From Heterotrichella gracilis (Eukaryota > Sar > Xanthophyceae > Tribonematales > Xanthonemataceae), in assembly GCA_032358255.1 (NCBI GenBank), contig JAULBX010008773.1, positions 1 to 64,000 of the forward strand: a DNA stretch of 64,000 nucleotides, in the 5' to 3' direction. Shown in pieces: positions 1 through 64,000 of this stretch. Made by a program: the position numbers and the translations under genes. How positions within the stretch are numbered: the first letter of the stretch is position 1; each line of letters begins with the position of its first letter. The notes beneath the pieces were generated by a model that worked only from the letters and a program-made list of their open reading frames with translations, did not search any database and was not told the DNA's origin.

Positions 1-1817
1 AACTCGTTTTACCTATGGCCTTACCAGGGCAGCTGCGCAGTGGTGTGTGAGGACCTGCTGTGCAATGAAGGGGAGTGTCACGATGCGCAGCTGCCAGGTG
101 AGCGCCGCATTGATAGGTCCCCTGCAGCAAGCGTTGGAGTCCCAAACTGCACATAGGCATTGTCTCAGCCACGTGTTGAAGTACTTCAAGTAGGGTACAT
201 GGATACTGTTTGACGAGGTTAGCTATGCTGCTGTGTCATTTATCTACGTCTCTCCGGTGCCGAACAGCAGAAACAAACCTCGTGGACTACCCCCTGCTGG
301 GCGTTTCCATTCTTTCTTTTTCTGCTTGCAACTTTGATAAAATTTCTACCATATCCAACGTTGGTTGTGATCAACAGAAGCATGCCTTCACAACAGGATG
401 CACCATAACCATGATACCAATGACTTTCTGGCTGCATGCAGGCCCCGTCATGTGGTGGGATGGCACACCCCTGCCAGGCTTTCCAGGAGTCAAAGCACGC
501 TGCAAAGCCTGCCCGCCGTTCCATATTGGCCCCTCACAATTCTCTGGCTACGATATATACCGCGAGGGCCCCATGCGCTGCCTGGATTGTGAGGACCTGA
601 AGTGCGCACCTGGCAGCTGTCACCCTGCCACCGGCTGCGAGGAGTGCCCACAGGGATATGTGCGGGTACCCAGCGAGTACACCACAAGCTACTCAGGCTT
701 CTATGTTCCGGTGCGTGAGCTGCGAGGATAGCTTCATGTGCCCCGATCCAGAGGGGTGCCAAGGGATGAGCCTGGCACTCATTGGGCAGGGAGGGGCACT
801 GCCTGCAGGACTGGGTGACATGGAGGTGAGCCGGTGGAGGGCCTTGCACAAATAAATAATTAAATAATTATGCAGACTGTCCTTGAACAGGCGCGTTGGT
901 TAAGGAAGAGAATTAAGCGAAGAGAAGGGCATTGCCCTTCTGTCCACTGTTTTCCCTACCATGCCTTGCACATCTAGGGTGTGGTTAGCATTCACAAATG
1001 TATCCAGATTTGGTTGCCCCTTCTGTCTTTTTTGGAAACCTGTGTGCAATTTTCCTCAATTTTCTCAAAATCGGTCTACGTCGAATCCCCGGTCCCCGAT
1101 CCTTTTCCACGACGCATACCATGCGAAGTAGAAAAGCACAACGCCCATGGAAACGAAAAACCGGAAACCTCACTATGAAAGTTCAATGTCTACCCATGTG
1201 GGGGCCATCCCTGTTCTCATCCAAACCATTAGCCAGGTTACTAGGGTCGTGAGCTGCCCAGCATCAAGGTCAAAGTTGCCAGCAGCATGCCTAGCTCAGG
1301 TGCCAGCATACATCTGCCATTTGAAATGGTTGTGGATCTTACGCTGCAGGTTGGGTGCATGAACTGCTCGGCAAATGGGTGGATAGCTCGCCCCATCATT
1401 TCTACCCTCAACTCGACAAACAAGCCCTACTCAAGTATGTTGTTCGCAAACGAGTACTATGAAGAGGCCGGCACAGCTCCAGCCTACCTGTTGGATGGTC
1501 AGTCGCCCGACAGCGCCATCATCTATATTGTAAGCGAACTGGAAACGCGCTCTGTCTACATTGCGCGGTGCGTCAGCTGTGACACGCTGATGTGTGCGGA
1601 AGGCGCATGTGACATACCGACTGAGGAGCAGCTGCGCATTTCTGACATGGCTTCAGAATATAATATGCTTGATCATGATTTGCCCAAGCGCAAGGCATAT
1701 GGCTGTGGTGCATGCCCGACTGATATGTTACTGGCTTATTTTCCTGTTTGGAACCTAAATGCATGCTATGTGCCTGGAGAAAACCCACAGACTGCTAATT
1801 TGGACATTCAAAGTTGA
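1..1817 (+). pseudogene. Cysteine-rich secreted protein, tandem copy 1 (3' part, one frame lesion)
   Basis: This is the 3' half of the first of three tandem copies and is cut by the window start. Visible exons are 1-97 (end of the large Cys-rich exon, ending in CHDAQLP before gtgagc), 442-825 (the CKACPPFHIGP module) and 1350-1817 (the VGCMNCSANGW module, stop TGA). Paired cysteines (CKAC, CLDC, CVSC, CGAC) suggest a disulfide-bonded extracellular domain, but I recognise no named family. Compared with copies 2 and 3, the middle exon carries a net one-base insertion near 690-710. The reading frame therefore runs into a stop at 729, while the conserved CVSCED stretch continues in the next frame. 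This points to a decayed copy or a sequence error. The last exon is fully open. The function is unknown. Confidence 0.6.
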
Positions 1818-2546
1818 TGGTTTGGGCGCTGGGTAAGCTGTGACATCATCACGCAGCATTATCACTAGCAACCAACATGATTGCCACTGAACAAATTTGT
1901 ATCCAAACTTGAATTACGCTGTCATTGTGGTTCTCCTTTAAGGGCAACACGCTGGGACCATGGTGCAACCGTTTCAACCTTCCACCACCTGCAGACAAAT
2001 TGCATAGAATGCCCCTGGGTTTGTGCACACTTTTATTATGTCACCCTCTGTAATAAATGGAACGCGGAACGCCACTGATCAGATAAACTAGATAAACCCC
2101 TGCTTTGGCCTTTTCAGGACCAATCCCACACTGCATGCAGGTCTAGGGTATTATGGATTGCAGTTCGAGGGCAGTGCTAGGGTTTTAGGGTGTGCAAAGC
2201 TCAAGGCAAGCTGCAGCACAGGTGGCTTGCCTATTCCTACCAAGCTGGATTAGACTGCAAAACTAGATAATCTTATCGAGGCTACTATGACCAAGGTCTC
2301 CTGTTGTACCACTGCATAGGTGTTCTGGGTTGCAACCTATCTATCTTGGCAGGCAATTGCAAACAGATACGAATGGATACGGGGAGCCGGAGCTACCGTA
2401 GTCTGAAGGCCTGCCCAGCACGCTGACGCCCCACCTGAAACTTTTCGCGAAGCTGTAGTCAGGTTTCGATCTTCTGGGGGAAGTAGCGCTGCGGCTCCTG
2501 TTTTGTTGGGCGTTGGTGCCAGCCTGGTGGGCACAAGGTGACGTCG
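1818..2546. other. Spacer between copies 1 and 2, itself duplicated
   Basis: The spacer has no supported gene. Its second half, about 1980-2540, matches the spacer ahead of copy 3 at about 6710-7290. Shared landmarks include a stretch with CTCTGTAATAAATGGAAC, the tract around the telomere-like TAGGGTTTTAGGG, and the region before the start codon (GGTGACGTCGATGGCAAG). A TGTAA element at 2049-2053, of the type used as a poly(A) signal in green algae, lies about 230 bases after the copy 1 stop. The copied spacer shows that whole gene-plus-promoter units were duplicated. Confidence 0.6.
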
Positions 2547-5500
2547 ATGGCAAGGGAGGCGTCACGACACCAGCTGTTGCTGTTGTACTGCGGTAAGTGC
2601 CGGACTGCGCGGTTTGCTCTGCTTAGTAGTGACAAGGTAGTTCACGCAGAGTTGCAGCGGTGCTCGAAACAGCCCGGGAACCCACTTTTGCATATGCATG
2701 CATGCACAGAACCACTAAAAACAGTTTCAACACACTGGCATCAACCCCACTGACCACTGTGCTATATGGCTGCAGTCTTGTCCTGCGCCAGAAATCATCT
2801 TGCTGCACCCACTAGTGACCTGGCCAGCCAAGGCAATGACAAGTACCGCCGCCTCAAGCAGGAAGAAAACAGTGCCAGCCACAGTTACCACAGTCAGAAC
2901 CACAATACAATACCACAATACCTGCCCACCACCCACAAGCCACTTCTGCAGCTGGTGAGTCCACCTTCAACCTGACAGCGCGTGCCCTGGCGGCGCTTCC
3001 CAGCGACAACTTTTGTCAATCCTCAGGTGAGTGGTCACCAGATATTATGCCAAACACTTCTGCAACCCGTTCTAGGCTAGTCTGAGCATGGAACTGCAAC
3101 TGCAACTTTTTTCAAGAATGGCAATTGTGGTACTTCTCAAATAGGATAATGCGCCCTCACCCTGCGAGGCCCATTTGTTACCGCCATTGGCTGTGCTTGG
3201 GACCTCAAAGGTTTTGTATTGCCAGGGTACCCCGGTGCAGTTTGTAATGCCAGGGTCACTTTGTCTATTTTAAGTATGGTATTTGGGTGCTACAGCAAGC
3301 AGGATGCCAACCACATCTATATGGCTAATATGACAGGCTGGTGGTCTCGGTGCACATGCTGGACAAACTTTGGGCCACTCTTGACGCAGACCCCTCCGGA
3401 GCATGCCTGAAATGTGCCACAGGCTACAGCCTGGCAAAAGAGTTCAACCTGACCGATTTCAACGTTCTTTACTACCCAGAATACGAGGGATATGCAGGGC
3501 CCTGTTTGATGGAGGTGCGCTATTGCACAGCTGGAACAAGTCCAAATGCGCCCACGCCCATGTCATGCATCTGCATTCTTCAATAGCAAAGCCACTCTTT
3601 GGAACTCCATCCCATGTGAACCTACACACATTTAACCCAAGCTATCCCAGCACAGCATGAGTTTCATTAGTTTCATGAGTGTGGCACAGTGTGGCATACT
3701 GTGTATGATCATCAGTATGTACACCACGGGGTCTGCAGCATTGGACTGCGCGCCAATGGCGGACATATAACGCCAACGCATACTCCCCTTCTCCTGCAGG
3801 TACCCTGTGACCCGCTCAACACCACTTTCACCGGCTGCTCCCTGTGCCTGGAGGGAGAGGGGGGCGCCAGGGTGTGTGCAGGGTGCGGGACGGGCTATTT
3901 CCAGAGTTCTTTGGGTATATGGAGACCGGTCCCAGCTGCATTGCTTCTGGCAGCTGCTATGCCACTGTGAACGAGTATGTTGGAACGGCTTTAGGATTCG
4001 GCATGGCCGACTTCGTCACAGCGGGCTGTGCACGCTGTGCAGATGATGATGCGAGTGTGTGTGTTGAGTGTGAAGCCAATGGCACGCTTGCGTTTGGCGC
4101 ATTAGGGGAATACGTGCAGTGCACACCAACAGAGGATGTAGCTGCCTGCCCTGCTGATGCTATCCCATTGGTAGCCTGGTACAGCGGCTTGGATGACATG
4201 TATGAGGCAGACAAGATTGCTTGTATGGGCTGCACCTCCTCCTGGCTTGGCTGCAGTGATGTGGATGTGGACATTTCTGACAAGCCAGCCCTCAACACCA
4301 CTAATCTGGCACTCCAAGGCAACAGCAGCCTGGTCCCTGCCTGTCAGCCATTCCTGGGATGCTTGGGCTGTCCCCAGGGAAGGGTTTTGACAACCCTCCA
4401 GATTGCGTCCGACTGGATCACCCAGGAAGACTTGGCAGACTGGAGTGCACTCCATGAAAACAACACGAATGATTACCTGTGGGATTTCCAAGGCAGCTGC
4501 GCAGTGGTGCGTGATGACCTGCTGTGTGCTGGAGGGGAGTGCCACGAAGCCCAGATACCAGGTGAGCCACAAACCTCCTAATGGTGGTGGAACGTGTAGT
4601 GGTCATCTGGGTTATCTGGGTCCCATGCTGCACAGATCAAGTGCCTAAGCCAGCACATCAGTGCTGCACAATATCCCGCGCCATCTGGAAAATGTAGCAA
4701 ATGGAAAGACGTTTTCCATGTCAACACACATGTGTGTCCTCACAATGCATTGCCCAATCCCTTATCTACTTGCTACACTATTTTTAAACCCTAAACCCTT
4801 AACCCCTTGTCCATTCACTGCACTGTTTTTAAACCCTGAACTGCCTAAACCCTACCCTTAAACCCCCATCCACTCGCTGCACGTAGCATCAACGACGCGG
4901 TGTGATCTGATCAGGTGAGATCATCAAATGGCTAAATACGTTGCATAGTTGGAAAGAAAGGAACAGCAGATACGTATGTAGATATGCCCCATCTGGGTAG
5001 AAAGTACTCATTTGGCAATCCAACAGTCGTACGTGTCTACGTAGTCCACATTTCCCAACGGTGACAGTAATTAGGAATAAGTTGTAGGTATGACTATTGT
5101 AGCATTCATGTGGCCATCCCATCACAACCATACCATCTCTGTGTCATGATTATGTTTCTGGTTGCAGCCCCTGCAATGCCGCCCGCCTTCCCAGGAGGCT
5201 GCAAAGCCTGCCCGCCCTTCCACGTCGGCCCGTGGCAATTTGGCCACGTCTACCCCTACGGCCCCATGCGTTTCCTGGACTGCGAGGACCTGATATGCGC
5301 CCCTGGCAGCTGTCACCATATGACGGGCTGCCAGCAGTGCCCACAGGGGCATGTGCGGGTACCCAGCGAGTACACCACAAGCGCTGGCACTGTGTACCGG
5401 TGCGTGAGCTGTGAGGATGGCTTCATGTGCCCCGATGCGGATGGGTGCCAAGGGGTGAGCGAGGACCTTGCCAGGCGGGGAGCTCCATCTTTATCAGCGC

Positions 5501-6346
5501 CTGCACAACTGAGCGATATGCAGGTGAGCGAGTTGTTGTTCACGAGCATGCAGTTGCATCATTTTGAAGCAACGGTGGAAAAAATATCATTACACTGTCA
5601 ACACCTGTGTTGTTTATGCCTATGGACAATGATTATCATTTGGCCAGACTAGCTAGCCCATTGCAGGTCCCAACATGCATCCATGCTATGGCTGTACAAA
5701 ATAAATTGAATAACGTTGCAACCCACAAAAGCTTGGGTTGTATCCAAGCTTTTGATGTGTCGCCAGGCCCCAACCTGTCCATGTGAAGTAAGGGAACCCG
5801 GGTTCACCAGCTAAGCTGCCCATGCCTGCCAATTTCTTGATGGCTTTGGATGCTGTGCAGGTTGGGTGCATGAACTGCTCAGCAAATGGGTGGATAGCTC
5901 GTCCCATCATTCCGACCCTGGGTTCAGATCCAGGGAAGTATCTCTACTATCTTGAGCTAGGATACAATACCAGCAAAGTTGGGAGGTTGACATATGAGTA
6001 TTATGAAGTGGCAGGCACATCACAAGCCAACGTTTTGGATGGTCAGTATACCAACAGCGGGAGCGTTGGCATTTCAGGAAACCAGTGGACCAGCGATGTG
6101 TATATCGCGCGGTGCGTCAGCTGCGACACGCTGCAGTGTGCGGTAGGTGCATGTGATATGCCATCTGAGGAACAGCTGCGCATGTCTGACGTGGCGTCAC
6201 AATCCGATCCAGCTCATTTGACCAAACCTAAGGCATATGGCTGTGGTGCATGCCCCAAGGATATGGAGCTGGCTTATCTGCCTACTTGGAACCTATATGC
6301 ATGCTATGTACCTGGAGAGATTCCACAGACTGCTGAGTTAATTTAG
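2547..6346 (+). pseudogene. Cysteine-rich secreted protein, tandem copy 2 (probably decayed)
   Basis: The exons correspond one for one to intact copy 3: 2547-2592 (start, hydrophobic HQLLLLYC), 2776-3025, 3390-3514 (GACLKCATGYSL), 3800-4561 (large Cys-rich exon), 5168-5523 (GCKACPPFHVGP) and 5861-6346 (VGCMNCSANGW, stop TAG). Exon 2 is 250 bases where copy 3 has 255, and exon 4 is 762 where copy 3 has 748. Neither difference is a multiple of three, so both exons change frame internally. In exon 4 the frame switches between CAGCGTGYF and SCIASGSCYA. Exons 3, 5 and 6 remain open and in phase. Two independent lesions in an otherwise well-conserved copy suggest recent pseudogenisation. Assembly indels, or splice choices that avoid the lesions, cannot be excluded. 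The first intron holds a CATATGCATGCATGCAC motif at 2691-2706. Confidence 0.65.
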
Positions 6347-7292
6347 ATATTAAAAATGGAGGAAGTGGCTATGGGTACATGCATATACCGTGACTGAAAT
6401 ACACAGCACTGACCATGATTTTACCGATGCCACTGAACAAATTAGTGTCCAAACTTGGCGTAGGATTATTTTTGTAGGCAGGTTTTAAGCAGTATTATTG
6501 TCGAGAATAATCAGTATTATTGCTGGCTAAGCCGTGTGCCGCCGTGTGTGGGGACGGTATATTTCTCCTTTTCTTTGAAGTTGTTCATATCTCCCGTATA
6601 TACATATTTGGTATACAAACAGCTTCAAGCGGCATCTTGCCAACAGCGTCTCGTGGCTGCAGTGCTGCATCAGCTTTGCGTTTCGTGCGTTCAAGTAAAC
6701 CGTTTCAACCTTCCACCACCTGCAGACAATGCCCCTGGGATTGTGCACAATTTTGTTATGTCACCCTCTGTAATAAATGGAACACGGGACGCCACTGATC
6801 AGAAAGGCCCTGCTTTGGCCTTTTCAGGACCAATTGCACGCTGCATGCAGGTCTAGGGTTTTAAGGATTGCAGTTCTAGGCAGTGCTAGGGTTCTAGGGT
6901 TTTAGGGTACCGGTGTGCAGGGCACAAGCTGCAGCACAGGTGGCTTGCCTATTCCAATCAAGCTGCTGGATTATACTTGCACAACTAGATTATTTTACCG
7001 AGACTACTATGACAAAGGTCTCCTGTTGTACCAGTGCACCGACAGTGCGGGGTCCCTATTCGGAGCTGCAACCTATCTATCTTAGGTCATGACCAGGCAA
7101 AAGATACGCCTTGATACGGCGAGCATGTGCTACCGTAGTTTGAACGCCTGACCAGCACACCTAGTGACGCCCCACCTCAAACGTTTCGCGAAGCTGTAGT
7201 CAGGCTTTATTCTTCTAGGGAAGCAGCGCTGCGGCACTTGTTTTGTTGGGCGCTGGTGCCAGCCTGGTGGTCACAATTGTAAGGTGACGTCG
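6347..7292. promoter_or_regulatory. Spacer and putative promoter ahead of copy 3
   Basis: No gene is seen. The region repeats the layout of 1818-2546: a 3' segment with TGTAATAAATGG at about 6768, a CTAGGGTTTTAGGG tract at about 6895-6909, then about 380 bases that stay similar between the two copies up to the start codon. Conservation right up to the ATG suggests that this stretch holds the promoter and 5' leader. No TATA box is obvious to me. Confidence 0.4.
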
Positions 7293-10200
7293 ATGGCAAG
7301 CGAGACGTCACGACACCAGCTGTTGCTGTTGTACTGCGGTACGTGCAGGGCTACCCAGTTTGTTCTGCTTAGTATTGACACGCATCCAGTGTTCGCACAG
7401 AGTTGCAGAGGTACCGCGAACAGCCAGCCCCACATTGCATATGCATGCATGCACAGAAGATGAACACATGCATGCATGCGGGGCAACAACCGTAGCTATT
7501 CGGCACCTGTGACTGCTGTAGTGGCTGAACCACAGTTCCTGGCCTACCTTTACAACCAAAGCTTGCCATGGTATTAAGCAGTCGACACATACGCTCGTAC
7601 AACTGCTGACTTCCACAGTGAATGTGCCACTGCAAAACTGGGCAAAAACCGTTTACTGCCACCGCGATTGTCATCAACACGCTGCCATTGTGCCTACTGA
7701 CCACTGTATTGGGTGGCTGCAGTCTTGTCCTCCACCAGAGGCCTCCTTGCTGTGCCCGCCACTACCGCCACTGACCGCCTGACCAGGCAAGGCCATGACC
7801 AGTACCGCCGCCTCAAGCACCAAGCACACGGTGCCACCCACAACCAGCCAACACACACCACCGCCACAGTACCTGCCCACCACCCACAAGCCACTGCTGC
7901 AGCTAGTGAGCCCACCTTTGACCTGCCGGCACGTGCCCTGGCGGCACTTCCCAGCACCAACTTTTGTGAAACCACAGGTCAGTGGTCACCAATTGTTCCA
8001 AAATGCAGAATGATTTTCTTTGTGGAATCAGATACCCTTGTTCATGTGTATCAGTGCGCAAGCACCCGGTGTACCCGGTGGGCCACTTGCTCGACCACCA
8101 TGCTTCATTTGTTCATTGAACTCTTCTCGAAATGATCTAACAAGGATTTTGCAACGTTGAAGGGTGCATAATTGATTAGCCTAAGGTGCCAAAGCGAGGA
8201 GAATGCACACCATGCCACAAACGCATCCATGCTTGAGGCTGCTGGTGTCTGCCAATATTGTGGCTTAATCAATATTTATGCTGGACAAATTGTGGGCCAC
8301 ACCTGGTGCAGACCCCGAAGGAGCGTGCCTGAAATGTGCCACAGGCTACAGCCTGGCAACAAAATTCAACTTGTCCCAAGACACGCTTTACGGCCCATAC
8401 TACGGGGGCTATGCAGGGCCCTGTCTGAAGGAGGTGCGCTATGCAGAGCAATGCCATTGTACAGGGCCTTGTAGGCCTTGCCAAAATGTAAAAGTATATG
8501 ACCATGGGCACCAGCCAGAATTTCATAAAAAAAATATGACAATGGGCTCAAGCCATGCATCCTTTAATACCCAGACCAGGGATTGCTTTGGAACTACATG
8601 CCGTGGTGTAACACTTCACAAATGCAATGGAGTGTAGGCCAAAAGAGGCAGCAGTTGGACCATAGCCTTAGGCTAAAGGACTAATTGCCTGCGCAGAACT
8701 GACTGGACCTGCATCATGCTGCACTCACATGCCACACTCAGGCTGCGCTACAAACATTCATGTACCCTGGTTGACAGTACCATTTGCTCCCCCTCCCACC
8801 TCTGCAGGTCCCCTGTGACCCCCTCAGCACCCCTTTTTTGGGTTGCTCCCTGTGTGTGGAGGGGGAGGGGGGCGCCAGGCTGTGCGCTGGGTGCGGGGTA
8901 GGGTACCTCCACCCCAATTACAACGATTACTCTGACTTCAATTTCAGCTGCGTGGCCTCTGGAAGCTGCTACGCCACGATGAACCGAGATGCTGGGTCTC
9001 CTTATGGACCGGGAGGCTTCATCTCAGCACTATGTGAACGCTGTGCAGCTGATGACGCAAGCATGTGTGTACAGTGTGCAGCCAACGGCACGCTGGCTTT
9101 TGGCGCACTGGGTGACAACGTGCAGTGCATATCCACGGACACTGTAGCCGCATGCCCTGATGATGCAATCCCAATGGGAGAATGGTATGACTATGATGGT
9201 GATAGTGAAGCAGGGGAGGTTGTTTGCGTCAGCTGCGGCTCCTCCTGGCTTGGCTGCAGTGGGGTGGATGTGGACATTGCTGACAATCCAACCCTCAACA
9301 CCTCCAGTTTAGCGCTTGAAGGCAATGGCAGCCTAGTCCCTGCTTGTCAGCCGTTCCTGGGATGCGTGGGCTGTCCCGAGGGGAGGGTGTTGACAACCGG
9401 TTACGTGGCATCCGACTGGATTGGAGAGGCGGACCGGCTAGATTGGGATGCACTTCATGCAGGCACTTACATATGGCCTTACCACGGCAGCTGCGCGGTG
9501 GTGTGTGAGGAGCTGCTGTGTGCTGAAGGGGAGTGTCACGATGCGCAGCTACCCGGTGAGCGCCGCGCCAACCCCTCCTGCTGTTCTATACCCTGCAGAG
9601 GGCATGCGAGTGCCATGCTGCACATCTGCAATCCATTCATCTATGTGCTGTGAAGAATTCAAAAGAAATATGCAAATATCTGACGAGACTATGCTGTTTG
9701 CAAATGCCATGCATTATATTATATATATAGCCACCAAAGTAGTGCACTAAAATATACATATATATGTATATTGTAGTCCACTACTTTGGTGCCTAGCCAG
9801 CTGAAACACGGTTCCAAACCCTAAACCCTAAACTCTGGTGTCAAGCAAGCTGAAACACGGTTGCAAACCATTCTGTGCCATGGTTCCACTTGGACTGTCA
9901 CCTGTTATCGTTTCCTTTACTTCTTCTGCCATGTATAGTGCGTGGAAAAAAGACCAGGTGCTGCAGTAAGCTGAGTTGCAAAGGGGAACAAAAACCCATT
10001 TTTCAGACTGTTTTTTTTCCTTTTGAAAGACATGTATGGTGTAATCAAGCCCTTCCGTCACCTGGGTAGTCAGCTGCTGCACTCGGCGAGACGCAGTGGA
10101 ACATGGATTGACGTTTCTGTGATCATGCCCAGTGGGGAAATATGTAGAATTCCATTTTGCAAAATTGTTTAAAACAATTCAGCTGGCCAAAAGCTTGTCA

Positions 10201-12013
10201 CTGCTGAACAACAGCTTGAGTACGCCATATATAGCATTCACCTTTCTGTGCAGCATGGACTTGACCCGACTTTATGCCCAGCCTTAGCCCAGCCTTAGCC
10301 CAGCCTTCTATAGTTAACTGTAGAAGGCTGGGTATGCGCACTTGAAGTGCGCATACCCACCTTGTTCTTTTGTGGTCGCAGACCATGTGAAGTGGAATGG
10401 CCCTGGCGGCACCCCCACGGCAGCCTTCCCAGGAGGCTGCAAAGCCTGCCCGCCCTTCCACATCGGCCCCTCACAATTCTTCGGCTACTACCTCTACCGT
10501 GAGGGCCCCATGCGCTGCCTGGATTGCAAGGATCTGAGGTGCGCCACTGACAGCTGTCACCACATGACGGGCTGCCAGCAGTGCCCACAGGGGCATGTGC
10601 GGGTACCCAGCGAGTACACCACAGGCAATGGTACTGTGTACCGGTGCGTGAGCTGTGAGGATGGCTTCATGTGCCCCGTGGCGGATGGGTGCCAAGGGGT
10701 GAACAAGACACTGGAGGCAGTCTGGCAGGGAGGGCCACAGTCTGGTGGCCTACCTGGCCCAATCGGATTGTGGGACATGCAGCTGCAGGTAATTACCTTA
10801 CCATATAATTGCCTTATATTGCCTTATACTTGCATTATAATTGTCTTGTAATTGCCTTAAATTTGCCTTATAGTTACCTTATAATTCCCTTGTAGTTACC
10901 TTGTTGTTACCTTATACCTACTCGGCTATAATTAGCCAGTGCATGTCCATGCACATGCACATGTATTCATCATGATCAAGTTGAAAGTCATGATGGTGTG
11001 CTTCAGATTTAATTCCATGCCTCTGTTGTTCCTCTTGCGAAGTGGCATTTGGCCAGCCTAGCCAGCCCAACTGGTCCCACTGGGCTGCGGCCAGCTGCGA
11101 CAGGGTATTATATGCCGCCATATGCACACCTTTGGTGTTGGTTATCTTTTCTTTTTTCTTTCTGCCCTGGGTCATCTTTGTGCATGCAGAAGCCTCCTGA
11201 TGTGCACATGCACCTATGCCATGCCGGGCCATGGCTCAACTTATAAGTCATGCCATGCCAGGTCTGACCCACATTTGCTGGCCTTGAGGCATTGTCACGT
11301 GCACATTCAAACTCAGTTTCGGCAACCCTTGTGCTCATTACTTACTTTTATGTCTGGATTTATATATTTACTGTCTGGAAAATGTGTAGTTTGGACAGCA
11401 GTGCATAATTCTCATACAAATTACTTCGAGGTTGCCAACTCCTGCACTGCTGCAGCTTATACTATATCCTGAGGACCTTGCAACCTCACAGTGGTTCATT
11501 GTCATGGTCAGGTTCTGACAGGGTAGTGTGTCATTGCTGAGCTACGTGAGTTTGGGCCAGTGACTAATGGCTGTGGACCTTGCGCCGCAGGTTGGGTGCA
11601 TGAACTGTTCGGCAAACGGGACTGGCTGGATAGCTCGTCCTATCATTCCTCCAAGTACCCTCGATTTAGTATACAACCTCTACTTAGAAAAAGTGCTCAC
11701 AAACGAGTACTATGAAGAGGCAGGCACAGCCTCAGCCCGCCTGTTGAACGGGCAGTCTACCTACAACGGCAGGATTGGGATTTCAGGCAACCAGTGGTCA
11801 AGCGACATTTACATCGCGCGGTGCGTCAGCTGCGACACGCTGCAGTGTGCTGAAGGCGCATGCAACATGCCATCTGAGGAACAGCTGCGCATCTCTGACA
11901 GGGCTTTAGAGTCAAATCCAGCGGACTCCAAAACGGCATATGGCTGCAGTGCATGCCCCAACGATATGGAACTGGCTTATCTGCCTGCATGGAACCTATA
12001 TGCATGCTCATAG
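7293..12013 (+). CDS. Secreted cysteine-rich protein, tandem copy 3 (intact, 666 aa)
   Basis: Six exons join in phase: 7293-7338, 7723-7977, 8312-8433, 8808-9555, 10382-10788 and 11591-12013. They total 2001 bases, or 666 residues plus a stop. Exon 1 gives MASETSRHQLLLLYC, which continues into exon 2 as a short hydrophobic leader typical of a signal peptide. A Ser/Thr/His/Pro-rich linker follows. The remaining exons encode modules dense in paired cysteines (CLKC, CSLC, CAGC, CERC, CVSC, CKAC, CLDC, CVSC, CMNC). This layout is usual for disulfide-rich extracellular or cell-wall proteins. I recognise no family and propose no enzymatic role. Exon 3 starts at the acceptor before ACCCC because an in-frame stop lies just upstream, and copy 2 supports the same acceptor. 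Copies 1 and 2 upstream are decayed relatives, so this is probably the only functional member in the window. Confidence 0.75.
9732..9791. repeat. 60-bp AT-rich hairpin in an intron of copy 3
   Basis: Arms CACCAAAGTAGTG (9732-9744) and CACTACTTTGGTG (9779-9791) are perfect inverted complements. The centre holds a 22-base perfect palindrome built on ATATACATATATATGTATAT. The whole could extrude as a cruciform or be a short MITE-like remnant. No target-site duplication was established, and the matching part of copy 2 does not show it. Confidence 0.7.
10299..10358. repeat. Two adjoining perfect hairpins just before an exon
   Basis: The first stem pairs CCCAGCCTTCTA (10299-10310) with TAGAAGGCTGGG (10321-10332). 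The second, sharing three bases with it, pairs GGGTATGCGCACTT (10330-10343) with its exact complement at 10345-10358 across a one-base loop. A threefold direct repeat of GCCCAGCCTTA precedes them at about 10276-10306. They end 23 bases before the exon that begins at 10382, so they sit where the branch site and polypyrimidine tract are expected. Confidence 0.8.
10795..10918. repeat. Degenerate ~11-bp tandem repeat (TTGCCTTATAA-like)
   Basis: About eleven imperfect units of the form TTGCCTTATAA or TTACCTTATAA follow directly after the donor site of the exon ending at 10788. The run lies at the start of the last intron of copy 3 and is absent from the matching intron of copy 2. It looks like a recent minisatellite expansion that began beside the donor (GTAATTACC). 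Confidence 0.7.
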
Positions 12014-12502
12014 TAAGGACCTGCCAGGGAGAATAGTCAACGGCTGCAGGGTGCCCATTTTGATCTTCGTGTGACTCGTTAGACATGTCAATCACGGTTG
12101 ATACTTTTACCCACCGTGACCACCAGTGTGTATTTAATAAATTGTGTAGGCAGATGTTTCGAAAAACAAAATTACTTTCCAAGACTTATACCTCAGCCTG
12201 AGGTCTTCCACGCAGCATCATGTTCAACAGTGCTAACAGATTAGTCCCAGTGTTGCAGCAGGTACAACAGCTTAGCTTTGGATTGCTTTACTGCTTTGCA
12301 ACCCCACGCTGCCCACCGTGTGACACTGTGCGATACACATTCACTGAATGCATGATGCCAATAACCAACTGACCAGGCTCATGCTGCGAGTAGCTACAAG
12401 ATTTCTCCAAAAGTCCAGAGTGTCATCTCCGCCCAATATGCCATGCTGCATTAACTTTCCTCCATTCATTTCCGATGCATTCCTGCCACTGGACCTGCCA
12501 GA
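12014..12502. other. Convergent spacer
   Basis: This stretch lies between the stop of copy 3 (+) and the stop of the PDZ-protein gene (-), so both genes end into it. It holds no open frame that I can support and no recognisable RNA gene. An AT-rich piece near 12130-12150 (TTTAATAAATTG) may carry 3'-end signals. Confidence 0.4.
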
Positions 12503-13675
12503 TCAACCCTGCTTTGAAATTCGCCTCTCCAGGACCAGCCCCACCTTGCACTGCGAGCATCCACTGGCCCGCAGTGCTGCCATGACTGTGTCAAAGGACT
12601 CGCCTTCTGTGCGCACCACCACCAGACCACCAAAGGCAGCCTGCCTGTTCCTGGCGAGGCTGCTGGGCAGGGTGTCTTGGGTCACACCCTGCGTGCACAT
12701 GAAAAGCTTTAGGGTTTAGGGCTTAGAGTTTAGGGTACTTCAAGCAGTCTGGGCTAGTTGGGCAGGGTGTCTTGGGTTACACCCTGCATGCACAGGACAG
12801 GCTTTTCTTTTCAGGCAGAAAAAAAGCGTTGCTCAAGCACTGGGTGCTGGAATATAATCCTCAAGCGATTGGACCATTTCAATGACTGCCTGTTTGGCAT
12901 CCGAATTAATGAGTAACGTTTCATTGACAAGCTATGGTGCAAAAATATATGATTTTGAGGCAAGGAGGCACGCACATAGGTGGCATGAGAACCTCACCTG
13001 CACTCGGGCTGTCGTTGCTCGCAGGATGTCGCCTGGTTGCACCATCGCTCGGGCAGCATTGCCGGAGGGTGCCACTTCTGCCACCACTATTTGGCCACCG
13101 CGCTCTGCAGCACGAGGAACAGAACATTGCGGGTAGTGAACAGTATTGCCAGTGATTGGAAGGGCAAAATTTCAACCTAGGTCACAGGGGCAATGAGTGA
13201 TATAGCTGGTACGTACAGGCATATGGATCCCTTATATTAACGAGCTCCAGGGGTGTTCTGCCGCTAATTTGAAATCATAGAGAGTTTGAGTGTTGCAAAG
13301 AGTGCACCCCACACCTTCCAGCACCAGTCCAATAGGCTTCATCACAGACACGCTGTATATGGTACTGCCGTCGGGAACCTCAAAGCTTTCTGATAGGTCC
13401 TCCATGCCAGCGTCACCTGGAACTGTCACTGTTATGCTTGTGGCAGAACAGGCAACAGGCAGCCTTGACCTCTTGTGGCGCTGAGGCACTGAGGCATGGT
13501 GCCACGTAGTGTGGTGTTGTGGAGCACAGCAGGGGATGCTAAGGGACGCCTTGGCTGGTTTGAAGAGTGCAAGCTGGGTAATAAAGCATGTTTGACGGTG
13601 GGAAGCGGAGGCTGTGTTGCTGCTGCAGCTGGGCCAGCTGAAACCCCCTCTTGGCCCTGCTACAAGACTCATCAT
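12503..13675 (-). CDS. Plastid-targeted PDZ-domain protein (217 aa)
   Basis: Three minus-strand exons join in phase: 13675-13315, 13104-12998 and 12688-12503 (654 bases). The first roughly 75 residues are rich in Ser, Ala, Arg and His and poor in acids, ending near RLPVACSAT. That is typical of a chloroplast transit peptide with a VxC/A cleavage context. The mature part starts SITVTVPG and contains MKPIGLVLEE joined across the first intron to RGGQIVVAEVAPSGNAAR and MVQPGDILRA. This matches the carboxylate-binding loop and core of a PDZ fold (GLVLEE, then the hydrophobic strand and the GD turn). The C-terminal segment contains GGLVVVRTEGESF and ends KVGLVLERR. Small single-PDZ plastid proteins of this type occur in plants and algae, usually without a known partner. 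The gene is head-to-head with the RCC1 gene. Confidence 0.75.
12757..12797 (-). repeat. Partial copy of the acceptor and start of PDZ exon 3
   Basis: On the minus strand this reads CATGCAGGGTGTAACCCAAG and onwards, a near-identical copy of the acceptor plus first codons of the real exon 3 (high end 12688). It lies about 95 bases upstream in the same intron. A GGGTTTAGGGCTTAGAGTTTAGGG tract at about 12713-12736 separates the two. This is one instance of the exon-edge duplication pattern seen in most genes of the window. Confidence 0.75.
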
Positions 13676-14213
13676 GACGATGGCATGGGTTGTACCTCGG
13701 CAGGTTTTGCACAGTAGAAAAGCTGTATATCCTTAGATCCAGTCATAATACAATATGTACAACAGAGAACGCTTTGAGCAGTTCCCTCTGTGTCCGGGAC
13801 CTTTTCAACTCCTTTGTTGGGCACAATCTCCACACGACGAATGCATGCATGCATAACGCACTGCTTTGCCACTGAATACTTGTACCCAAGAACTTTACAA
13901 AATACTTAAAAATTGCCATGGCTATTTTGACGGCATTCAGACCCCGTCGTGAGCGTGTCCTTGCTCTAGAATATTTATTCTCGACGCCACTGCTTGAGAA
14001 CGCCCAACTCGGTCGTAGCCAAACTTGTGGCATGTGAGGCAGATGCCGAGTTGGCTGGTGGCTGGCTGGGATAGCTCGACAGGCTTCAATACCACGTTCA
14101 ATCCTATCTTATTAAACGAAGAACACTGCCAACCCAGATCACTGAGCGCTGGTGGCTGGGGGACTGCGTTTTGTATATGCATGCATAACCACCTGCACCG
14201 CAGTAACCAGCCT
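13676..14213. promoter_or_regulatory. Divergent promoter region (PDZ / RCC1)
   Basis: The two genes start on either side of this 538-base gap and so may share regulatory DNA. It contains GAATGCATGCATGCATAAC at about 13838-13856 and a second ATATGCATGCATAACC at about 14175-14190. The repeated CATGCATG core equals the RY element recognised by plant B3-domain factors. Its use here is inference. Confidence 0.4.
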
Positions 14214-16110
14214 ATGCTCCCACAGTCACCAACAACTGGTGATCAGAACGCAGAAGAATCAAAACATCTGGCAAATGGTGTGGCATTAGCTTCTTTGGGG
14301 TGGGAACACTGTGCTCTTTTGCGTGACCAATGCGTTAGTGGTGGTACGACAGTACTCCACTTTTCGGGCGAGGTTGGCGCACCATCTGAAGGCAGACAGC
14401 CTCCAAAGGTAAGTAGCAGGCAGCAGTCCAGTTATCTCGTTTGTATGTGATGGTCCGGAAAAACATTTGGACCTTGGCGCAGGGCTGGGAGCGGTTGTGG
14501 AGCTCGGGGTTTGACTTTGAGTGGAGATCACCCACCCCCGTGGTGCAACTGGCAGCAGGTGATGACCAGCACAGCCTGTTATTAGTAATCTAATAACAGC
14601 TAGATCACAAAGTGGTCATAATGCACCACACAGTAGCTCATTAGTTGCCGCACATGTTTGAGTGGTTCAAGGATGGTACGCAGCAGCACAAATAAAGATG
14701 TAGGAAAACGCAATCAGGGCTGCACAATACTGACCACTACCAATGCCTGATTTGGAAAAAAAGTAGGACGGCCTGAGTGGCTGCCCTTCCCATACCCTCA
14801 GGAGAGGAGCACTGCTTGGCGCTGACTGGTGACGGCAGTGTGTGGACGTGGGGTGACAACTCAGACCAGCAGACTGGGCTGGGGGAATCCTGCCTCACAC
14901 CTCGAGCAGCAGCAGGTACAGCTGAGGCACCACATTGTCTCGTATTGGTGCACGCTCTGGCATCCCCAAAATGCGGCATACAAGGGTGGTTGCGACTGAT
15001 GCAACAAAATGCTGATATTTATAGTAATAATTGCTTGCAAAGTGTTTTTTGCATAGCTTCAGCTGTTATAACAGTGTACGTGCACAGGCCCTGCTTCCAG
15101 CGCTACCTGCAGTGGCGCCGCCACTGCCTGCCAGGTGGTCGCCTGTGGTGAGCGCCACAGCTGTGCCATCACGCGCCAAGGGGACCTGCTGGCGTGGGGC
15201 TGGTCCCTGTATGGCCAGTGCGCGACCATGCACCCAAGCAATGTGGCGCAGCCCACGCCAGTACAGGCACTTGGTAAGGTCCCTGCTTACTGCCTGCTTT
15301 AGTGGACCATGTTTGGGGTCACCACGCCCACCAATTCCCCTTTAGGGTTTAAGGGTTTAGAATGCCCCCGTGTCCGCCATTTTCCTAATAGGGTTTAGGG
15401 TGTAAATGCCACAAAATCCCCTATCCAGGCTCCGTCAACCCCCGATGCGCATATCCAACCCTCGTGTCTAGTTTCGTTATCTGACTCAGGAGGTTCCATG
15501 TGTGCAGGCGGTCTGTGTTGCACCTGGGTGAGTGCAGGCATGGGCCACACAGTGGTGTGCACCGACGTGGGGGCTGTGTACGCCTGGGGCTGGAACACAC
15601 ATGGCCAGCTGGGGGTGGGTAGTGACACCACGCACTTTTCGCCTCAGCTAGTGGAGGCCCCTCAGCTCGAGGATGTGACTGTCACCAAGGTATCGCGACG
15701 CCCCATTGTTAGGTTTGAAATTGTGGCAAAAAAATAAAAGTTACAAAAGCAAAAAGTATATAGCCAGCTGTAGAAACGAATGTCCTCTCGCCATGACAAT
15801 TAGTGCCAGAAGAGGTGCTACGGGCTGGTGATACACCTCGAAATGTCCTAGAGGAGGATTGGAGTGGGGGTGAGTTGGGCTGTGCCCGTACTGAAGCATG
15901 GTGCTTTGCCTGCAGGTGAGCTGTGGGTCAAGGCACACTGCGGTGCTCACTGACACAGGCCGCGTGTTCACCTGGGGCTGGAACAAGTTTGGGCAGCTGG
16001 GTCTTGGGCATGAACGAGACTGCGCCACACCCTGTGAGGCCACCCCGCCAAGCAGCAGCGTTGCAGACCTGGCTTGTGGCAGATGGCACACAGCCCTGCT
16101 GACTGACTGA
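14214..16110 (+). CDS. RCC1-repeat (beta-propeller) protein (315 aa)
   Basis: Six exons join in phase: 14214-14408, 14483-14558, 14802-14915, 15088-15273, 15508-15689 and 15916-16110 (948 bases). The protein shows consecutive RCC1/ATS1-type repeats with the usual G-H-s-xA-L, then G-x-V-x-xWG-x-N-x-x-GQLG pattern: GEEHCLALTGDGSVWTWGDN, CGERHSCAITRQGDLLAWGW, AGMGHTVVCTDVGAVYAWGW with HGQLGVG, and CGSRHTAVLTDTGRVFTWGW with FGQLGLG, then a closing half-repeat CGRWHTALLTD. An intact seven-bladed RCC1 propeller usually needs about 370 residues or more. With roughly five or six blades visible, the protein is short, or its N-terminus lies further upstream than the Met chosen. Family members act as GTPase exchange factors or scaffolds, and the specific role here is unknown. 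Confidence 0.75.
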
Positions 16111-16184
16111 TTGCCTGACTGAGAGTTGCTGGTAAAAAAACAGTACGTTGAAAGGCTAGTCCTTCCTAGAGAACCCTTTAGCTC

Positions 16185-16990
16185 ATGGCATGTGCACCCG
16201 CCATTTCTGCCACGGCCGAGGAGGCTTTGCAAGCCACTGAAGACTTTGGCGGGCGCTGGTGAGCTGGTTAAGTATCGTGAATATAGTAACTGGTGAGGAT
16301 TCCCCACCAGGGGCATTATCTACAGATACATAGCCAGCCCACCAGCGCCCGCCAAAGTCCATGTAGCTTGCACCGCTCATTGCCCAATGGCCACACCACA
16401 GTCATGACCGCTCCGCAAACTGCGCTGGGAGCGCCGCCTTGATGGCCTCATAGCCCAGGATGACCCTTGCAGCGTCTGGGTACGCCTCAATAGCTGCAGG
16501 CGTCAACAGGGTGCGTGCCCTTGCCACCTTCCTGTCCAGCTCCTGGATAGTGCTGGTGGGAGCAGGGTGTCACAGTCTGAGCAATGCAGTCCAGCTCTGG
16601 CACCAGCTGCTCCACTGGGGTCCCCAAGGCCTGAGACAGCTGCTGAATGGTGGCATCGCCTTTGGCTTCTAGCTGAGCCATGTTACTGTCTGCAGGCAAG
16701 CTGTTGTCTTTACCGCTGGCAACATCCAGGATTGCAGATGCCGTGTGGTACACAAAGGGCTCCGCCAGACCTATGTTAATAGTGAACTGCTCCTCGACTT
16801 GTGCCTTGATCTGTGTCACCTCTGAACTCAACTCCCGGACCATATCCGTGAGCCCTGTAGGGCCCTGAGGCGCCACCATCACCTCAAGCGCGTGTTTAGC
16901 CACCAGAACCTGTCACAGAACCTCATCAACAGGCCTTACCAGGGAACCTTTCACCCGAATGGCATGTGCACCCCGCCATTTCTGCCGAGG
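16185..16990 (-). pseudogene. Dispersed repeat with degenerate ORF, copy A
   Basis: A minus-strand reading frame at 16903-16487 includes MVRELSSEVTQIKAQ and QLVPELDCI. A second frame, about 16560-16400, then gives ELDRKVARARTLLTP and ARVILGYEAIKAALPAQF. The same two segments occur in the same order at 54437-54960, so this is a repeated gene-like unit with a frame break in this copy. I do not recognise the family. Near its low end lies a 19-base perfect inverted repeat (ACTTTGGCGGGCGCTGGTG at about 16243, complement at about 16340). The outer edges carry near-identical direct repeats, ATGGCATGTGCACCCGCCAT at about 16186 and a one-base-longer version at about 16960. These could be remnants of insertion or of a local duplication. 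Confidence 0.5.
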
Positions 16991-17638
16991 CCAACTGACA
17001 AGTGCTGGCCATTCACTGAACCCCTTCAAATGTCCTCCATTTATCAAGGGTGTATATTATATCTCAGCAGGAAGTTCCCTCCATTGCGGTGACATCGCTA
17101 CCTTGATCCCATTGTCAGCCCTCTCTGATTCTGGCCCCATTGGTGTTTTTCATTAATTTCCATTCCACACCTGCGCCCTCATTGCCCGACCGACCGCAGG
17201 TCTGAATCTGAGCAGAAACTGCCTTGGCCAAAGCACAAGCCGCCCAAGTTGACCAGCAGTTATCCGCCTGACCACTGCTCATCAGCCGTCACAAACCCCC
17301 TCTCCCCTTGTACCAGCGCTGGCACATCCACTGCGCTGCAAAGCCCACTGCCAGCCACCCTCTTCTGACCCCTCCCCACCTGGCCCCAACGTGAACGGTA
17401 CCCGACACACTGAGGCAGGACCTGGGAAGTGATCTCATTACGCGCGACTTCTGCTGCTTCTCTCAACAAGCTGCAGCTAGGATCAGGTCTTTCGCGTAGC
17501 AGCAGGTTTTAGGGCGCGCACACCTGCCTCTTGGCAGGCTGCGTGGCCGGGGGCCCCCACCCCCCCTTTTTGAACATCCAGCGGGAACCTAACTTTTCGA
17601 TGCCGCGGCAATGGCAATAATCAGCCACAGCAGCAGCG
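16991..17638. other. Spacer upstream of the GT8 gene
   Basis: This 648-base stretch holds no supported gene. A pyrimidine-rich run (GGGGGCCCCCACCCCCCC) sits at about 17548-17566, about 75 bases ahead of the start codon at 17639. I found no CATGCATG motif here, unlike the spacers ahead of several other genes in the window. Confidence 0.35.
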
Positions 17639-20600
17639 ATGAAGGACGTAGACAAGAAGAACAGGCCTCCCAGCAGATCCCTGAGCATACGGGAGACCTT
17701 GTGGCTGGTTCTGTTGATAGCATTTGCTTTTTTGGTGAGCGACCCAGTCTACCGGGTGTGCAACAAGCTGTACCGGGGAGTGCGTTACCAAGGCGCAGGC
17801 CTCTTCTATAGCGCAAGGTACGCGCTGGTTAACAGCCACAAAGCCTAGACAAAGGGTGTTGGGTGGGGATGAAGGGCAGGGCAGTGGTGATTGCACGCAG
17901 GTTGGTTGCTGCAGCGTCGGTTGTTGTAACCAACTACCAAGATCATGTCTGGGCGGTTTGGTCAAGCCTGCAGCTGTGAGGCAACGGGCTTGGTTAGGTA
18001 GTGCAGTTATGTTTGGAAGTTCTACGGTTGGTTGTGCGCATGGTAGTGATCCTGGTGGGTTGTGGTCCTGAACAAGGCATGGAGGCTTGTGCTGTTACTA
18101 ATACCTTGGGGGCACGTATGTGTGAAGTATCTTCTGCTTCACTGTTAGGTACTGGGGCAATAGCAACCCAACTGCACGAAACCGGCGGTTGTTTGCAGTC
18201 ACTGCATTTGTACCCCAACCGCTTCATCAGTGTGGCCCCCACTTTCACACCATCTGGTATCTTTCAAAAGCTCATCAAGCCTCTCCACCCCCTGTGCTAC
18301 AGCTACTACCGGTTAGGCAAGACAGCAGCAGTCTCTCCAACGCCGCGTTGCTGCACGGCGGAGGAATGCCTGGCGCGGGACAAGGGGCGATATGCTGTGG
18401 TTACTACGCTACGGTCAAATGAATATCTTTTCCTTGTCAAAGTAAGCCGCAGAGACCCTACACAGATAAACAATACCAGCGTTCATTAATGTCCCCAGGA
18501 GTGCTCACTGAAATGCATATCAGTATGTTCACCTGCTGCACCATGCATGCGCATCAGCATAAGTGGCAGCCAGTGTCTAGCTGGCCCACGTGCCGGTGTG
18601 GCTAGGTGCCATCAAGCTACAGTGCTGGCGTTTGCTTGCAAGTGTTAGCCATGCAGTACCTTTATGCACCAGTAAATCAGTCTCATTGCTCAGAGTCCGC
18701 CCACATTGTGTAGCCACTCCAGCTATTACCCACCCCCCGTCCCTAATACTCCTGCTGATCTGGCTTTTGGGTCGGAATGCTTTTATTTATTATCACTAAC
18801 ACCTCTGCCCCACTGTAGTCGCTTGCGTGCTCTCTGCGGCGCACCAACCCTGGCTTGGAGCTGCTCATCTTCACTGTCAAGGGGGACCTATCTATGGAAG
18901 TGGAGGAGGATGCGCGGCGGGTGGGCACGCTGCGGTACTGGGACGACATGGGCTGGCCCTCGGTGCATTCACCAAGGTGAGAACCCTAAACCCTGAACAA
19001 CTTGCTCAGGAACACTCTTAAAGCCTGAACCCTAAGCGGCCTCATGTTGCAATGCCGTGGCGTGTTGCCAAGCCTGCCGTGCACTCGGCATTGTTAGTTG
19101 CTGAACTACATGGGGGCGGCGGGCTGGAGGAACTGTTATGCACAGGGGCCTGGTAGCAAATATGCACCATGTCCCGCCTATGAGGCAACGGCCTGGCGTG
19201 TCAGTTTATGGGAAGTGGGTTGCTAGCAACCCTGGAATTGGCAGGGGCCTGCTTGGGTTGAAATTTGTTATTTTAATACCCTTTCGCCCTTGATCAAAAC
19301 CCTGAAGATCCTTGCCGTGTTTCAATCCCAAGCGAATGTACTTGCACATCCATGACCCCCCTCCACATACCCGCCCGCGCAGGTTCCAGAAGAACTGGGT
19401 GAAGCTACGCGCCTGGCAGCTTGAGGAGTATGACGCGGTGGTGATGCTGGATGCAGACACCCAGGTCATGGGGGACATCGAGCACCTGTTCAGGCTGCCC
19501 ACGCACTACGCGGTGTCGGTGGACCAGGACTGGAACCGGCCATTCACGCTGTGGTGAGTGGCATGGCAGGGGATTGGGGTGTTGCATGGAGGAGGGTTGG
19601 GTAATGGCAGAGTGTGTGGAATCGGAAGATTGCACGGAGGAGGGTTGGGTAATGGCAGGGCGTGGCAGATTGTGAGGAGTAGCCAGGCTGGGGGTTTGGA
19701 ACAGCAAGGGTGGCATGGGCTGCTTGTGGATTCCGTATTAGATGTCTGGCCTTGGGTGGTGGCAGTGCACATGTAAGTTCGGTCAAATGCTTGCATATCA
19801 GTCCTGGCAGTCGCTTTGCTGTCTGGTAGAGCATGAGATCAGCACAACGTGATGTTAGGCCAGGTGATCAAATTGTGGCTCATGACGCACAGCTTTGCAA
19901 GTGCAAGCAAATTTGGAGTGCGCACATTGCAAGATGATCATGGTCATGGGACGGCAGGATTGTATTGCTTACATGCCCTCAACTGTGCATCAATAACTGT
20001 AATTGTAACATACACTCCCACCCTCCCCACCAGCGCTGACCCCCGCACCCCTCCCTGCCCTCAGGTACACCCCACACGGCGGCGCCCAGGGCGGCGTCAT
20101 GATGCTGCGCCCCTGCCGGGCGGTGTTTGACCACATGGTGGCCCTGGTGGAGCAGGACAGGATGCTGCAGTACCGCACCCTGTTTGCCGAGCAGGACTTC
20201 CTGGACTGGTACTTCCGCCACGACCGGTGGCTGCTGCCCTCGTCCTACAACGCGCTGTCTGTGCACCTCCGGAAGGACTTCACCACCGAATCGGGCGACC
20301 TCCCGCGCATCGTGCACTATACCTACAACAAGTTTTGGTTCCCGGACGACCGCAAGGACCCCTCCCACCACCTCATCTGCCTGGACAAGTTGACGGGGCG
20401 CAACGTGACGCACAGCCTGCAGATTGCGCGCGACAACCTGCAGCGCAGCTTGCAAAAGGCGCGGCGGCGGGGGACGGATGGTGCAGCGGCGGCGGGGGAT
20501 GCGGTGGTGCCGGCGGCTGGGGCGGGGGCCAGCAGTGGTGGGGTGCGGGGGAAGCGGCGAGGGGGCAGCAACCAAGTGATGGTTATGAAGCTGTCAGTGA

Positions 20601-20707
20601 ACTCGAGCGAGGAGAGTGTTGAGTATTCCAGTGAGGACCGGGAGCGGGACGTGCCAGATTTGTTAGAAATGAAGTGGGGAAGGAGGATGCGAGGGGGGCA
20701 ACGATAG
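17639..20707 (+). CDS. GT8-family (glycogenin-like) type II membrane glycosyltransferase (429 aa)
   Basis: Five exons join in phase: 17639-17817, 18303-18441, 18819-18976, 19383-19553 and 20065-20707 (1290 bases). A short basic N-terminus precedes one hydrophobic span (LWLVLLIAFAFLV, residues about 21-33), as in Golgi type II enzymes. The catalytic region begins RYAVVTTLRSNEYL and continues SLRRTNPGLELLIFTV. It carries the metal and nucleotide-sugar DxD motif MLDADTQVMGDI (D182-A-D184), then GGAQGGVMMLRP and HYTYNKFWFPDD, where the family places acceptor and manganese ligands. The order matches glycogenin and plant GUX-type GT8 enzymes, which transfer sugar from UDP-sugars with retention of configuration. 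The sugar and acceptor cannot be read from sequence. The C-terminus is a low-complexity Arg/Gly/Ala/Ser-Glu tail. Exon 2 was chosen because only its acceptor at 18303 restores phase. Confidence 0.8.
19575..19670 (+). repeat. Short tandem repeat after exon 4 of the GT8 gene
   Basis: The motif GGAGGAGGGTTGGGTAATGG occurs twice about 53 bases apart (about 19589 and 19642), with similar flanks (TTGCATGGAGG and TTGCACGGAGG). It begins some 30 bases after the donor at 19554, and the G-rich run resembles the intronic expansions beside other exons. Confidence 0.6.
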
Positions 20708-22158
20708 TGCCCTCCCAGCTGAGCGTTAGAAATGTTTTAGTCTAGGCACCACATGGTGTTAGGTGTACTGAATAAGAGACAGGTACTTGATGGGCCACTC
20801 TTGATACGATCACAGCAGCACACTCCCCCCTATTCATTCAGAGCGAACTGTTTATAACTTTTCGTTGTTGTTTCCTCGCCCACATTGTGCGTGACCTAGG
20901 TGTGCAGATGTAGATGCAAGCAGCCTGTAGGGCTATAGATAGCGAGCCGTCAAATGGACTGCCAGCGACCAACTTTTTCCTGTGCTTGATTGTTGGCAGG
21001 AGCCAGCCCAACTGCCCAGAACTTTTTGTTACCAGAGTTTACCGAGCTTTAGCTTGAGAGGTGCGCATGGCAGCTGAGGCTGACACTCAAATATCTAACA
21101 TATAATATAGTGCACGTTGCATTGTGGCAATGTTGTAGTAGAGGAGCCTCTTTCAGGTGATCAACAGCGCAGTGTGCTAGAGCAGAAAATGAGAGTTTAT
21201 CATCGCACCCTACGTGGGTACAGTTGCTGCCATGCAGCATGGCAAAGCTCTACGCTGTGGCTTAGACTGTGGCTTTGTAATCCCTCTGTTGATACCCTGT
21301 CAGCACCGTGTGGAGAAGTAATGCGAACCAGCTTGCTAATTGTCAGTCTGAGAGCTGCGGTAGTGCTCACCTTGACCGACAGGCATCGTATGCAATTTCC
21401 TGTTGCTTGCATGCCCACCATGCAGGCTGCCAATAAACCTGCGTTCGCTGAAAAATTTTCGGTGCTCAATTGTGTAGTGTTGCACCTGCACGAATCCGCC
21501 TGCGCCAACCCACCTTGGTTTTGAAGGAAAATGGTCAACACACATGCATGCATGTGGCGCCATGAACCCCTTGATTTGCAACGGGTGGCCAACTGCGTGT
21601 CGTCCCAGATGCTATCAGTTTATGGAATAATTCGCACACCATCTGTCGGGTGGCAGCTTGACTGAGGGCCCTATTGAGGGGTATCGGTGACGAATGACGA
21701 GACTGTGAACAAACGCATGCATGCATGTGGCGACCGTTCAACCAACCCGATGCGGAACGAAAGTTGGTGCCCACTTGCTGTTGTAGGTCTCAAATGTCTC
21801 TATAATTTATTGGGTCGCCTGGAAGCTGTAGGGCGCCAGCTTGTTCCCTGTTGACGTACTCCCCCGTGACTTGTCAGCACAGCGCATCGGTTGGCTCGTG
21901 TGGTAACCCTACACAGCGCAACCACCAGTGCCGCCACCCTTGTGTGGTTTACAGCTAGCTAGCTTGTATTTCAATGCAGTGGATCCTTTCGCCACAGACA
22001 GCCTTTAAGATTGGACAGGGTTACCTTCACTTTGGCGCGTATTGCAAGCTGAACCACATCTGCACATCACTGACATCACCCCCAGGTGGGCACTGCGACG
22101 TGTCGAGCCCAGCACTTGCTATTTTCTGGCACTGAATACACTGAGCTATTCCCCAGCC
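20708..22158. promoter_or_regulatory. Spacer and upstream region of the four-helix protein gene
   Basis: No gene is supported in these 1451 bases. Two long RY-type motifs with the same flank occur, ACACATGCATGCATGTGGCG at about 21539-21558 and ACGCATGCATGCATGTGGCG at about 21714-21733. They are about 175 bases apart and about 430-600 bases ahead of the start codon. The shared TGTGGCG flank suggests a duplicated regulatory site rather than chance. The promoter role is inference. Confidence 0.4.
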
Positions 22159-24439
22159 ATGGCAAGGTCTTTCGAGGTCTTCTCTGTGCCAGCCCCACCG
22201 GCAAGGTGGCTGCTGCACTTGGTGTACCTGGTGCAGGTACGTTTTCCTCCAGCCACTGACCCTTGCAGGGGGGTTTAGTGGTCATATAGTACTGCACCTG
22301 CTGCACTTTAATGGTGTACATCAATATACTGGTGGTATCAGCTGTAAGACAGTGTGAAACTACCCATATTGCCCCAGGTAGTGCAATAGTCTGTGAGGCG
22401 TTCCCAAGAAGGTGAATCAGGGTGTGAGTGTAAGGTGAATGTTTTCATACGGTCAGAAAGAACTAACCATGCAAGGGAAGGAACATCACAATCCTGTGAA
22501 TATTCCTGAACTTGTGCCACAAGTGTCGATCAGTTCCACCTGTTTAAAGATGGCAGGCACAGTGTACAGGAGGGCAATGCGTTCTCTTCGCAAACCCCAC
22601 TTCCTATTCCAGTGCTCAAAAAGTCACCAGATGCCAGGATGAGTAGGCATTTGAGGGGAGAAAGGAATAATTGCAAAACCGTCTCACTACCATATTTTGA
22701 CCCCCTGCAGGTCGGTGTTGCCCTGGCCATCCTCATCATCACCAACACCCAGCTGTACAACCACACCATATACAGCGAGAACGCCTATGGGGTGGTGGTG
22801 CCAATCGAGTGGAGCTGCCTGCTGACCTATGAGGGCATGGTGACTGCGGCGGGCGCACCAGACCCCATGCCTGGGTGCTGCATCCGCGCGCAGGTCGGGT
22901 CGGGGCTCAGCGCGGGAGGGTCCCTGGTGCTCATCGCCGGACTGGTAAGGGTTTAGGGTTTAGGGTCCTGGTGCTCTTTGCCGAGCTGGCAAGGGTTTGG
23001 GATTTTGGCTTCTGGTACTCAATACCGGCCTGGTAAGGGTTTAGGGTTCTGGGTACCCATCGCCGGACTGGTTAGGGTTTAGAATCACCCATGATGGCAA
23101 GTCAAACAGCACCGCCATTTCCGCAGCATCGAATGCACCCATTGTCCCACCCATTCACATTTCCAGATGGATACGCAAACGCATGTGTGTGCATACTGTC
23201 TAGCATGCATACCCAGGACCCTATACCCCTCAATGGAAAGCCTTCCCCCACCCGCCATCCCCCTCTGTCGCAGGCATACCTTAGCCACCCCCGCGCACCC
23301 ACCACCCTCAACAAGTGGGTGGCGGGCATCTACTGGGGCCTGCACCCGCTGGCCACCATTGGCTGGATCATCGGGGTGGGTCGCCTTGCCAACAACGTGG
23401 CCAATGCCAACAGCTGGGGGGTGGTGCCGCAGGAGGGCTACCGCAACGCAGTGGCTGGCCTGGCAGGAGCGCTGGTGAGTGGCGGGACCCAAATGTTGCA
23501 ATCTAATATAAAAGTAAAGGATTAAGTGTTCAAGTACCCCAGTGGCAGGCCTGGCTGCGGCGGGGTAGCAAGTGACCTGGAAGCTTCCACCCTGAACCCT
23601 AACCCCGCAATCCTACAAAACCCTACATAACCCCTCTTATTTCTCTTGCAGCTTGTGAATGAACAAGCTGCAAGAAGCTTACACCCTACACGTTGACACC
23701 TGAAGGCATACTGTGCTCCCCTTGCAGCTTGGCTTGTTCCTGTTCACCCCAATCGCCTTGGCGAGTGCACTGTTTAGGGTTTAGGGTTTATGATTTAGGC
23801 TGACGCACCGCTTATCCCACTTGCAGCTCGGCTTGTTCCTGCTCACCACAATCGCCTTGGCGTGTGCACTGTTTAGGGTTTAGGGTTTATGATCTAGGCT
23901 GACGCACCGCTTGTCCCAATTGCAGCTTGGCTTGTTCCTGTTCACCATCATTGCCCTGGGAGCGTGGCTGTGGCGGGGCAGCAAGGTCATTCCTGCAGGG
24001 AAGCTGCAAGGGGCATACACTGGCAACCCTACACCCTACATCCCAAACACCTCGTATTGCCCTTGCAGCTTGTGACTGGGAACTGCAATGAGCCGACACG
24101 CTACACTTTGAAGCTCAAACGCCGTTGCTGCAGATACTTACATTTTGAAGCCCAAACGCCTTTTGCTGCAGCTACTTACAGTTTGAAGCCTGATATTATT
24201 TTATTCCCTTGCAGCTTGGCTTGTTCCTGTTCACCACCATTGCCCTGGGAGCGTGGCTGTGGCGGGGCAGCACGGTGATCCCAGCTGGCAAGCTCCAGGG
24301 GGCATACACCACCACGCCAGCGTCTGGAGGGGAGGTCGGGAAGCCCTTTGCGCCCAGTGACACGTCTGGCAGCGAGGCGGGCAGCGGAGTGGGTCTTGGC
24401 CAGGGGAGGGATAGCGGGGATCTTGCCCCACATGTCTGA
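22159..24439 (+). CDS. Predicted four-helix membrane protein (245 aa), unknown function
   Basis: Four exons join in phase: 22159-22236, 22711-22944, 23274-23474 and 24215-24439 (738 bases). Four hydrophobic spans can be read: WLLHLVYLVQVGVALAILII across the first intron, GGSLVLIAGLAYL, WVAGIYWGLHPLATIGWIIG, and AGALLGLFLFTTIALGAWLW across the last intron. Between spans 1 and 2 lies a loop with two cysteines (SCLL and GCCI). The tail is Gly/Ser/Thr-rich and hydrophilic. I recognise no family. The introns are notable. The end of exon 2 with its donor is repeated three times after 22944, and the start of exon 4 with its acceptor is repeated three times before 24215. One of those (23926-24075) would itself make a complete alternative last exon ending in CPCSL. 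Confidence 0.7.
22945..23084 (+). repeat. Threefold copy of the exon 2 end plus donor, with TTTAGGG tracts
   Basis: The true exon 2 end reads GTGCTCATCGCCGGACTG then GTAAGGGTTTAGGG. Copies follow at about 22966-23000, 23010-23047 and 23048-23084, for example CCATCGCCGGACTGGTTAGG in the third. Each ends in a GG-T/C-AAGGGTTT or GGTTAGGGTTT string, so the donor site and the telomeric repeat merge into one sequence. Confidence 0.85.
23640..24214 (+). repeat. Copies of the exon 4 acceptor and start; one usable as an alternative last exon
   Basis: The string CTTGCAG|CTTGGCTTGTTCCTG recurs with its acceptor at 23721-23766, 23820-23870 and 23920-24020, before the real exon start at 24215. Shorter acceptor-only echoes lie at about 23647 and 24061. 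Tracts of GTTTAGGGTTTAGGG separate the first copies. The copy beginning at 23926 keeps the acceptor, reads FLFTIIALGAWLWRG in frame and stops at 24075, so it could replace the normal C-terminus with a shorter one. Confidence 0.8.
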
Positions 24440-26513
24440 TTGCTGGGCCTGTGTAGCCTGTGAGTCATACGGGTTTGATACCTGGAATGCACTGAATGTA
24501 TAGGCACCTAGGGGTGTACAGCGCTTGCTGCATGAGTTATCACCTTGTTGGCACCATTGCTGTGCCAGTGTGAGTGAGGCAGGCAGCGGAGTGGGTCTTG
24601 GCAAGAGGGGGGGCAGCAGGGAGATTGCACCACATGTCTGAGTGATGATTAATATTGCTGAACAAATTTGGCACATTCCGCCCCGCCCTAGGCTAGTACT
24701 GAACATGTGTAAGGCATGCATATCTTGCATACCTATGTTGGAATTGCCCATGACGCATGACCCGGGTGCAATGGTATGAATGTTAGGTTATTCAGCAGTA
24801 CATACCATCTACTATGCGCATTATCTTTGCAACTTTGTGCAACGGTTTAGATGGCGTGCACAGGCCCTAGCATGGCTCATGCAGCATGTGTATCCGTTGG
24901 CAATTCAGCAAAGTCTTTACATTTGACAACCAGTTGTGGCCAGCATTGGCAGCCAACAGGCTTTTCTATGTACCAGTATTGGGATAAGCATTTGCGGTAT
25001 TGGGATATTATCAATTAATATTGATAGTATTCCAATTAAGCATTTGCACTGTAATATATCCCTTTTAAGCATTTGCACTGTAGATACATCATGCTCGGGT
25101 CCTACAGTGTATTGCTGGAGGTGCGCATAGCACCCTGCATCCTGACGAACATATTTGCTACCAGAATTGCTTCAAGTCTGAAGCAAAGAGTGCGGAATCA
25201 GTGGCCATGAGTATTTGAAAGTACAATACCCAGTCCATCTGTTGGAGTGTAATGTACAATTGTGACTAGCACATGCGCACAGTGCCGGGTTATTAGGTAG
25301 TACCCAAAAAAATTGATGCCCATTAATGCGGGGCCAACTGTTGCTGGGCCATTCAATATTGGCATCCCATGAGTATAGATAAGTGTCGCCAGTGCCTACC
25401 GGAGGCAAGGGCAGAGTTCTTTATTCGTGAAGAACCTTCATCCAGGCAGCGCCGGGTGTTTATGATTTTAGAACATTATGACCAAGCTGGCCCAGTCTCG
25501 GAGTGTGAGTCTGGTCCAAGCTGTTAAACCCAGTGAATACCACTGGATCGGATCTAGCAACTGACTTGCTGAGCTAAAGGCTAAAACCCTAAACCGTAAA
25601 CAGTGCTACTTAATTGTTTAATGGTTACGCAATTAAGGTACTTGATCATGAAGTACAGGGTACCTCCACCTCGCATCATGCCATGGGCCATAGCCTATTC
25701 GGAATCTGAACTAGTTCAAATCATGGTGCCGATGCTGAGGTGCTGCATGTCATCACTGCATTGCAGCCGTGGTGCAAGTGCGTCGGTTGGCGTATTACAC
25801 TGTAGCATTGCTGGTTGTGGTGTGCTACCATATGTGTGGCTGTTGTTTTTTCTGTAGGAAGATTAGCCATGGCATGGCTTATCAATTCATGGCCTGTGAA
25901 GACCATGGCACATTACCGGCAACTATTGTATTACAAGCAAGGTTCAACTTTCAACGCAAATCACATGCCACCCATATGGGCCAGTTACATGCCATGATCA
26001 GTGCTAATGAATGCATCCCGTACTGTACACTGGAATATAATTAAGGCAAGTTCTTTGAGCTGGTTTGTGGGCATACGAATACTGAGCAATTGCCATCAGA
26101 TAGCTGGACACACAGGCCTGTTGCAATCACAACCAATATGGCTGCAAGGCTACGAGGCAAATTAACTGCAGCAAAGCCGGAGACAGCAAATGCTGCTGGC
26201 TGTGGCACTGCAAAAGAACGTATGTGTTGCGCTGACATGTAAAATGATACTCTAAGGGAGATAGTGCAACATTGTATTACGCGGAAGTTTTGCATGCATT
26301 CTGCAATGACATGCAAGAGGAGTCCCATTAATTGCTAACCTGCTTTGCTAGTACCAAAACAAAGCGATTCACTGCCATGGCATCAGGTGGCAATGGCAAC
26401 AGCGGTTCACTAAGCGTGTTCAACGTTGGGGCACTGGGCATTGGCTTGGATCCAGGACCACTGCAACCAGGACCAACCCATAAGTTCTGACACTTGGATG
26501 ATTGGTAGCCTCA
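24440..26513. other. Convergent spacer, with a copy of the preceding exon's tail
   Basis: The four-helix gene (+) and the next gene (-) both end into this 2.07-kb stretch. At about 24572-24642 there is a degraded direct copy of the last coding part of the four-helix gene (GGCAGCGGAGTGGGTCTTGG through CCACATGTCTGA), about 190 bases after the original. The rest is AT-richer, with short direct echoes such as AAGCATTTGCACTG (about 25038 and 25068). I see no gene. Confidence 0.5.
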
Positions 26514-29193
26514 TCAGCGCGCAACATAGAAGCGCACATCGTTGGGGGCCACTGACACGGGTGTGGGTGCAAAGTGGTAGGCGGACTGGCCGGGGAGGAT
26601 GCCGATATCTGCCAGGTCGGAGAAATCCAGGGAGGCAGCCTGCACAGGGGGGGAATAGGGTTTTAGAATTTAGATGTGCCAATTAGGGTTTTAAGGTTCA
26701 GGCGGGTCATTAAGGGTTTAGGTATTCGCAAGGTTGGGATACCATTGTGCAACTTGAGCACATGCATCTCGTGAAAACAATCCACAATGCAATGAATTTA
26801 TTCAGGACAACTCCCTTGCACTAAAGCACCACATGCATGCCCTGTGGTTTGCTAAGCAGCTGTATATATCCATATGGCATCAATTGTCAGGTAGGTAGCA
26901 GGCGAAGTAGAGTGCACAGCAATGTTGTTTGGACAACACCGTGCATCCAGTGCAAACTATCAAGGGTTTGGGTAATCAGTGTTTTCTAGGGTCTAGGGAT
27001 TGCGCACGCATAGTTTGCGCCCTCACCTTCTTGATGAGGAAAGTGATGTCGTCATTTGGGGATGCCAGCAGTGGGCGCACCCCCTGGGACTGGGTCCCAA
27101 ACTGGATGTTGGATGATGTAGTGGGGGCCACAATGGTCACGTTCCACACAGCTGTGGCGTTGGCATCGGCAAACAGGGGGAGCACATCGGAGATGGCGGT
27201 GGGGACCCAGGTGTCTGCCACGTAGGTGGTGGAGGGGTTCTTGGCGCCTGCGGTGGAAGGGTTTAGGTTAGGGTTTTGCTAAGGGATTTTAAAGGAAAGG
27301 CAGGTGCTCAGGTGGGGCTTAGGTGCACCTGCAAACGCACAAGCAAAGACCCGAATATGCATGGAAAAGGACAAAAGTGCACTGAACAAAACAGATTACA
27401 ATGGTAGCATCTTCCATACCCTGCAGACGTGCGCATCAATGCGCAGAGTGCAGGTGCAGGTGCAGGTGAAAGACATAGCCCCGGCACTCACTTGGGTAGG
27501 ACTGCTTGTGCAGGCCCTTGGCCTCAGTAAGGGTGTAGTTGAAGCGGTAGTGCAGGTGGGCGATGCGTGGCAGGATGTTGGTGTACTTGATGAGCTGCTT
27601 GTTAGGGCCAAGTGCGTTGGCGCCCTGGGGCTGGTAGGTGGCGGGGAAGAAGGGGTAGTCACCCACGCCTGCAAGAGAGACACGTAGCGTTTTGAGTTAG
27701 CGTGAAGGTAATAGTCTCAGGGTGCAGGCCTGTCTGCACTAATTCGAGGGCTGGTGGGAGGCGGGTAAGGTGAGGTAGCCATGAACACACGCAGGTTGGC
27801 AAATGATAAGTAGGATAGGGCAATACAGGCCATAATAGGAGTCTGGGGTAAATGCTGATGAGGGTTTTAAACCCTAAATTAGGGTCATTGCCACTATTGC
27901 CACCCACCCGAGATGATGAACTCGTTGGTCCCCCGCCACAGGGAGTGGTGTTCGTGGGGGATCCAGATGTCCAGGACATCTAGGGTCTAGGGGTCCACCC
28001 ACCTGAGATGATGAACTCGTTGTTCCCCTGCCACAGGGAGTGGTGCTCATGCGGGATCCAGATGTCAAGGTCATCGGCAGCATCCACCACCACGCAGGGG
28101 GTGTCTCCATCAATGAGGGTGGTGATGACCTGGTGGCCGTTCACAAGGTTGGTGTCGCCGATGTCAACCTGAAACGGGGAGGAAACATTTCAGGGATTTG
28201 ATTGGGCATGGGGCTTGTGCCCATTCCAACCACTTCCCCGCCAGATTCAAGTAGTGCTTGGAAGCTTCTAGGCTTTAGGGCTTACGGCTTAGGGTTAATT
28301 TTGTGCACACGCCCAAAACTCCCCGCCAGCTCTAAGTGGTACTTGATAGGCTTGAAGAAGCCCGCCGGCATCAGGTTTAGGGGATTAGGGTTCAGGGTTT
28401 GCGGCTTAGGGTTATGCACAATGCCAATGTCAACCACTCACCGCCAGCTCCAGATAGTACTTGAGGGGCTTGAAGAAGCCAGGTGGCACCTTGCCCTGGC
28501 ACACGGGGTAGTCATCGTAGTTGATCTTGGTGTCCTGGGCAAGGAACTCCGGCTCCATCCCCGCGAGGGTGGCGCAGGCGCCGTTGGGGATTTGGTCGTA
28601 CTGGCAGGCGTTTTGGGAATAGGTGAGGGAGGCGTTGGCGCCATTGGCTCCTGACCCACTCACGGTGATGCTGTTGCTGCAGGAGAAGGGGGTTCCGTCA
28701 GTGAAGGCTTGCAGCCACAGAACAGGCAAACAAACATATGTACGCATATGAGGTCAATGGTGCAACAGATGTTGGTTTAATCCAGGTGTTGAGCGAGGTC
28801 GAGACATCGACACAGCCCAAGCTTTACGGAATATTAGAATGCAGTGAACAGGCCGACGACAAGGTTGGAGGGGTGGATGTGTCGCTACAGCGCAAATACG
28901 TCATACATTCCGCCCACGAAGCATGACTGCACCCCTGTGTACACATGTGTGCGATGCAACTGCAAGCACTCCTGGTCACTTAGATCAACAATTAAGCCTC
29001 ACCCGTTGTTGTCGTTGTTGATGGCGATTGGCACGGCGATGGCGGTTGCCGTTAGCCCCACGATGGCCAGCGCAATAAGCCAGAAGGGCCACTGCTTGTA
29101 CCAGGGCTTGTCGGCCTGAGCATGGGACGACGACCCATTCGGCCGCTTAATGCCGTTCTCGATGTAGTCCTCGGCTGGGATCTTGGTCGCCAT
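26514..29193 (-). CDS. Single-anchor membrane protein of unknown function (~380 aa)
   Basis: Minus-strand exons are about 29193-29003, 28707-28442, 28168-28003, 27668-27492, 27247-27027 and 26639-26514 (TGA). All joins are in phase except exon 1 to exon 2, which is off by one. A small exon, another splice choice or a base error may therefore be missing between 29003 and 28707. The N-terminus (MATKIPAEDYIENG) is followed by one hydrophobic span, FWLIALAIVGLTATAIAVPI, which suggests a type II anchor with the rest outside or in the secretory lumen. The large domain contains CQYDQIPNGAC, DDLDIWIPHEHHSLWQG, GDYPFFPATYQP, HLHYRFNYTL and WNVTIVAPTT, with several N-x-S/T sequons. I recognise no family. 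The HEHH cluster could bind metal, but that is speculation. The gene is head-to-head with the RING gene. Confidence 0.6.
27899..27985 (-). repeat. Copy of an exon end in the following intron
   Basis: On the minus strand this repeats the last ~65 coding bases of the exon 28168-28003 (DIWIPHEHHSLW...NEFIISG), with its donor. It lies about 100 bases downstream in the same intron. Differences are few, so the copy is fairly young. An AACCCTAAATTAGGG tract follows at about 27870-27885. Confidence 0.75.
28215..28380 (-). repeat. Two decayed copies of the end of exon 2 (unknown membrane protein)
   Basis: The real exon end, around 28442-28500 (FFKPLKYYLELA), is echoed at about 28321-28378 and again, more weakly, at about 28236-28275 in the same intron. 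Telomere-like runs (GGTTTAGGGGATTAGGGTTC at about 28374 and GGCTTTAGGG at about 28270) sit between them. Divergence rises with distance from the exon. Confidence 0.7.
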
Positions 29194-30832
29194 GGTGGTT
29201 ACTCTGCATGGAGGGGAGGGCGAGTCAGTGAGGCGGCAAAAGCACAGGGTTTAGTCTACAACAGGCCCATGGACGCCAACGCCGCATGTACACAGCAAAC
29301 ACCATTATTGTAAGAGCAGGCAGCATGTGAGCATTTAATAGCTGTGGCATGGTAATACTGCCTTTGTTTTAACCTAAATTACGTAAGCCGGACCCGGGAC
29401 CCTCAGGTGTGCACAGTGCTGTGGCAACAGGATGGCATGCATGCATGCGGTGCACGGAGTTGGTGCAAAAGCGAGCCTGCAGCCAAAGCAAACGCGCTGC
29501 AAGGTTCTTTGATGCCAGAAATCGTTCTGTGGAGCAGAAAACGACGCATAGTGATGCAATCAGAGCTGTCTCGGTGCTCAAACCACGACCCACCACTCAC
29601 CAGCAGGGGGCACCCTTTTTAATTACACCCTTCCAAGGTATGATGGCGTCGATGCAAAGGGCTGAACGTCTTCAAATGGAAGACTAGTTGGGTTATGGCA
29701 AAGTTTGCTGCGCTATTATAGTGGGGAAGCAGCACTTTGGCCAAACTCAGGAAAGTTTCGAGACGGGCACTCCCTCGGATGATTTGGAGCACCGGACCGG
29801 AGAAATTATCATCCGGGGTCGACCGCGCATCGCCCAACAGCGTACAAGTACTGGACAACAGGCCTCACGCCGCAAATCCTTTATTGTTGGTGTTTTAGGT
29901 AAACAACCGTTACGTTACCCCGCCGAGCAACCACGTGAGCACACCTAGTACAGTGAAAGACACACCCACTCGCTGCTTACCTTGTGCATATGCATGCATG
30001 CGCCAAGACAGCCTTCTTGACCTCTGGGATCGCGCTTTGCAGCCGTCCCACCAACCCGCACACCTCTACACGTTATACTCCGTAACTGCCTGTGCGCTTG
30101 TGCATAGCAAACGGTGTGCGCATGCTACTGAAGCTGCAAGGAGCTAGCCGAGTCTAAACCCTTGAGGTGGCTTCCGAGTGACTGCTGCAAGGTGCGTGGA
30201 CCCATTTCCCCCGCACCCAATTGCGATTTCTGCCGTGGCTGGGGTTCTATGGTGTCTCATGTGCACCAACAAGGCACAAAGGGTGGAACCAAGGTGGTAA
30301 AACCCTGGTAGCGGCGGGCTACTCGCTGCATGCATGTGTGTGTGCCACATGATCTAGGTGTCATATGAGTACAGACTAGCATAGGTAGCACAGGTGCCCT
30401 GACGGTCGGGTAGAGTGCTCTGTTTACTTCTATTCCCACGGGGTTTGCTCCTATGGATGCACATGCCTTGCAGTTCCACGCAGTGATGTTGCACCCAACA
30501 GGCAGCCACCCATATTGCGCCCAACCACCACTAAGGGTTTAGGGTTTCCTCACCCGAACGTCTCCCAAGCACTTTTACTGATTAGGGATGTACTGTCAGG
30601 AGACATAGGTACTGAGAGCATAGGTACCTGTGCTAGCCCACGCCACAAGCACATGTGCGCGGGGAATCAGTAGTGTTGAGGAACTAGGGTTTACAAGTAC
30701 TGTATGTTTCCAACGAGCAACTCGAACATATGCAAAACGCACTGTGGAATGATTAAGCTGTGGTTCATTACCTGCGTTGACCAACAAACAGTGCTGCACT
30801 CACTCACCTATACTAACGCCTCAACCTGCAGC
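29194..30832. promoter_or_regulatory. Divergent promoter region (unknown membrane protein / RING protein)
   Basis: This 1.64-kb gap separates two divergent starts. It holds GGCATGCATGCATGCGG at about 29434-29450, CATATGCATGCATGCGCC at about 29987-30004 and CTGCATGCATGTGTG at about 30327. A GGGTTTAGGGTTT tract lies at about 30535-30547. No coding region is supported. The CATGCATG clusters are the same RY-like element seen ahead of other genes here. Confidence 0.4.
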
Positions 30833-33800
30833 ATGGTATCCACGAGTACTGGGCACACGTCAGCCCTCAAAGCACCCTGTTTACATCTCCATAGCAGCCC
30901 TCCCCTGCGCCAACAGCCAGCAGCAGTTGTTGTGATCTTGCTGGCATTCAGCCTCGGCTTGCTTTGCCCCTGTGGGTCTACTCGCACTCCGGATTGGGTG
31001 GCGGTGACAACCAGGACTGCGGGGGTGGCGGGAGACGCAACCGACACAACAGCGGCCTTGGCATCGAGCCTGAAGTCTGCATCCACCGACAGGTGAATTA
31101 TTAAGAAATAAATGAGTGAAATAGATAGAATAAAATCCATCGGCAAGTGGCTGCATTTCTTGGTTGCAGTGCTCTGACGGTGTCATTGGGTATATTGATT
31201 AAAAGCTCGAGATATGTGCCACTTTCTGCACATGGCTGCGTAATCTTTGTCATCTTTGCCAAGTGGCCGTACCACACAAATGCTCATTGTGCTCACTATA
31301 TATTGCACTAGCTGGTCATCACCTTATTGGCAGGGGGCATTTGGTATAGGCCCCCCGGTATGTTATCATTTGTGATTATTTACAGTTCTACCGTCCAGGA
31401 AGGAACCAGGGCAGGTTCATAGGACACTGATTATCTCAGTGCAAGCGCTTGTAGTATGAATGTTCATAATATAAGTATACTCAGCACAGGCGGGCGATGC
31501 TCTTCTCTTTGCCACCATTTTTCAACGCGCCTGTTCTGGCTTGCAAGTGTTTCATGTTGCTAATTCCTTTTATTTCCCCTTGCCAACAGTCCCGTCAATG
31601 CGGAGCTGCAAGCAGCAGTCCCCTCCCTTTCCGCATCAAGCTTTCCACCCACCCTACCTGGCCCCGTCCCGCCCTACCCACCCCCACCGACTTACCCCCC
31701 TCCACCCCCTCCCGCACCGCCAGTGGCGTTCTTCCTGTGCAGCTGTGCAAACTTCCCATTCCAGTTCAGCTACGCAGCGGCGCCCGACCAGCAGTCGCCC
31801 GATGGCTGCACCTGCTGCATCAATGGAACGTCGGTCACCACGTGAGTGCCGAGGGAGTGCTGGGTTGCACGCATGGGCATGTTCTCAGGCCATTGCAAAG
31901 GGGCGTAGGGGGCTACAAGCACCATAGCAGTTTGTCAAAAAAACTAAAACTGGAAATTTCAGAAATTGAGCATTTGCTCAGCAGTCCCCCGACGGCTGCA
32001 CCTGCTGTGTCAACGGGACTTTGGTGGCCACGTGAGTGCCAGGGGTGTATTATAATTGTACCTATGCAAAGTATTGAGGCATTGCTCCCTCCAATAAAAG
32101 AGAAAAAACAGGCTACTCTAAACCTGGGGATGCATCCCATTTAGCCCCCAAGCATCCAACAGCACGCCTGCCCCATGCTACCTCCTCCCCTGTGCACTAG
32201 TGTGACAATGAATATGTGACGGAATGGAGGAACATTGCAATGCATCGGGTCCACCACCCGGGCGCGCCCAGTACTGCACATTTGAGCACATTGCTATACA
32301 AACTGCTGCATTATCGTTGTTCACATCCCCTATACTTTCTCACCTACGTGCATTCCCTCTGCCCCATGCAGCACCCACGGACCTGTGTTGTGTGAGCAGT
32401 ACTCTGCCCCTGTTCAATTTTCATATTATATCTTACAAATATCAAATTACATGTAATCATTCAATCATATTTCGTCCTGCCCCATGCAGCACCCACGGCC
32501 CTGTGCTATGTGAGCGATACCTCTTCCCCGAGCGCTTCCCCCCCGATTACACCAACATCTGGACCCATTGGCTCATCTATGTGTTCATCGCAATCAGCCT
32601 GGTTGTGATGGTGGGGGGCGGTGTGGTGTGGCGGGGGGTGGCCAGGAGGAGGGCGCAGGCGGAAATGGAGGAGCGCATTTGGCGCAGGGAGCGCAGGCGC
32701 GAGGCGCAGATGGCGACAATAGGCGGTAGGTTCTCCACCCTGTACCTTTAACCCTAAACCTTTAGCAGTGGTGCAGGGGGCGGAGGCGGGAGTCGCAGAT
32801 GGTGGCAATTGGCGGTAGGTTATGTGCCCTGAACCCTTAACTCGAAACCCTAAGCAGCGGCGCAGGGATCGCACGCCCTAAATTCACTAAGAAATTTCAG
32901 ACAAGAAACCTCTTCTCCCCCCACCACAGAGCCTCCAAATCTGCTTATCTCCACCCCCCTTGCTCGCCTTGTGGGCACCCCCCTTTCCCGCCTTTGCATA
33001 TAGGACGGCACCTGCACCCGCGACAAGTGGGTGTTGCATTGAGTTGAAGGCCCCCCCATGCGCGGTCCCTCCGAATGAGTACCTTCCAATTTCTTGAACA
33101 AACGCCATTTTCCCCTCTTCTGCAGAGCCTCCAAATCTGCTCATCTCCACACCCCCTGCGCGGCTCGTGGGCACCACCCTCTCCTGCCCAATTTGCATGG
33201 AGAACCTCACATGCACCCACGACAATTGGGTGGTGCAATGCCTTTTTAAGGCCCCCCATGCCGGCTGGCGCATCCCCCCTCCAAATAAATTCCTTGTGAT
33301 AATATTAAAGTACCTTTCTCCCCCTCTGCAGAGCCTCCCAACCTGCTCATCTCCACGCCCCCTGCGCGCCTGGTGGGGACCACCCTCTCCTGCCCCATCT
33401 GTATGGAGGACCTGACCTGCACCCGCGACAACTGGGTGGTCCTCCCGCACTGCCAGCACGGCATGTGCACCACGTGTTTCCCGCAGTTGGTCAAGGCGCA
33501 GCATAGCATGCTGGCCAGGGGACGGGTGCCTCCCCGAGCAGGCCAGGTTGGGCCGGGGACAGAGGAGGAGCAAGGCTACTCTTGCCCCATGTGCAGGTGG
33601 GTGTTACCTGCAAACATCAAATGCGCCACAGTGTATTCTCTCTTGTGTGCATGCATTGTCTCGTTACCCATGGGGTGTGTTCCCGGTTTCATGTGCATTC
33701 TGGTATAACGCCATTTCCAAGCCATGAAGCATGCAATGTAAATGTATCTCTCCGTTGAACAGCTCGAATGTGCTGTGATACCTTGGTCTTCATCTTGGAT

Positions 33801-34488
33801 TTGTTGTCGTAGAGTAGTGCGCCTAATGTGGACTATTACAGTGTGTACGCAGCAAATGCTGGTAAAAACAACTGATCCATCACCTGCAGCATCATGGCAA
33901 TGCTGTAGCATTACAAGGTCAATTTGGCAGTCGCATGTCATGTAATGTGACATTATTTACCAATTCATTTCCTTGTTCATCTGCAGGGCGAACATCCAAG
34001 AGGAGGGCCAAAAGGAGTATTCCACCTGGATCTCCAGTGCAAGGTCTGGGCAGTTGGACGCCACTCGGCAACCATCGCTCCCCTTCACCGAAACACCATC
34101 CCCAACCACATCCGCAACCACGTCGTACCAAATGGGGCGCAGCCGCAGCACCCCAGCTTTGGTTTTGCAAGAATACATAGAGGCTGCAAGCAGGAGGGGC
34201 TCCGCTCAATTGCCGCCGCATTCAAGGGAGCACTCGAGGGAGCTCGTGGAGGGTGTAGTGGTACCTCCATCGCTGGCTGCGGGGCTAGGGAGAGGGGGCA
34301 GTGGGTGCTGCAGCAAGTGCAGTTGTGGACCCACGTGTGGATGTGGGTGCCAAGTGGCAGCTGCACAGGCCAGCTGCAGCGGGGATGAGGAGGCTGGTGC
34401 AGCAGATGCACAAAATTCTGACCAGGAGAGGATAGGGCAGATTTTGAGAAAGGATGATGATGGTGATGATGGCAAGGGCAGCGTGTGA
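30833..34488 (+). CDS. Membrane-bound RING-finger protein, probable E3 ubiquitin ligase (504 aa)
   Basis: Five exons join in phase: 30833-31092, 31590-31841, 32490-32725, 33332-33596 and 33987-34488 (1515 bases). A hydrophobic stretch near residues 30-47 (AVVVILLAFSLGLLC) looks like a signal or anchor. A Thr/Ala/Ser-rich part and a proline-rich segment (PPYPPPPTYPPPP) follow, then the Cys-containing CSCANFPF and CTCCINGT. A second hydrophobic span is at residues about 198-218 (LIYVFIAISLVVMVGGGVVW), then a basic/acidic charged helix. The RING has the C3HC4 spacing CPIC...CTRDNWVVLPHCQHGMCTTC...CPMCR. The C-terminal tail includes a compact GCCSKCSCGPTCGCGC cluster and an acidic end. RING proteins recruit E2 enzymes for ubiquitin transfer, and an extracellular or lumenal N-terminal domain with a cytosolic RING is inferred. 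No substrate can be deduced. Confidence 0.75.
31979..32042 (+). repeat. Copy of the end of RING-gene exon 2
   Basis: The segment GACGGCTGCACCTGCTGTGT through GTGAGTGCCAGGG repeats the last ~55 bases of exon 2 (CTCCINGTSVTT) plus donor, about 150 bases downstream of the original. The protein reading is kept with few changes. Confidence 0.75.
32360..32410 (+). repeat. Copy of the start of RING-gene exon 3
   Basis: The run CCCCATGCAGCACCCACGGA through CTGTGTTGTGTGAGC repeats the acceptor and first ~28 bases of exon 3 (real exon start 32490), about 119 bases upstream. Confidence 0.75.
32760..33330 (+). repeat. Copies of the exon 3 end and of the first half of the RING exon
   Basis: At about 32768-32820 the last bases of exon 3 with their donor (GCAGATGGTGGCAATTGGCG then GTAGG) are repeated after AACCCTAAACC. 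Two direct copies of the RING exon start then precede the true exon (33332). The first, at about 32920-33020, is degraded. The second, at 33117-33245, keeps the acceptor and reads EPPNLLISTPPARLVGTTLS and CPICMENLTCTHDNWVV. Together with the real exon these form a roughly 200-base tandem array. The second copy ends before the HCQH ligands, so using it would give an incomplete RING. Confidence 0.8.
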
Positions 34489-35818
34489 GCTAAGGCATTT
34501 GCAGGCATAGGGTGCAGTGTTTATGAAACTATCAGAGTAAACCTAAGTAACAGCGTGCATTGTTCTGCAAGAATATCAGAGTAAATGGTATCAGCAATCA
34601 CGAGTTTTCTGTGGTTTCAACAACATGACGACGTACATTACTACAGAGCACTTAAAACCAGCTGACAGTTGCAAAGCTTATTGCTGGACAACTCGATGGT
34701 ATGCTATCTTACCACGCCACACTACATAAATGTTCAATATTAAATGAATTTACTGGCGACCAGAAGTATCCCAACCGCGCCCCCATCATTTCCTCGTCCC
34801 CTCTCAGCACTCATTTTCATTGTGGAAAGGTAGTCAGTGTACATCCAGAGGGGACCCTCACTTTATAAACATTCAGTATAATACCTTGGTTGAGATTGAG
34901 ACTTGAACTTCATCGTGATATCGATTGGACCACCCACTCATGGGCACCGTGACAGAATATGATTTATCAGAAGCAAAGAAATGATTATGCAAGATGCAAT
35001 TGAGTGAACGCGTTGTTTTCAGATAAGCGATATATAGCTAGATAGTGCCCATAGTATATCGTTTTGCGCTGCCCTGACCAAGTTGGAGATTTAACATTCT
35101 TACGACTCGTGATCAGTGACGCGACTGGTACTGGTGGCAAACATTTCTACTGGAGATTTTCAGTGAGCACAACGTTGTGTGTATGCTAGGCTGCACACTC
35201 AGTGTGTTGATTGCCAATGCTGTAATATGTCTCATAATGATGACACATTGTGGTACACCCGTTACGGCCAACTAGCTGATCGTTCAGATGACACAGTAAC
35301 TATTTCTCTTTACCAGTAATCAAGCAATTCTGTTGACTACAAATATCTGCCCAGGAAGTATTGTGTCCATTTTATAAAGGTCAGGCAGTCTGCAGTTGGA
35401 TTCTCAAAAGGAGAATTATGCCCTTAGCTTGGAAGCCTGAGCAACCAGGCTTGATCAGTTATGAATACCCTGCCACAATTGTTTCGTGTCCTAGTATTGC
35501 TGGCAGCCAGCTAGTGGTCTGCCGCTGTGTGTCAGGGCATTTAATTCGACCAGGTTGCGCTGCTGCCTCTCCTATACCAATGGTACACATGTATACAGAC
35601 CTTGCAAACAGGTCAGGCCCAGCGAGGAGCATCGGCATTGCCAGGCATTGCATGGGCATTGTGGCATCAGCTTTCAAAACGCGTCGCTTGGTGGCAGGGC
35701 TATGCCTGTGCTGCAGCCTGCTGCCTCTCCTTTGGTGGCTGGCATGTACTAGGCCTAGCACATGTACTAGGCCTGTGCACAGGGCAGAGGCAGCAAGCAG
35801 CCATTGGGGCATCGGGAT
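34489..35818. other. Convergent spacer with echoes of the ATPase last exon
   Basis: The RING gene (+) and the copper ATPase (-) both end here. Near the ATPase end, at about 35670-35750 and more weakly at about 35510-35570, minus-strand segments resemble the terminal exon (for example GCCTGCTGCCTCTCC and CGCTTGGTGGCAG against CGTTTGGTGGCAG). A short doublet CATGTACTAGGCCT lies at about 35744-35777. The part 34489-35350 shows nothing I can name. Confidence 0.4.
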
Positions 35819-38800
35819 CTAAAACATGTCGTTTGGTGGCAGCTGCGCCGTGACTGTGACAGCCTGCAGGCTGCGCTGCTGCCTCTGCTTGGGTGGCTTG
35901 TACAGGTGCAGGAGCAGTGACGAGCACACCACGCTGAGCGAGCTGGCAGCCATGGCAGCACCTGCATGCAGTGGAGAGTGCAGATATTTCTTGTGATCAA
36001 ATGAATGCAAGTCAAAGCATTAGCGTTGGTATTTACTGAATTGAACTCTGACGAACTGTGATACAGAGGTCTTCAATTGGTGTAGCAGCAACTACCTAGA
36101 ATCAACCAGCAATAATGCTGTAAACATGTGCAAAATTAAAAGTTCACGCCGTGGCATGCGACATAGACCAGTGCAGAAGCAATGCGCACTGTATTTATTC
36201 AGTGATCAATACCAGCATAATTGCATAATGCAACTAATTCAATGGTGGGAATTATGAAGAGATGATGGCTACACTCAGTCAGCCACCATGACTCAATGCC
36301 GCCTGGAAAAATATACAAAAATGACACGCACCTGCCACCCAGGGAGGCAGCCTGAACTGGAAGGGGGGGTACAGCACCCCCGCAGCAATGGGGATGGCCA
36401 CCAGATTGTATCCAAATGCCCACAGGTAGTTGAGCTTGATGCGCCTGAAGGTGGTTTTGGACAAATCGATGGCGGTGAGCACGTCCTCCAGGTCATCCTT
36501 CATCAGCACATAGTCTGCCGCCTCAACTGCGGTGGGAGGGCAAACTATTGTCAATGATGTCAGCATAATGGCAGTTCATGCAAATGTACTCGCTTGTGGT
36601 GTATGGTATGGCTCACAAGGTGGGGCTTAACAGGGGTTGATGGCAGCCAGAACGTCCCCCACGGCGTCCTTCATAAACGCTTATTCTGCCACCTCAAATG
36701 CAGGGAGCAGAAGCGAGGGGGTCGGCGTCAAAGGGCCACAAAACACCCGGGTGTGAATGAAACAGCTTTGCAGTACTACGCAGCAGCCTAGGCCCTGTTG
36801 AAGCCCAATGCCTAGGTAGAATGGTCCTGGAAGTCGATTCTGTGCATTGCCACGTTAATAGCATGGTATAATATAACTGACACGTGTATGCACATACACA
36901 AGGTCCAGTACGCTGCAGAAGTCATCCGATGGGTAGCAAAACCGCATGCAAAGGTGTACCCACCCTTAACCTGGCAATAATGTTAGCATGTACATGTACA
37001 CACATAGTTGAGACACCACCCACCTGCCACATCAGTGCCCGAGCCAATTGCAATGCCCACGTCCGCCTGTGCCAGCGCCGGCGCGTCGTTGATGCCATCG
37101 CCAACCATGGCCACGCAGCCTGAGCAGGATTCCTGGACAAGGAGAGATTTAGGGTTATGTTGGTTAGGACTTGGGATGCAAGGTTAGGGGCTTTGGGTTC
37201 AGGGGTGCCATTGCCAGGCATGGCCACACAGCCCAAGCAGGACTCCTGTGACACATAGGGTTTAGGGTTAAGGATCAGGGTTTGGGGTTGAGGGGTGTAT
37301 TGCCAAGCATGGCCACACAGCCCGAGCAGGACTCCTGGGCAAGGAGGGTTTAAGATTGATTTAGATACTGATTAGGCATAAGCTTCAAGGGTGCCGTCCC
37401 CAACCCCATACAGCCTGAGCTGAATAAGCAGGACTCCTAAGCAAGGAGGGTTTAGGGTTCAGGGTTGGCATTGTCCGCCATTAAGGAATTGTATTGGCTA
37501 AAAAGCACCACCTCTCTTTGCACCACCCTTTTCAGAGAAACCCTTAGCTTAGGGTTTGCCCACACCCGCACGCACCTGCAGCTGCTTGACGTGTGCCGCC
37601 TTGCCAGCTGGCAGCACCTCAGCGTGGACACTTGTCAGGCCCAGCTGCGCCGCAATGACGCGCGCGGTGCGCCAGTTGTCGCCCGTCAGCATGTCAGTCT
37701 GAAACACAAGGGGGCAGCAATCGATACAAACATAAAACAACAAATAAACAATAATGTCAGGTGTCACTAGGGCAACATGACTGTCGGAAACGGATAATAA
37801 TAAACTTTTACAGCAAATATTTGAAACATACACGCAAGTACGCAACCTTTGCCCTGGTCATCTGTCAACTGGACAGTCTGCAGAGTGCGTAAGGTGCCTT
37901 GAAAGCACCGTGCTTTATGGGTGCCAGGTTGATAATGGGTGGCAAGAGCTGTGAGGCCCGCGGTAGCTTGTATCAGGAGTGTTTCATGTCACTGGATGGC
38001 ACACATCTATATGCCCCACTGCAAGACTGCGCAAAACAGAGCCCAACAATGTGCACAACCACTCCAAGGCTACTTTGAATACTGTTAGCATAATTTGCGT
38101 GCAATCGCATGCATGCATGCATTGCACTCCAGAATCCCACCTTGATCCCCAGCTTGTTGAGGGATTTGATGACGTCAGTCGCCTCAGGCTTGATTGGATC
38201 CGTGATTGCAAAGAGGCCCACAAGCACGCCATTGGCTGCCGCAAAAACCACTGTGCACCCCTGGCTTTCGTAGTCCCTGGCAGCCTCATCAGCCTGAGCA
38301 AACATGTGACAAGTTTGCAAAAAACCAAAGGACATAATCTGTAAACATCCCCTGGCAACGTTCACAAACAAATGAAGGGTGGTCAAAATAACCCTAACCT
38401 TTGACACCTAACCCTAGTCATGCCGGTGGCTGCTGCAGAAGCCATTATTAATGCAGAAACATGCTGCTTATATAATTATTTTTTAGGTGCCGGCAAGCTG
38501 TATCATGTCTAAAAGCACATTAGCATAAAGGAAAGCCAAATTTGCATGACAAGCCTTTCCGTATAAACCTTCTGATGAGGTGCACAACCCACCAGCTTTG
38601 AAACCGCCACCTCCTTGTCCGCCAGCAGGGCACGGTTGCCAATCACCACTTGCACAAAATTCTGTCCCACCCCATTCCCGCCATTGTCCCCAGATTCGCC
38701 AGCATCCCCAGAATCCCCAGAGCTCCCTATGGATGTGAGGGAGAACTGCGCAGATCTGACCCTCTCCAAAACCTGGGGATCGTGTTTGGCGGGGGCAATC

Positions 38801-41800
38801 CCCAGGCCTGGTCCAGCAGGGACCAATGCGGTGATGCCCTTGCCTGCAGATGGGAGGAGTGGCGGTTGCTGTAGGTAATGCAGTTATTGGTAGTAATGGC
38901 GCGCATTGTCCATTATTTTATATCAATGAGGGACTTGAACATAATTTCAAGGTTTGCATACAGCCATGTATATTACAGGTCACCTGTTGCTGCTATGCTT
39001 TCGGGATTTTGGTATGAAGGTCTAATAAATAGAGTGTAGGGTTAAAGCAGCATTGCAGGTCACCTGATGTCAGCTCTAGTTCATATGCTAAAAGGCTTAG
39101 GGTTCAGAATTTAGGGTTCAAGCAGCAATTCAGGTCACCTGTTGTCAGCTCCAATTCATATGCTGGCCTGACCCATGTAGGGTAGCCACTGCTGCTGCGC
39201 TGGAGGGTGTGGTGGGAGGCGCTGCCAGCATAGTTGCTTCCCTGGGAGTCACTGCCACCCTCCTGCAGTGGAAGAAAATACATCAATATTATAGAAATAA
39301 AGAAAAGTAATACAGTGTTAGCGCTGCCTTGGGAATTGCTGCCACCCTCTTGCAGTGGAAACGACCAATATACACCATGATCCCAACATATCAACTAACT
39401 CACCCTTGCAGAGTCCCTGTCTGCCTCCTTGCCCTCGACTTTCTCTTCTTCCTCTCGCGCCTCCCCTGTGGCGCCAAGAGGTGCCCCATCAATGCGCCCC
39501 GGGCCTTCAGCAGGGGCTTCGTTAATGTGCCCCTCACAGTATTTCAGTATTGCTGTGGCCAGTGGGTGCTCCGAGTGCACTTCAGTGGCTGCTGTCAGAG
39601 AGAGCAGCTCGGAGAGGGTCACCTGAAACAGAGAAGGAAGAAATTAGACATGGAGCAAAGTGCAAGTTTGCCAAGGTCCGTCAGGTTTTGCGGGGGGCGG
39701 GAAATGATACTTGAATGAGGTCAGGGGTGCTCAGATTGCACCTCTGTGGCTGCTGTGAAGGACAGGAGCTCGGGGAGGGTAACCTGAAACAGGGAGAGAA
39801 GGGGGAGTTGAAAGGGAAAGTTGAAAGACCAAGAAGGGGGAGGGCAACAATTTTCTACAAGGGCCACCATACCACTTTTCATCACGCGCACTAGTGTGCG
39901 ATGACGTTAGGCAAGCCAATCAGTAACCTGTGACCAACGAGTGAGGGCATGCAAACCCTTGCATAGGGTTTTGGCAATCAACAAGCCCATGCTTAGGGTT
40001 CTTATAAGCGCAATGCCAGTCAGCAAGCCGGCCTGCTGCAGCACCCACCCTCAGATCCAGCACTTGGTGTGCGATGACTGTCGGCTTGCCCTTGGTTAGG
40101 GTTCCCGTCTTGTCAAACACCACGTGCGTCACCTTGCCGGCGCGCTCAAGGGCATCAGCACCCTGCAGGCAGTGGAGTGATCAGAATGACAGGGGAAAAC
40201 ACACGATTACGTTTCTAGCAGGCGGGAATTGATGCGATTGCAGGCTGACAGAACTTAGTGGTATGTATCTAATTTTGTCCAACCCACACCTTGAGGTGTT
40301 GGAATTAGGCGCGATGCAGGCACGTGCATTGCAAATACATTGACTAGTCCATGCCCTATAGTGGACAGTCCAAGTTTGTAAGGATGGAACACAGCGGTTA
40401 AATCAAGCGCAATACCAACCCTCTCACCTTGATGAAAATGCCGTTGCTGGCAGCCACTCCAGTGCCCACCATAATGGCGTTGGGGGTAGCCAGCCCCAGT
40501 GCGCAGGGGCAGGCGATGACAACCGCAAAAACCCTAAACCCTAAACCTTAAACCCTTATACCACCCACTTCCAGTTTCACCTTGATCAGAATGCCGTTGC
40601 TGGCTGCCACTCCAGTACCCACCATAATGGCGGTGGGTGTGGCCAGGCCCAGTGCGCAGGGGCAAGCGATGACAACCACCGCTAAACCCTAGTGTATAAA
40701 CTCCAAACCCCCAAACCTTATCCCACCCACGTTTCACCATGACGGGGATGCCACACAGCAATAAAACCGAGCCCATCTCACCTTGATGAGAATGCCGTTG
40801 CTGGCTGCCACTCCAGTGCCAACCATGATGGCTGTGGGGGTGGCCAGGCCCAGTGCGCAGGGGCAAGCGATGACCACCACCGCTATGCCAAACAGTACGG
40901 AGAACAGGGCGTAGGTCTGTCCCACGGGCAGCCAGTACCAGGGGTAGGTGTGGTAGATGCCTGCAGATCCGGGGCAGAAGGGGAGGTCAGCGGCCATCCA
41001 AAGGGAAAAGAGGCAACAAGTGCGCCATTGCAAAACGTTAACCAGCCCAACCAGCCTATAGGTTATAACCATGTGAACAAACTGCCGCAAAATCCTGACA
41101 GAGCCCCATCCAAAACCCCAAAAATCCCAGTCAAATCCTACAAGAATCCCTACCTGCCAGAAACCATCCCAGCCACGTGCCGAATCCTGCAAGAATCCCT
41201 ACCTGCCAGAAACCATCCCAGCCACGTGCCGAATCCTGCCGCGATCATGGCCGGCACAAACCAAAACCATAATAACCCTAGTCAAAACCCTACAGGGATC
41301 CCCCCACCTGCCAAGAACCATCCCAGCCACGTGATGAATGCCGCAGCAATGACAGCTGGCACAAACCATGCACTGATGCGATCTGCCAGGGCCTGGATGG
41401 GTGCCTTGGACAGCTGCGCAGACTCAACCAGCTTGACGATCTGGGACAAGGTAGTGTCGGAGCCAACCCTGGGATTGAAGGCACATGGAAATTAGTTTCA
41501 AAAAATCGGAAAATGTATAAGGGCTTTGGACAGCTGCGCAGATTCCACCAGCTTGGCGATCTGGAACAGGGTGATGTCGGAGCCAACCCTGGAAACAAAG
41601 TGTAAATTGGTTTGTGTCAGGCAGGACATAGAATTACCCATGGTCTGCATTCCATCTGCCAACCGGTGTGCAGATTTGATGCATCTACTGTGCACAGTAT
41701 GAAGACATTGTAGAAGGCAACCGTTTCGGGGCTGCTATTTCTCGTGTCAGGCTCAGCAATGACGGGTCATTCACAGGCTGTGCGCTTCAGTGCATGCAAG

Positions 41801-44800
41801 CTGGTAGCACTGTAAAGCACAAGTGGTAGCACTGTAACAGCACACTCAATGTGCAAAAAGCAGCGTCCTTACCAGGCGAATATCACATTTGACAAGGCTC
41901 AGCTCTTTGACAAAGGGCCTAGGGCCACCGTGGAAATTTATGGTGACAGGCACCCACCTTGTTGCTTTCAGCAGCAGGGATCCGTTGCCATTGACAGTCC
42001 CAGCAATCACAGGATCTCCCAGGGATTTGTGCACAGGGACCGACTCCCCGGTGATGAGGGATTCGTCCACGTGGGATTTGCCGTCTATCACCTCCCCGTC
42101 AGCAGGCAATTTGGCCCCTGGCAGCACCTGCAGCCGATCGAGATGCTAAGTTCACTCGCATTGTGATACATTCATATTCTGCAGCATGCGGTCCTGGCCA
42201 GCGTGTTCAGAGGGTGTTGAAACGACCTGCATATGGGTTTCTAGTGTGATGATGTGCGCTAGGTGAAACAACACCTTGATGATGTCACCGCGCTGCACCA
42301 GGGTGGCAGGGAGCGTCTCCTCCCCCACCACACCACACCCCTTGTCCAAGATCACCACAGAGATTGTGTCATTATCCACCCTGCACAGCGGACCAATCCC
42401 CACAAAACCATTGCTATTGTTCAGATGGGACCCCCATGAATACCCCCACATGTGCGTTTACTATGTCTACCCACCCACCTTGATGATGTCCCCACGCTGC
42501 ACCAGGCTGGCAGGGAGGGTTTCCTCCCCCACCACATTCCCCCCCTTGTCCAGCGTAACCACTGTGGCGCAGGGGGGGGTCAGCTGCAGCAGCTTGCTCA
42601 GCGCCTGGGAGGTCCTCCCCTTGGCGATGGATTCCAGGAACTTGCCCAGGACCACAAAGGTGATGAGGAGGGCAGAGGTCTCGAAGAAATCGTGGTTCTG
42701 GAAGAAGAATCAGGGATTAGAGTATGGGTTTAGGGTTCCGGGTTAGGAATCAGGGTGGAGAATTGTTCTGAACTTGCCCAGGACCACAAAGGTGACGAGG
42801 AGGGCAGAGGTCTCGAAGAAGTGGACGTTCGGTGCGCATGCGCATGCACAGAATGCATACAGAAACGGGAGCGCTCAAAACATGGGCAGCATCAACCCAC
42901 CGACATTCACATTGAGCTGAAAGAGGTGAGGGTTGTATCAAGATGTAATATGTCAGGTGGTGTACACATGTGTAGTGCAAATCGCATAGAGCTGGGACTA
43001 GGGATCTACTGAGTTCAGGGTTAGGAACAAGGGTTAGGGTTTTGCAGCGGGCAGCGCACGTTGAGCTGTGATTGGGTGCCGGTGGCCCCGTTGTTGTAGA
43101 TGGCCTCATCCCAGCCGCTAGTGGGGATGGGCATCCCAGTGGAAGATAACCATAGGAGGTAATGGCAGGGATGTGGTTAGGGTTTAGGGTTTTGTAGGAG
43201 AAAGCGCATTTTCGGCAAAAATGGTTTAGAGTTTAGGGTTTCACAGCGCACGTTGAGCTGTGATTGGTTGTCCGTAGCCCCGTTGTTGTAGATGGCTTCA
43301 TCCCAGCCGCCAGGTGGCGCCGGCACTCCAGTGGAAGACAGCCATAGGAGGTAGTGGTTGTGCCCCCCCCGCTTGGGCTTGGGCAGGTTGCCGTACTTGA
43401 AGTGGTGGTACAGGAGCTGGGGGTTGGGGGGGTTATGAGGTGCGTCAGCACAATGGATAAATACAGAAAATATGTTTGTGTTGTGGTCGCTGTATTGCGG
43501 TGTGAATATGAAAGCAATCTCATTTACAGCTATGAGAGATAGTGGTTGTGGTGCACACACTTGGCAGGTGGCTGCACTCCGAGGCGAGTCGATATGGTGG
43601 TACAGGAGCTGGTGGTGGAAAGTGCACCAAAAACCCACAATAAAGAAATGTATAAACAGAATGATTGTTTACACTGCATGTCTTTATAGGAGCACGTTTA
43701 ACGGTGGTGAATGGGGGGGTAATATGGATCAAGATAAGCGACTTGTCCTCTTGTCTGATATATAGCCCCATCCCATACAATACACAGTGGCAAACATATC
43801 AAAATTGCCATTGCATTGCATACCTCAATGACAGAGTAGATATATGCTGCGTTGGTCCCCAGTGACACAAGCACATCCATGTTGGCCCTGCCGCGCTTGA
43901 GGGCCTTGAAGGCACCATAGTGGAAGTTGCGGCCAATGATGAACTGCATTCGGGAGGGATTGAGCGCAGGGTGAAATCACGTATGTTGCTGTTTTACTTA
44001 TAAGCATATGTTGCTCTAAGACTTTTACTTTCTCATCGCATCTGCACTACAATGTGCACTGCTGCTACTGACAAGGGCCTGCTCCTTGCCTTTAAATAAA
44101 CATCTCTCTCTCCCTCTGTGAACTCATTTCCTGTTTATACATTTGTTCCCAGGGCGGTTGTGACAGCCTTACCTGCACGGGCGTGCACAGACACATGCGG
44201 ATGATTGACCCTAGGGTTATGCCGCTGTTGTTGACATCGGTGTTGAGCCAGGCCTTGGTGGAGGGGATGTAGGGCAGGATCTGTGCACAAGGGGAGGTGA
44301 TAATTGTCACATACGGATCCCTGGCCTATTGCGTGTTGCAGATGTGGTGCACCTGCATTTCGCAAGAGAAACTTGCATGCATGCAAAACAACGCACCCCA
44401 CAAATCCCCACCACTGTACTGTTCCCCACCCATCATGCCAAGCACCAGCGGGCACTGCCAGTGGCAAATAAACATGCTCAAATGACTAAAGTTTGCCTAC
44501 TCAAACATAACCTGCAAATGCACAGTACTGGGCAGTCTACCTAATTCTTCTTACAGCGATTGCCACACTATCAGGAATCACCAGCCCTCCCTCACCATTG
44601 CAAAGACAAACAGCGGCACAGAGAACACCAAGCACGCAATCAGCTTGCGCAGCCAGTAGCGACGCTCCCTTGCCCGGGCAGCCAGTCCCGAGTCCCCCTG
44701 GTTTTGGGTGTAGACTGACACCTGGTAGCCCCACTCCCTCAGCTGGGACAGCAGCGTGCGGGAGCCGGTGGCATCAGGGTCGTATTTCACCTGCAATGGG

Positions 44801-47484
44801 TGAAATAGTATCTAGTTTTTAATCATGATAGAATAATAATAAACTAATGAAGTAATATGTTTGACTATCCCTTTGGGCCAGCCTTTAAATCTGTTGTAAA
44901 ACGATTTTAAAGCATCACTATGTTGCGGTACCTCCCATTCCTAGAACCCTACCAGTTCAGAGCATTCCATCATGCGCATACTACTAACTTACTTCAAGGT
45001 GAGATCCCCAACCACAGGCACCATCATCCGGATTCCGGGCTCACCTCAAGGCTCCAAGAAGACTCGCTGGCACCATAGTACAGCTCGGAGTCTAGCACCC
45101 CCTCAGCCTTGAGCACCCTGTATTTGGCGTCTTTGCCCCCCGCAAATGTGGTCCCCTCCAGCACAAATTCCACCACATTTGCGTCACCCCTGCCCAGCAG
45201 CTGGGCGTCAAAGCCGGCACCCTGGATGGCGTCAACCAGCTGCTCCTGCATGGGGATGGGGATGGGGATGGGGATGGGGATGGGGATGGGGATGGGGATG
45301 GGGATGGGGATGGGGATGGGGATGGGGATGAGGGTTGGGGAGATCAAGGAGTAAACCACACAGCGTAGTACACACAAGAAGTAAAACACACAGCGTGTCC
45401 TTGAACAGTGTAGGTCGTACAAGCAGTGTACTTTTCTCAGAAGCAGTGTCAGGACAGGGCTGATTGGCATGTGTGGGGCTGTCATGCATGTAGGGATGAC
45501 TGATACTCTGGCTGCATTTATTGGAACATATGTCAGCAGCCAAACCCTCATTAGCACCGCCAGCAAATAAGAAAATTGTAGGCCCTGCGCTAGGGTTTTA
45601 CCTACCCACTCTAGGGTTTTGCTAGCCGCACCTCGTTGACCAGGTCCGGCTGGAACCCCACTTTTGCCTCCCCCAGCGTCACCGACACTATCGCGCTCAC
45701 CACCCCAAAAGTGCCAGCCAGGGCCGACTCCACAGCACCCGAGCAGGCGCTGCACGTCATGCCATGCACACGCAGCCTTGCCACCTGCCCAATAAACAAA
45801 TAAATAAGTTATTGAATGAACAAATAAGCAAAAGAAATGGTAATTATCAACGCAGCCTGGCAACCTGCACATCCACACGAATTTCATTAATAAGCGAGGT
45901 CAATAAACAAATCCATCCATGTATATAGATGACGGTGTTTGCCATGCACATGCAGCCTGCCGTATCTCCAGAAGTAATAGATCAAGAATGTAAGGAATTA
46001 ATAGCTTAACCCTAAACCATGCTACCAGGGTGGCTTCAGTCTCCAGATCACCCCCGCAACTCGAGTGATCATTTCCGTACATCATTCAATCCAAACTACA
46101 CATGAAACCACATACACACAACCTCGAGGTGTCCCGGGCTGTGCATGAGCTGCGCATGCAGATGCATTGAGGTGCATTTCCTCACACACTGAAATCACGC
46201 AAGGGGCCTGCACACGCACCTGCGTCTCTGATTTTATTTTCGCCACTTTGGCCAGCTTGGCACCGAACCCAGCACCCTCCACCGCTGCGGTGAAGCGCTC
46301 AGGAGTAACCAGGGACTCATCATACGCCACCTCAGCAGAGTGGCTGAGCAGGGAGACAGCCACGCTGGCGACACCTGGCAGCTTGCCTGCAGGAGGGCCC
46401 AGGGGTGCTATTGAATGCATTCAAGCTTCCAAACAAAAAAAATAGATGGAATCAAGTCTGAAGCTATGTCCCCTTGAATAGGCGCGGTGGTTGACATGGT
46501 GAAGGAAGAGGAGTTGGCAAAGAAAATTGCATCATTTTTCTGTCCTGATGTTAATACCGTATTCCGCACCCCCAACGACCTTCACTTGCCGTGGAGCAGG
46601 AACTGCATATAGGGTTGAGGTGTAGGGTTTAGGGATTTGGTGTCACCATTCCTCACCTACAATGTCCTCAGTTGCAGTGGAGCATGAGCTGCAGTTTAGG
46701 GTCATGATTTAGGGTTTCGGTTTCACAATTGCTCACCCACAATACTCTCAAATCAGAAGCTGCAAAAATTGTTAGGTTTAGAGTGTAGGGTGTAGGGTGT
46801 AGGGTTTTGATGTCACCATTTCTCACCTACAATATCCTCAATTGCAGTGGAACATGAGCTGCAGTGCATGCCTTCTACCACCAGCTGCAGGCAGGGAGGT
46901 GCACCCGTCAGTCACCTTTGCAGGGTTTTGGAGGTTGCAGGGGAACAAGGTGGAAATGTGATCAGGGAAGGTGAGTAAATCACACACGCAGAGGTCTCAA
47001 AGTTGATGAAGCTTTTGCCCACAGTTAGCAAACCTGTGGCTGAAAAGTAAACGAAGAGGCTCTGACACATATTGCGGCCACAAAGCAAAGTGGTAGGCTA
47101 GGAGCATAGTCACCGCAACCTAATAAAAACACAAACCCCAATTTTCAAGGGCTTCTTCAGGAAGGGCCTGTTCCCGGGGATGCTGGCGATTTGTGGGACC
47201 CTTGAAAACCCTTAGGGTCTCACCTCTGCTGTGGCCGTCGGCTCCACCTTCTCCACCCCTCCCACATCCCATTCCCCACCCCCCTTGAGCAGCGGCTCCT
47301 GCCCAGTGGGCGATTTTGGCAGCTGCTCATCCCCATGGTGCCCGTTTTCACTATCATTGCCCCCTGGCGAGGTCTGCTGGGTCGCCACATGGAGCAGCTG
47401 AAGGGGGGTGTCTCCAATGCCTGCTGCTGAGCTGGCAAGGTGGGCAAGGGAGTACTCTGTGTGCTCGGTGGAAGGGAGGCCCAT
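35819..47484 (-). CDS. P1B-type copper-transporting ATPase (1195 aa, 22 exons)
   Basis: All 22 minus-strand exons join in phase (3588 bases): 47484-47224, 46884-46827, 46386-46220, 45784-45632, 45245-45045, 44790-44596, 44280-44173, 43943-43824, 43416-43252, 42697-42479, 42127-41958, 41468-41308, 40960-40782, 40162-40049, 39622-39404, 39262-39139, 38843-38593, 38293-38141, 37698-37576, 37132-37024, 36526-36332 and 35961-35819. Two heavy-metal domains carry GMHCSSC (C95/C98) and GMTCSAC (C173/C176). A third domain-like stretch ([13 protein letters not shown]) lacks the cysteines. Core motifs are TGES (575-578), the Cu(I) signature CPC (692-694), DKTGT with phospho-Asp736, SEHPLA (774-779), TGDN (1011-1014) and [11 protein letters not shown] (1058 on). 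The enzyme exports or compartmentalises Cu(I) using ATP, as do plant HMA5/RAN1 and ATP7 relatives. A Ser/Gly/Glu-rich insert of about 110 residues separates the HP motif from GNRALL. Most introns hold copies of exon edges. Confidence 0.9.
37145..37460 (-). repeat. Three upstream copies of the GDGINDAP exon start in the ATPase
   Basis: The acceptor and first ~35 bases of the exon 37132-37024 (sense CAGGAGTCCTGCTCGGGCTG) recur at about 37210-37250, 37300-37345 and 37400-37440. Each copy is preceded on the sense strand by CCCTAAACCCT-type sequence that could serve as its pyrimidine tract. The nearest copies are the best preserved (SGCVAM becomes LGCVAM), and the farthest has insertions. Confidence 0.85.
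38985..39110 (-). repeat. Decayed copies of the end of ATPase exon 16
   Basis: Sense copies of the last ~35 bases of the exon 39262-39139 (CATATGAATTGGAGCTGACA with its GGTGACC donor) appear at about 39056-39090, and only the donor piece AGGTCACCTGTTG at about 38978-38992. A GCTTAGGGTTCAGAATTTAGGG tract lies between the real end and the first copy. Confidence 0.7.
39715..39792 (-). repeat. Copy of the start of ATPase exon 15
   Basis: The acceptor and first ~50 bases of the exon 39622-39404 ([15 protein letters not shown]) are repeated about 165 bases upstream at 39728-39785, reading [15 protein letters not shown]. The splice acceptor CAG is kept (CCTGTTTCAGGTTACC in sense). Confidence 0.8.
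40436..40685 (-). repeat. Two preserved copies of the CPC-motif exon end of the ATPase
   Basis: After the true exon (40960-40782), sense copies at 40681-40578 and 40532-40437 both encode [14 protein letters not shown] and [11 protein letters not shown], ending in ATCAAG then GTGA. Each spans the last ~100 coding bases with few changes (the second has A-T-P-N-A and G-I-F-I-K). A GGTTTAAGGTTTAGGGTTTAGGG tract separates copy 1 from copy 2, and CTAGGGTTTAG lies just before copy 1. If TTTAG or TTTTTG edges were used as acceptors, a second CPC segment could be included, but no phase-preserving use is evident. Confidence 0.85.
41140..41260 (-). repeat. Copies of the end of ATPase exon 12
   Basis: CTACCTGCCAGAAACCATCC and CAGCCACGTGCCGAATCCTG occur twice in tandem about 62 bases apart (about 41150-41182 and 41210-41245). 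They echo the last part of the exon 41468-41308 with its donor region (CACCTGCCAAGAACCATCCC, about 41305). Confidence 0.7.
41519..41592 (-). repeat. Copy of the start of ATPase exon 12
   Basis: Sense bases give [22 protein letters not shown], a close copy of the first 22 codons of the exon 41468-41308, with the CCAGGGTTGG acceptor retained. It lies about 120 bases upstream in the intron. Confidence 0.8.
42274..42345 (-). repeat. Copy of the end of ATPase exon 10
   Basis: The sense strand reads [20 protein letters not shown] then D-I-I-K-V, followed by a changed donor. It copies the last ~75 bases of the exon 42697-42479, roughly 205 bases downstream of the original end. Confidence 0.8.
42770..42830 (-). 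repeat. Copy of the start of ATPase exon 10
   Basis: Sense bases encode [17 protein letters not shown], a near-perfect copy of the beginning of the exon 42697-42479, about 120 bases upstream. A GGGTTTAGGGTTCCGGGTTAGG tract lies between it and the true acceptor. Confidence 0.8.
43045..43160 (-). repeat. Long copy of the 3' half of ATPase exon 9
   Basis: Sense bases read [20 protein letters not shown] and ATGTQSQLN before GTGCGCTG. They copy the last ~95 bases of the exon 43416-43252 ([20 protein letters not shown]) with the donor intact, about 150 bases downstream. CCCTAAACCCTAA tracts lie on both sides. Confidence 0.85.
45249..45332 (+). repeat. (GGGGAT)n microsatellite forming an acceptor pyrimidine tract
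   Basis: About fourteen uninterrupted GGGGAT units occur on the + strand. On the ATPase sense strand this is (CCCCAT)n, running directly into CCCCATGCAG and the exon start at 45245. The repeat therefore makes up the whole polypyrimidine tract of this acceptor. Length changes here would alter the tract but not the protein. Confidence 0.95.
46560..46765 (-). repeat. Decaying copies of the first heavy-metal-domain exon end
   Basis: The end of the 58-base exon 46884-46827 (GCAGCTCATGTTCCACTGCA then GAGGATATTGTAG and GTGAG) is repeated at about 46653-46698, where the donor GTGAGGAATGG is kept, more weakly at about 46724-46762, and as a trace at about 46585-46615. CCCTAAA/TTTAGGG and GTGTAGGGTGTAGGG runs separate them. 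Confidence 0.8.
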
Positions 47485-48791
47485 CGCAATTGGTAATTCT
47501 GTGGATGCGCCAGAGGCTCAGGTTGGAATATATGAAAACGGAGCTACGTTGTTGTTTGGTGAAGGACCGGTGGTGATCAATAGTGGCGGGTGATTGAAGC
47601 TGCGCTGGGATTGGAGTCCAGTGAATACAATTCACCTGTCATTAAAGGAGGAGGACCGGCTGAGATACACGCTGTAGGGATTTTGATAGGTACCATTTTG
47701 CGCAAAAGAGGAAAGAATATATATGCAATGTTTCCAACAAAGCCACGTGAGCGGTGCCAGGCATGCAGGGTCACCAAGGACCCACTAGATCCACCCAGAT
47801 GAGAAGATACCACACACACCTATCCATGCAGTCCGCCAACTTGGGCCCTACTAGCCAACAGGGGTTAGGGTTCACTTTAGGGTTTTCAATTATATGTTAA
47901 GGGTTTGGGGTGCCACACATACAGAGTCCCAATGTACCATGGGTGGCAGCTAGTGGTTTGGTACTGTTGCATGTGTTATCATTAGGCTTTCTATAGAACG
48001 GGTTGGAGACAGGTGATGGTGACCCGATGGAATCCCAACTGGGGGGAAAATAAGCCAATATTCAGGGGGGGAAATGGGATGCACCGTGGTGGAGAGCAGC
48101 AGCCAAGGGGGGTCTTTCAAGCAGACAATCCACTACCTGTGACAAAATATGCACGGTATGAAAGTTTCCCTATGTGTTTTGTTTACATCCACAGACCATG
48201 ATGTGGACCCTATAGGATCGCTATAGACCCACAGAAGGGGTGGATTGGAAGTGCCCACCTTCACCGATGTCGAGGTACACAAGCAGACCCTTAGGTTCTT
48301 CTCAGTCCTTGGGTCGTTACAACACTCCAACCCAGAGCTGTATTCAGCTATTTCAAGGTCAGTAGTCCTACAGCAACAGCGCACTCACTGCGGCATGCGA
48401 GGCATGTGTGCACACCAACCCCACCAACCCAGCAAGGGTGTCAAGAACGGCAGATACATCCACACGCACACGTTTGCACCGCGTCGCCTAATTGTCTGGC
48501 CAGAGAGCAGACCGCGTGCGGGGTCAGCGCAACAATTTCGGTTTGCGCTGTCCGGACGTTTCGCCTGGCGTCGGATCATTTGGGCACCTCCGGAAATTTA
48601 TCCGGAGAATACATCCGGATCCTAGGATTGTGTTCCAACCGCGCAGAGGACCAACACCCAGGGGAGAACAACCCAGTTGCGTCGTGTCCAGTACGGTTTG
48701 TGATAGTAGGCTTCCCACCCAGCTGGCTACGTCACACAACAGCTACCCACCAGCGGTAACAAGGTTAGGCCACCTGTCCTCGACTACATGC
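47485..48791. promoter_or_regulatory. Divergent promoter region (copper ATPase / rhodanese)
   Basis: This 1.3-kb gap lies between two divergent starts. It contains a GGGGTTAGGGTTCACTTTAGGG tract at about 47861-47882 and a CATGCATGCATGCAC motif at 48787-48801. That motif overlaps the proposed rhodanese start codon at 48792. The open frame upstream of that start extends back to about 48492, so part of the region could be coding if an earlier start is used. I see no other gene. Confidence 0.4.
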
Positions 48792-51226
48792 ATGCATGCA
48801 CTGGAAAGGCCACGTTGGCAAGTAGTGCCAGCACCGGTGCAGAATAGGGTGTTTCGTGGTGCTCCGTACCCGTATTCTACCCGAGTGGCATATACTTCTC
48901 GTCCTGTGAACCGCCCAGCAAGGTGGACAGCTCGTGCTTTTGGCCCACCAGGCACTGCCATGGGTGCCAGCAAGCCCCAGAGCCTCGCGGAGAAACGCCA
49001 GGCGCTTGAGGAGGTGTATCAAGGCTTTGTCAAAGACTTCCCTGAGGTGAAGTGCGCATGGATTTGGGGTCTTTATGCTTCTGAAGTTTGTTTTTCAGTG
49101 TGCATGCATATCCGGTTGCGCCATGGGTAGCCAATGCCCCCATGCCGTTGCATTGGCCCATACTTTTGAGACTATGACACGTTGAACACGTTGCTGTTGT
49201 CTGCCATAGAGAACATTTAGCTGTGCGAGGACACCTATCCACTGCTCTTGGGATATGGAGCTTGAGCATTGCTTGCACTAATGCGGCAAAGGGGATTGGT
49301 GTGTAGGTATGTTACACCAAGTGGCAAGGAGATATATTATTGAATACCACTGCATGCATATGCGCAACTGTGTTTGCCAGTTTCATAGGTGGGAAGGGAA
49401 CCCTTAAGCCCTAAACCCTAAACAGCAGGGACCTCCTGTCACCTCATATGCTATGGAACTGCCACCCACAGGCGGTACCCTCATCCTGGAGGAAAGCTTT
49501 TCGACCTACAAGCCTCAGAGTGCAGTCGTGTGGTGGTGTGGGCACACCCCCGATGAGCAGGCAGTGTCACGCATACCCGGCAATACCCCACGCCTCAAAA
49601 CCCTAAACCCTAAACCCTACACATTAGGGTGATTTTTTCATTTCTGAAAGTTGCCCCATGCAGGTGCCTGCCCTGACCCCCAAAGAGCTTTTGGAGCTCC
49701 AGGCCTCAGAGGGCAGCCGAGTGGTGGTGGTGGATGTGCGCACCCCCGAGGAGCAAGCGGTGTCGCGCATCCCCGGCAATACCCTACCTAGGGACGAGTT
49801 CCTGGCTCGCAAGGAGGATTTTATAGAGCACACAGTGGTGGCCTACTGGTGGGTGCGCCGGGATTGCTAGGGTTTCGGGTAGGGTTTTGGGGCATCCAGG
49901 AATGGGGGTGTCTGCTGATCCTCCTCCTTTTGTCACTGTCGTTCTGTTGGTATGTATCACTGCACCTGTACAGATTGCACTGTCTCAGCTGACACACATA
50001 TCCGGATATTGGTGATCCTTGGCCTTGAAGCGGGGGCGGTGACTTTTCAGCCCTTGGATACTTACTTCTGCGAGACCATTTCTGGCAGTTGGTGCTGCAA
50101 GGAACGATGTATTTTGTGATCAGCTGCGCAAGGAGGGTTTCACTGTCTGTCTATCGTCCGCGTGGGACCTGTTCAGGTTGCCCTTTCTCATAGTGCTGTG
50201 CAGCACCATATATGGCAGCTTATAGTCACATGCATGCGCACAAATTCCAGCCATTCAGCCACATCGGCAATTTTAACACCTCTCCCCTGCATGTTTCCTT
50301 GCAGCACTGTTGGGCGCCGCAGCGGTGTGTTTGCTGACCAGCTGCGCAAGGAGGGGTTCAAGGTGTATAACCTCAAGGGGAGCATAGTAGCATGGGTAGG
50401 GAGGAACGCACGCAACATGGGTATCAATCATCTACTGATGGTATATGTGCTAAAGCTGCATGCCCATCATCCGGCTTGAAGTGTGTGTGTAATGATCATG
50501 CTTATGATCAGGAATGGTTATAATAATAATATATGATTATAATTACGATCATGGCCATCGATCAATTGTGTAGGGTACATGTGCTGGACCTGCATGGCCA
50601 TCCTCCGGCTTGAAGTGCTTTGATCATGATTATGGTTACATTTATGATTATGGTAATGATCATGATTTATGGCGATCGTCAGGCATGAAGCATCTTTATA
50701 GGTCGCGGTACTGTTTCCAAATCTGGAGCCATAATCTGCAGCTTGTAGATCGCCACTGCTGCTGCCCCGCAAGAAAAGCGAACTACTGACAGCAGTGGGG
50801 GTTTACTGGCTCCAAATTTGGCTGTGGCATTGGAAACAGACCTGTAACTTATTTAAGAGATGTCGTAATCCTTGGTGGGGTCTGGTGAGCTGGTGTTGGA
50901 GGGGCTGGAAGAAGGGGAGGCATATGTTCCATGGTATTCATTCACCGCACAGCACTCACGTTTGTGCCTTTTGTTACAACATTGCCCAACCCCTTCTCCA
51001 ACAAACCGGTTCTCGTCTGAAGTCAGAACTCCGCCCTGAACACGCACACCGTGCGCCAACTTCTGGTTCCTCCCCTGTGCCGCAGACGCAGGAGGGTTTC
51101 CCCCTTGTGGTCGGGCCAGGCCCCTCTCCCCAGGAGACTAAGCGGGTGCATGTGTTTGGGTCCACATGGGCGCTGCAGGGGGATGGGTACGAGGCAGTCA
51201 CCTTCTCAGTGCCGCTGGTCAGGTAG
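48792..51226 (+). CDS. Single-domain rhodanese-like sulfurtransferase (223 aa, or 167 aa from the inner Met)
   Basis: Exons 48792-49046, 49664-49848, 50305-50395 and 51086-51226 join in phase. From the Met at 48960 the product is 167 aa. Starting at 48792 adds 56 residues rich in Arg, Pro, Ala and Ser with few acids (RVAYTSRPVNRPARW), which look like an organelle transit peptide. The domain shows VVVVDVRTPEEQAVSRIPGN and KEDFIEHTVVAYC. The active-site loop CTVGRRSG (Cys147 in the long form) is formed exactly across the intron, with TG before it and C after. FKVYNLKGSIVAW follows. The CxxGxR[ST] loop is the catalytic signature of rhodaneses, which carry sulfur as a Cys persulfide. The C-terminal exon is family-atypical and ends YEAVTFSVPLVR. 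Partial copies of exons 2, 3 and 4 lie in adjacent non-coding DNA. Confidence 0.8.
49470..49622 (+). repeat. Degraded copy of rhodanese exon 2 followed by a telomeric tract
   Basis: Between about 49474 and 49595 the sequence parallels exon 2 (CAAGCCTCAGAGTGCAGTCG, CCCCGATGAGCAGGCAGTGT, CACGCATACCCGGCAATACC) and then runs into AACCCTAAACCCTAAACCCT at about 49600-49619. The true exon follows at 49664. The telomeric run starts almost exactly where similarity to the exon ends. Confidence 0.85.
50080..50165 (+). repeat. Partial copy of rhodanese exon 3
   Basis: GATCAGCTGCGCAAGGAGGG followed by TTTCACTGTCT at about 50119-50148 copies the middle of exon 3 (ADQLRKEGF), about 215 bases upstream of the original. 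It is short and probably not functional. Confidence 0.65.
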
Positions 51227-51274
51227 GGGACAGGTCATCATGCTCATAATTGTAATCATAAATTTAATGTAATT

Positions 51275-51450
51275 ATAAATATTGTCACGGGTATGAGGCA
51301 GTCACCTTCTCAGTGCCGCTGGTCAGGTGGGGGTCAGCTGATCACAATCATAGTCATTATCATAATGCATAACCAAAGTCACAGTCATGCTTCACACACT
51401 GATTGAACGGCATAGGTACGAGCCAGTCACCTTCTCAGTGCTGCATGGTG
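51275..51450 (+). repeat. Two copies of the 3' end of the rhodanese coding region
   Basis: GGGTATGAGGCAGTCACCTT and CTCAGTGCCGCTGGTCAGGT at about 51288-51328 repeat the last codons of the gene (YEAVTFSVPLV, 51189-51226). A shorter version, TACGAGCCAGTCACCTTCTC, lies at about 51417-51440. Both are downstream of the stop, so the copying is not limited to introns. Confidence 0.8.
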
Positions 51451-51460
51451 GCCCTGTAAT

Positions 51461-52775
51461 TTATCAACCTTATTGCACCAAAAGGGGCTAGTACCCAAAT
51501 CACGCTGCGCGGTGTCACCGGGTGAACGTTGGAGCCATTGTTTTCACATGCGTGATACTAGCCCCTTTTGGTCCCGGTAAAATTGGGAATAAGTTGTCAA
51601 CCTTATTGCACCAAAAGGGGCTAGTACCCAAATTACGCTGCGCAGCAACACCAGGTGAACGTTGAAGCCATTGTTTTCACATGCGTGATACTAGCCCCTT
51701 TTGGTCCCGGTAAAATTGGGGATCAGTTGTCAACCTTATTGTACCAAAAGGGGCTAGTACCCAAATGATGCTGCGCGGTGTCACCGGGTGAACATTGGAG
51801 CCATGGTTTTCACATGCGTGATACTGGCCCCTTTTGGTCCCAGTAAAATCGGGGATCAGTTGTCAACCTTATTGCACCAAAAGGGGCTAGTACCCAAATT
51901 ACGCTGCGCGGTGTCACCGGGTGCATGTTGGAGCCATGGTTTTCACTAGCTTCTTTTGGTCCCGGTGAAATTGGGGATTAGTTGTCAACCTTATTGCACC
52001 AAAAGGGGCTAGTACCCAAATTACGCTGCGCGGTGTCACGGGGTGCATGGTGGAGCCATTGTTTTCACATGCGTGATACTAGTTCCTTTTGGTCCTAGTA
52101 AAATTGGGGATCAGTTGTCAACCTTATTGAACCAAAAGGGGCTAGTACCCAATTTGGAATTACACTGCGCGGCGTCACCGGGTAAATGTTGGAGCCATGG
52201 TTTTGACATGCATGATACTAGCCCCTTTTGGTCCCGGTAACTTGGGGATTAGTTGTCAACCTTATTGTACCAAAAAGGGCTAGTACCCAAATTACGCTGC
52301 GCGGTGTCTCCATTGCATGTTGGAGCCATGGTTTTCACATGCGTGATACTAGCCCCTTTTGGTCCCGGTAACTTGGGGATTAGTTGTCAACCTTATTGCA
52401 CCAAAAGGGGTTAGCACCCAAATTACGCTGCGCGGTGTCACCGGGTGCATGTTGGAGCCATGGTTTTCACATGCGTGATACTAGCCCCTTTTGGTCCCGG
52501 TAAAATTGGGGATCAGTTGTCAACCTTATTGCACCAAAAGGGGCTAGTACCCAAATTACGCTGCGCGGTGTCACCGGGTGCATGTTGGAGCCATTGTTTT
52601 CACATGCGTGATGCTAGCCCTTTTTGGTCCCGGTAAAATTTGGAGTTAGTTGCCAACCTTATTGCACCAAAAGGGGCTGCTACCCAAAGTACGCTACGCA
52701 GCATCACCGGGGGAATGCCACCAGGCTTGTATTGCTTTCAACTGCTTTCAACTGCGAGACACTGACCCCTTCTTG
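51461..52775. repeat. Hairpin satellite, ten units of ~133 bp
   Basis: Ten tandem units occur (nine good, the last degenerate), with period mostly 132-137 bases and one shortened to about 116. Each begins TTGTCAACCTTATTGCACCA. A typical unit holds the arms ACCAAAAGGGGCTAGTA and TACTAGCCCCTTTTGGT, which are perfect inverted complements. In the first unit they are at 51477-51493 and 51556-51572. The loop carries ACGCTGCGCGGTGTCACCGG and TTTTCACATGCGTGA. Open frames across it are by-products of repetition, since copies differ by indels. The inverted arms suggest origin from a MITE-like element amplified in tandem. A transcript would fold into a string of hairpins. Confidence 0.95.
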
Positions 52776-54225
52776 CACAAAGCTGCACATACTTCCTTGC
52801 AATAGGGTTCATGTTGTCATGATGCGCATTGTTGATGCGGTATGGACGTCAACGGCAGCGGGTTAGAGGCGTGGCTTGAATTTATAGGACCTGTTTTTTG
52901 CGTACAGATATGCTCTGCGGCTGTATCATGCCTGCCTCTCGATTGAGGCATGCTTCCACCCTTGCACTCCTGACTTGTGCACGCCGATTCATCCATGCAC
53001 TGATGTGTGTTGGTGGTGTGGTGCAGGGCTGTGGGGGAGGCTGTGAAGGAAAAGCTGTTCCTGTGGAAGAGCAAGTAGCACTGCCCTATCGCCCGGTGTG
53101 GTGCTTTGCCTGAGAGCGGCTCCAAGGCAAATGTGGCACGTGTGTAAAGTAACATATGCAGCAGTGATTGAAATGCTCTGGTACATGGTATATTCATATG
53201 ACCAGTACAGGTGTTCTGTTTGCTGATGCCACGGTGGAGGCTATGTACAGTAGTTTATGCAAAAAGTATGAAGGTTCATGCGTTGGTGGGACTCCATGGG
53301 TACAACTGATGAGAATATTGCACTTCCCTTGGCAAATGCTGTCTTGTAGAATATGCCAGTTCAATCTTCAGGACCTGTGGGTGCCATTTTTCCCCAAGAT
53401 TATTTTCAATGATTAATATCACTGTCGCATGAATGGTTGATGGCAGGTACCATTGTATCTCTTATACTATATAGCTCATCAGGAAAAGGCCATATCACCA
53501 ATGATGTTCTGGCACTCTTGTGCACTTGGTACGTTTGCAACGCAATTTGGCGTGTATTAAACGATTTGCAGCCTAGAACCTATGAAGTTGCCATTGGTGT
53601 GTTCAAATTCCAGCATTGGTCTGCATTGTAATGCATTGTGTGTGTAAACTTGCAAGGCAAAGACATGACAGATTGTGGCCGTTTGGGGTGCTAGAATGAC
53701 TTCGCACTGTCAAACCTATCATGCCCAGACGTTTACAAGCTACTAGCACTGAGTGTATGTGCGGAAGCGGCTGCTGAAGTGGCAGGATTGCGTGCACGGC
53801 ATATTGCACCTCCTAGAGGATGTACCCCTGTGGCACACATAGTTTTTCCATATATGCTTGCCATCCACCAGCTTAATATAGGGGCGGCGCCATGTTAAGA
53901 GTAGAAAATATGGGAACACCAACTCAGTCTGCGGTTGAAATGGCCTTGCAGGCCACCTTGGCAACAGTCGCAAGCACATAGTTGCAGTTACACTGAACAG
54001 AATGAGCTTAATTCTACTACGAGTTCAAAGTTCATGTTACCCCAGGATGGGCTGCCATCGCTCTCAAGTCAACAACTATTCTGTTCAAGAGCTAAACAGC
54101 TGCCAAACCTGCCTGATAAAGTATACATTCTGTTACCCTTGAGAGGCAAAACTACAAGCAGCAGGCCCCTCGCCTATTGGAGCCAACGGTTGTGAATGGA
54201 AGGTTGGCAGTGAAGACGCAAAAAC
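52776..54225. other. Spacer without recognised features
   Basis: About 1.45 kb of moderately AT-rich DNA between the satellite and the next repeat. Several short open frames occur on both strands, but none has composition, length or similarity that I can support, and I see no RNA gene. Confidence 0.35.
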
Positions 54226-54278
54226 GCGCAGCAACAGCAGCATAACCCTGACTCAGGGCTATGCTGCTGTTGCTGCGC
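54226..54278. repeat. 53-bp perfect hairpin next to dispersed repeat copy B
   Basis: Arms GCGCAGCAACAGCAGCATA (54226-54244) and TATGCTGCTGTTGCTGCGC (54260-54278) are exact complements. The 15-base loop itself contains CCCTGA-C-TCAGGG, so the stem can extend almost fully. It sits about 60-100 bases outside the dispersed repeat, comparable in place to the inverted repeat beside copy A. Confidence 0.9.
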
Positions 54279-54339
54279 ATCTTGGTGTGATCACTGTCAG
54301 CATTACGTGCACATCCCCCATGGTCTGCAGGCCACTTCC

Positions 54340-55256
54340 CCGCCAGTCGCTATCACCTACCCATACACAAGCAGCTCAGCAGCCCCCACCAAAGTCCAAA
54401 GAGCTGCACCGCTCCACAATACCAAGGCACATCCCATCATGGACGCTCCCTAAACTGCGCCGGGAGCACAGCCTTGATGGCCTCGTAGCCGAGGATGACT
54501 CTTGCTTCAAACGGGTACGCCTGCCTCGCAGCAGGCGTCAACAGGGTGCGTACTCTTGCCACCTTCCTGTCCAGCCGCTGGATGGTCCTGATGTGTGCCA
54601 GGGAATTTCCGTCTGTCACGATGCAGTCCAGCTCTGGCATCAGCTGCTCCACCCTGTAGTCCCGGGCCTGGGAAAAACGGGCGATGCTGGGATGGCCTTG
54701 GTTTTGCAGCTGCCTGAATCTTGAGCTGTTTGGGGCCCAGAACGTTTCTGTCCCACAGGCCACACTGAGGACTGCTGAGGCTGCCAAGTACAAAGGTTCC
54801 TCTGCCAAAATTGTGTTTAGCTCTGCTTGAATCGTGTTTGAGCTGGGTCACCTGTGAACCCAAGTCCCTGACCAAGTCCAGAAGAGGTGTTGGGCTCACG
54901 GGCGCCACCTCCAGCGCGTCTTCACCCACCATAACCTGGGTGAAGGCCTTGCCCAGAGACCTTGAGCTGCCCGCAACAGGCCATTCAGCAAAAACCACAG
55001 AGTGTACACTCAGGCTGCCTGGAGTGCTGGCATTATTGCTCTTGAGAGCTCCTGTCGTTGCTGCCTCCACTGTTGGTTGTGTTACTACAACCGGATAGGC
55101 TGCGTGCACTCCCCGCCCACAACCCCTGTGAACAGCTGCGCACCTCCGCCGTTGGGTGAATAACGTTTGCTCGCTGATAGAGTAAGTGCTCGTCCGCCAC
55201 CCCACTCTTCCCAAAGCAGCCAGTGAAGTTGACCCACGTAGCCCGTTGATGCTCAA
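54340..55256 (-). pseudogene. Dispersed repeat with degenerate ORF, copy B
   Basis: One minus-strand frame (55256 down to about 54840) contains QVMVGEDALEVAP and LVRDLGSQVTQLK. Another (54808-54437) contains VEQLMPELDCIV, RTIQRLDRKVARVRTLLTPA and ARVILGYEAIKAVLPAQFRE, then a stop. The order and sequence match copy A at 16400-16905. The relation of the two frames (frame break or a short intron) differs between copies. I do not recognise the protein. The heptad-like Leu/Gln/Val pattern in the VRELSSEVTQIK region hints at a coiled coil. It is most likely a member of a dispersed gene or pseudogene family. Confidence 0.5.
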
Positions 55257-55914
55257 CCGTAACGCAAGGCCTCGGCGCCCTGGCCAATACCAAAATGAAA
55301 GGAGGTATATTACTTGCTACTTGACGGAAGCCGAGATATGGGCAATTCAACAAAACCGGTTTATTTCCAGCCTACAGTCTAAGATCCAACGCGGAAGCAT
55401 GGCATATGCATGCATGCATTGTTTACAAAACCCACCTGACCAATAAAACTGCAAGGGACACCAAACGGAGAGGCAAGACGGCCAGCAAAGTTTGTCCATA
55501 TGCAAGGACAAGAAGGACCTTGTCTCAAAGGCATGGCAGGGGGTCTGTAATATATTAATAAGGATAAAAACGACACCACATGCATGCCACATCTGCATTG
55601 CAGGACAAAAGGAGACGACTGCTGCCTCGTTCCACTCTAAAGCCCGTTTCTCGCTCTTTCATTATTATTCCAGCTTGCGCACGGTAAGCAACGTGAAAGA
55701 ACGCTCTTTCGGTGTTTTGTCCACCCAAGGCATATTTTTGACTTTATGCAAGCACCGCAGCCGTTTGAAATCGACCTGCTACATACGCCTTCTTGAGTGG
55801 CATGGACTGTGCTATACTCAGTATGCAATATTGCCTTTGATGAACCGACTGGCGCCGTCGTGCACCTAGGTCTGCACCCTTGCAGAGGGTAGCGTTTGAG
55901 AAGCTGCATTTGCG
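55257..55914. promoter_or_regulatory. Upstream region of the SLC37-type transporter
   Basis: No gene is supported here. GGCATATGCATGCATGCATT lies at 55401-55420, about 500 bases ahead of the start codon, and ACATGCATGCC at about 55577. The long CATATGCATGCATGCA version matches that in the cysteine-rich gene copies and at 29987. The promoter role is inference. Confidence 0.35.
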
Positions 55915-58900
55915 ATGGCCAGGAGCACGCTGGACAGGGCAAGGAAGCAGCTGAAGCTGCAAGTACCTCCTGGTTTCCGATGCTTGGGGACCAACTGCTT
56001 GTCATACGAGGTGGGGTGCAGCAGAAAGCCTGCGACATGTCAAAGCATGGGCCACATTGGCATGTAGGCCACCCCCGCCCAATGTTGTCAACGTCTAGCT
56101 CTCCGTTCCGCATGGCTCTATAGCCTATAGTATAGGAGTGATGCACTTGCCTGTTAGCGCAATTTGTTTGGCAGGCTAGTAGACTTAAAAGGTATAACAC
56201 GTGTTCCTGGTTGCGTGGCCGGTGAAATGGCATGCAAAACATACGAAACAGTCTTCCCCTTCGAGCGCAGGCAGGCAGCAATAGCATGCTTCGGTTTCAA
56301 ATTCCACATTTCAAACCGTGCAATAGCCCATTTCTCTTTGTGTGGATGGTGTATTTCTCGGATCTGGCATCATTGGCATTGCTGGCTTCAGTGGTGGCTG
56401 CTGGCAGTCAAGCATGGCATGCTCAGGCCTTGGCCCTGTTTCCAAATTCCAGTGGTGCCCATTTATCTGTATTGAAGATATTCACAACCATAAAGCTGCA
56501 CACACCGCGATCCCTTGCTCAATTTAATGTCAACCCATTGGGCACTCTTTTCATGAGAACAGTGCGCATGTCCCACCCTATTTGGTTGAAACGGTTTATC
56601 TGCTTTTAAGTCAAGTGATACTCACTTGCTTCCATGCTGTCAAATCGACGGCCACCAGCACCAAGTGTAGGGCCACCAATGCCTACACACCACATTCGTT
56701 AGAAAACCCCCGCATCTTACTAGTTTTAATTTTGTTGAGCCACAACGACGGAGAATCGACGTTGTTGATTCCATCCCTGCAGGGCCACCAATGGCTTGTG
56801 CTGTGGCTCACCTTCTGGTGCTATACAGCATACCATGCGTCCAGAAAGCCACTCAGCATCGTCAAAAGCGTCCTCCACGGGGCCGGCAATGCCACTTTGA
56901 CTGGCGGGATGTGGACACCGCAGAATGCAGCACAGGGGCTATTTGACAGAGACAGCCACCTGGCAGCAGCGATGGGTAAGGCAGTAACAATTGAGTTCAA
57001 TGCATACATGCAGGACAGCTAGATTAGCAGTGTGTGGCAAATTAGCCTGGGCAGTTTTGCGAAGGGAGATACCAGGACAATGGTCTATTTACTGTGGGAT
57101 CAGGGAGCATCATGTGGGTGTGTACTTGTAGCAGCAAAGCTTGGGCCTTGCAGTACATTGGGGCAATGGTACGAAGGATGAGATCCACGTAACCAGGAGT
57201 ACCCCACATGCAAGCAGTCTCGAAATGTCCAGGTCAAGAGTAATAACGATAAAGAGATACACCACATCCATCACATGGAACTTGGTTCCCATACACCGCC
57301 CATTCCCGCACCCACACCGGTCCATCCAACCAATCCCACCGCTCCTGATCTGCCCCTCCAGGTGTCAACACCACGCTGCACGCCACTGCCCCGGGCTGGT
57401 ACCCCTTCAACACGCCACGTGGCCAGGGCCTGTTGGGAGACCTCGACGTGGCCTTCCTGGGGGCCTATGCCCTTGGAATGTTCTGTGCGGGCCACCTGGG
57501 CGACCGCCTCAATCTGCGCCTGTTCCTGACCTTTGGGATGGTGATGAGCGGCGTGTTTGTGGCGCTGTTTGGCATGGGCTTCTTCTGGAACGTCCACGTG
57601 GTGTGGTACTTTGTGGCGGTGCAGGTCGCGGGAGGTGCGTGGGGGTGGGGGTGGGAAGGGAATGGCGGTGGGGGTGGGGGTGGCGGTGGCTGGGAAAGGT
57701 TGTGCATGCATCTGAGAGCGTGATGCATGGACATTGGTGGAAGTACTTGTGTCTTCAGACATGCAACCACAACCGGAGGGTAATCCCCCAAATTGTAAAC
57801 CACACATGCATGCCTCACCTGCATCGAGGCTCCGGGAACTCCACCCCAGGAATTGCCTATGGTTTGTGAGGACTGTGGCAGACAGTTCATGATTCATTAA
57901 TATGATTCGTTATCTTCTGTCGCAGGTGTGTTCCAGGCCACCGGCTGGCCCAGCGTGGTATCGGTGATGGCGGAGTGGTACGGCAAGGGCAAGCGGGGGC
58001 TGGTCATGGGCCTCTGGAACTCCCATACCTCCGTGGGGAACATCCTGGGATCCCTGTTCGCGGCGCGCATGCTCTCCCTGGGATGGGGCTGGTCCTTTGT
58101 GGTCCCCGCAGCGGTCATGATCACCATGGGGCTGATCATGTTCCTGTTCCTGGTGGTGGAGCCAAAGCATGTGGGTATATTAGAAAGTATTGCATATGCT
58201 TAAATTCATTTGTCCGGGGATGCAATGCCTTGCCTGCTAATTTACTTGAAAGCTGGCACGCGTATCTGGCTCCAAAGCTGGAATGCACTTACTTCTGCAG
58301 ATGTTTTGCCCCGGGAGTTGTCCTTCTGGGTTTTTAGCCCCTTGGACCAGAAATGCGTTTAATATATGGTATATTGATCTGTGTTGTGTGCCGTCATTCC
58401 TGTCTTGCTGTGTGGACCTCGTAAACTGACTGGGAAGTTCACCCCTTCCCCTAGGTGGGGCTGAAGCCGCCAGACCAGCGAGCAAAGATGTCTGGGGCCA
58501 ACTAGGGCGCCACCCTAAACCCTTAACACCCTAAACCCTAAACCCTAAACAGGAATTGACCACTTTCTGTAGGTGGGGCTGAAGCCGCCAGACCAGCGTG
58601 TGAAGGCGTCTGGGACCAACTCAGGTGCCACCAGCGGCTACTCCACACCCCAGACAGGGGTGTCGGGGGTCAGCCAGGCCTCCCTGGATGAAGCCATGCG
58701 GGTGAGGCACGGGGTCTTGAGGTTGCAGGACTACTCGGGGGGCTAGCATGCAGAACGATACTCACTGCAACATTGTGCAATGGTTTTGTTGCGTGACAAT
58801 GCTCCCCCTCCCTTGCAGCTATTCTCAGCTAATATGCAGCAAGAATTCTCAGACGTCACTGATGCATGCTCATGGCGCTGCTCTTGCTGCAAACATTGCA

Positions 58901-61900
58901 CAAAACTCCGTTTTTTGCTGATGCGTGCCAATGCTCCTCCTCCCTTGCAGCTATACGTATTCAATGTGCAGGAAAAATGCTCGGATGCCACTGACGCATG
59001 CTCATGGCGCTGCTCTCGCTGCAACATCACACTGCACTTTTCTTTCTGCTGATGCGTGCCATTCTTCCCCCCCTCGCCTGCAGCTATACGTTGCCCGCCA
59101 CACGCGGCACCCCCCCGGCCACCCGCACCACCACAAGTCAGCTCATGATGCATTCCAATGGCGCCACTCTCACTGCAACAACACGCTGCATTTGTCTGTT
59201 TTTGACGCGTGACAATGCTCCCCTCCCCTGCAGCTATATGTAGCCCGCCACACGCGGCACCCCCCCGGCCACCCGCACCACCACAACATTGTGGGCCTCT
59301 CCAGCGCGCTGTTCCTGCAAGACCTGGTCAACCTGGAGCCAACCCGGGAGACGCTGGACCACGAGCCACACAGGGTACGCCACATGTCACAGCGTTGTGG
59401 ACGTTGGTCAATTAGGCTAGGGTGTGTAGGGTTTAGGGAACGAAATAGGTCTATGGTGTTGAGGGTTTGAGGGAGGAAATGGGGTTCATTACAGCCATGC
59501 CTTCATCCACAGCCACGATTCTGCAGGCCACTCGTGGATATTTGGGGTGGACCAACTATTTGTACTGGTGGCAATCACATATCTCAGAGCTTCTGGTGAT
59601 TGCCGCCATGACACCAATTGGGGTGGCATATGGTATCTGTGCTTCAAAGGGGGTGATCATTTGCACCGCAAGGGCCATGCTGGTGTAGCTGGTATTTCAT
59701 GATGGCAATTGCTGGCGCTCTTACAGATAGGTAGTGAGATAGATAGGTATCGTCATGAGGGCATCGCTCTTGTATCATGCGCCCATCTGCAATGCTATTG
59801 GGGTTGTGATCTTGCATGCCGCCGCTGTTATCTGACAGTTTCCGGTGCTGTGCAGGGCGTGTCCTTTGCCGCCGCGTGGGCCATCCCCGGGGTTGCAGTG
59901 TTCAGCTTCACGCTGTTCTTCTCCAAGCTGGTGGCATACACCTTCCTGTACTGGCTGCCATACTACATTCACACCGTCACCATCGGAGGCAGGACGCTCA
60001 CGCCAGAGGTGGGTCATATGAAAACGCAACATGATTTTGAGCTGTTCTATATGCGTGGACTTGAACCCACAAGAAGCACAATTCTGTTGCACCATGATTA
60101 CAGCTGCACACGTGTTCTGGCAGCCCTACTGCATACACACTGTCACCAGGGGGGTAGGACACTCACACCAGAGGTGGGTGCAAATGTGTGCAACATTTTG
60201 GGTTGTCCTACATGGCAAGGCATGCTGTGACCTGTTTGTGTCATTTGCCACCCTCACCATGCCGTCCCTCAGCTGGAGGGTTTAGGGTTTTGCAGTCCAA
60301 TTGCAACCAGCGTGTGCATGTAGCCTCTCGGCATGGCGCAGTGCTACCGTATGTACTGCCAGGTGGCGGTAGCTAACATGCATGTATGCAACTTCTGTAC
60401 AGGAATCCGGCAACCTGTCGTAATACCATGGTGCAGCCCAGCGCAACGCACACAAGATGCACCCAATGCAAGCAATCAAGCTGGTGGCATGTGTAGTAAC
60501 ATGCATGTCTGTGTCCTTGCCGCAGGAATCCGGCAACCTGTCCATCCTCTTTGACCTGGGCGGCGTGCTGGGTGGCGCCCTGGCGGGGCGCCTCTCAGAC
60601 ATCAGCGGGGCCAACGCCATCGTGTCATGCAGCTTTGTGGCGGCCGCCATCCCCGCGCTGTTCCTGTACCGCACCTACGGACACGTGTCCATGGCGCTCA
60701 ACGTCGGGCTCATGATGGTCAGCGGATTCTTTGTCAACGGGCCATATGCGCTCATCACCACGGCGGTGTCGGCGGACCTGGGCACGCACTCGAGCCTGGC
60801 AGGTGGGTGCACATTAGCACTTGAAAGACGGAAAGTTGGATGTTTGGGTGAGGGTGTAGTGGGAAGAGGGGATATGTGCAAACCACTGCAGTGGTGTTGG
60901 CGAATCTTGGCAGGCAAGACAGCCTTGCACTTGGGTGGCGCTGGATGGGGAGGGGAGTGCCCTTCTCCTGGGAGTGGTATTGGGGAGAACACTTTCCACA
61001 TGCAGGCTACAAACACAGCCCTGAACACTCCCGCCACCACCTTGTGCCGCATAGGTATCGTATGCGCAATCCTTGTCTACCCGCACCAAGGGGTGTACAA
61101 GCCGTCAACTCCACACCCATGCCACTGTGCAGGGTTTTAGTCACAGCAGCCAGAGTAGCCGTCAGTTTTGCAAGTATATATGTAGTATCAAATAATCCTT
61201 ATTCAATATAAGTAAATAAGGAATTAAATAAAAAAAAACAAAAGAATAAGACAGTTGTCCTTATGTTTAAATGATCATTTACTTACTTGATCAAACAAAT
61301 AAAATGACTTATCACCGCAGGGAACGAGAAGGCGCTGGCCACAGTGACTGCCATCATCGATGGCATGGGCTCCCTGGGGGCTGCGCTGGGGCCGCTGCTC
61401 ACGGGGTACATATCGGTGCTGCCGGGGGGCTTTGACAATGTTTTTGCAATGCTGTACATCTCGGCTCTGTCGGGGGCGATGCTGCTCAGTGGGCTGGTGG
61501 TCAAGGAGGTGCGCTGGGGGACCGATAGCACATGGCTGAAACCCTAAAGCCTGGACCCTAACCTTAACGCACCCTGCGCTCAATTGCTACAACTGCCGAT
61601 GTTCCTTGGTATCCCATGTGCTGTCCTTGCCTTGGCTGGTCCGCCAACGCACACAGTTGTGCCTGACTTGACATTAGTTGATCTGCCGTGAGACATGCAC
61701 TGACATGGTATAATGTGGCATGACCCAACCTAATGGCTTGATGTTGCTGTGTGGGCCAAGGCAATACCATGGCCATGCGTGGTTCGCAATAGCAGTGCCA
61801 TGCCCATGTGCGCTTCTTGTCTGCGCTGCTCTGGAGAATATACTATTATTGATTAGTCCGTCGTATAGGTTCGATTAAATTCATCCACTTTCCCCCCTAA

Positions 61901-62035
61901 TCCTTTGCTCACGTGCAGGCCCGGGAGCTTCTGGCCAAGCGGTCTGCCCCACCACAAGGGGAGGCAGACGCAACAAGCCCGCTGCTGGCCATTGGCACCG
62001 GCAGCGGAAGTAACATCCCCGTGCCGAGGGTATGA
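55915..62035 (+). CDS. SLC37-type major facilitator transporter, glycerol-3-phosphate permease family (603 aa)
   Basis: Ten exons join in phase: 55915-56010, 56783-56975, 57362-57634, 57926-58170, 58573-58701, 59234-59374, 59856-60008, 60526-60802, 61321-61508 and 61919-62035 (1812 bases). After a short N-terminus, membrane spans begin with LVLWLTFWCYTAYHASRKPLSIVKSVL, the hallmark first helix of SLC37/G3P permeases. Further matching segments are DLDVAFLGAYALGMFCAGHLGDR, WYGKGKRGLVMGLWNSHTSVGN, FFSKLVAYTFLYWLPYYI, FDLGGVLGGALAGRLSD, VNGPYALITTAVSADLGTH and ATVTAIIDGMGSLGAALGPL. The family exchanges sugar- or glycerol-phosphates for phosphate. The central loop between helices 6 and 7, residues about 263-350, is hydrophilic and His/Pro-rich. 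Substrate and membrane (plasma, endoplasmic reticulum or plastid) cannot be read directly. Confidence 0.85.
57636..57700 (+). repeat. G-rich GGGGGT/GGCGGT run after a transporter donor site
   Basis: Immediately after the donor at 57635 the intron starts GTGCGTGGGGGTGGGGGTGG and continues with similar G-runs to about 57695. It could form a G-quadruplex in the transcript near the splice site. Confidence 0.7.
58450..58572 (+). repeat. Copy of the start of transporter exon 5, then a telomeric tract
   Basis: TAGGTGGGGCTGAAGCCGCC at about 58453-58472, with the following AGACCAGCGAGCAAAG, copies the acceptor and first ~45 bases of the exon at 58573 (VGLKPPDQRVKASGTN). AACACCCTAAACCCTAAACC at about 58525-58550 separates it from the true acceptor. 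The copy reads VGLKPPDQRAKMSGAN before a stop. Confidence 0.85.
58790..59233 (+). repeat. ~133-bp tandem array leading up to transporter exon 6
   Basis: Three units precede the exon at 59234, each with GCGTGcCAATGCTCC, a pyrimidine tract, TTGCAG|CTAT and TGCATGCTCATGGCGCTGCT or a variant. Acceptor copies are at about 58818, 58951 and 59084. The third unit keeps LYVARHTRHPPGHPHHHK almost identical to the exon and is followed by a unit tail. Four equivalent acceptors therefore compete ahead of this exon. Confidence 0.85.
60110..60180 (+). repeat. Copy of the end of transporter exon 7
   Basis: The run CATACACACTGTCACCAGGG through ACTCACACCAGAGGTGGGTG resembles the last ~55 bases of the exon 59856-60008 (YIHTVTIGGRTLTPE) with donor, about 165 bases downstream. 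Confidence 0.75.
60395..60425 (+). repeat. Short copy of the start of transporter exon 8
   Basis: TGTACAGGAATCCGGCAACC at about 60396-60415 copies the acceptor plus first 15 bases of the exon at 60526 (ESGNL), about 125 bases upstream. Confidence 0.7.
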
Positions 62036-63563
62036 CATGCTCAGTGTGCGGGAGCAGCATGACAGGGGGAGGGGGGTATGAGCAGGAAAGGGGGGGGAGG
62101 GGAGGGGAGGGGAGGGAGAAAGTGAAATCGACCTAACAGCGAGCTGACAACAAGCTCTCGCATTGTCTGAAATGATGCTGGCAGAAATGACTGAACATTC
62201 ATTATGATCATAGGTCCTGTGACCCACTTTTGATGCGTAGGTAGAATTATGCATTGAGATCACTGAGCATGTTGACCTCCTCTCACTCACATTGTGATGT
62301 TTTGTTTGCTGATGAATGCATGTAGGTATCTGGTAATCAATCCATCCTCCTAGGCTGGGTGTGCCAATTTGCAGCTCTTACACTGTCTTGGTAATATGTT
62401 ATTATTCTGCCTTGAAGTTCACCAATGGTCAACACTTTGAGATCTGTCATGCTTCTAGGAATTGTTCTCGCACATCAACTCCATTTTGTCACCGAGTACT
62501 GAGTCATTGAGTCACTCAGAGTCTGTCGGCTGCAGCATACACCGCACCAGCCATTTTGCAACATCGCAGCATGGTTGTATCGTTACATGACGTGTGATTT
62601 ATGCCATAGATTTATGCCATATGCATCGGATACATTCCATGCAGTGTGCAAACGTGCAGCAGGCAACTTGATTCAAACAAGGTAAATACCAAAATGGCAG
62701 TAATATGTTGTTATTCTGCCTGCAACAGCGGTTTGCACTCTGAGATCTGCCACACTCCTAGTAAGCATTTGATTATCTCACAACAACTTTGTGACAGTCA
62801 CTGAATCACTGTCAGCTGCAGGCTGCACCGCACATGTGTACAAGCAGATAGCGCAAGCCCATTTTTTAATCAACGCATTGTAACGCATGCTTCCTACAAA
62901 GTCTTACAGATGTGTGAGTGCATCTATACGTTGTCAGACGTGTGGTGTGCAACTTAATTCAAACAAGGTAAACACCAAAGGCATCGAATACATTCCATGC
63001 AGTGTGCAAACGTGCAGCCAGGTGCAGCGGGCAACTTGATTTAAACAAGGTAAATATCAAAATGGCAGGCCTGGGGACATCTGGTTCAGAAAGTGTTGCA
63101 CAGCTTTCAGCCTGAGGGATCAACTTGAGCACTGCAATACCAGCTGGTACTCGGTAAATATGGAATATGAGATAAATATTCATTTATGCGCAGTTACGCA
63201 TTTCAAGTTGAGTTTCTGCTAGATGTGAGGCCTTTAGGGCACAGCTATGGCATGCCAATCTAGCCAATCACCCACACATGATTCTCAATCTGCTGTACTC
63301 TGCACATGTACCACGCTGAGCGTAGGCTCAGGCGCCAGTTGGTGCAACTCCATGTAAGGTACTGTGCACTTTATTGAGCAACGGGCGACATATTCATACA
63401 TGGTACGTTTTGCCAACTGGCATTAATTGCTGCAGCTAAAAGCTAATAAACTGTTGTGCAACTGCACAGCTAAATAAAAGGGGTGATCGTGATCGTCAGA
63501 AACGCCAGGGGCCGCGGCCCCAAAATTGCCAATGCGGCATACATTAACAGCACATGTATGCTG
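62036..63563. other. Downstream spacer with degenerate ~310-355-bp tandem repeat
   Basis: A purine run (GGGGAGGGGAGGGGAGGGGA at about 62094-62115) follows the transporter stop. From about 62385 to 63070 similar blocks recur. TAATATGTTATTATTCTGCC and its variant lie at about 62393 and 62701. The run ATACATTCCATGCAGTGTGC, then AAACGTGCAG, lies at about 62630 and 62986. AATTCAAACAAGGTAAA-type pieces occur at three places. I see no gene. Confidence 0.6.
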
Positions 63564-64000
63564 CTAATCATCCTGCTGTAGCAATATACAAACATCATGG
63601 GTGATACCGTATGGAATCATTTGAAGGGAGGATTTATTCCACGTCGCCATCCATGCTGTAATATAGCGGCTCAGGCCTTCCACAGTCGGGTGGGTCCAGG
63701 AATTCTTCCCCTGGAGGCAAATGTGTGCCAGTGGGCCACTTAGACCACTGGTGGCAATGGCTGCTTTCGCGTTCTGCGCACCAGCCCATACAATCCCCAT
63801 GCGCAGGGCCTTGGGCTCACAACCCTGCAGGCGCTTGGGCTGACATCACGGCAGGTACCCAACATGCGCCTCCTGCTGCTCCTTTCTCCACTGGGGCATC
63901 ACCACAAGTACCGCACGCTCATTTCCTGGACGGTCCCGTCGTCCCGGATCAACAAAAGGCGCACCCTGGGCACTCGGGGCTCGGCCTTGGCCCAGCGCCA
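63564..64000 (-). other. Possible 3' end of a minus-strand gene (unresolved)
   Basis: From the window end the minus strand reads AKAEPRVPRVRLLLIRDDGT and VQEMSVRYLW before a stop near 63890. A second open stretch, about 63835-63566, contains RMGIVWAGAQNAKAAIATSG and WTHPTVEGLSRYITAWMATW, with a stop at 63564-63566. I could not join the two in phase with convincing splice sites and do not recognise either. They may be two exons of a gene that continues beyond the window, or fragments. Confidence 0.3.

What the first reader, a model, noticed from the sequence alone, without database searches (positions are those of the whole stretch)
22921..60425. Genome-style pattern: exon edges with their splice sites copied repeatedly into the adjoining intron, interleaved with telomeric repeats
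At least twenty exon edges in seven unrelated genes have one to four direct copies in the neighbouring intron. Exon-end copies lie downstream of the exon and exon-start copies lie upstream, always on the same strand and usually 40-250 bases away. The copies nearly always include the splice dinucleotides. TTTAGGG or CCCTAAA tracts commonly lie between copies. Copies tend to be worse with distance, as if added in succession. Seen directly: the copies and tracts. Inference: a recurrent process, such as local break repair with template switching plus telomerase or telomeric-template patching, that lengthens introns from their edges. I know of tandem-duplication intron gain and of interstitial telomeric repeats separately, but not of this combination as a described system.
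Basis: partly seen in the sequence, partly recalled or inferred. Interest (0 to 1): 0.85.

Follow-up and report, generated by a model that had tools for sequence, protein, structure and literature searches.

The report
Exon edges copied into neighbouring introns
In this eukaryotic, probably algal, DNA many introns contain worn copies of the edge of the adjoining exon, often joined on by scraps of telomere repeat, which look like scars of break repair that lengthen introns from their edges.

Summary
I modelled 41 GT-AG introns in seven genes; 30 of 82 exon edges (25 introns, six genes) have a direct copy in their own intron, against 0 of 82 reverse-complement, 0 of 3144 intron-swap and 0 of 1640 shuffle controls. 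Independent intron-only duplications are nearly absent (one), although ones of equal age would mostly be detectable. Telomere-type tracts lie within 12 nt of the exon-internal end of the copy in 10 of 30 cases (1.7 expected, P 4.5e-6), of its splice-side end in 1 of 30. So each copy seems to have one real joint, inside exon sequence, often with telomeric filler. Copies differ from their exon mainly at third codon positions (ratio 2.77, CI 2.0-3.8; about 1.6 predicted for a neutral copy of the same exon), yet some carry stops and frameshifts. Best reading: intron breaks repaired by copying from a diverged homologue, overshooting into the next exon, then end-joined. Plain own-locus tandem duplication is a close rival. 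The components are known; nine paper searches did not show the combination. Not supported: worsening with distance, tract polarity. Absent from a neighbouring paralogue array (0 of 16 edges).

The parts
22711..24439 (+). Gene MEM (membrane protein by eye, no Pfam family), exons 22711-22944, 23274-23474, 24215-24439 modelled
   Evidence: gene model with open joins; Pfam none
26514..29193 (-). Gene SECR (one N-terminal hydrophobic segment by eye, no Pfam family), 6 exons
31765..33908 (+). Gene RING (weak RING finger match, below Pfam's cut-off), 4 exons modelled
35819..46884 (-). Copper-transporting P1B ATPase, 21 exons and 20 introns modelled; best match among solved structures is an HMA4
48960..51226 (+). 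Rhodanese-domain gene, 4 exons modelled
57362..61547 (+). MFS transporter gene, 7 exons modelled
18834..20650 (+). GT8 glycosyltransferase gene, 3 exons modelled, no edge copies
22962..23082 (+). MEM intron 1: three donor-edge copies in a 44-bp-period array with TTTAGGG tracts
23717..23983 (+). MEM intron 2: acceptor-edge copies in a 99-bp array (2.3 units) and a copy at 23914-23983 (67 of 68 aligned positions identical)
28318..28370 (-). SECR intron 2 donor-edge copy
27900..27967 (-). SECR intron 3 donor-edge copy; 14-nt telomere-like stretch between it and the edge (under score 20, not counted)
27748..27781 (-). SECR intron 3 acceptor-side copy (weak)
31979..32040 (+). RING intron 1 donor-edge copy
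32360..32410 (+). RING intron 1 acceptor-edge copy
32769..32821 (+). RING intron 2 donor-edge copy (89-bp tandem)
33119..33185 (+). RING intron 2 acceptor-edge copy; a second copy lies further upstream
46645..46695 (-). ATPase intron 1 donor-edge copy (best of three)
45940..45961 (-). ATPase intron 2 acceptor-side copy
43595..43616 (-). ATPase intron 7 acceptor-edge copy
43052..43118 (-). ATPase intron 8 donor-edge copy
42770..42820 (-). ATPase intron 8 acceptor-side copy, 50 of 51 identical, no similarity found in the flanks
42272..42332 (-). ATPase intron 9 donor-edge copy
41529..41592 (-). ATPase intron 10 acceptor-edge copy
41197..41262 (-). ATPase intron 11 donor-edge copy
40419..40487 (-). 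ATPase intron 12 donor-edge copy (further of two)
39725..39795 (-). ATPase intron 13 acceptor-edge copy
39323..39360 (-). ATPase intron 14 acceptor-edge copy
39052..39089 (-). ATPase intron 15 donor-edge copy
37299..37346 (-). ATPase intron 18 acceptor-edge copy (one of up to four, weak ones counted)
36639..36701 (-). ATPase intron 19 acceptor-edge copy
49495..49532 (+). Rhodanese intron 1 acceptor-side copy
50105..50142 (+). Rhodanese intron 2 acceptor-side copy
58452..58514 (+). MFS intron 2 acceptor-edge copy
59072..59136 (+). MFS intron 3 acceptor-edge copy (array, period about 132 bp)
60117..60186 (+). MFS intron 5 donor-edge copy
60400..60419 (+). MFS intron 5 acceptor-edge copy
60872..60937 (+). 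MFS intron 6 donor-edge copy (weak)
58512..58550 (+). (CCCTAAA)n tract filling the gap between the MFS intron 2 copy and the native acceptor region
28374..28413 (.). Telomeric tract at the joint of the SECR intron 2 copy
32737..32760 (.). Telomeric tract 8 nt from the joint of the RING intron 2 donor copy
46694..46723 (.). Telomeric tract at the joint of the ATPase intron 1 copy
43177..43192 (.). Telomeric tract 11 nt from the joint of the ATPase intron 8 donor copy
40529..40562 (.). Telomeric tract at the joint of the ATPase intron 12 copy
39094..39118 (.). Telomeric tract at the joint of the ATPase intron 15 copy
37256..37294 (.). Telomeric tract at the joint of the ATPase intron 18 copy
49598..49622 (.). 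Telomeric tract 6 nt from the joint of the rhodanese intron 1 copy
24025..24052 (.). Telomeric tract at the joint of the MEM intron 2 copy

Best explanation
Many of the exon-edge copies are scars of breaks in introns that were repaired by copying from a homologous version of the gene (another allele, or a duplicate) whose exons still match but whose introns have diverged. One broken end is extended across the foreign intron until it reaches the next exon, the next block similar enough to pair with; it overshoots roughly 10-125 nt into that exon, fails to anneal to the other end, and the two ends are joined directly, often after telomere repeats have been added. The result is an exon edge with its splice site left in the intron on the correct side, one joint inside exon sequence, telomeric filler at that joint, and a longer intron. 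Short tandem arrays (MEM1, MEM2, MFS3, RING2) would be later duplications of such units. Shown here: the copies, the tract at one end of them, the edge bias, the third-position excess, acceptor-like context of the copies, decay of some copies. Inferred: the break, the diverged homologue, strand extension and end-joining, any role of telomerase.
For: 30 of 82 edges, zero in three controls. 36 of 43 local pairs have a member at or in an exon edge; of the 7 intron-only pairs five link (partly weak) copies of one edge, one is a microsatellite, one (RHOD3) is independent; 0 inverted, 0 exon-exon. Intron-only duplications of the ages of 29 edge pairs would be detected with mean probability 0.89 or 0.72. 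Tract at the exon-internal end 10 of 30 (P 4.5e-6 against points in the same introns), at the splice-side end 1 of 30. Third- to first/second-position difference ratio 2.77 (CI 2.00-3.84) over 29 pairs; simulated neutral copies of the own exon give 1.54-1.64, with 0.2-0.3 extra coding divergence 2.52-2.80. Between intronic copies of the same edge third positions also lead (15, 13 and 26 differences at 126, 123 and 124 sites). pN/pS 0.24 over 31 pairs, with 3 stops and 10 indels in exon-derived sequence. Upstream of 16 copied acceptors (12 containing the edge, 4 extrapolated) pyrimidine is 0.666, working acceptors 0.673, random intron 0.515; in 9 of the 16 the flank does not rank first or second against its own working acceptor. 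A published route makes such a product: end-joining of failed SDSA intermediates duplicates the copied stretch (PMC8654963, section 12).
Against: No second allele or relative is available, so the diverged homologue is inferred. In 16 of 29 pairs the copy's intron flank ranks first or second against its own native flank, which fits own-locus duplication with decay, and in several acceptor pairs part of the pyrimidine tract lies within the aligned stretch, so its retention there may be by descent. The contrast between pairs with and without a matching flank depends on the definition (ratios 1.71 and 3.24, permutation P 0.048; or 3.09 and 2.48, P 0.73). Some arrays are plain tandem repeats. 20 of 30 joints have no tract within 12 nt, and introns with copies are not significantly more often tract-bearing (15 of 25 against 5 of 16, P 0.11). 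The paralogue array, with homologues next door and introns that hardly align, shows none (0 of 16 edges).
Confidence: 0.4

Rival explanations
1. Ordinary small tandem duplication of the gene's own DNA: staggered nicks or a break with 3' overhangs near an exon edge, fill-in of both ends (CST-Pol alpha or similar), end-joining with telomeric filler. Only events across an edge that keep the outer splice site survive; intron parts then decay faster than exon parts.
For: Direct, adjacent, tract at one end only; several full-period arrays; intron flank of the copy ranks 1-2 against its own native flank in 16 of 29 pairs; in the 9 pairs with a long aligned intron part or array the third-position ratio is 1.71, as predicted; a known reaction with a telomere-linked complex (PMC8355091).
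Against: By my arithmetic it predicts about ten or more detectable intron-only duplications; one independent case is seen. Third-position excess over all pairs exceeds the neutral prediction. Young pairs lack the expected intron homology (ATPase8A, ATPase9D, ATPase10A).
Confidence: 0.37
2. Copies are kept or shaped by selection, for example as alternative or decoy splice sites or alternative exons, which would explain third-position bias and retained splice signals.
For: Third-position excess, pyrimidine tracts, splice dinucleotide within 25 of 30 copies, few stops (3 in 560 codons).
Against: Copies are fragments cut inside the exon, with frameshifts or stops in some; use of a copy would add out-of-context sequence; the numbers of stops and indels look about neutral for the number of first- and second-position changes (my estimate).
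Confidence: 0.08
3. Haplotype-chimera assembly artefact: contigs of two divergent haplotypes mis-joined so that an exon edge appears twice.
For: Coding-like divergence between copy and exon and gaps without a counterpart.
Against: Some copies carry stops and frameshifts while the modelled exons read open; telomeric filler at joints; edges with several copies; no N in 64 kb.
Confidence: 0.08
4. Templated copying of exon-edge fragments into telomeric tracts already present in introns (capture of nearby DNA, two joints).
For: Copies are local; capture of proximal DNA is known in primates (PMC2671141, passages).
Against: Tracts mark one side of the copy (10 of 30 against 1 of 30); all local pairs in the gene segments are direct; copied acceptors bring a pyrimidine tract.
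Confidence: 0.07

Closest known systems
Tandem duplications from end-joining of failed SDSA intermediates (HELQ-deficient C. elegans; PMC8654963, passages and section 12 read)
   Same: Direct duplication of the stretch copied during strand synthesis, one joint, occasional templated inserts
   Different: There about 100 bp-10 kb (median about 1 kb) with a sister template; no exon-edge preference or telomeric filler in the parts I read
Small tandem duplications from CST-guided Pol alpha-primase fill-in (PMC8355091, abstract and passages read); patch-mediated tandem duplications in rice (Vaughn and Bennetzen 2014, known from its citation there and recall)
   Same: Short direct duplications at break ends; a telomere-maintenance complex is involved
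   Different: Own-chromosome template; no telomere repeats added and no edge bias in the passages I read
Short interstitial telomeric sequences inserted at breaks (PMC7215372, passages read)
   Same: Short telomeric arrays placed at break sites, sometimes with duplications (3 of 66 horse loci, and 2 more together with other changes)
   Different: There the share in human introns fits random insertion and duplications are a minority; here tracts mark joints of exon-edge copies
[quoted passage not shown]
   Same: Local duplications of similar length (mean 162 bp), splice sites sometimes included
   Different: There duplicates within 50 bp were left out, an exon copy could be inverted, and 8 of 824 donors contained exon sequence by my sum of its Table 2; here all direct and nearly all edge-anchored
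Intron gain by tandem duplication of exon sequence with AG/GY sites (PMC2891723 passages; PMC4974935 search listing only)
   Same: Tandem duplication of exon sequence ends up inside an intron
   Different: Those make a new intron; here introns carry copies of one or both of their own edges

Membership tests
Small end-joining tandem duplication | Adjacent direct copies with a single joint | tested here: met
   all local pairs direct; tract at one end only, 10 of 30 against 1 of 30, which is indirect evidence for one joint
Small end-joining tandem duplication | Homology runs through the whole period apart from filler | tested here: inconclusive
   met in arrays and short-gap pairs; 23 of 28 gaps tested show no similarity at P 0.01
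Small end-joining tandem duplication | Template is the same chromosome (neutral copy of own exon) | tested here: inconclusive
   third-position ratio 2.77 against about 1.6 predicted; flank rank 1-2 in 16 of 29
Failed-SDSA tandem duplication (TMEJ) | Duplication equals the stretch copied from a homologue | tested here: inconclusive
   consistent; no second allele
Failed-SDSA tandem duplication (TMEJ) | Dependence on Pol theta and suppression by HELQ | not testable with these tools
   needs mutants
Short interstitial telomeric sequence | Internal short telomere-repeat arrays well above chance | tested here: met
   42 tracts against 0 in three shuffles and 1-4 for permuted units
Short interstitial telomeric sequence | Placed at a repaired break | tested here: inconclusive
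   within 12 nt of 10 of 30 presumed joints, P 4.5e-6; the break itself is inferred
Short interstitial telomeric sequence | Empty orthologous locus in relatives | not testable with these tools
   no whole genome held; introns of the paralogues mostly do not align
Repair-mediated duplication (proximal capture) | Insert of nearby DNA with a joint on each side | tested here: inconclusive
   tract marks one side only, indirect
Repair-mediated duplication (proximal capture) | Copies in either orientation | tested here: not met
   0 inverted beside 43 direct local pairs
Introner elements | Same sequence in many introns | tested here: not met
   for the copies: 0 of 3144 swaps reach the threshold
Intron gain by tandem duplication | Whole intron is a duplicated exon stretch between AG/GT sites | tested here: not met
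   copies fill part of introns, next to one edge each

The most novel reading that the evidence does not exclude
In this lineage introns are rewritten by a self-reinforcing process: breaks in introns are repaired off alleles whose introns no longer match, synthesis runs on to the next exon, the ends are healed with telomere repeats and joined, and every such event makes the introns of alleles still more different, so that exons become the only islands where homologous repair can anchor. Intron length and sequence turnover would then be driven by repair geometry and telomerase rather than by transposons.
Probability: 0.25. Interest if true: 0.82.

Novelty: new variant of a known kind. Interest (0 to 1): 0.62.

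Why it matters
How introns grow and why intron sequence turns over so fast is an open question often answered with transposons. Here 25 of 41 modelled introns carry what look like repair scars with a legible joint, so one genome with two haplotypes could show directly whether introns lengthen through aborted homologous repair and whether telomerase acts at internal breaks in a germ line. It also warns gene finders: copies carry convincing splice sites and reading frames, and one was taken as an exon by my own gene finder.

Tried and rejected
Polarity idea: I expected TTTAGGG on the sense strand at donors and CCCTAAA at acceptors, as if telomerase extended both ends. Not supported: 25 C-rich and 14 G-rich sense tracts, both kinds near donors. 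The C-rich lean (P 0.11) may reflect that TTTAG|G in sense would be a cryptic acceptor (inference).

Decay with distance: not supported (7 of 14 multi-copy edges, counted by me).

Two source classes: the split into own-locus and foreign copies is definition-dependent, so I claim only the overall third-position excess.

Empty-site test on the tandem paralogues at 1-12 kb: exons align, introns mostly do not; no insertion could be polarised.

Related DNA: a 207-aa MFS query found no relative in viral contigs.

Gene models: the first gene-finder settings gave nonsense. The second was curated by hand: one GT8-MEM fusion split, two false upstream RING exons dropped, one copy called as an ATPase exon removed, one ATPase donor and two further ATPase exon ends moved, a 4-nt exon replaced by a longer one, two upstream ATPase exons added, rhodanese exons reset and one added, the first MFS exon dropped and the next one shortened. 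I had seen the repeats when I did this.

Rows dropped: the SECR3 acceptor copy (weak) is but not in the pair sets and the class test; extra copies of one edge were used only; for RING2 and MFS3 acceptors searches use a nearer copy than (one search uses both for RING2).

Literature: nine searches; the query asking for telomeric repeats, tandem duplications, introns, telomerase, double-strand break repair and exon together returned 0 papers. PMC13123843 (passages) and PMC11782384 (abstract and outline) proved marginal.

Full report
What was checked. The window holds spliced genes with GT-AG introns, so it is eukaryotic; no whole genome is held for it, and no tRNA or Rfam family at gathering score was found. 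The TTTAGGG repeat (plant and green-algal type, recalled) and a copper ATPase whose best match among solved structures is an HMA4 (from rice, recalled) suggest a green alga or plant relative; the species is unknown. I built gene models from codon bias and splice signals, compared products with Pfam and, for the ATPase, solved structures, and curated by hand 41 introns in seven genes, all GT-AG, 141-740 nt, 17,340 nt in all, with open reading frames across every join. Twenty introns belong to the ATPase. The curation was done after I had seen the repeats.

Observation. For each of the 82 exon edges I compared up to 60 nt of exon plus 12 nt of intron with the rest of its own intron. 30 edges reach a local alignment score of 32 or more; none of 82 reverse-complement comparisons, 3144 comparisons with other introns or 1640 shuffles does. 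Affected introns: MEM 2 of 2, SECR 2 of 5, RING 2 of 3, rhodanese 2 of 3, MFS 4 of 6, ATPase 13 of 20, GT8 0 of 2, in all 25 of 41; a looser threshold of 24 adds one MFS intron. 25 of 30 best copies contain the splice dinucleotide. As a control in the same window, 16 edges of a three-copy paralogue array at 1-12 kb, tested against about 500 nt of neighbouring sequence, have no copy; 0 of 16 against 30 of 82 has a probability of about 0.002 (my arithmetic). Those exons are probably less conserved, so copies there would fade faster; still, it counts against a uniform process.

Edge bias. BLAST of exon-intron-exon segments gave 36 pairs with a member at or in an exon edge and 7 intron-only pairs. 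Five of the seven link copies, some weak, of the same edge (MEM2, ATPase18), one is a microsatellite, one (RHOD3) is independent. There were no inverted and no exon-exon pairs. Because an intron-only duplication decays on both sides, I simulated ones of the age of each of 29 edge pairs: mean detection probability is 0.89 or 0.72 depending on the rate assumed. Random tandem duplication with periods of 75-200 nt in introns of about 420 nt should give about 3.3 to 0.6 intron-only events per edge-crossing one (my arithmetic), so about ten or more detectable ones would be expected and one is seen. This is a main argument that exons take part in the mechanism.

Anatomy of a copy. Over 29 pairs the aligned part reaches 9-124 nt into the exon; its intron part is 21 nt or less in 21 of 29, four of these not reaching the splice point at all. 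The gap between the copy and the native edge ranges from none to 278 nt; the longest gaps contain further copies. 23 of 28 gaps tested show no similarity at P 0.01 to the other side of the copy; this includes ATPase8A, whose aligned exon part is 50 of 51 identical. Others are plain tandem arrays (periods 44, 99, 89 and about 132 bp).

Telomeric tracts. 42 tracts of TTTAGGG or CCCTAAA type score 24 or more, against none in three shuffles and 1-4 for six permuted units; density is 1.79 per kb in the modelled introns, 0 in exons, 0.29 elsewhere. Using tracts scoring 20 or more (52, against 0-2 in shuffles and 5-11 for permuted units), 10 of 30 copies have one within 12 nt of their exon-internal end, where 5.8% of points in the same introns would (P 4.5e-6); at the splice-side end it is 1 of 30. 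In MFS2 the whole 37-nt gap is telomeric. So the exon-internal end behaves like a true joint and the splice-side end like the place where similarity merely stops. That speaks, indirectly, for one joint per copy. 20 joints have no such tract, so filler is frequent, not obligatory. At intron level the link is weak (15 of 25 against 5 of 16, P 0.11).

Where the copied sequence came from. If a copy were the gene's own exon edge turned neutral, differences at third codon positions should exceed those at first and second positions about 1.6-fold. I find 2.77-fold over 29 pairs (46, 50 and 133 differences at 542, 539 and 540 sites), bootstrap interval 2.00-3.84. Over 31 pairs (two edges counted twice) pN/pS is 0.24. 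Base composition does not explain it: rates at first and second positions are alike for G/C and A/T, and third-position rates are higher at A/T. An additional 0.2-0.3 of coding divergence reproduces the ratio. Intronic copies of the same edge also differ from each other most at third positions (15, 13, 26). Yet copies are not coding now: 3 stops in 560 codons and 10 indels in exon-derived sequence. The simplest reading is that the copied sequence came from a diverged coding version of the gene and decayed afterwards. In agreement, the region upstream of 16 copied acceptors (12 containing the edge, 4 extrapolated) is as pyrimidine-rich as at working acceptors (0.666 and 0.673; random intron 0.515), although in 9 of the 16 it does not rank first or second in similarity to its own working acceptor. 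Against it: 16 of 29 pairs do show a related flank by rank (7 of 16 acceptors, 9 of 13 donors); in several pairs part of the pyrimidine tract lies within the aligned stretch; and my attempt to split pairs into own-locus and foreign classes gave opposite answers under two definitions. The template question therefore stays open, and I put own-locus duplication almost level.

Mechanism. Kamp and colleagues describe tandem duplications made when an end extended in SDSA fails to anneal and is joined directly, duplicating the copied stretch (PMC8654963, section 12 read). If introns of the template no longer match, an extended end finds nothing to anneal to until it has copied into the next exon. Direct joining at that moment leaves what is seen: foreign intron end, foreign exon edge, joint, remaining native intron, native exon, and the mirror image for donors. 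Telomere repeats at the joint fit telomerase acting on broken ends, proposed for interstitial telomeric sequences in mammals (PMC7215372, passages). CST, a telomere complex, also makes small tandem duplications at breaks (PMC8355091, abstract and passages), which makes an own-chromosome version a serious rival. Shown: copies, tract at one end, edge bias, divergence pattern, decay. Inferred: break in the intron, template, telomerase, joining enzyme.

Assembly artefact. Chimeric joining of two haplotypes would explain coding-like divergence but not stops and frameshifts in copies beside intact exons, telomeric filler or multi-copy edges. I rate it low, but it cannot be excluded without reads.

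Novelty. The components are in print; nine searches of the open-access library listed no paper that I recognised as describing exon-edge copies joined by telomeric filler, and most subscription papers are not held. I file it as a new variant of known repair-made tandem duplications. The sample is one 64-kb window, so 'genome-style' remains an extrapolation. On rechecking, the number of pairs with a related flank rose from 15 to 16 and the expected number of intron-only events fell; I moved the confidence of the best reading from 0.42 to 0.40, that of own-locus duplication from 0.36 to 0.37, and that of an assembly artefact from 0.07 to 0.08.

Noticed in passing
1-12100: Array of three tandem paralogues (unit about 4.5-5.7 kb) of a cysteine-rich protein; longer aligned stretches are 72-91% alike, introns mostly do not align; no exon-edge copies at 16 edges tested.
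   Followed up: partly
51464-52717: Satellite of 9.5 copies of a 133-bp unit whose consensus holds an inverted repeat around ACCAAAAGGGGCTAGTA.
   Followed up: no
16300-16912 and 54336-54938: Dispersed direct pair, 70.5% over 628 bp, each with a similar short coding-like stretch on the minus strand; no Pfam match for the one tested.
   Followed up: no
12664-12805: Outside the modelled genes: a 47-bp direct repeat pair with a TTTAGGG tract (12708-12736) between the copies, the same anatomy as in the introns.
   Followed up: no
45250-45341 and 57639-57689: Hexamer microsatellites ATGGGG and GTGGGG beside splice sites of ATPase intron 3 (acceptor) and MFS intron 1 (donor).
   Followed up: no
L001-L009: IMG/VR contigs with CCCTAAA arrays of at least 4 and up to 12 or more units; L006 and L007 show a similar layout of repeats around the array.
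   Followed up: no
46387-46884 (minus strand): The first modelled ATPase exon (start of an HMA domain, by eye) has three worn copies in ATPase intron 1, separated by CCCTAAA-type tracts.
   Followed up: partly
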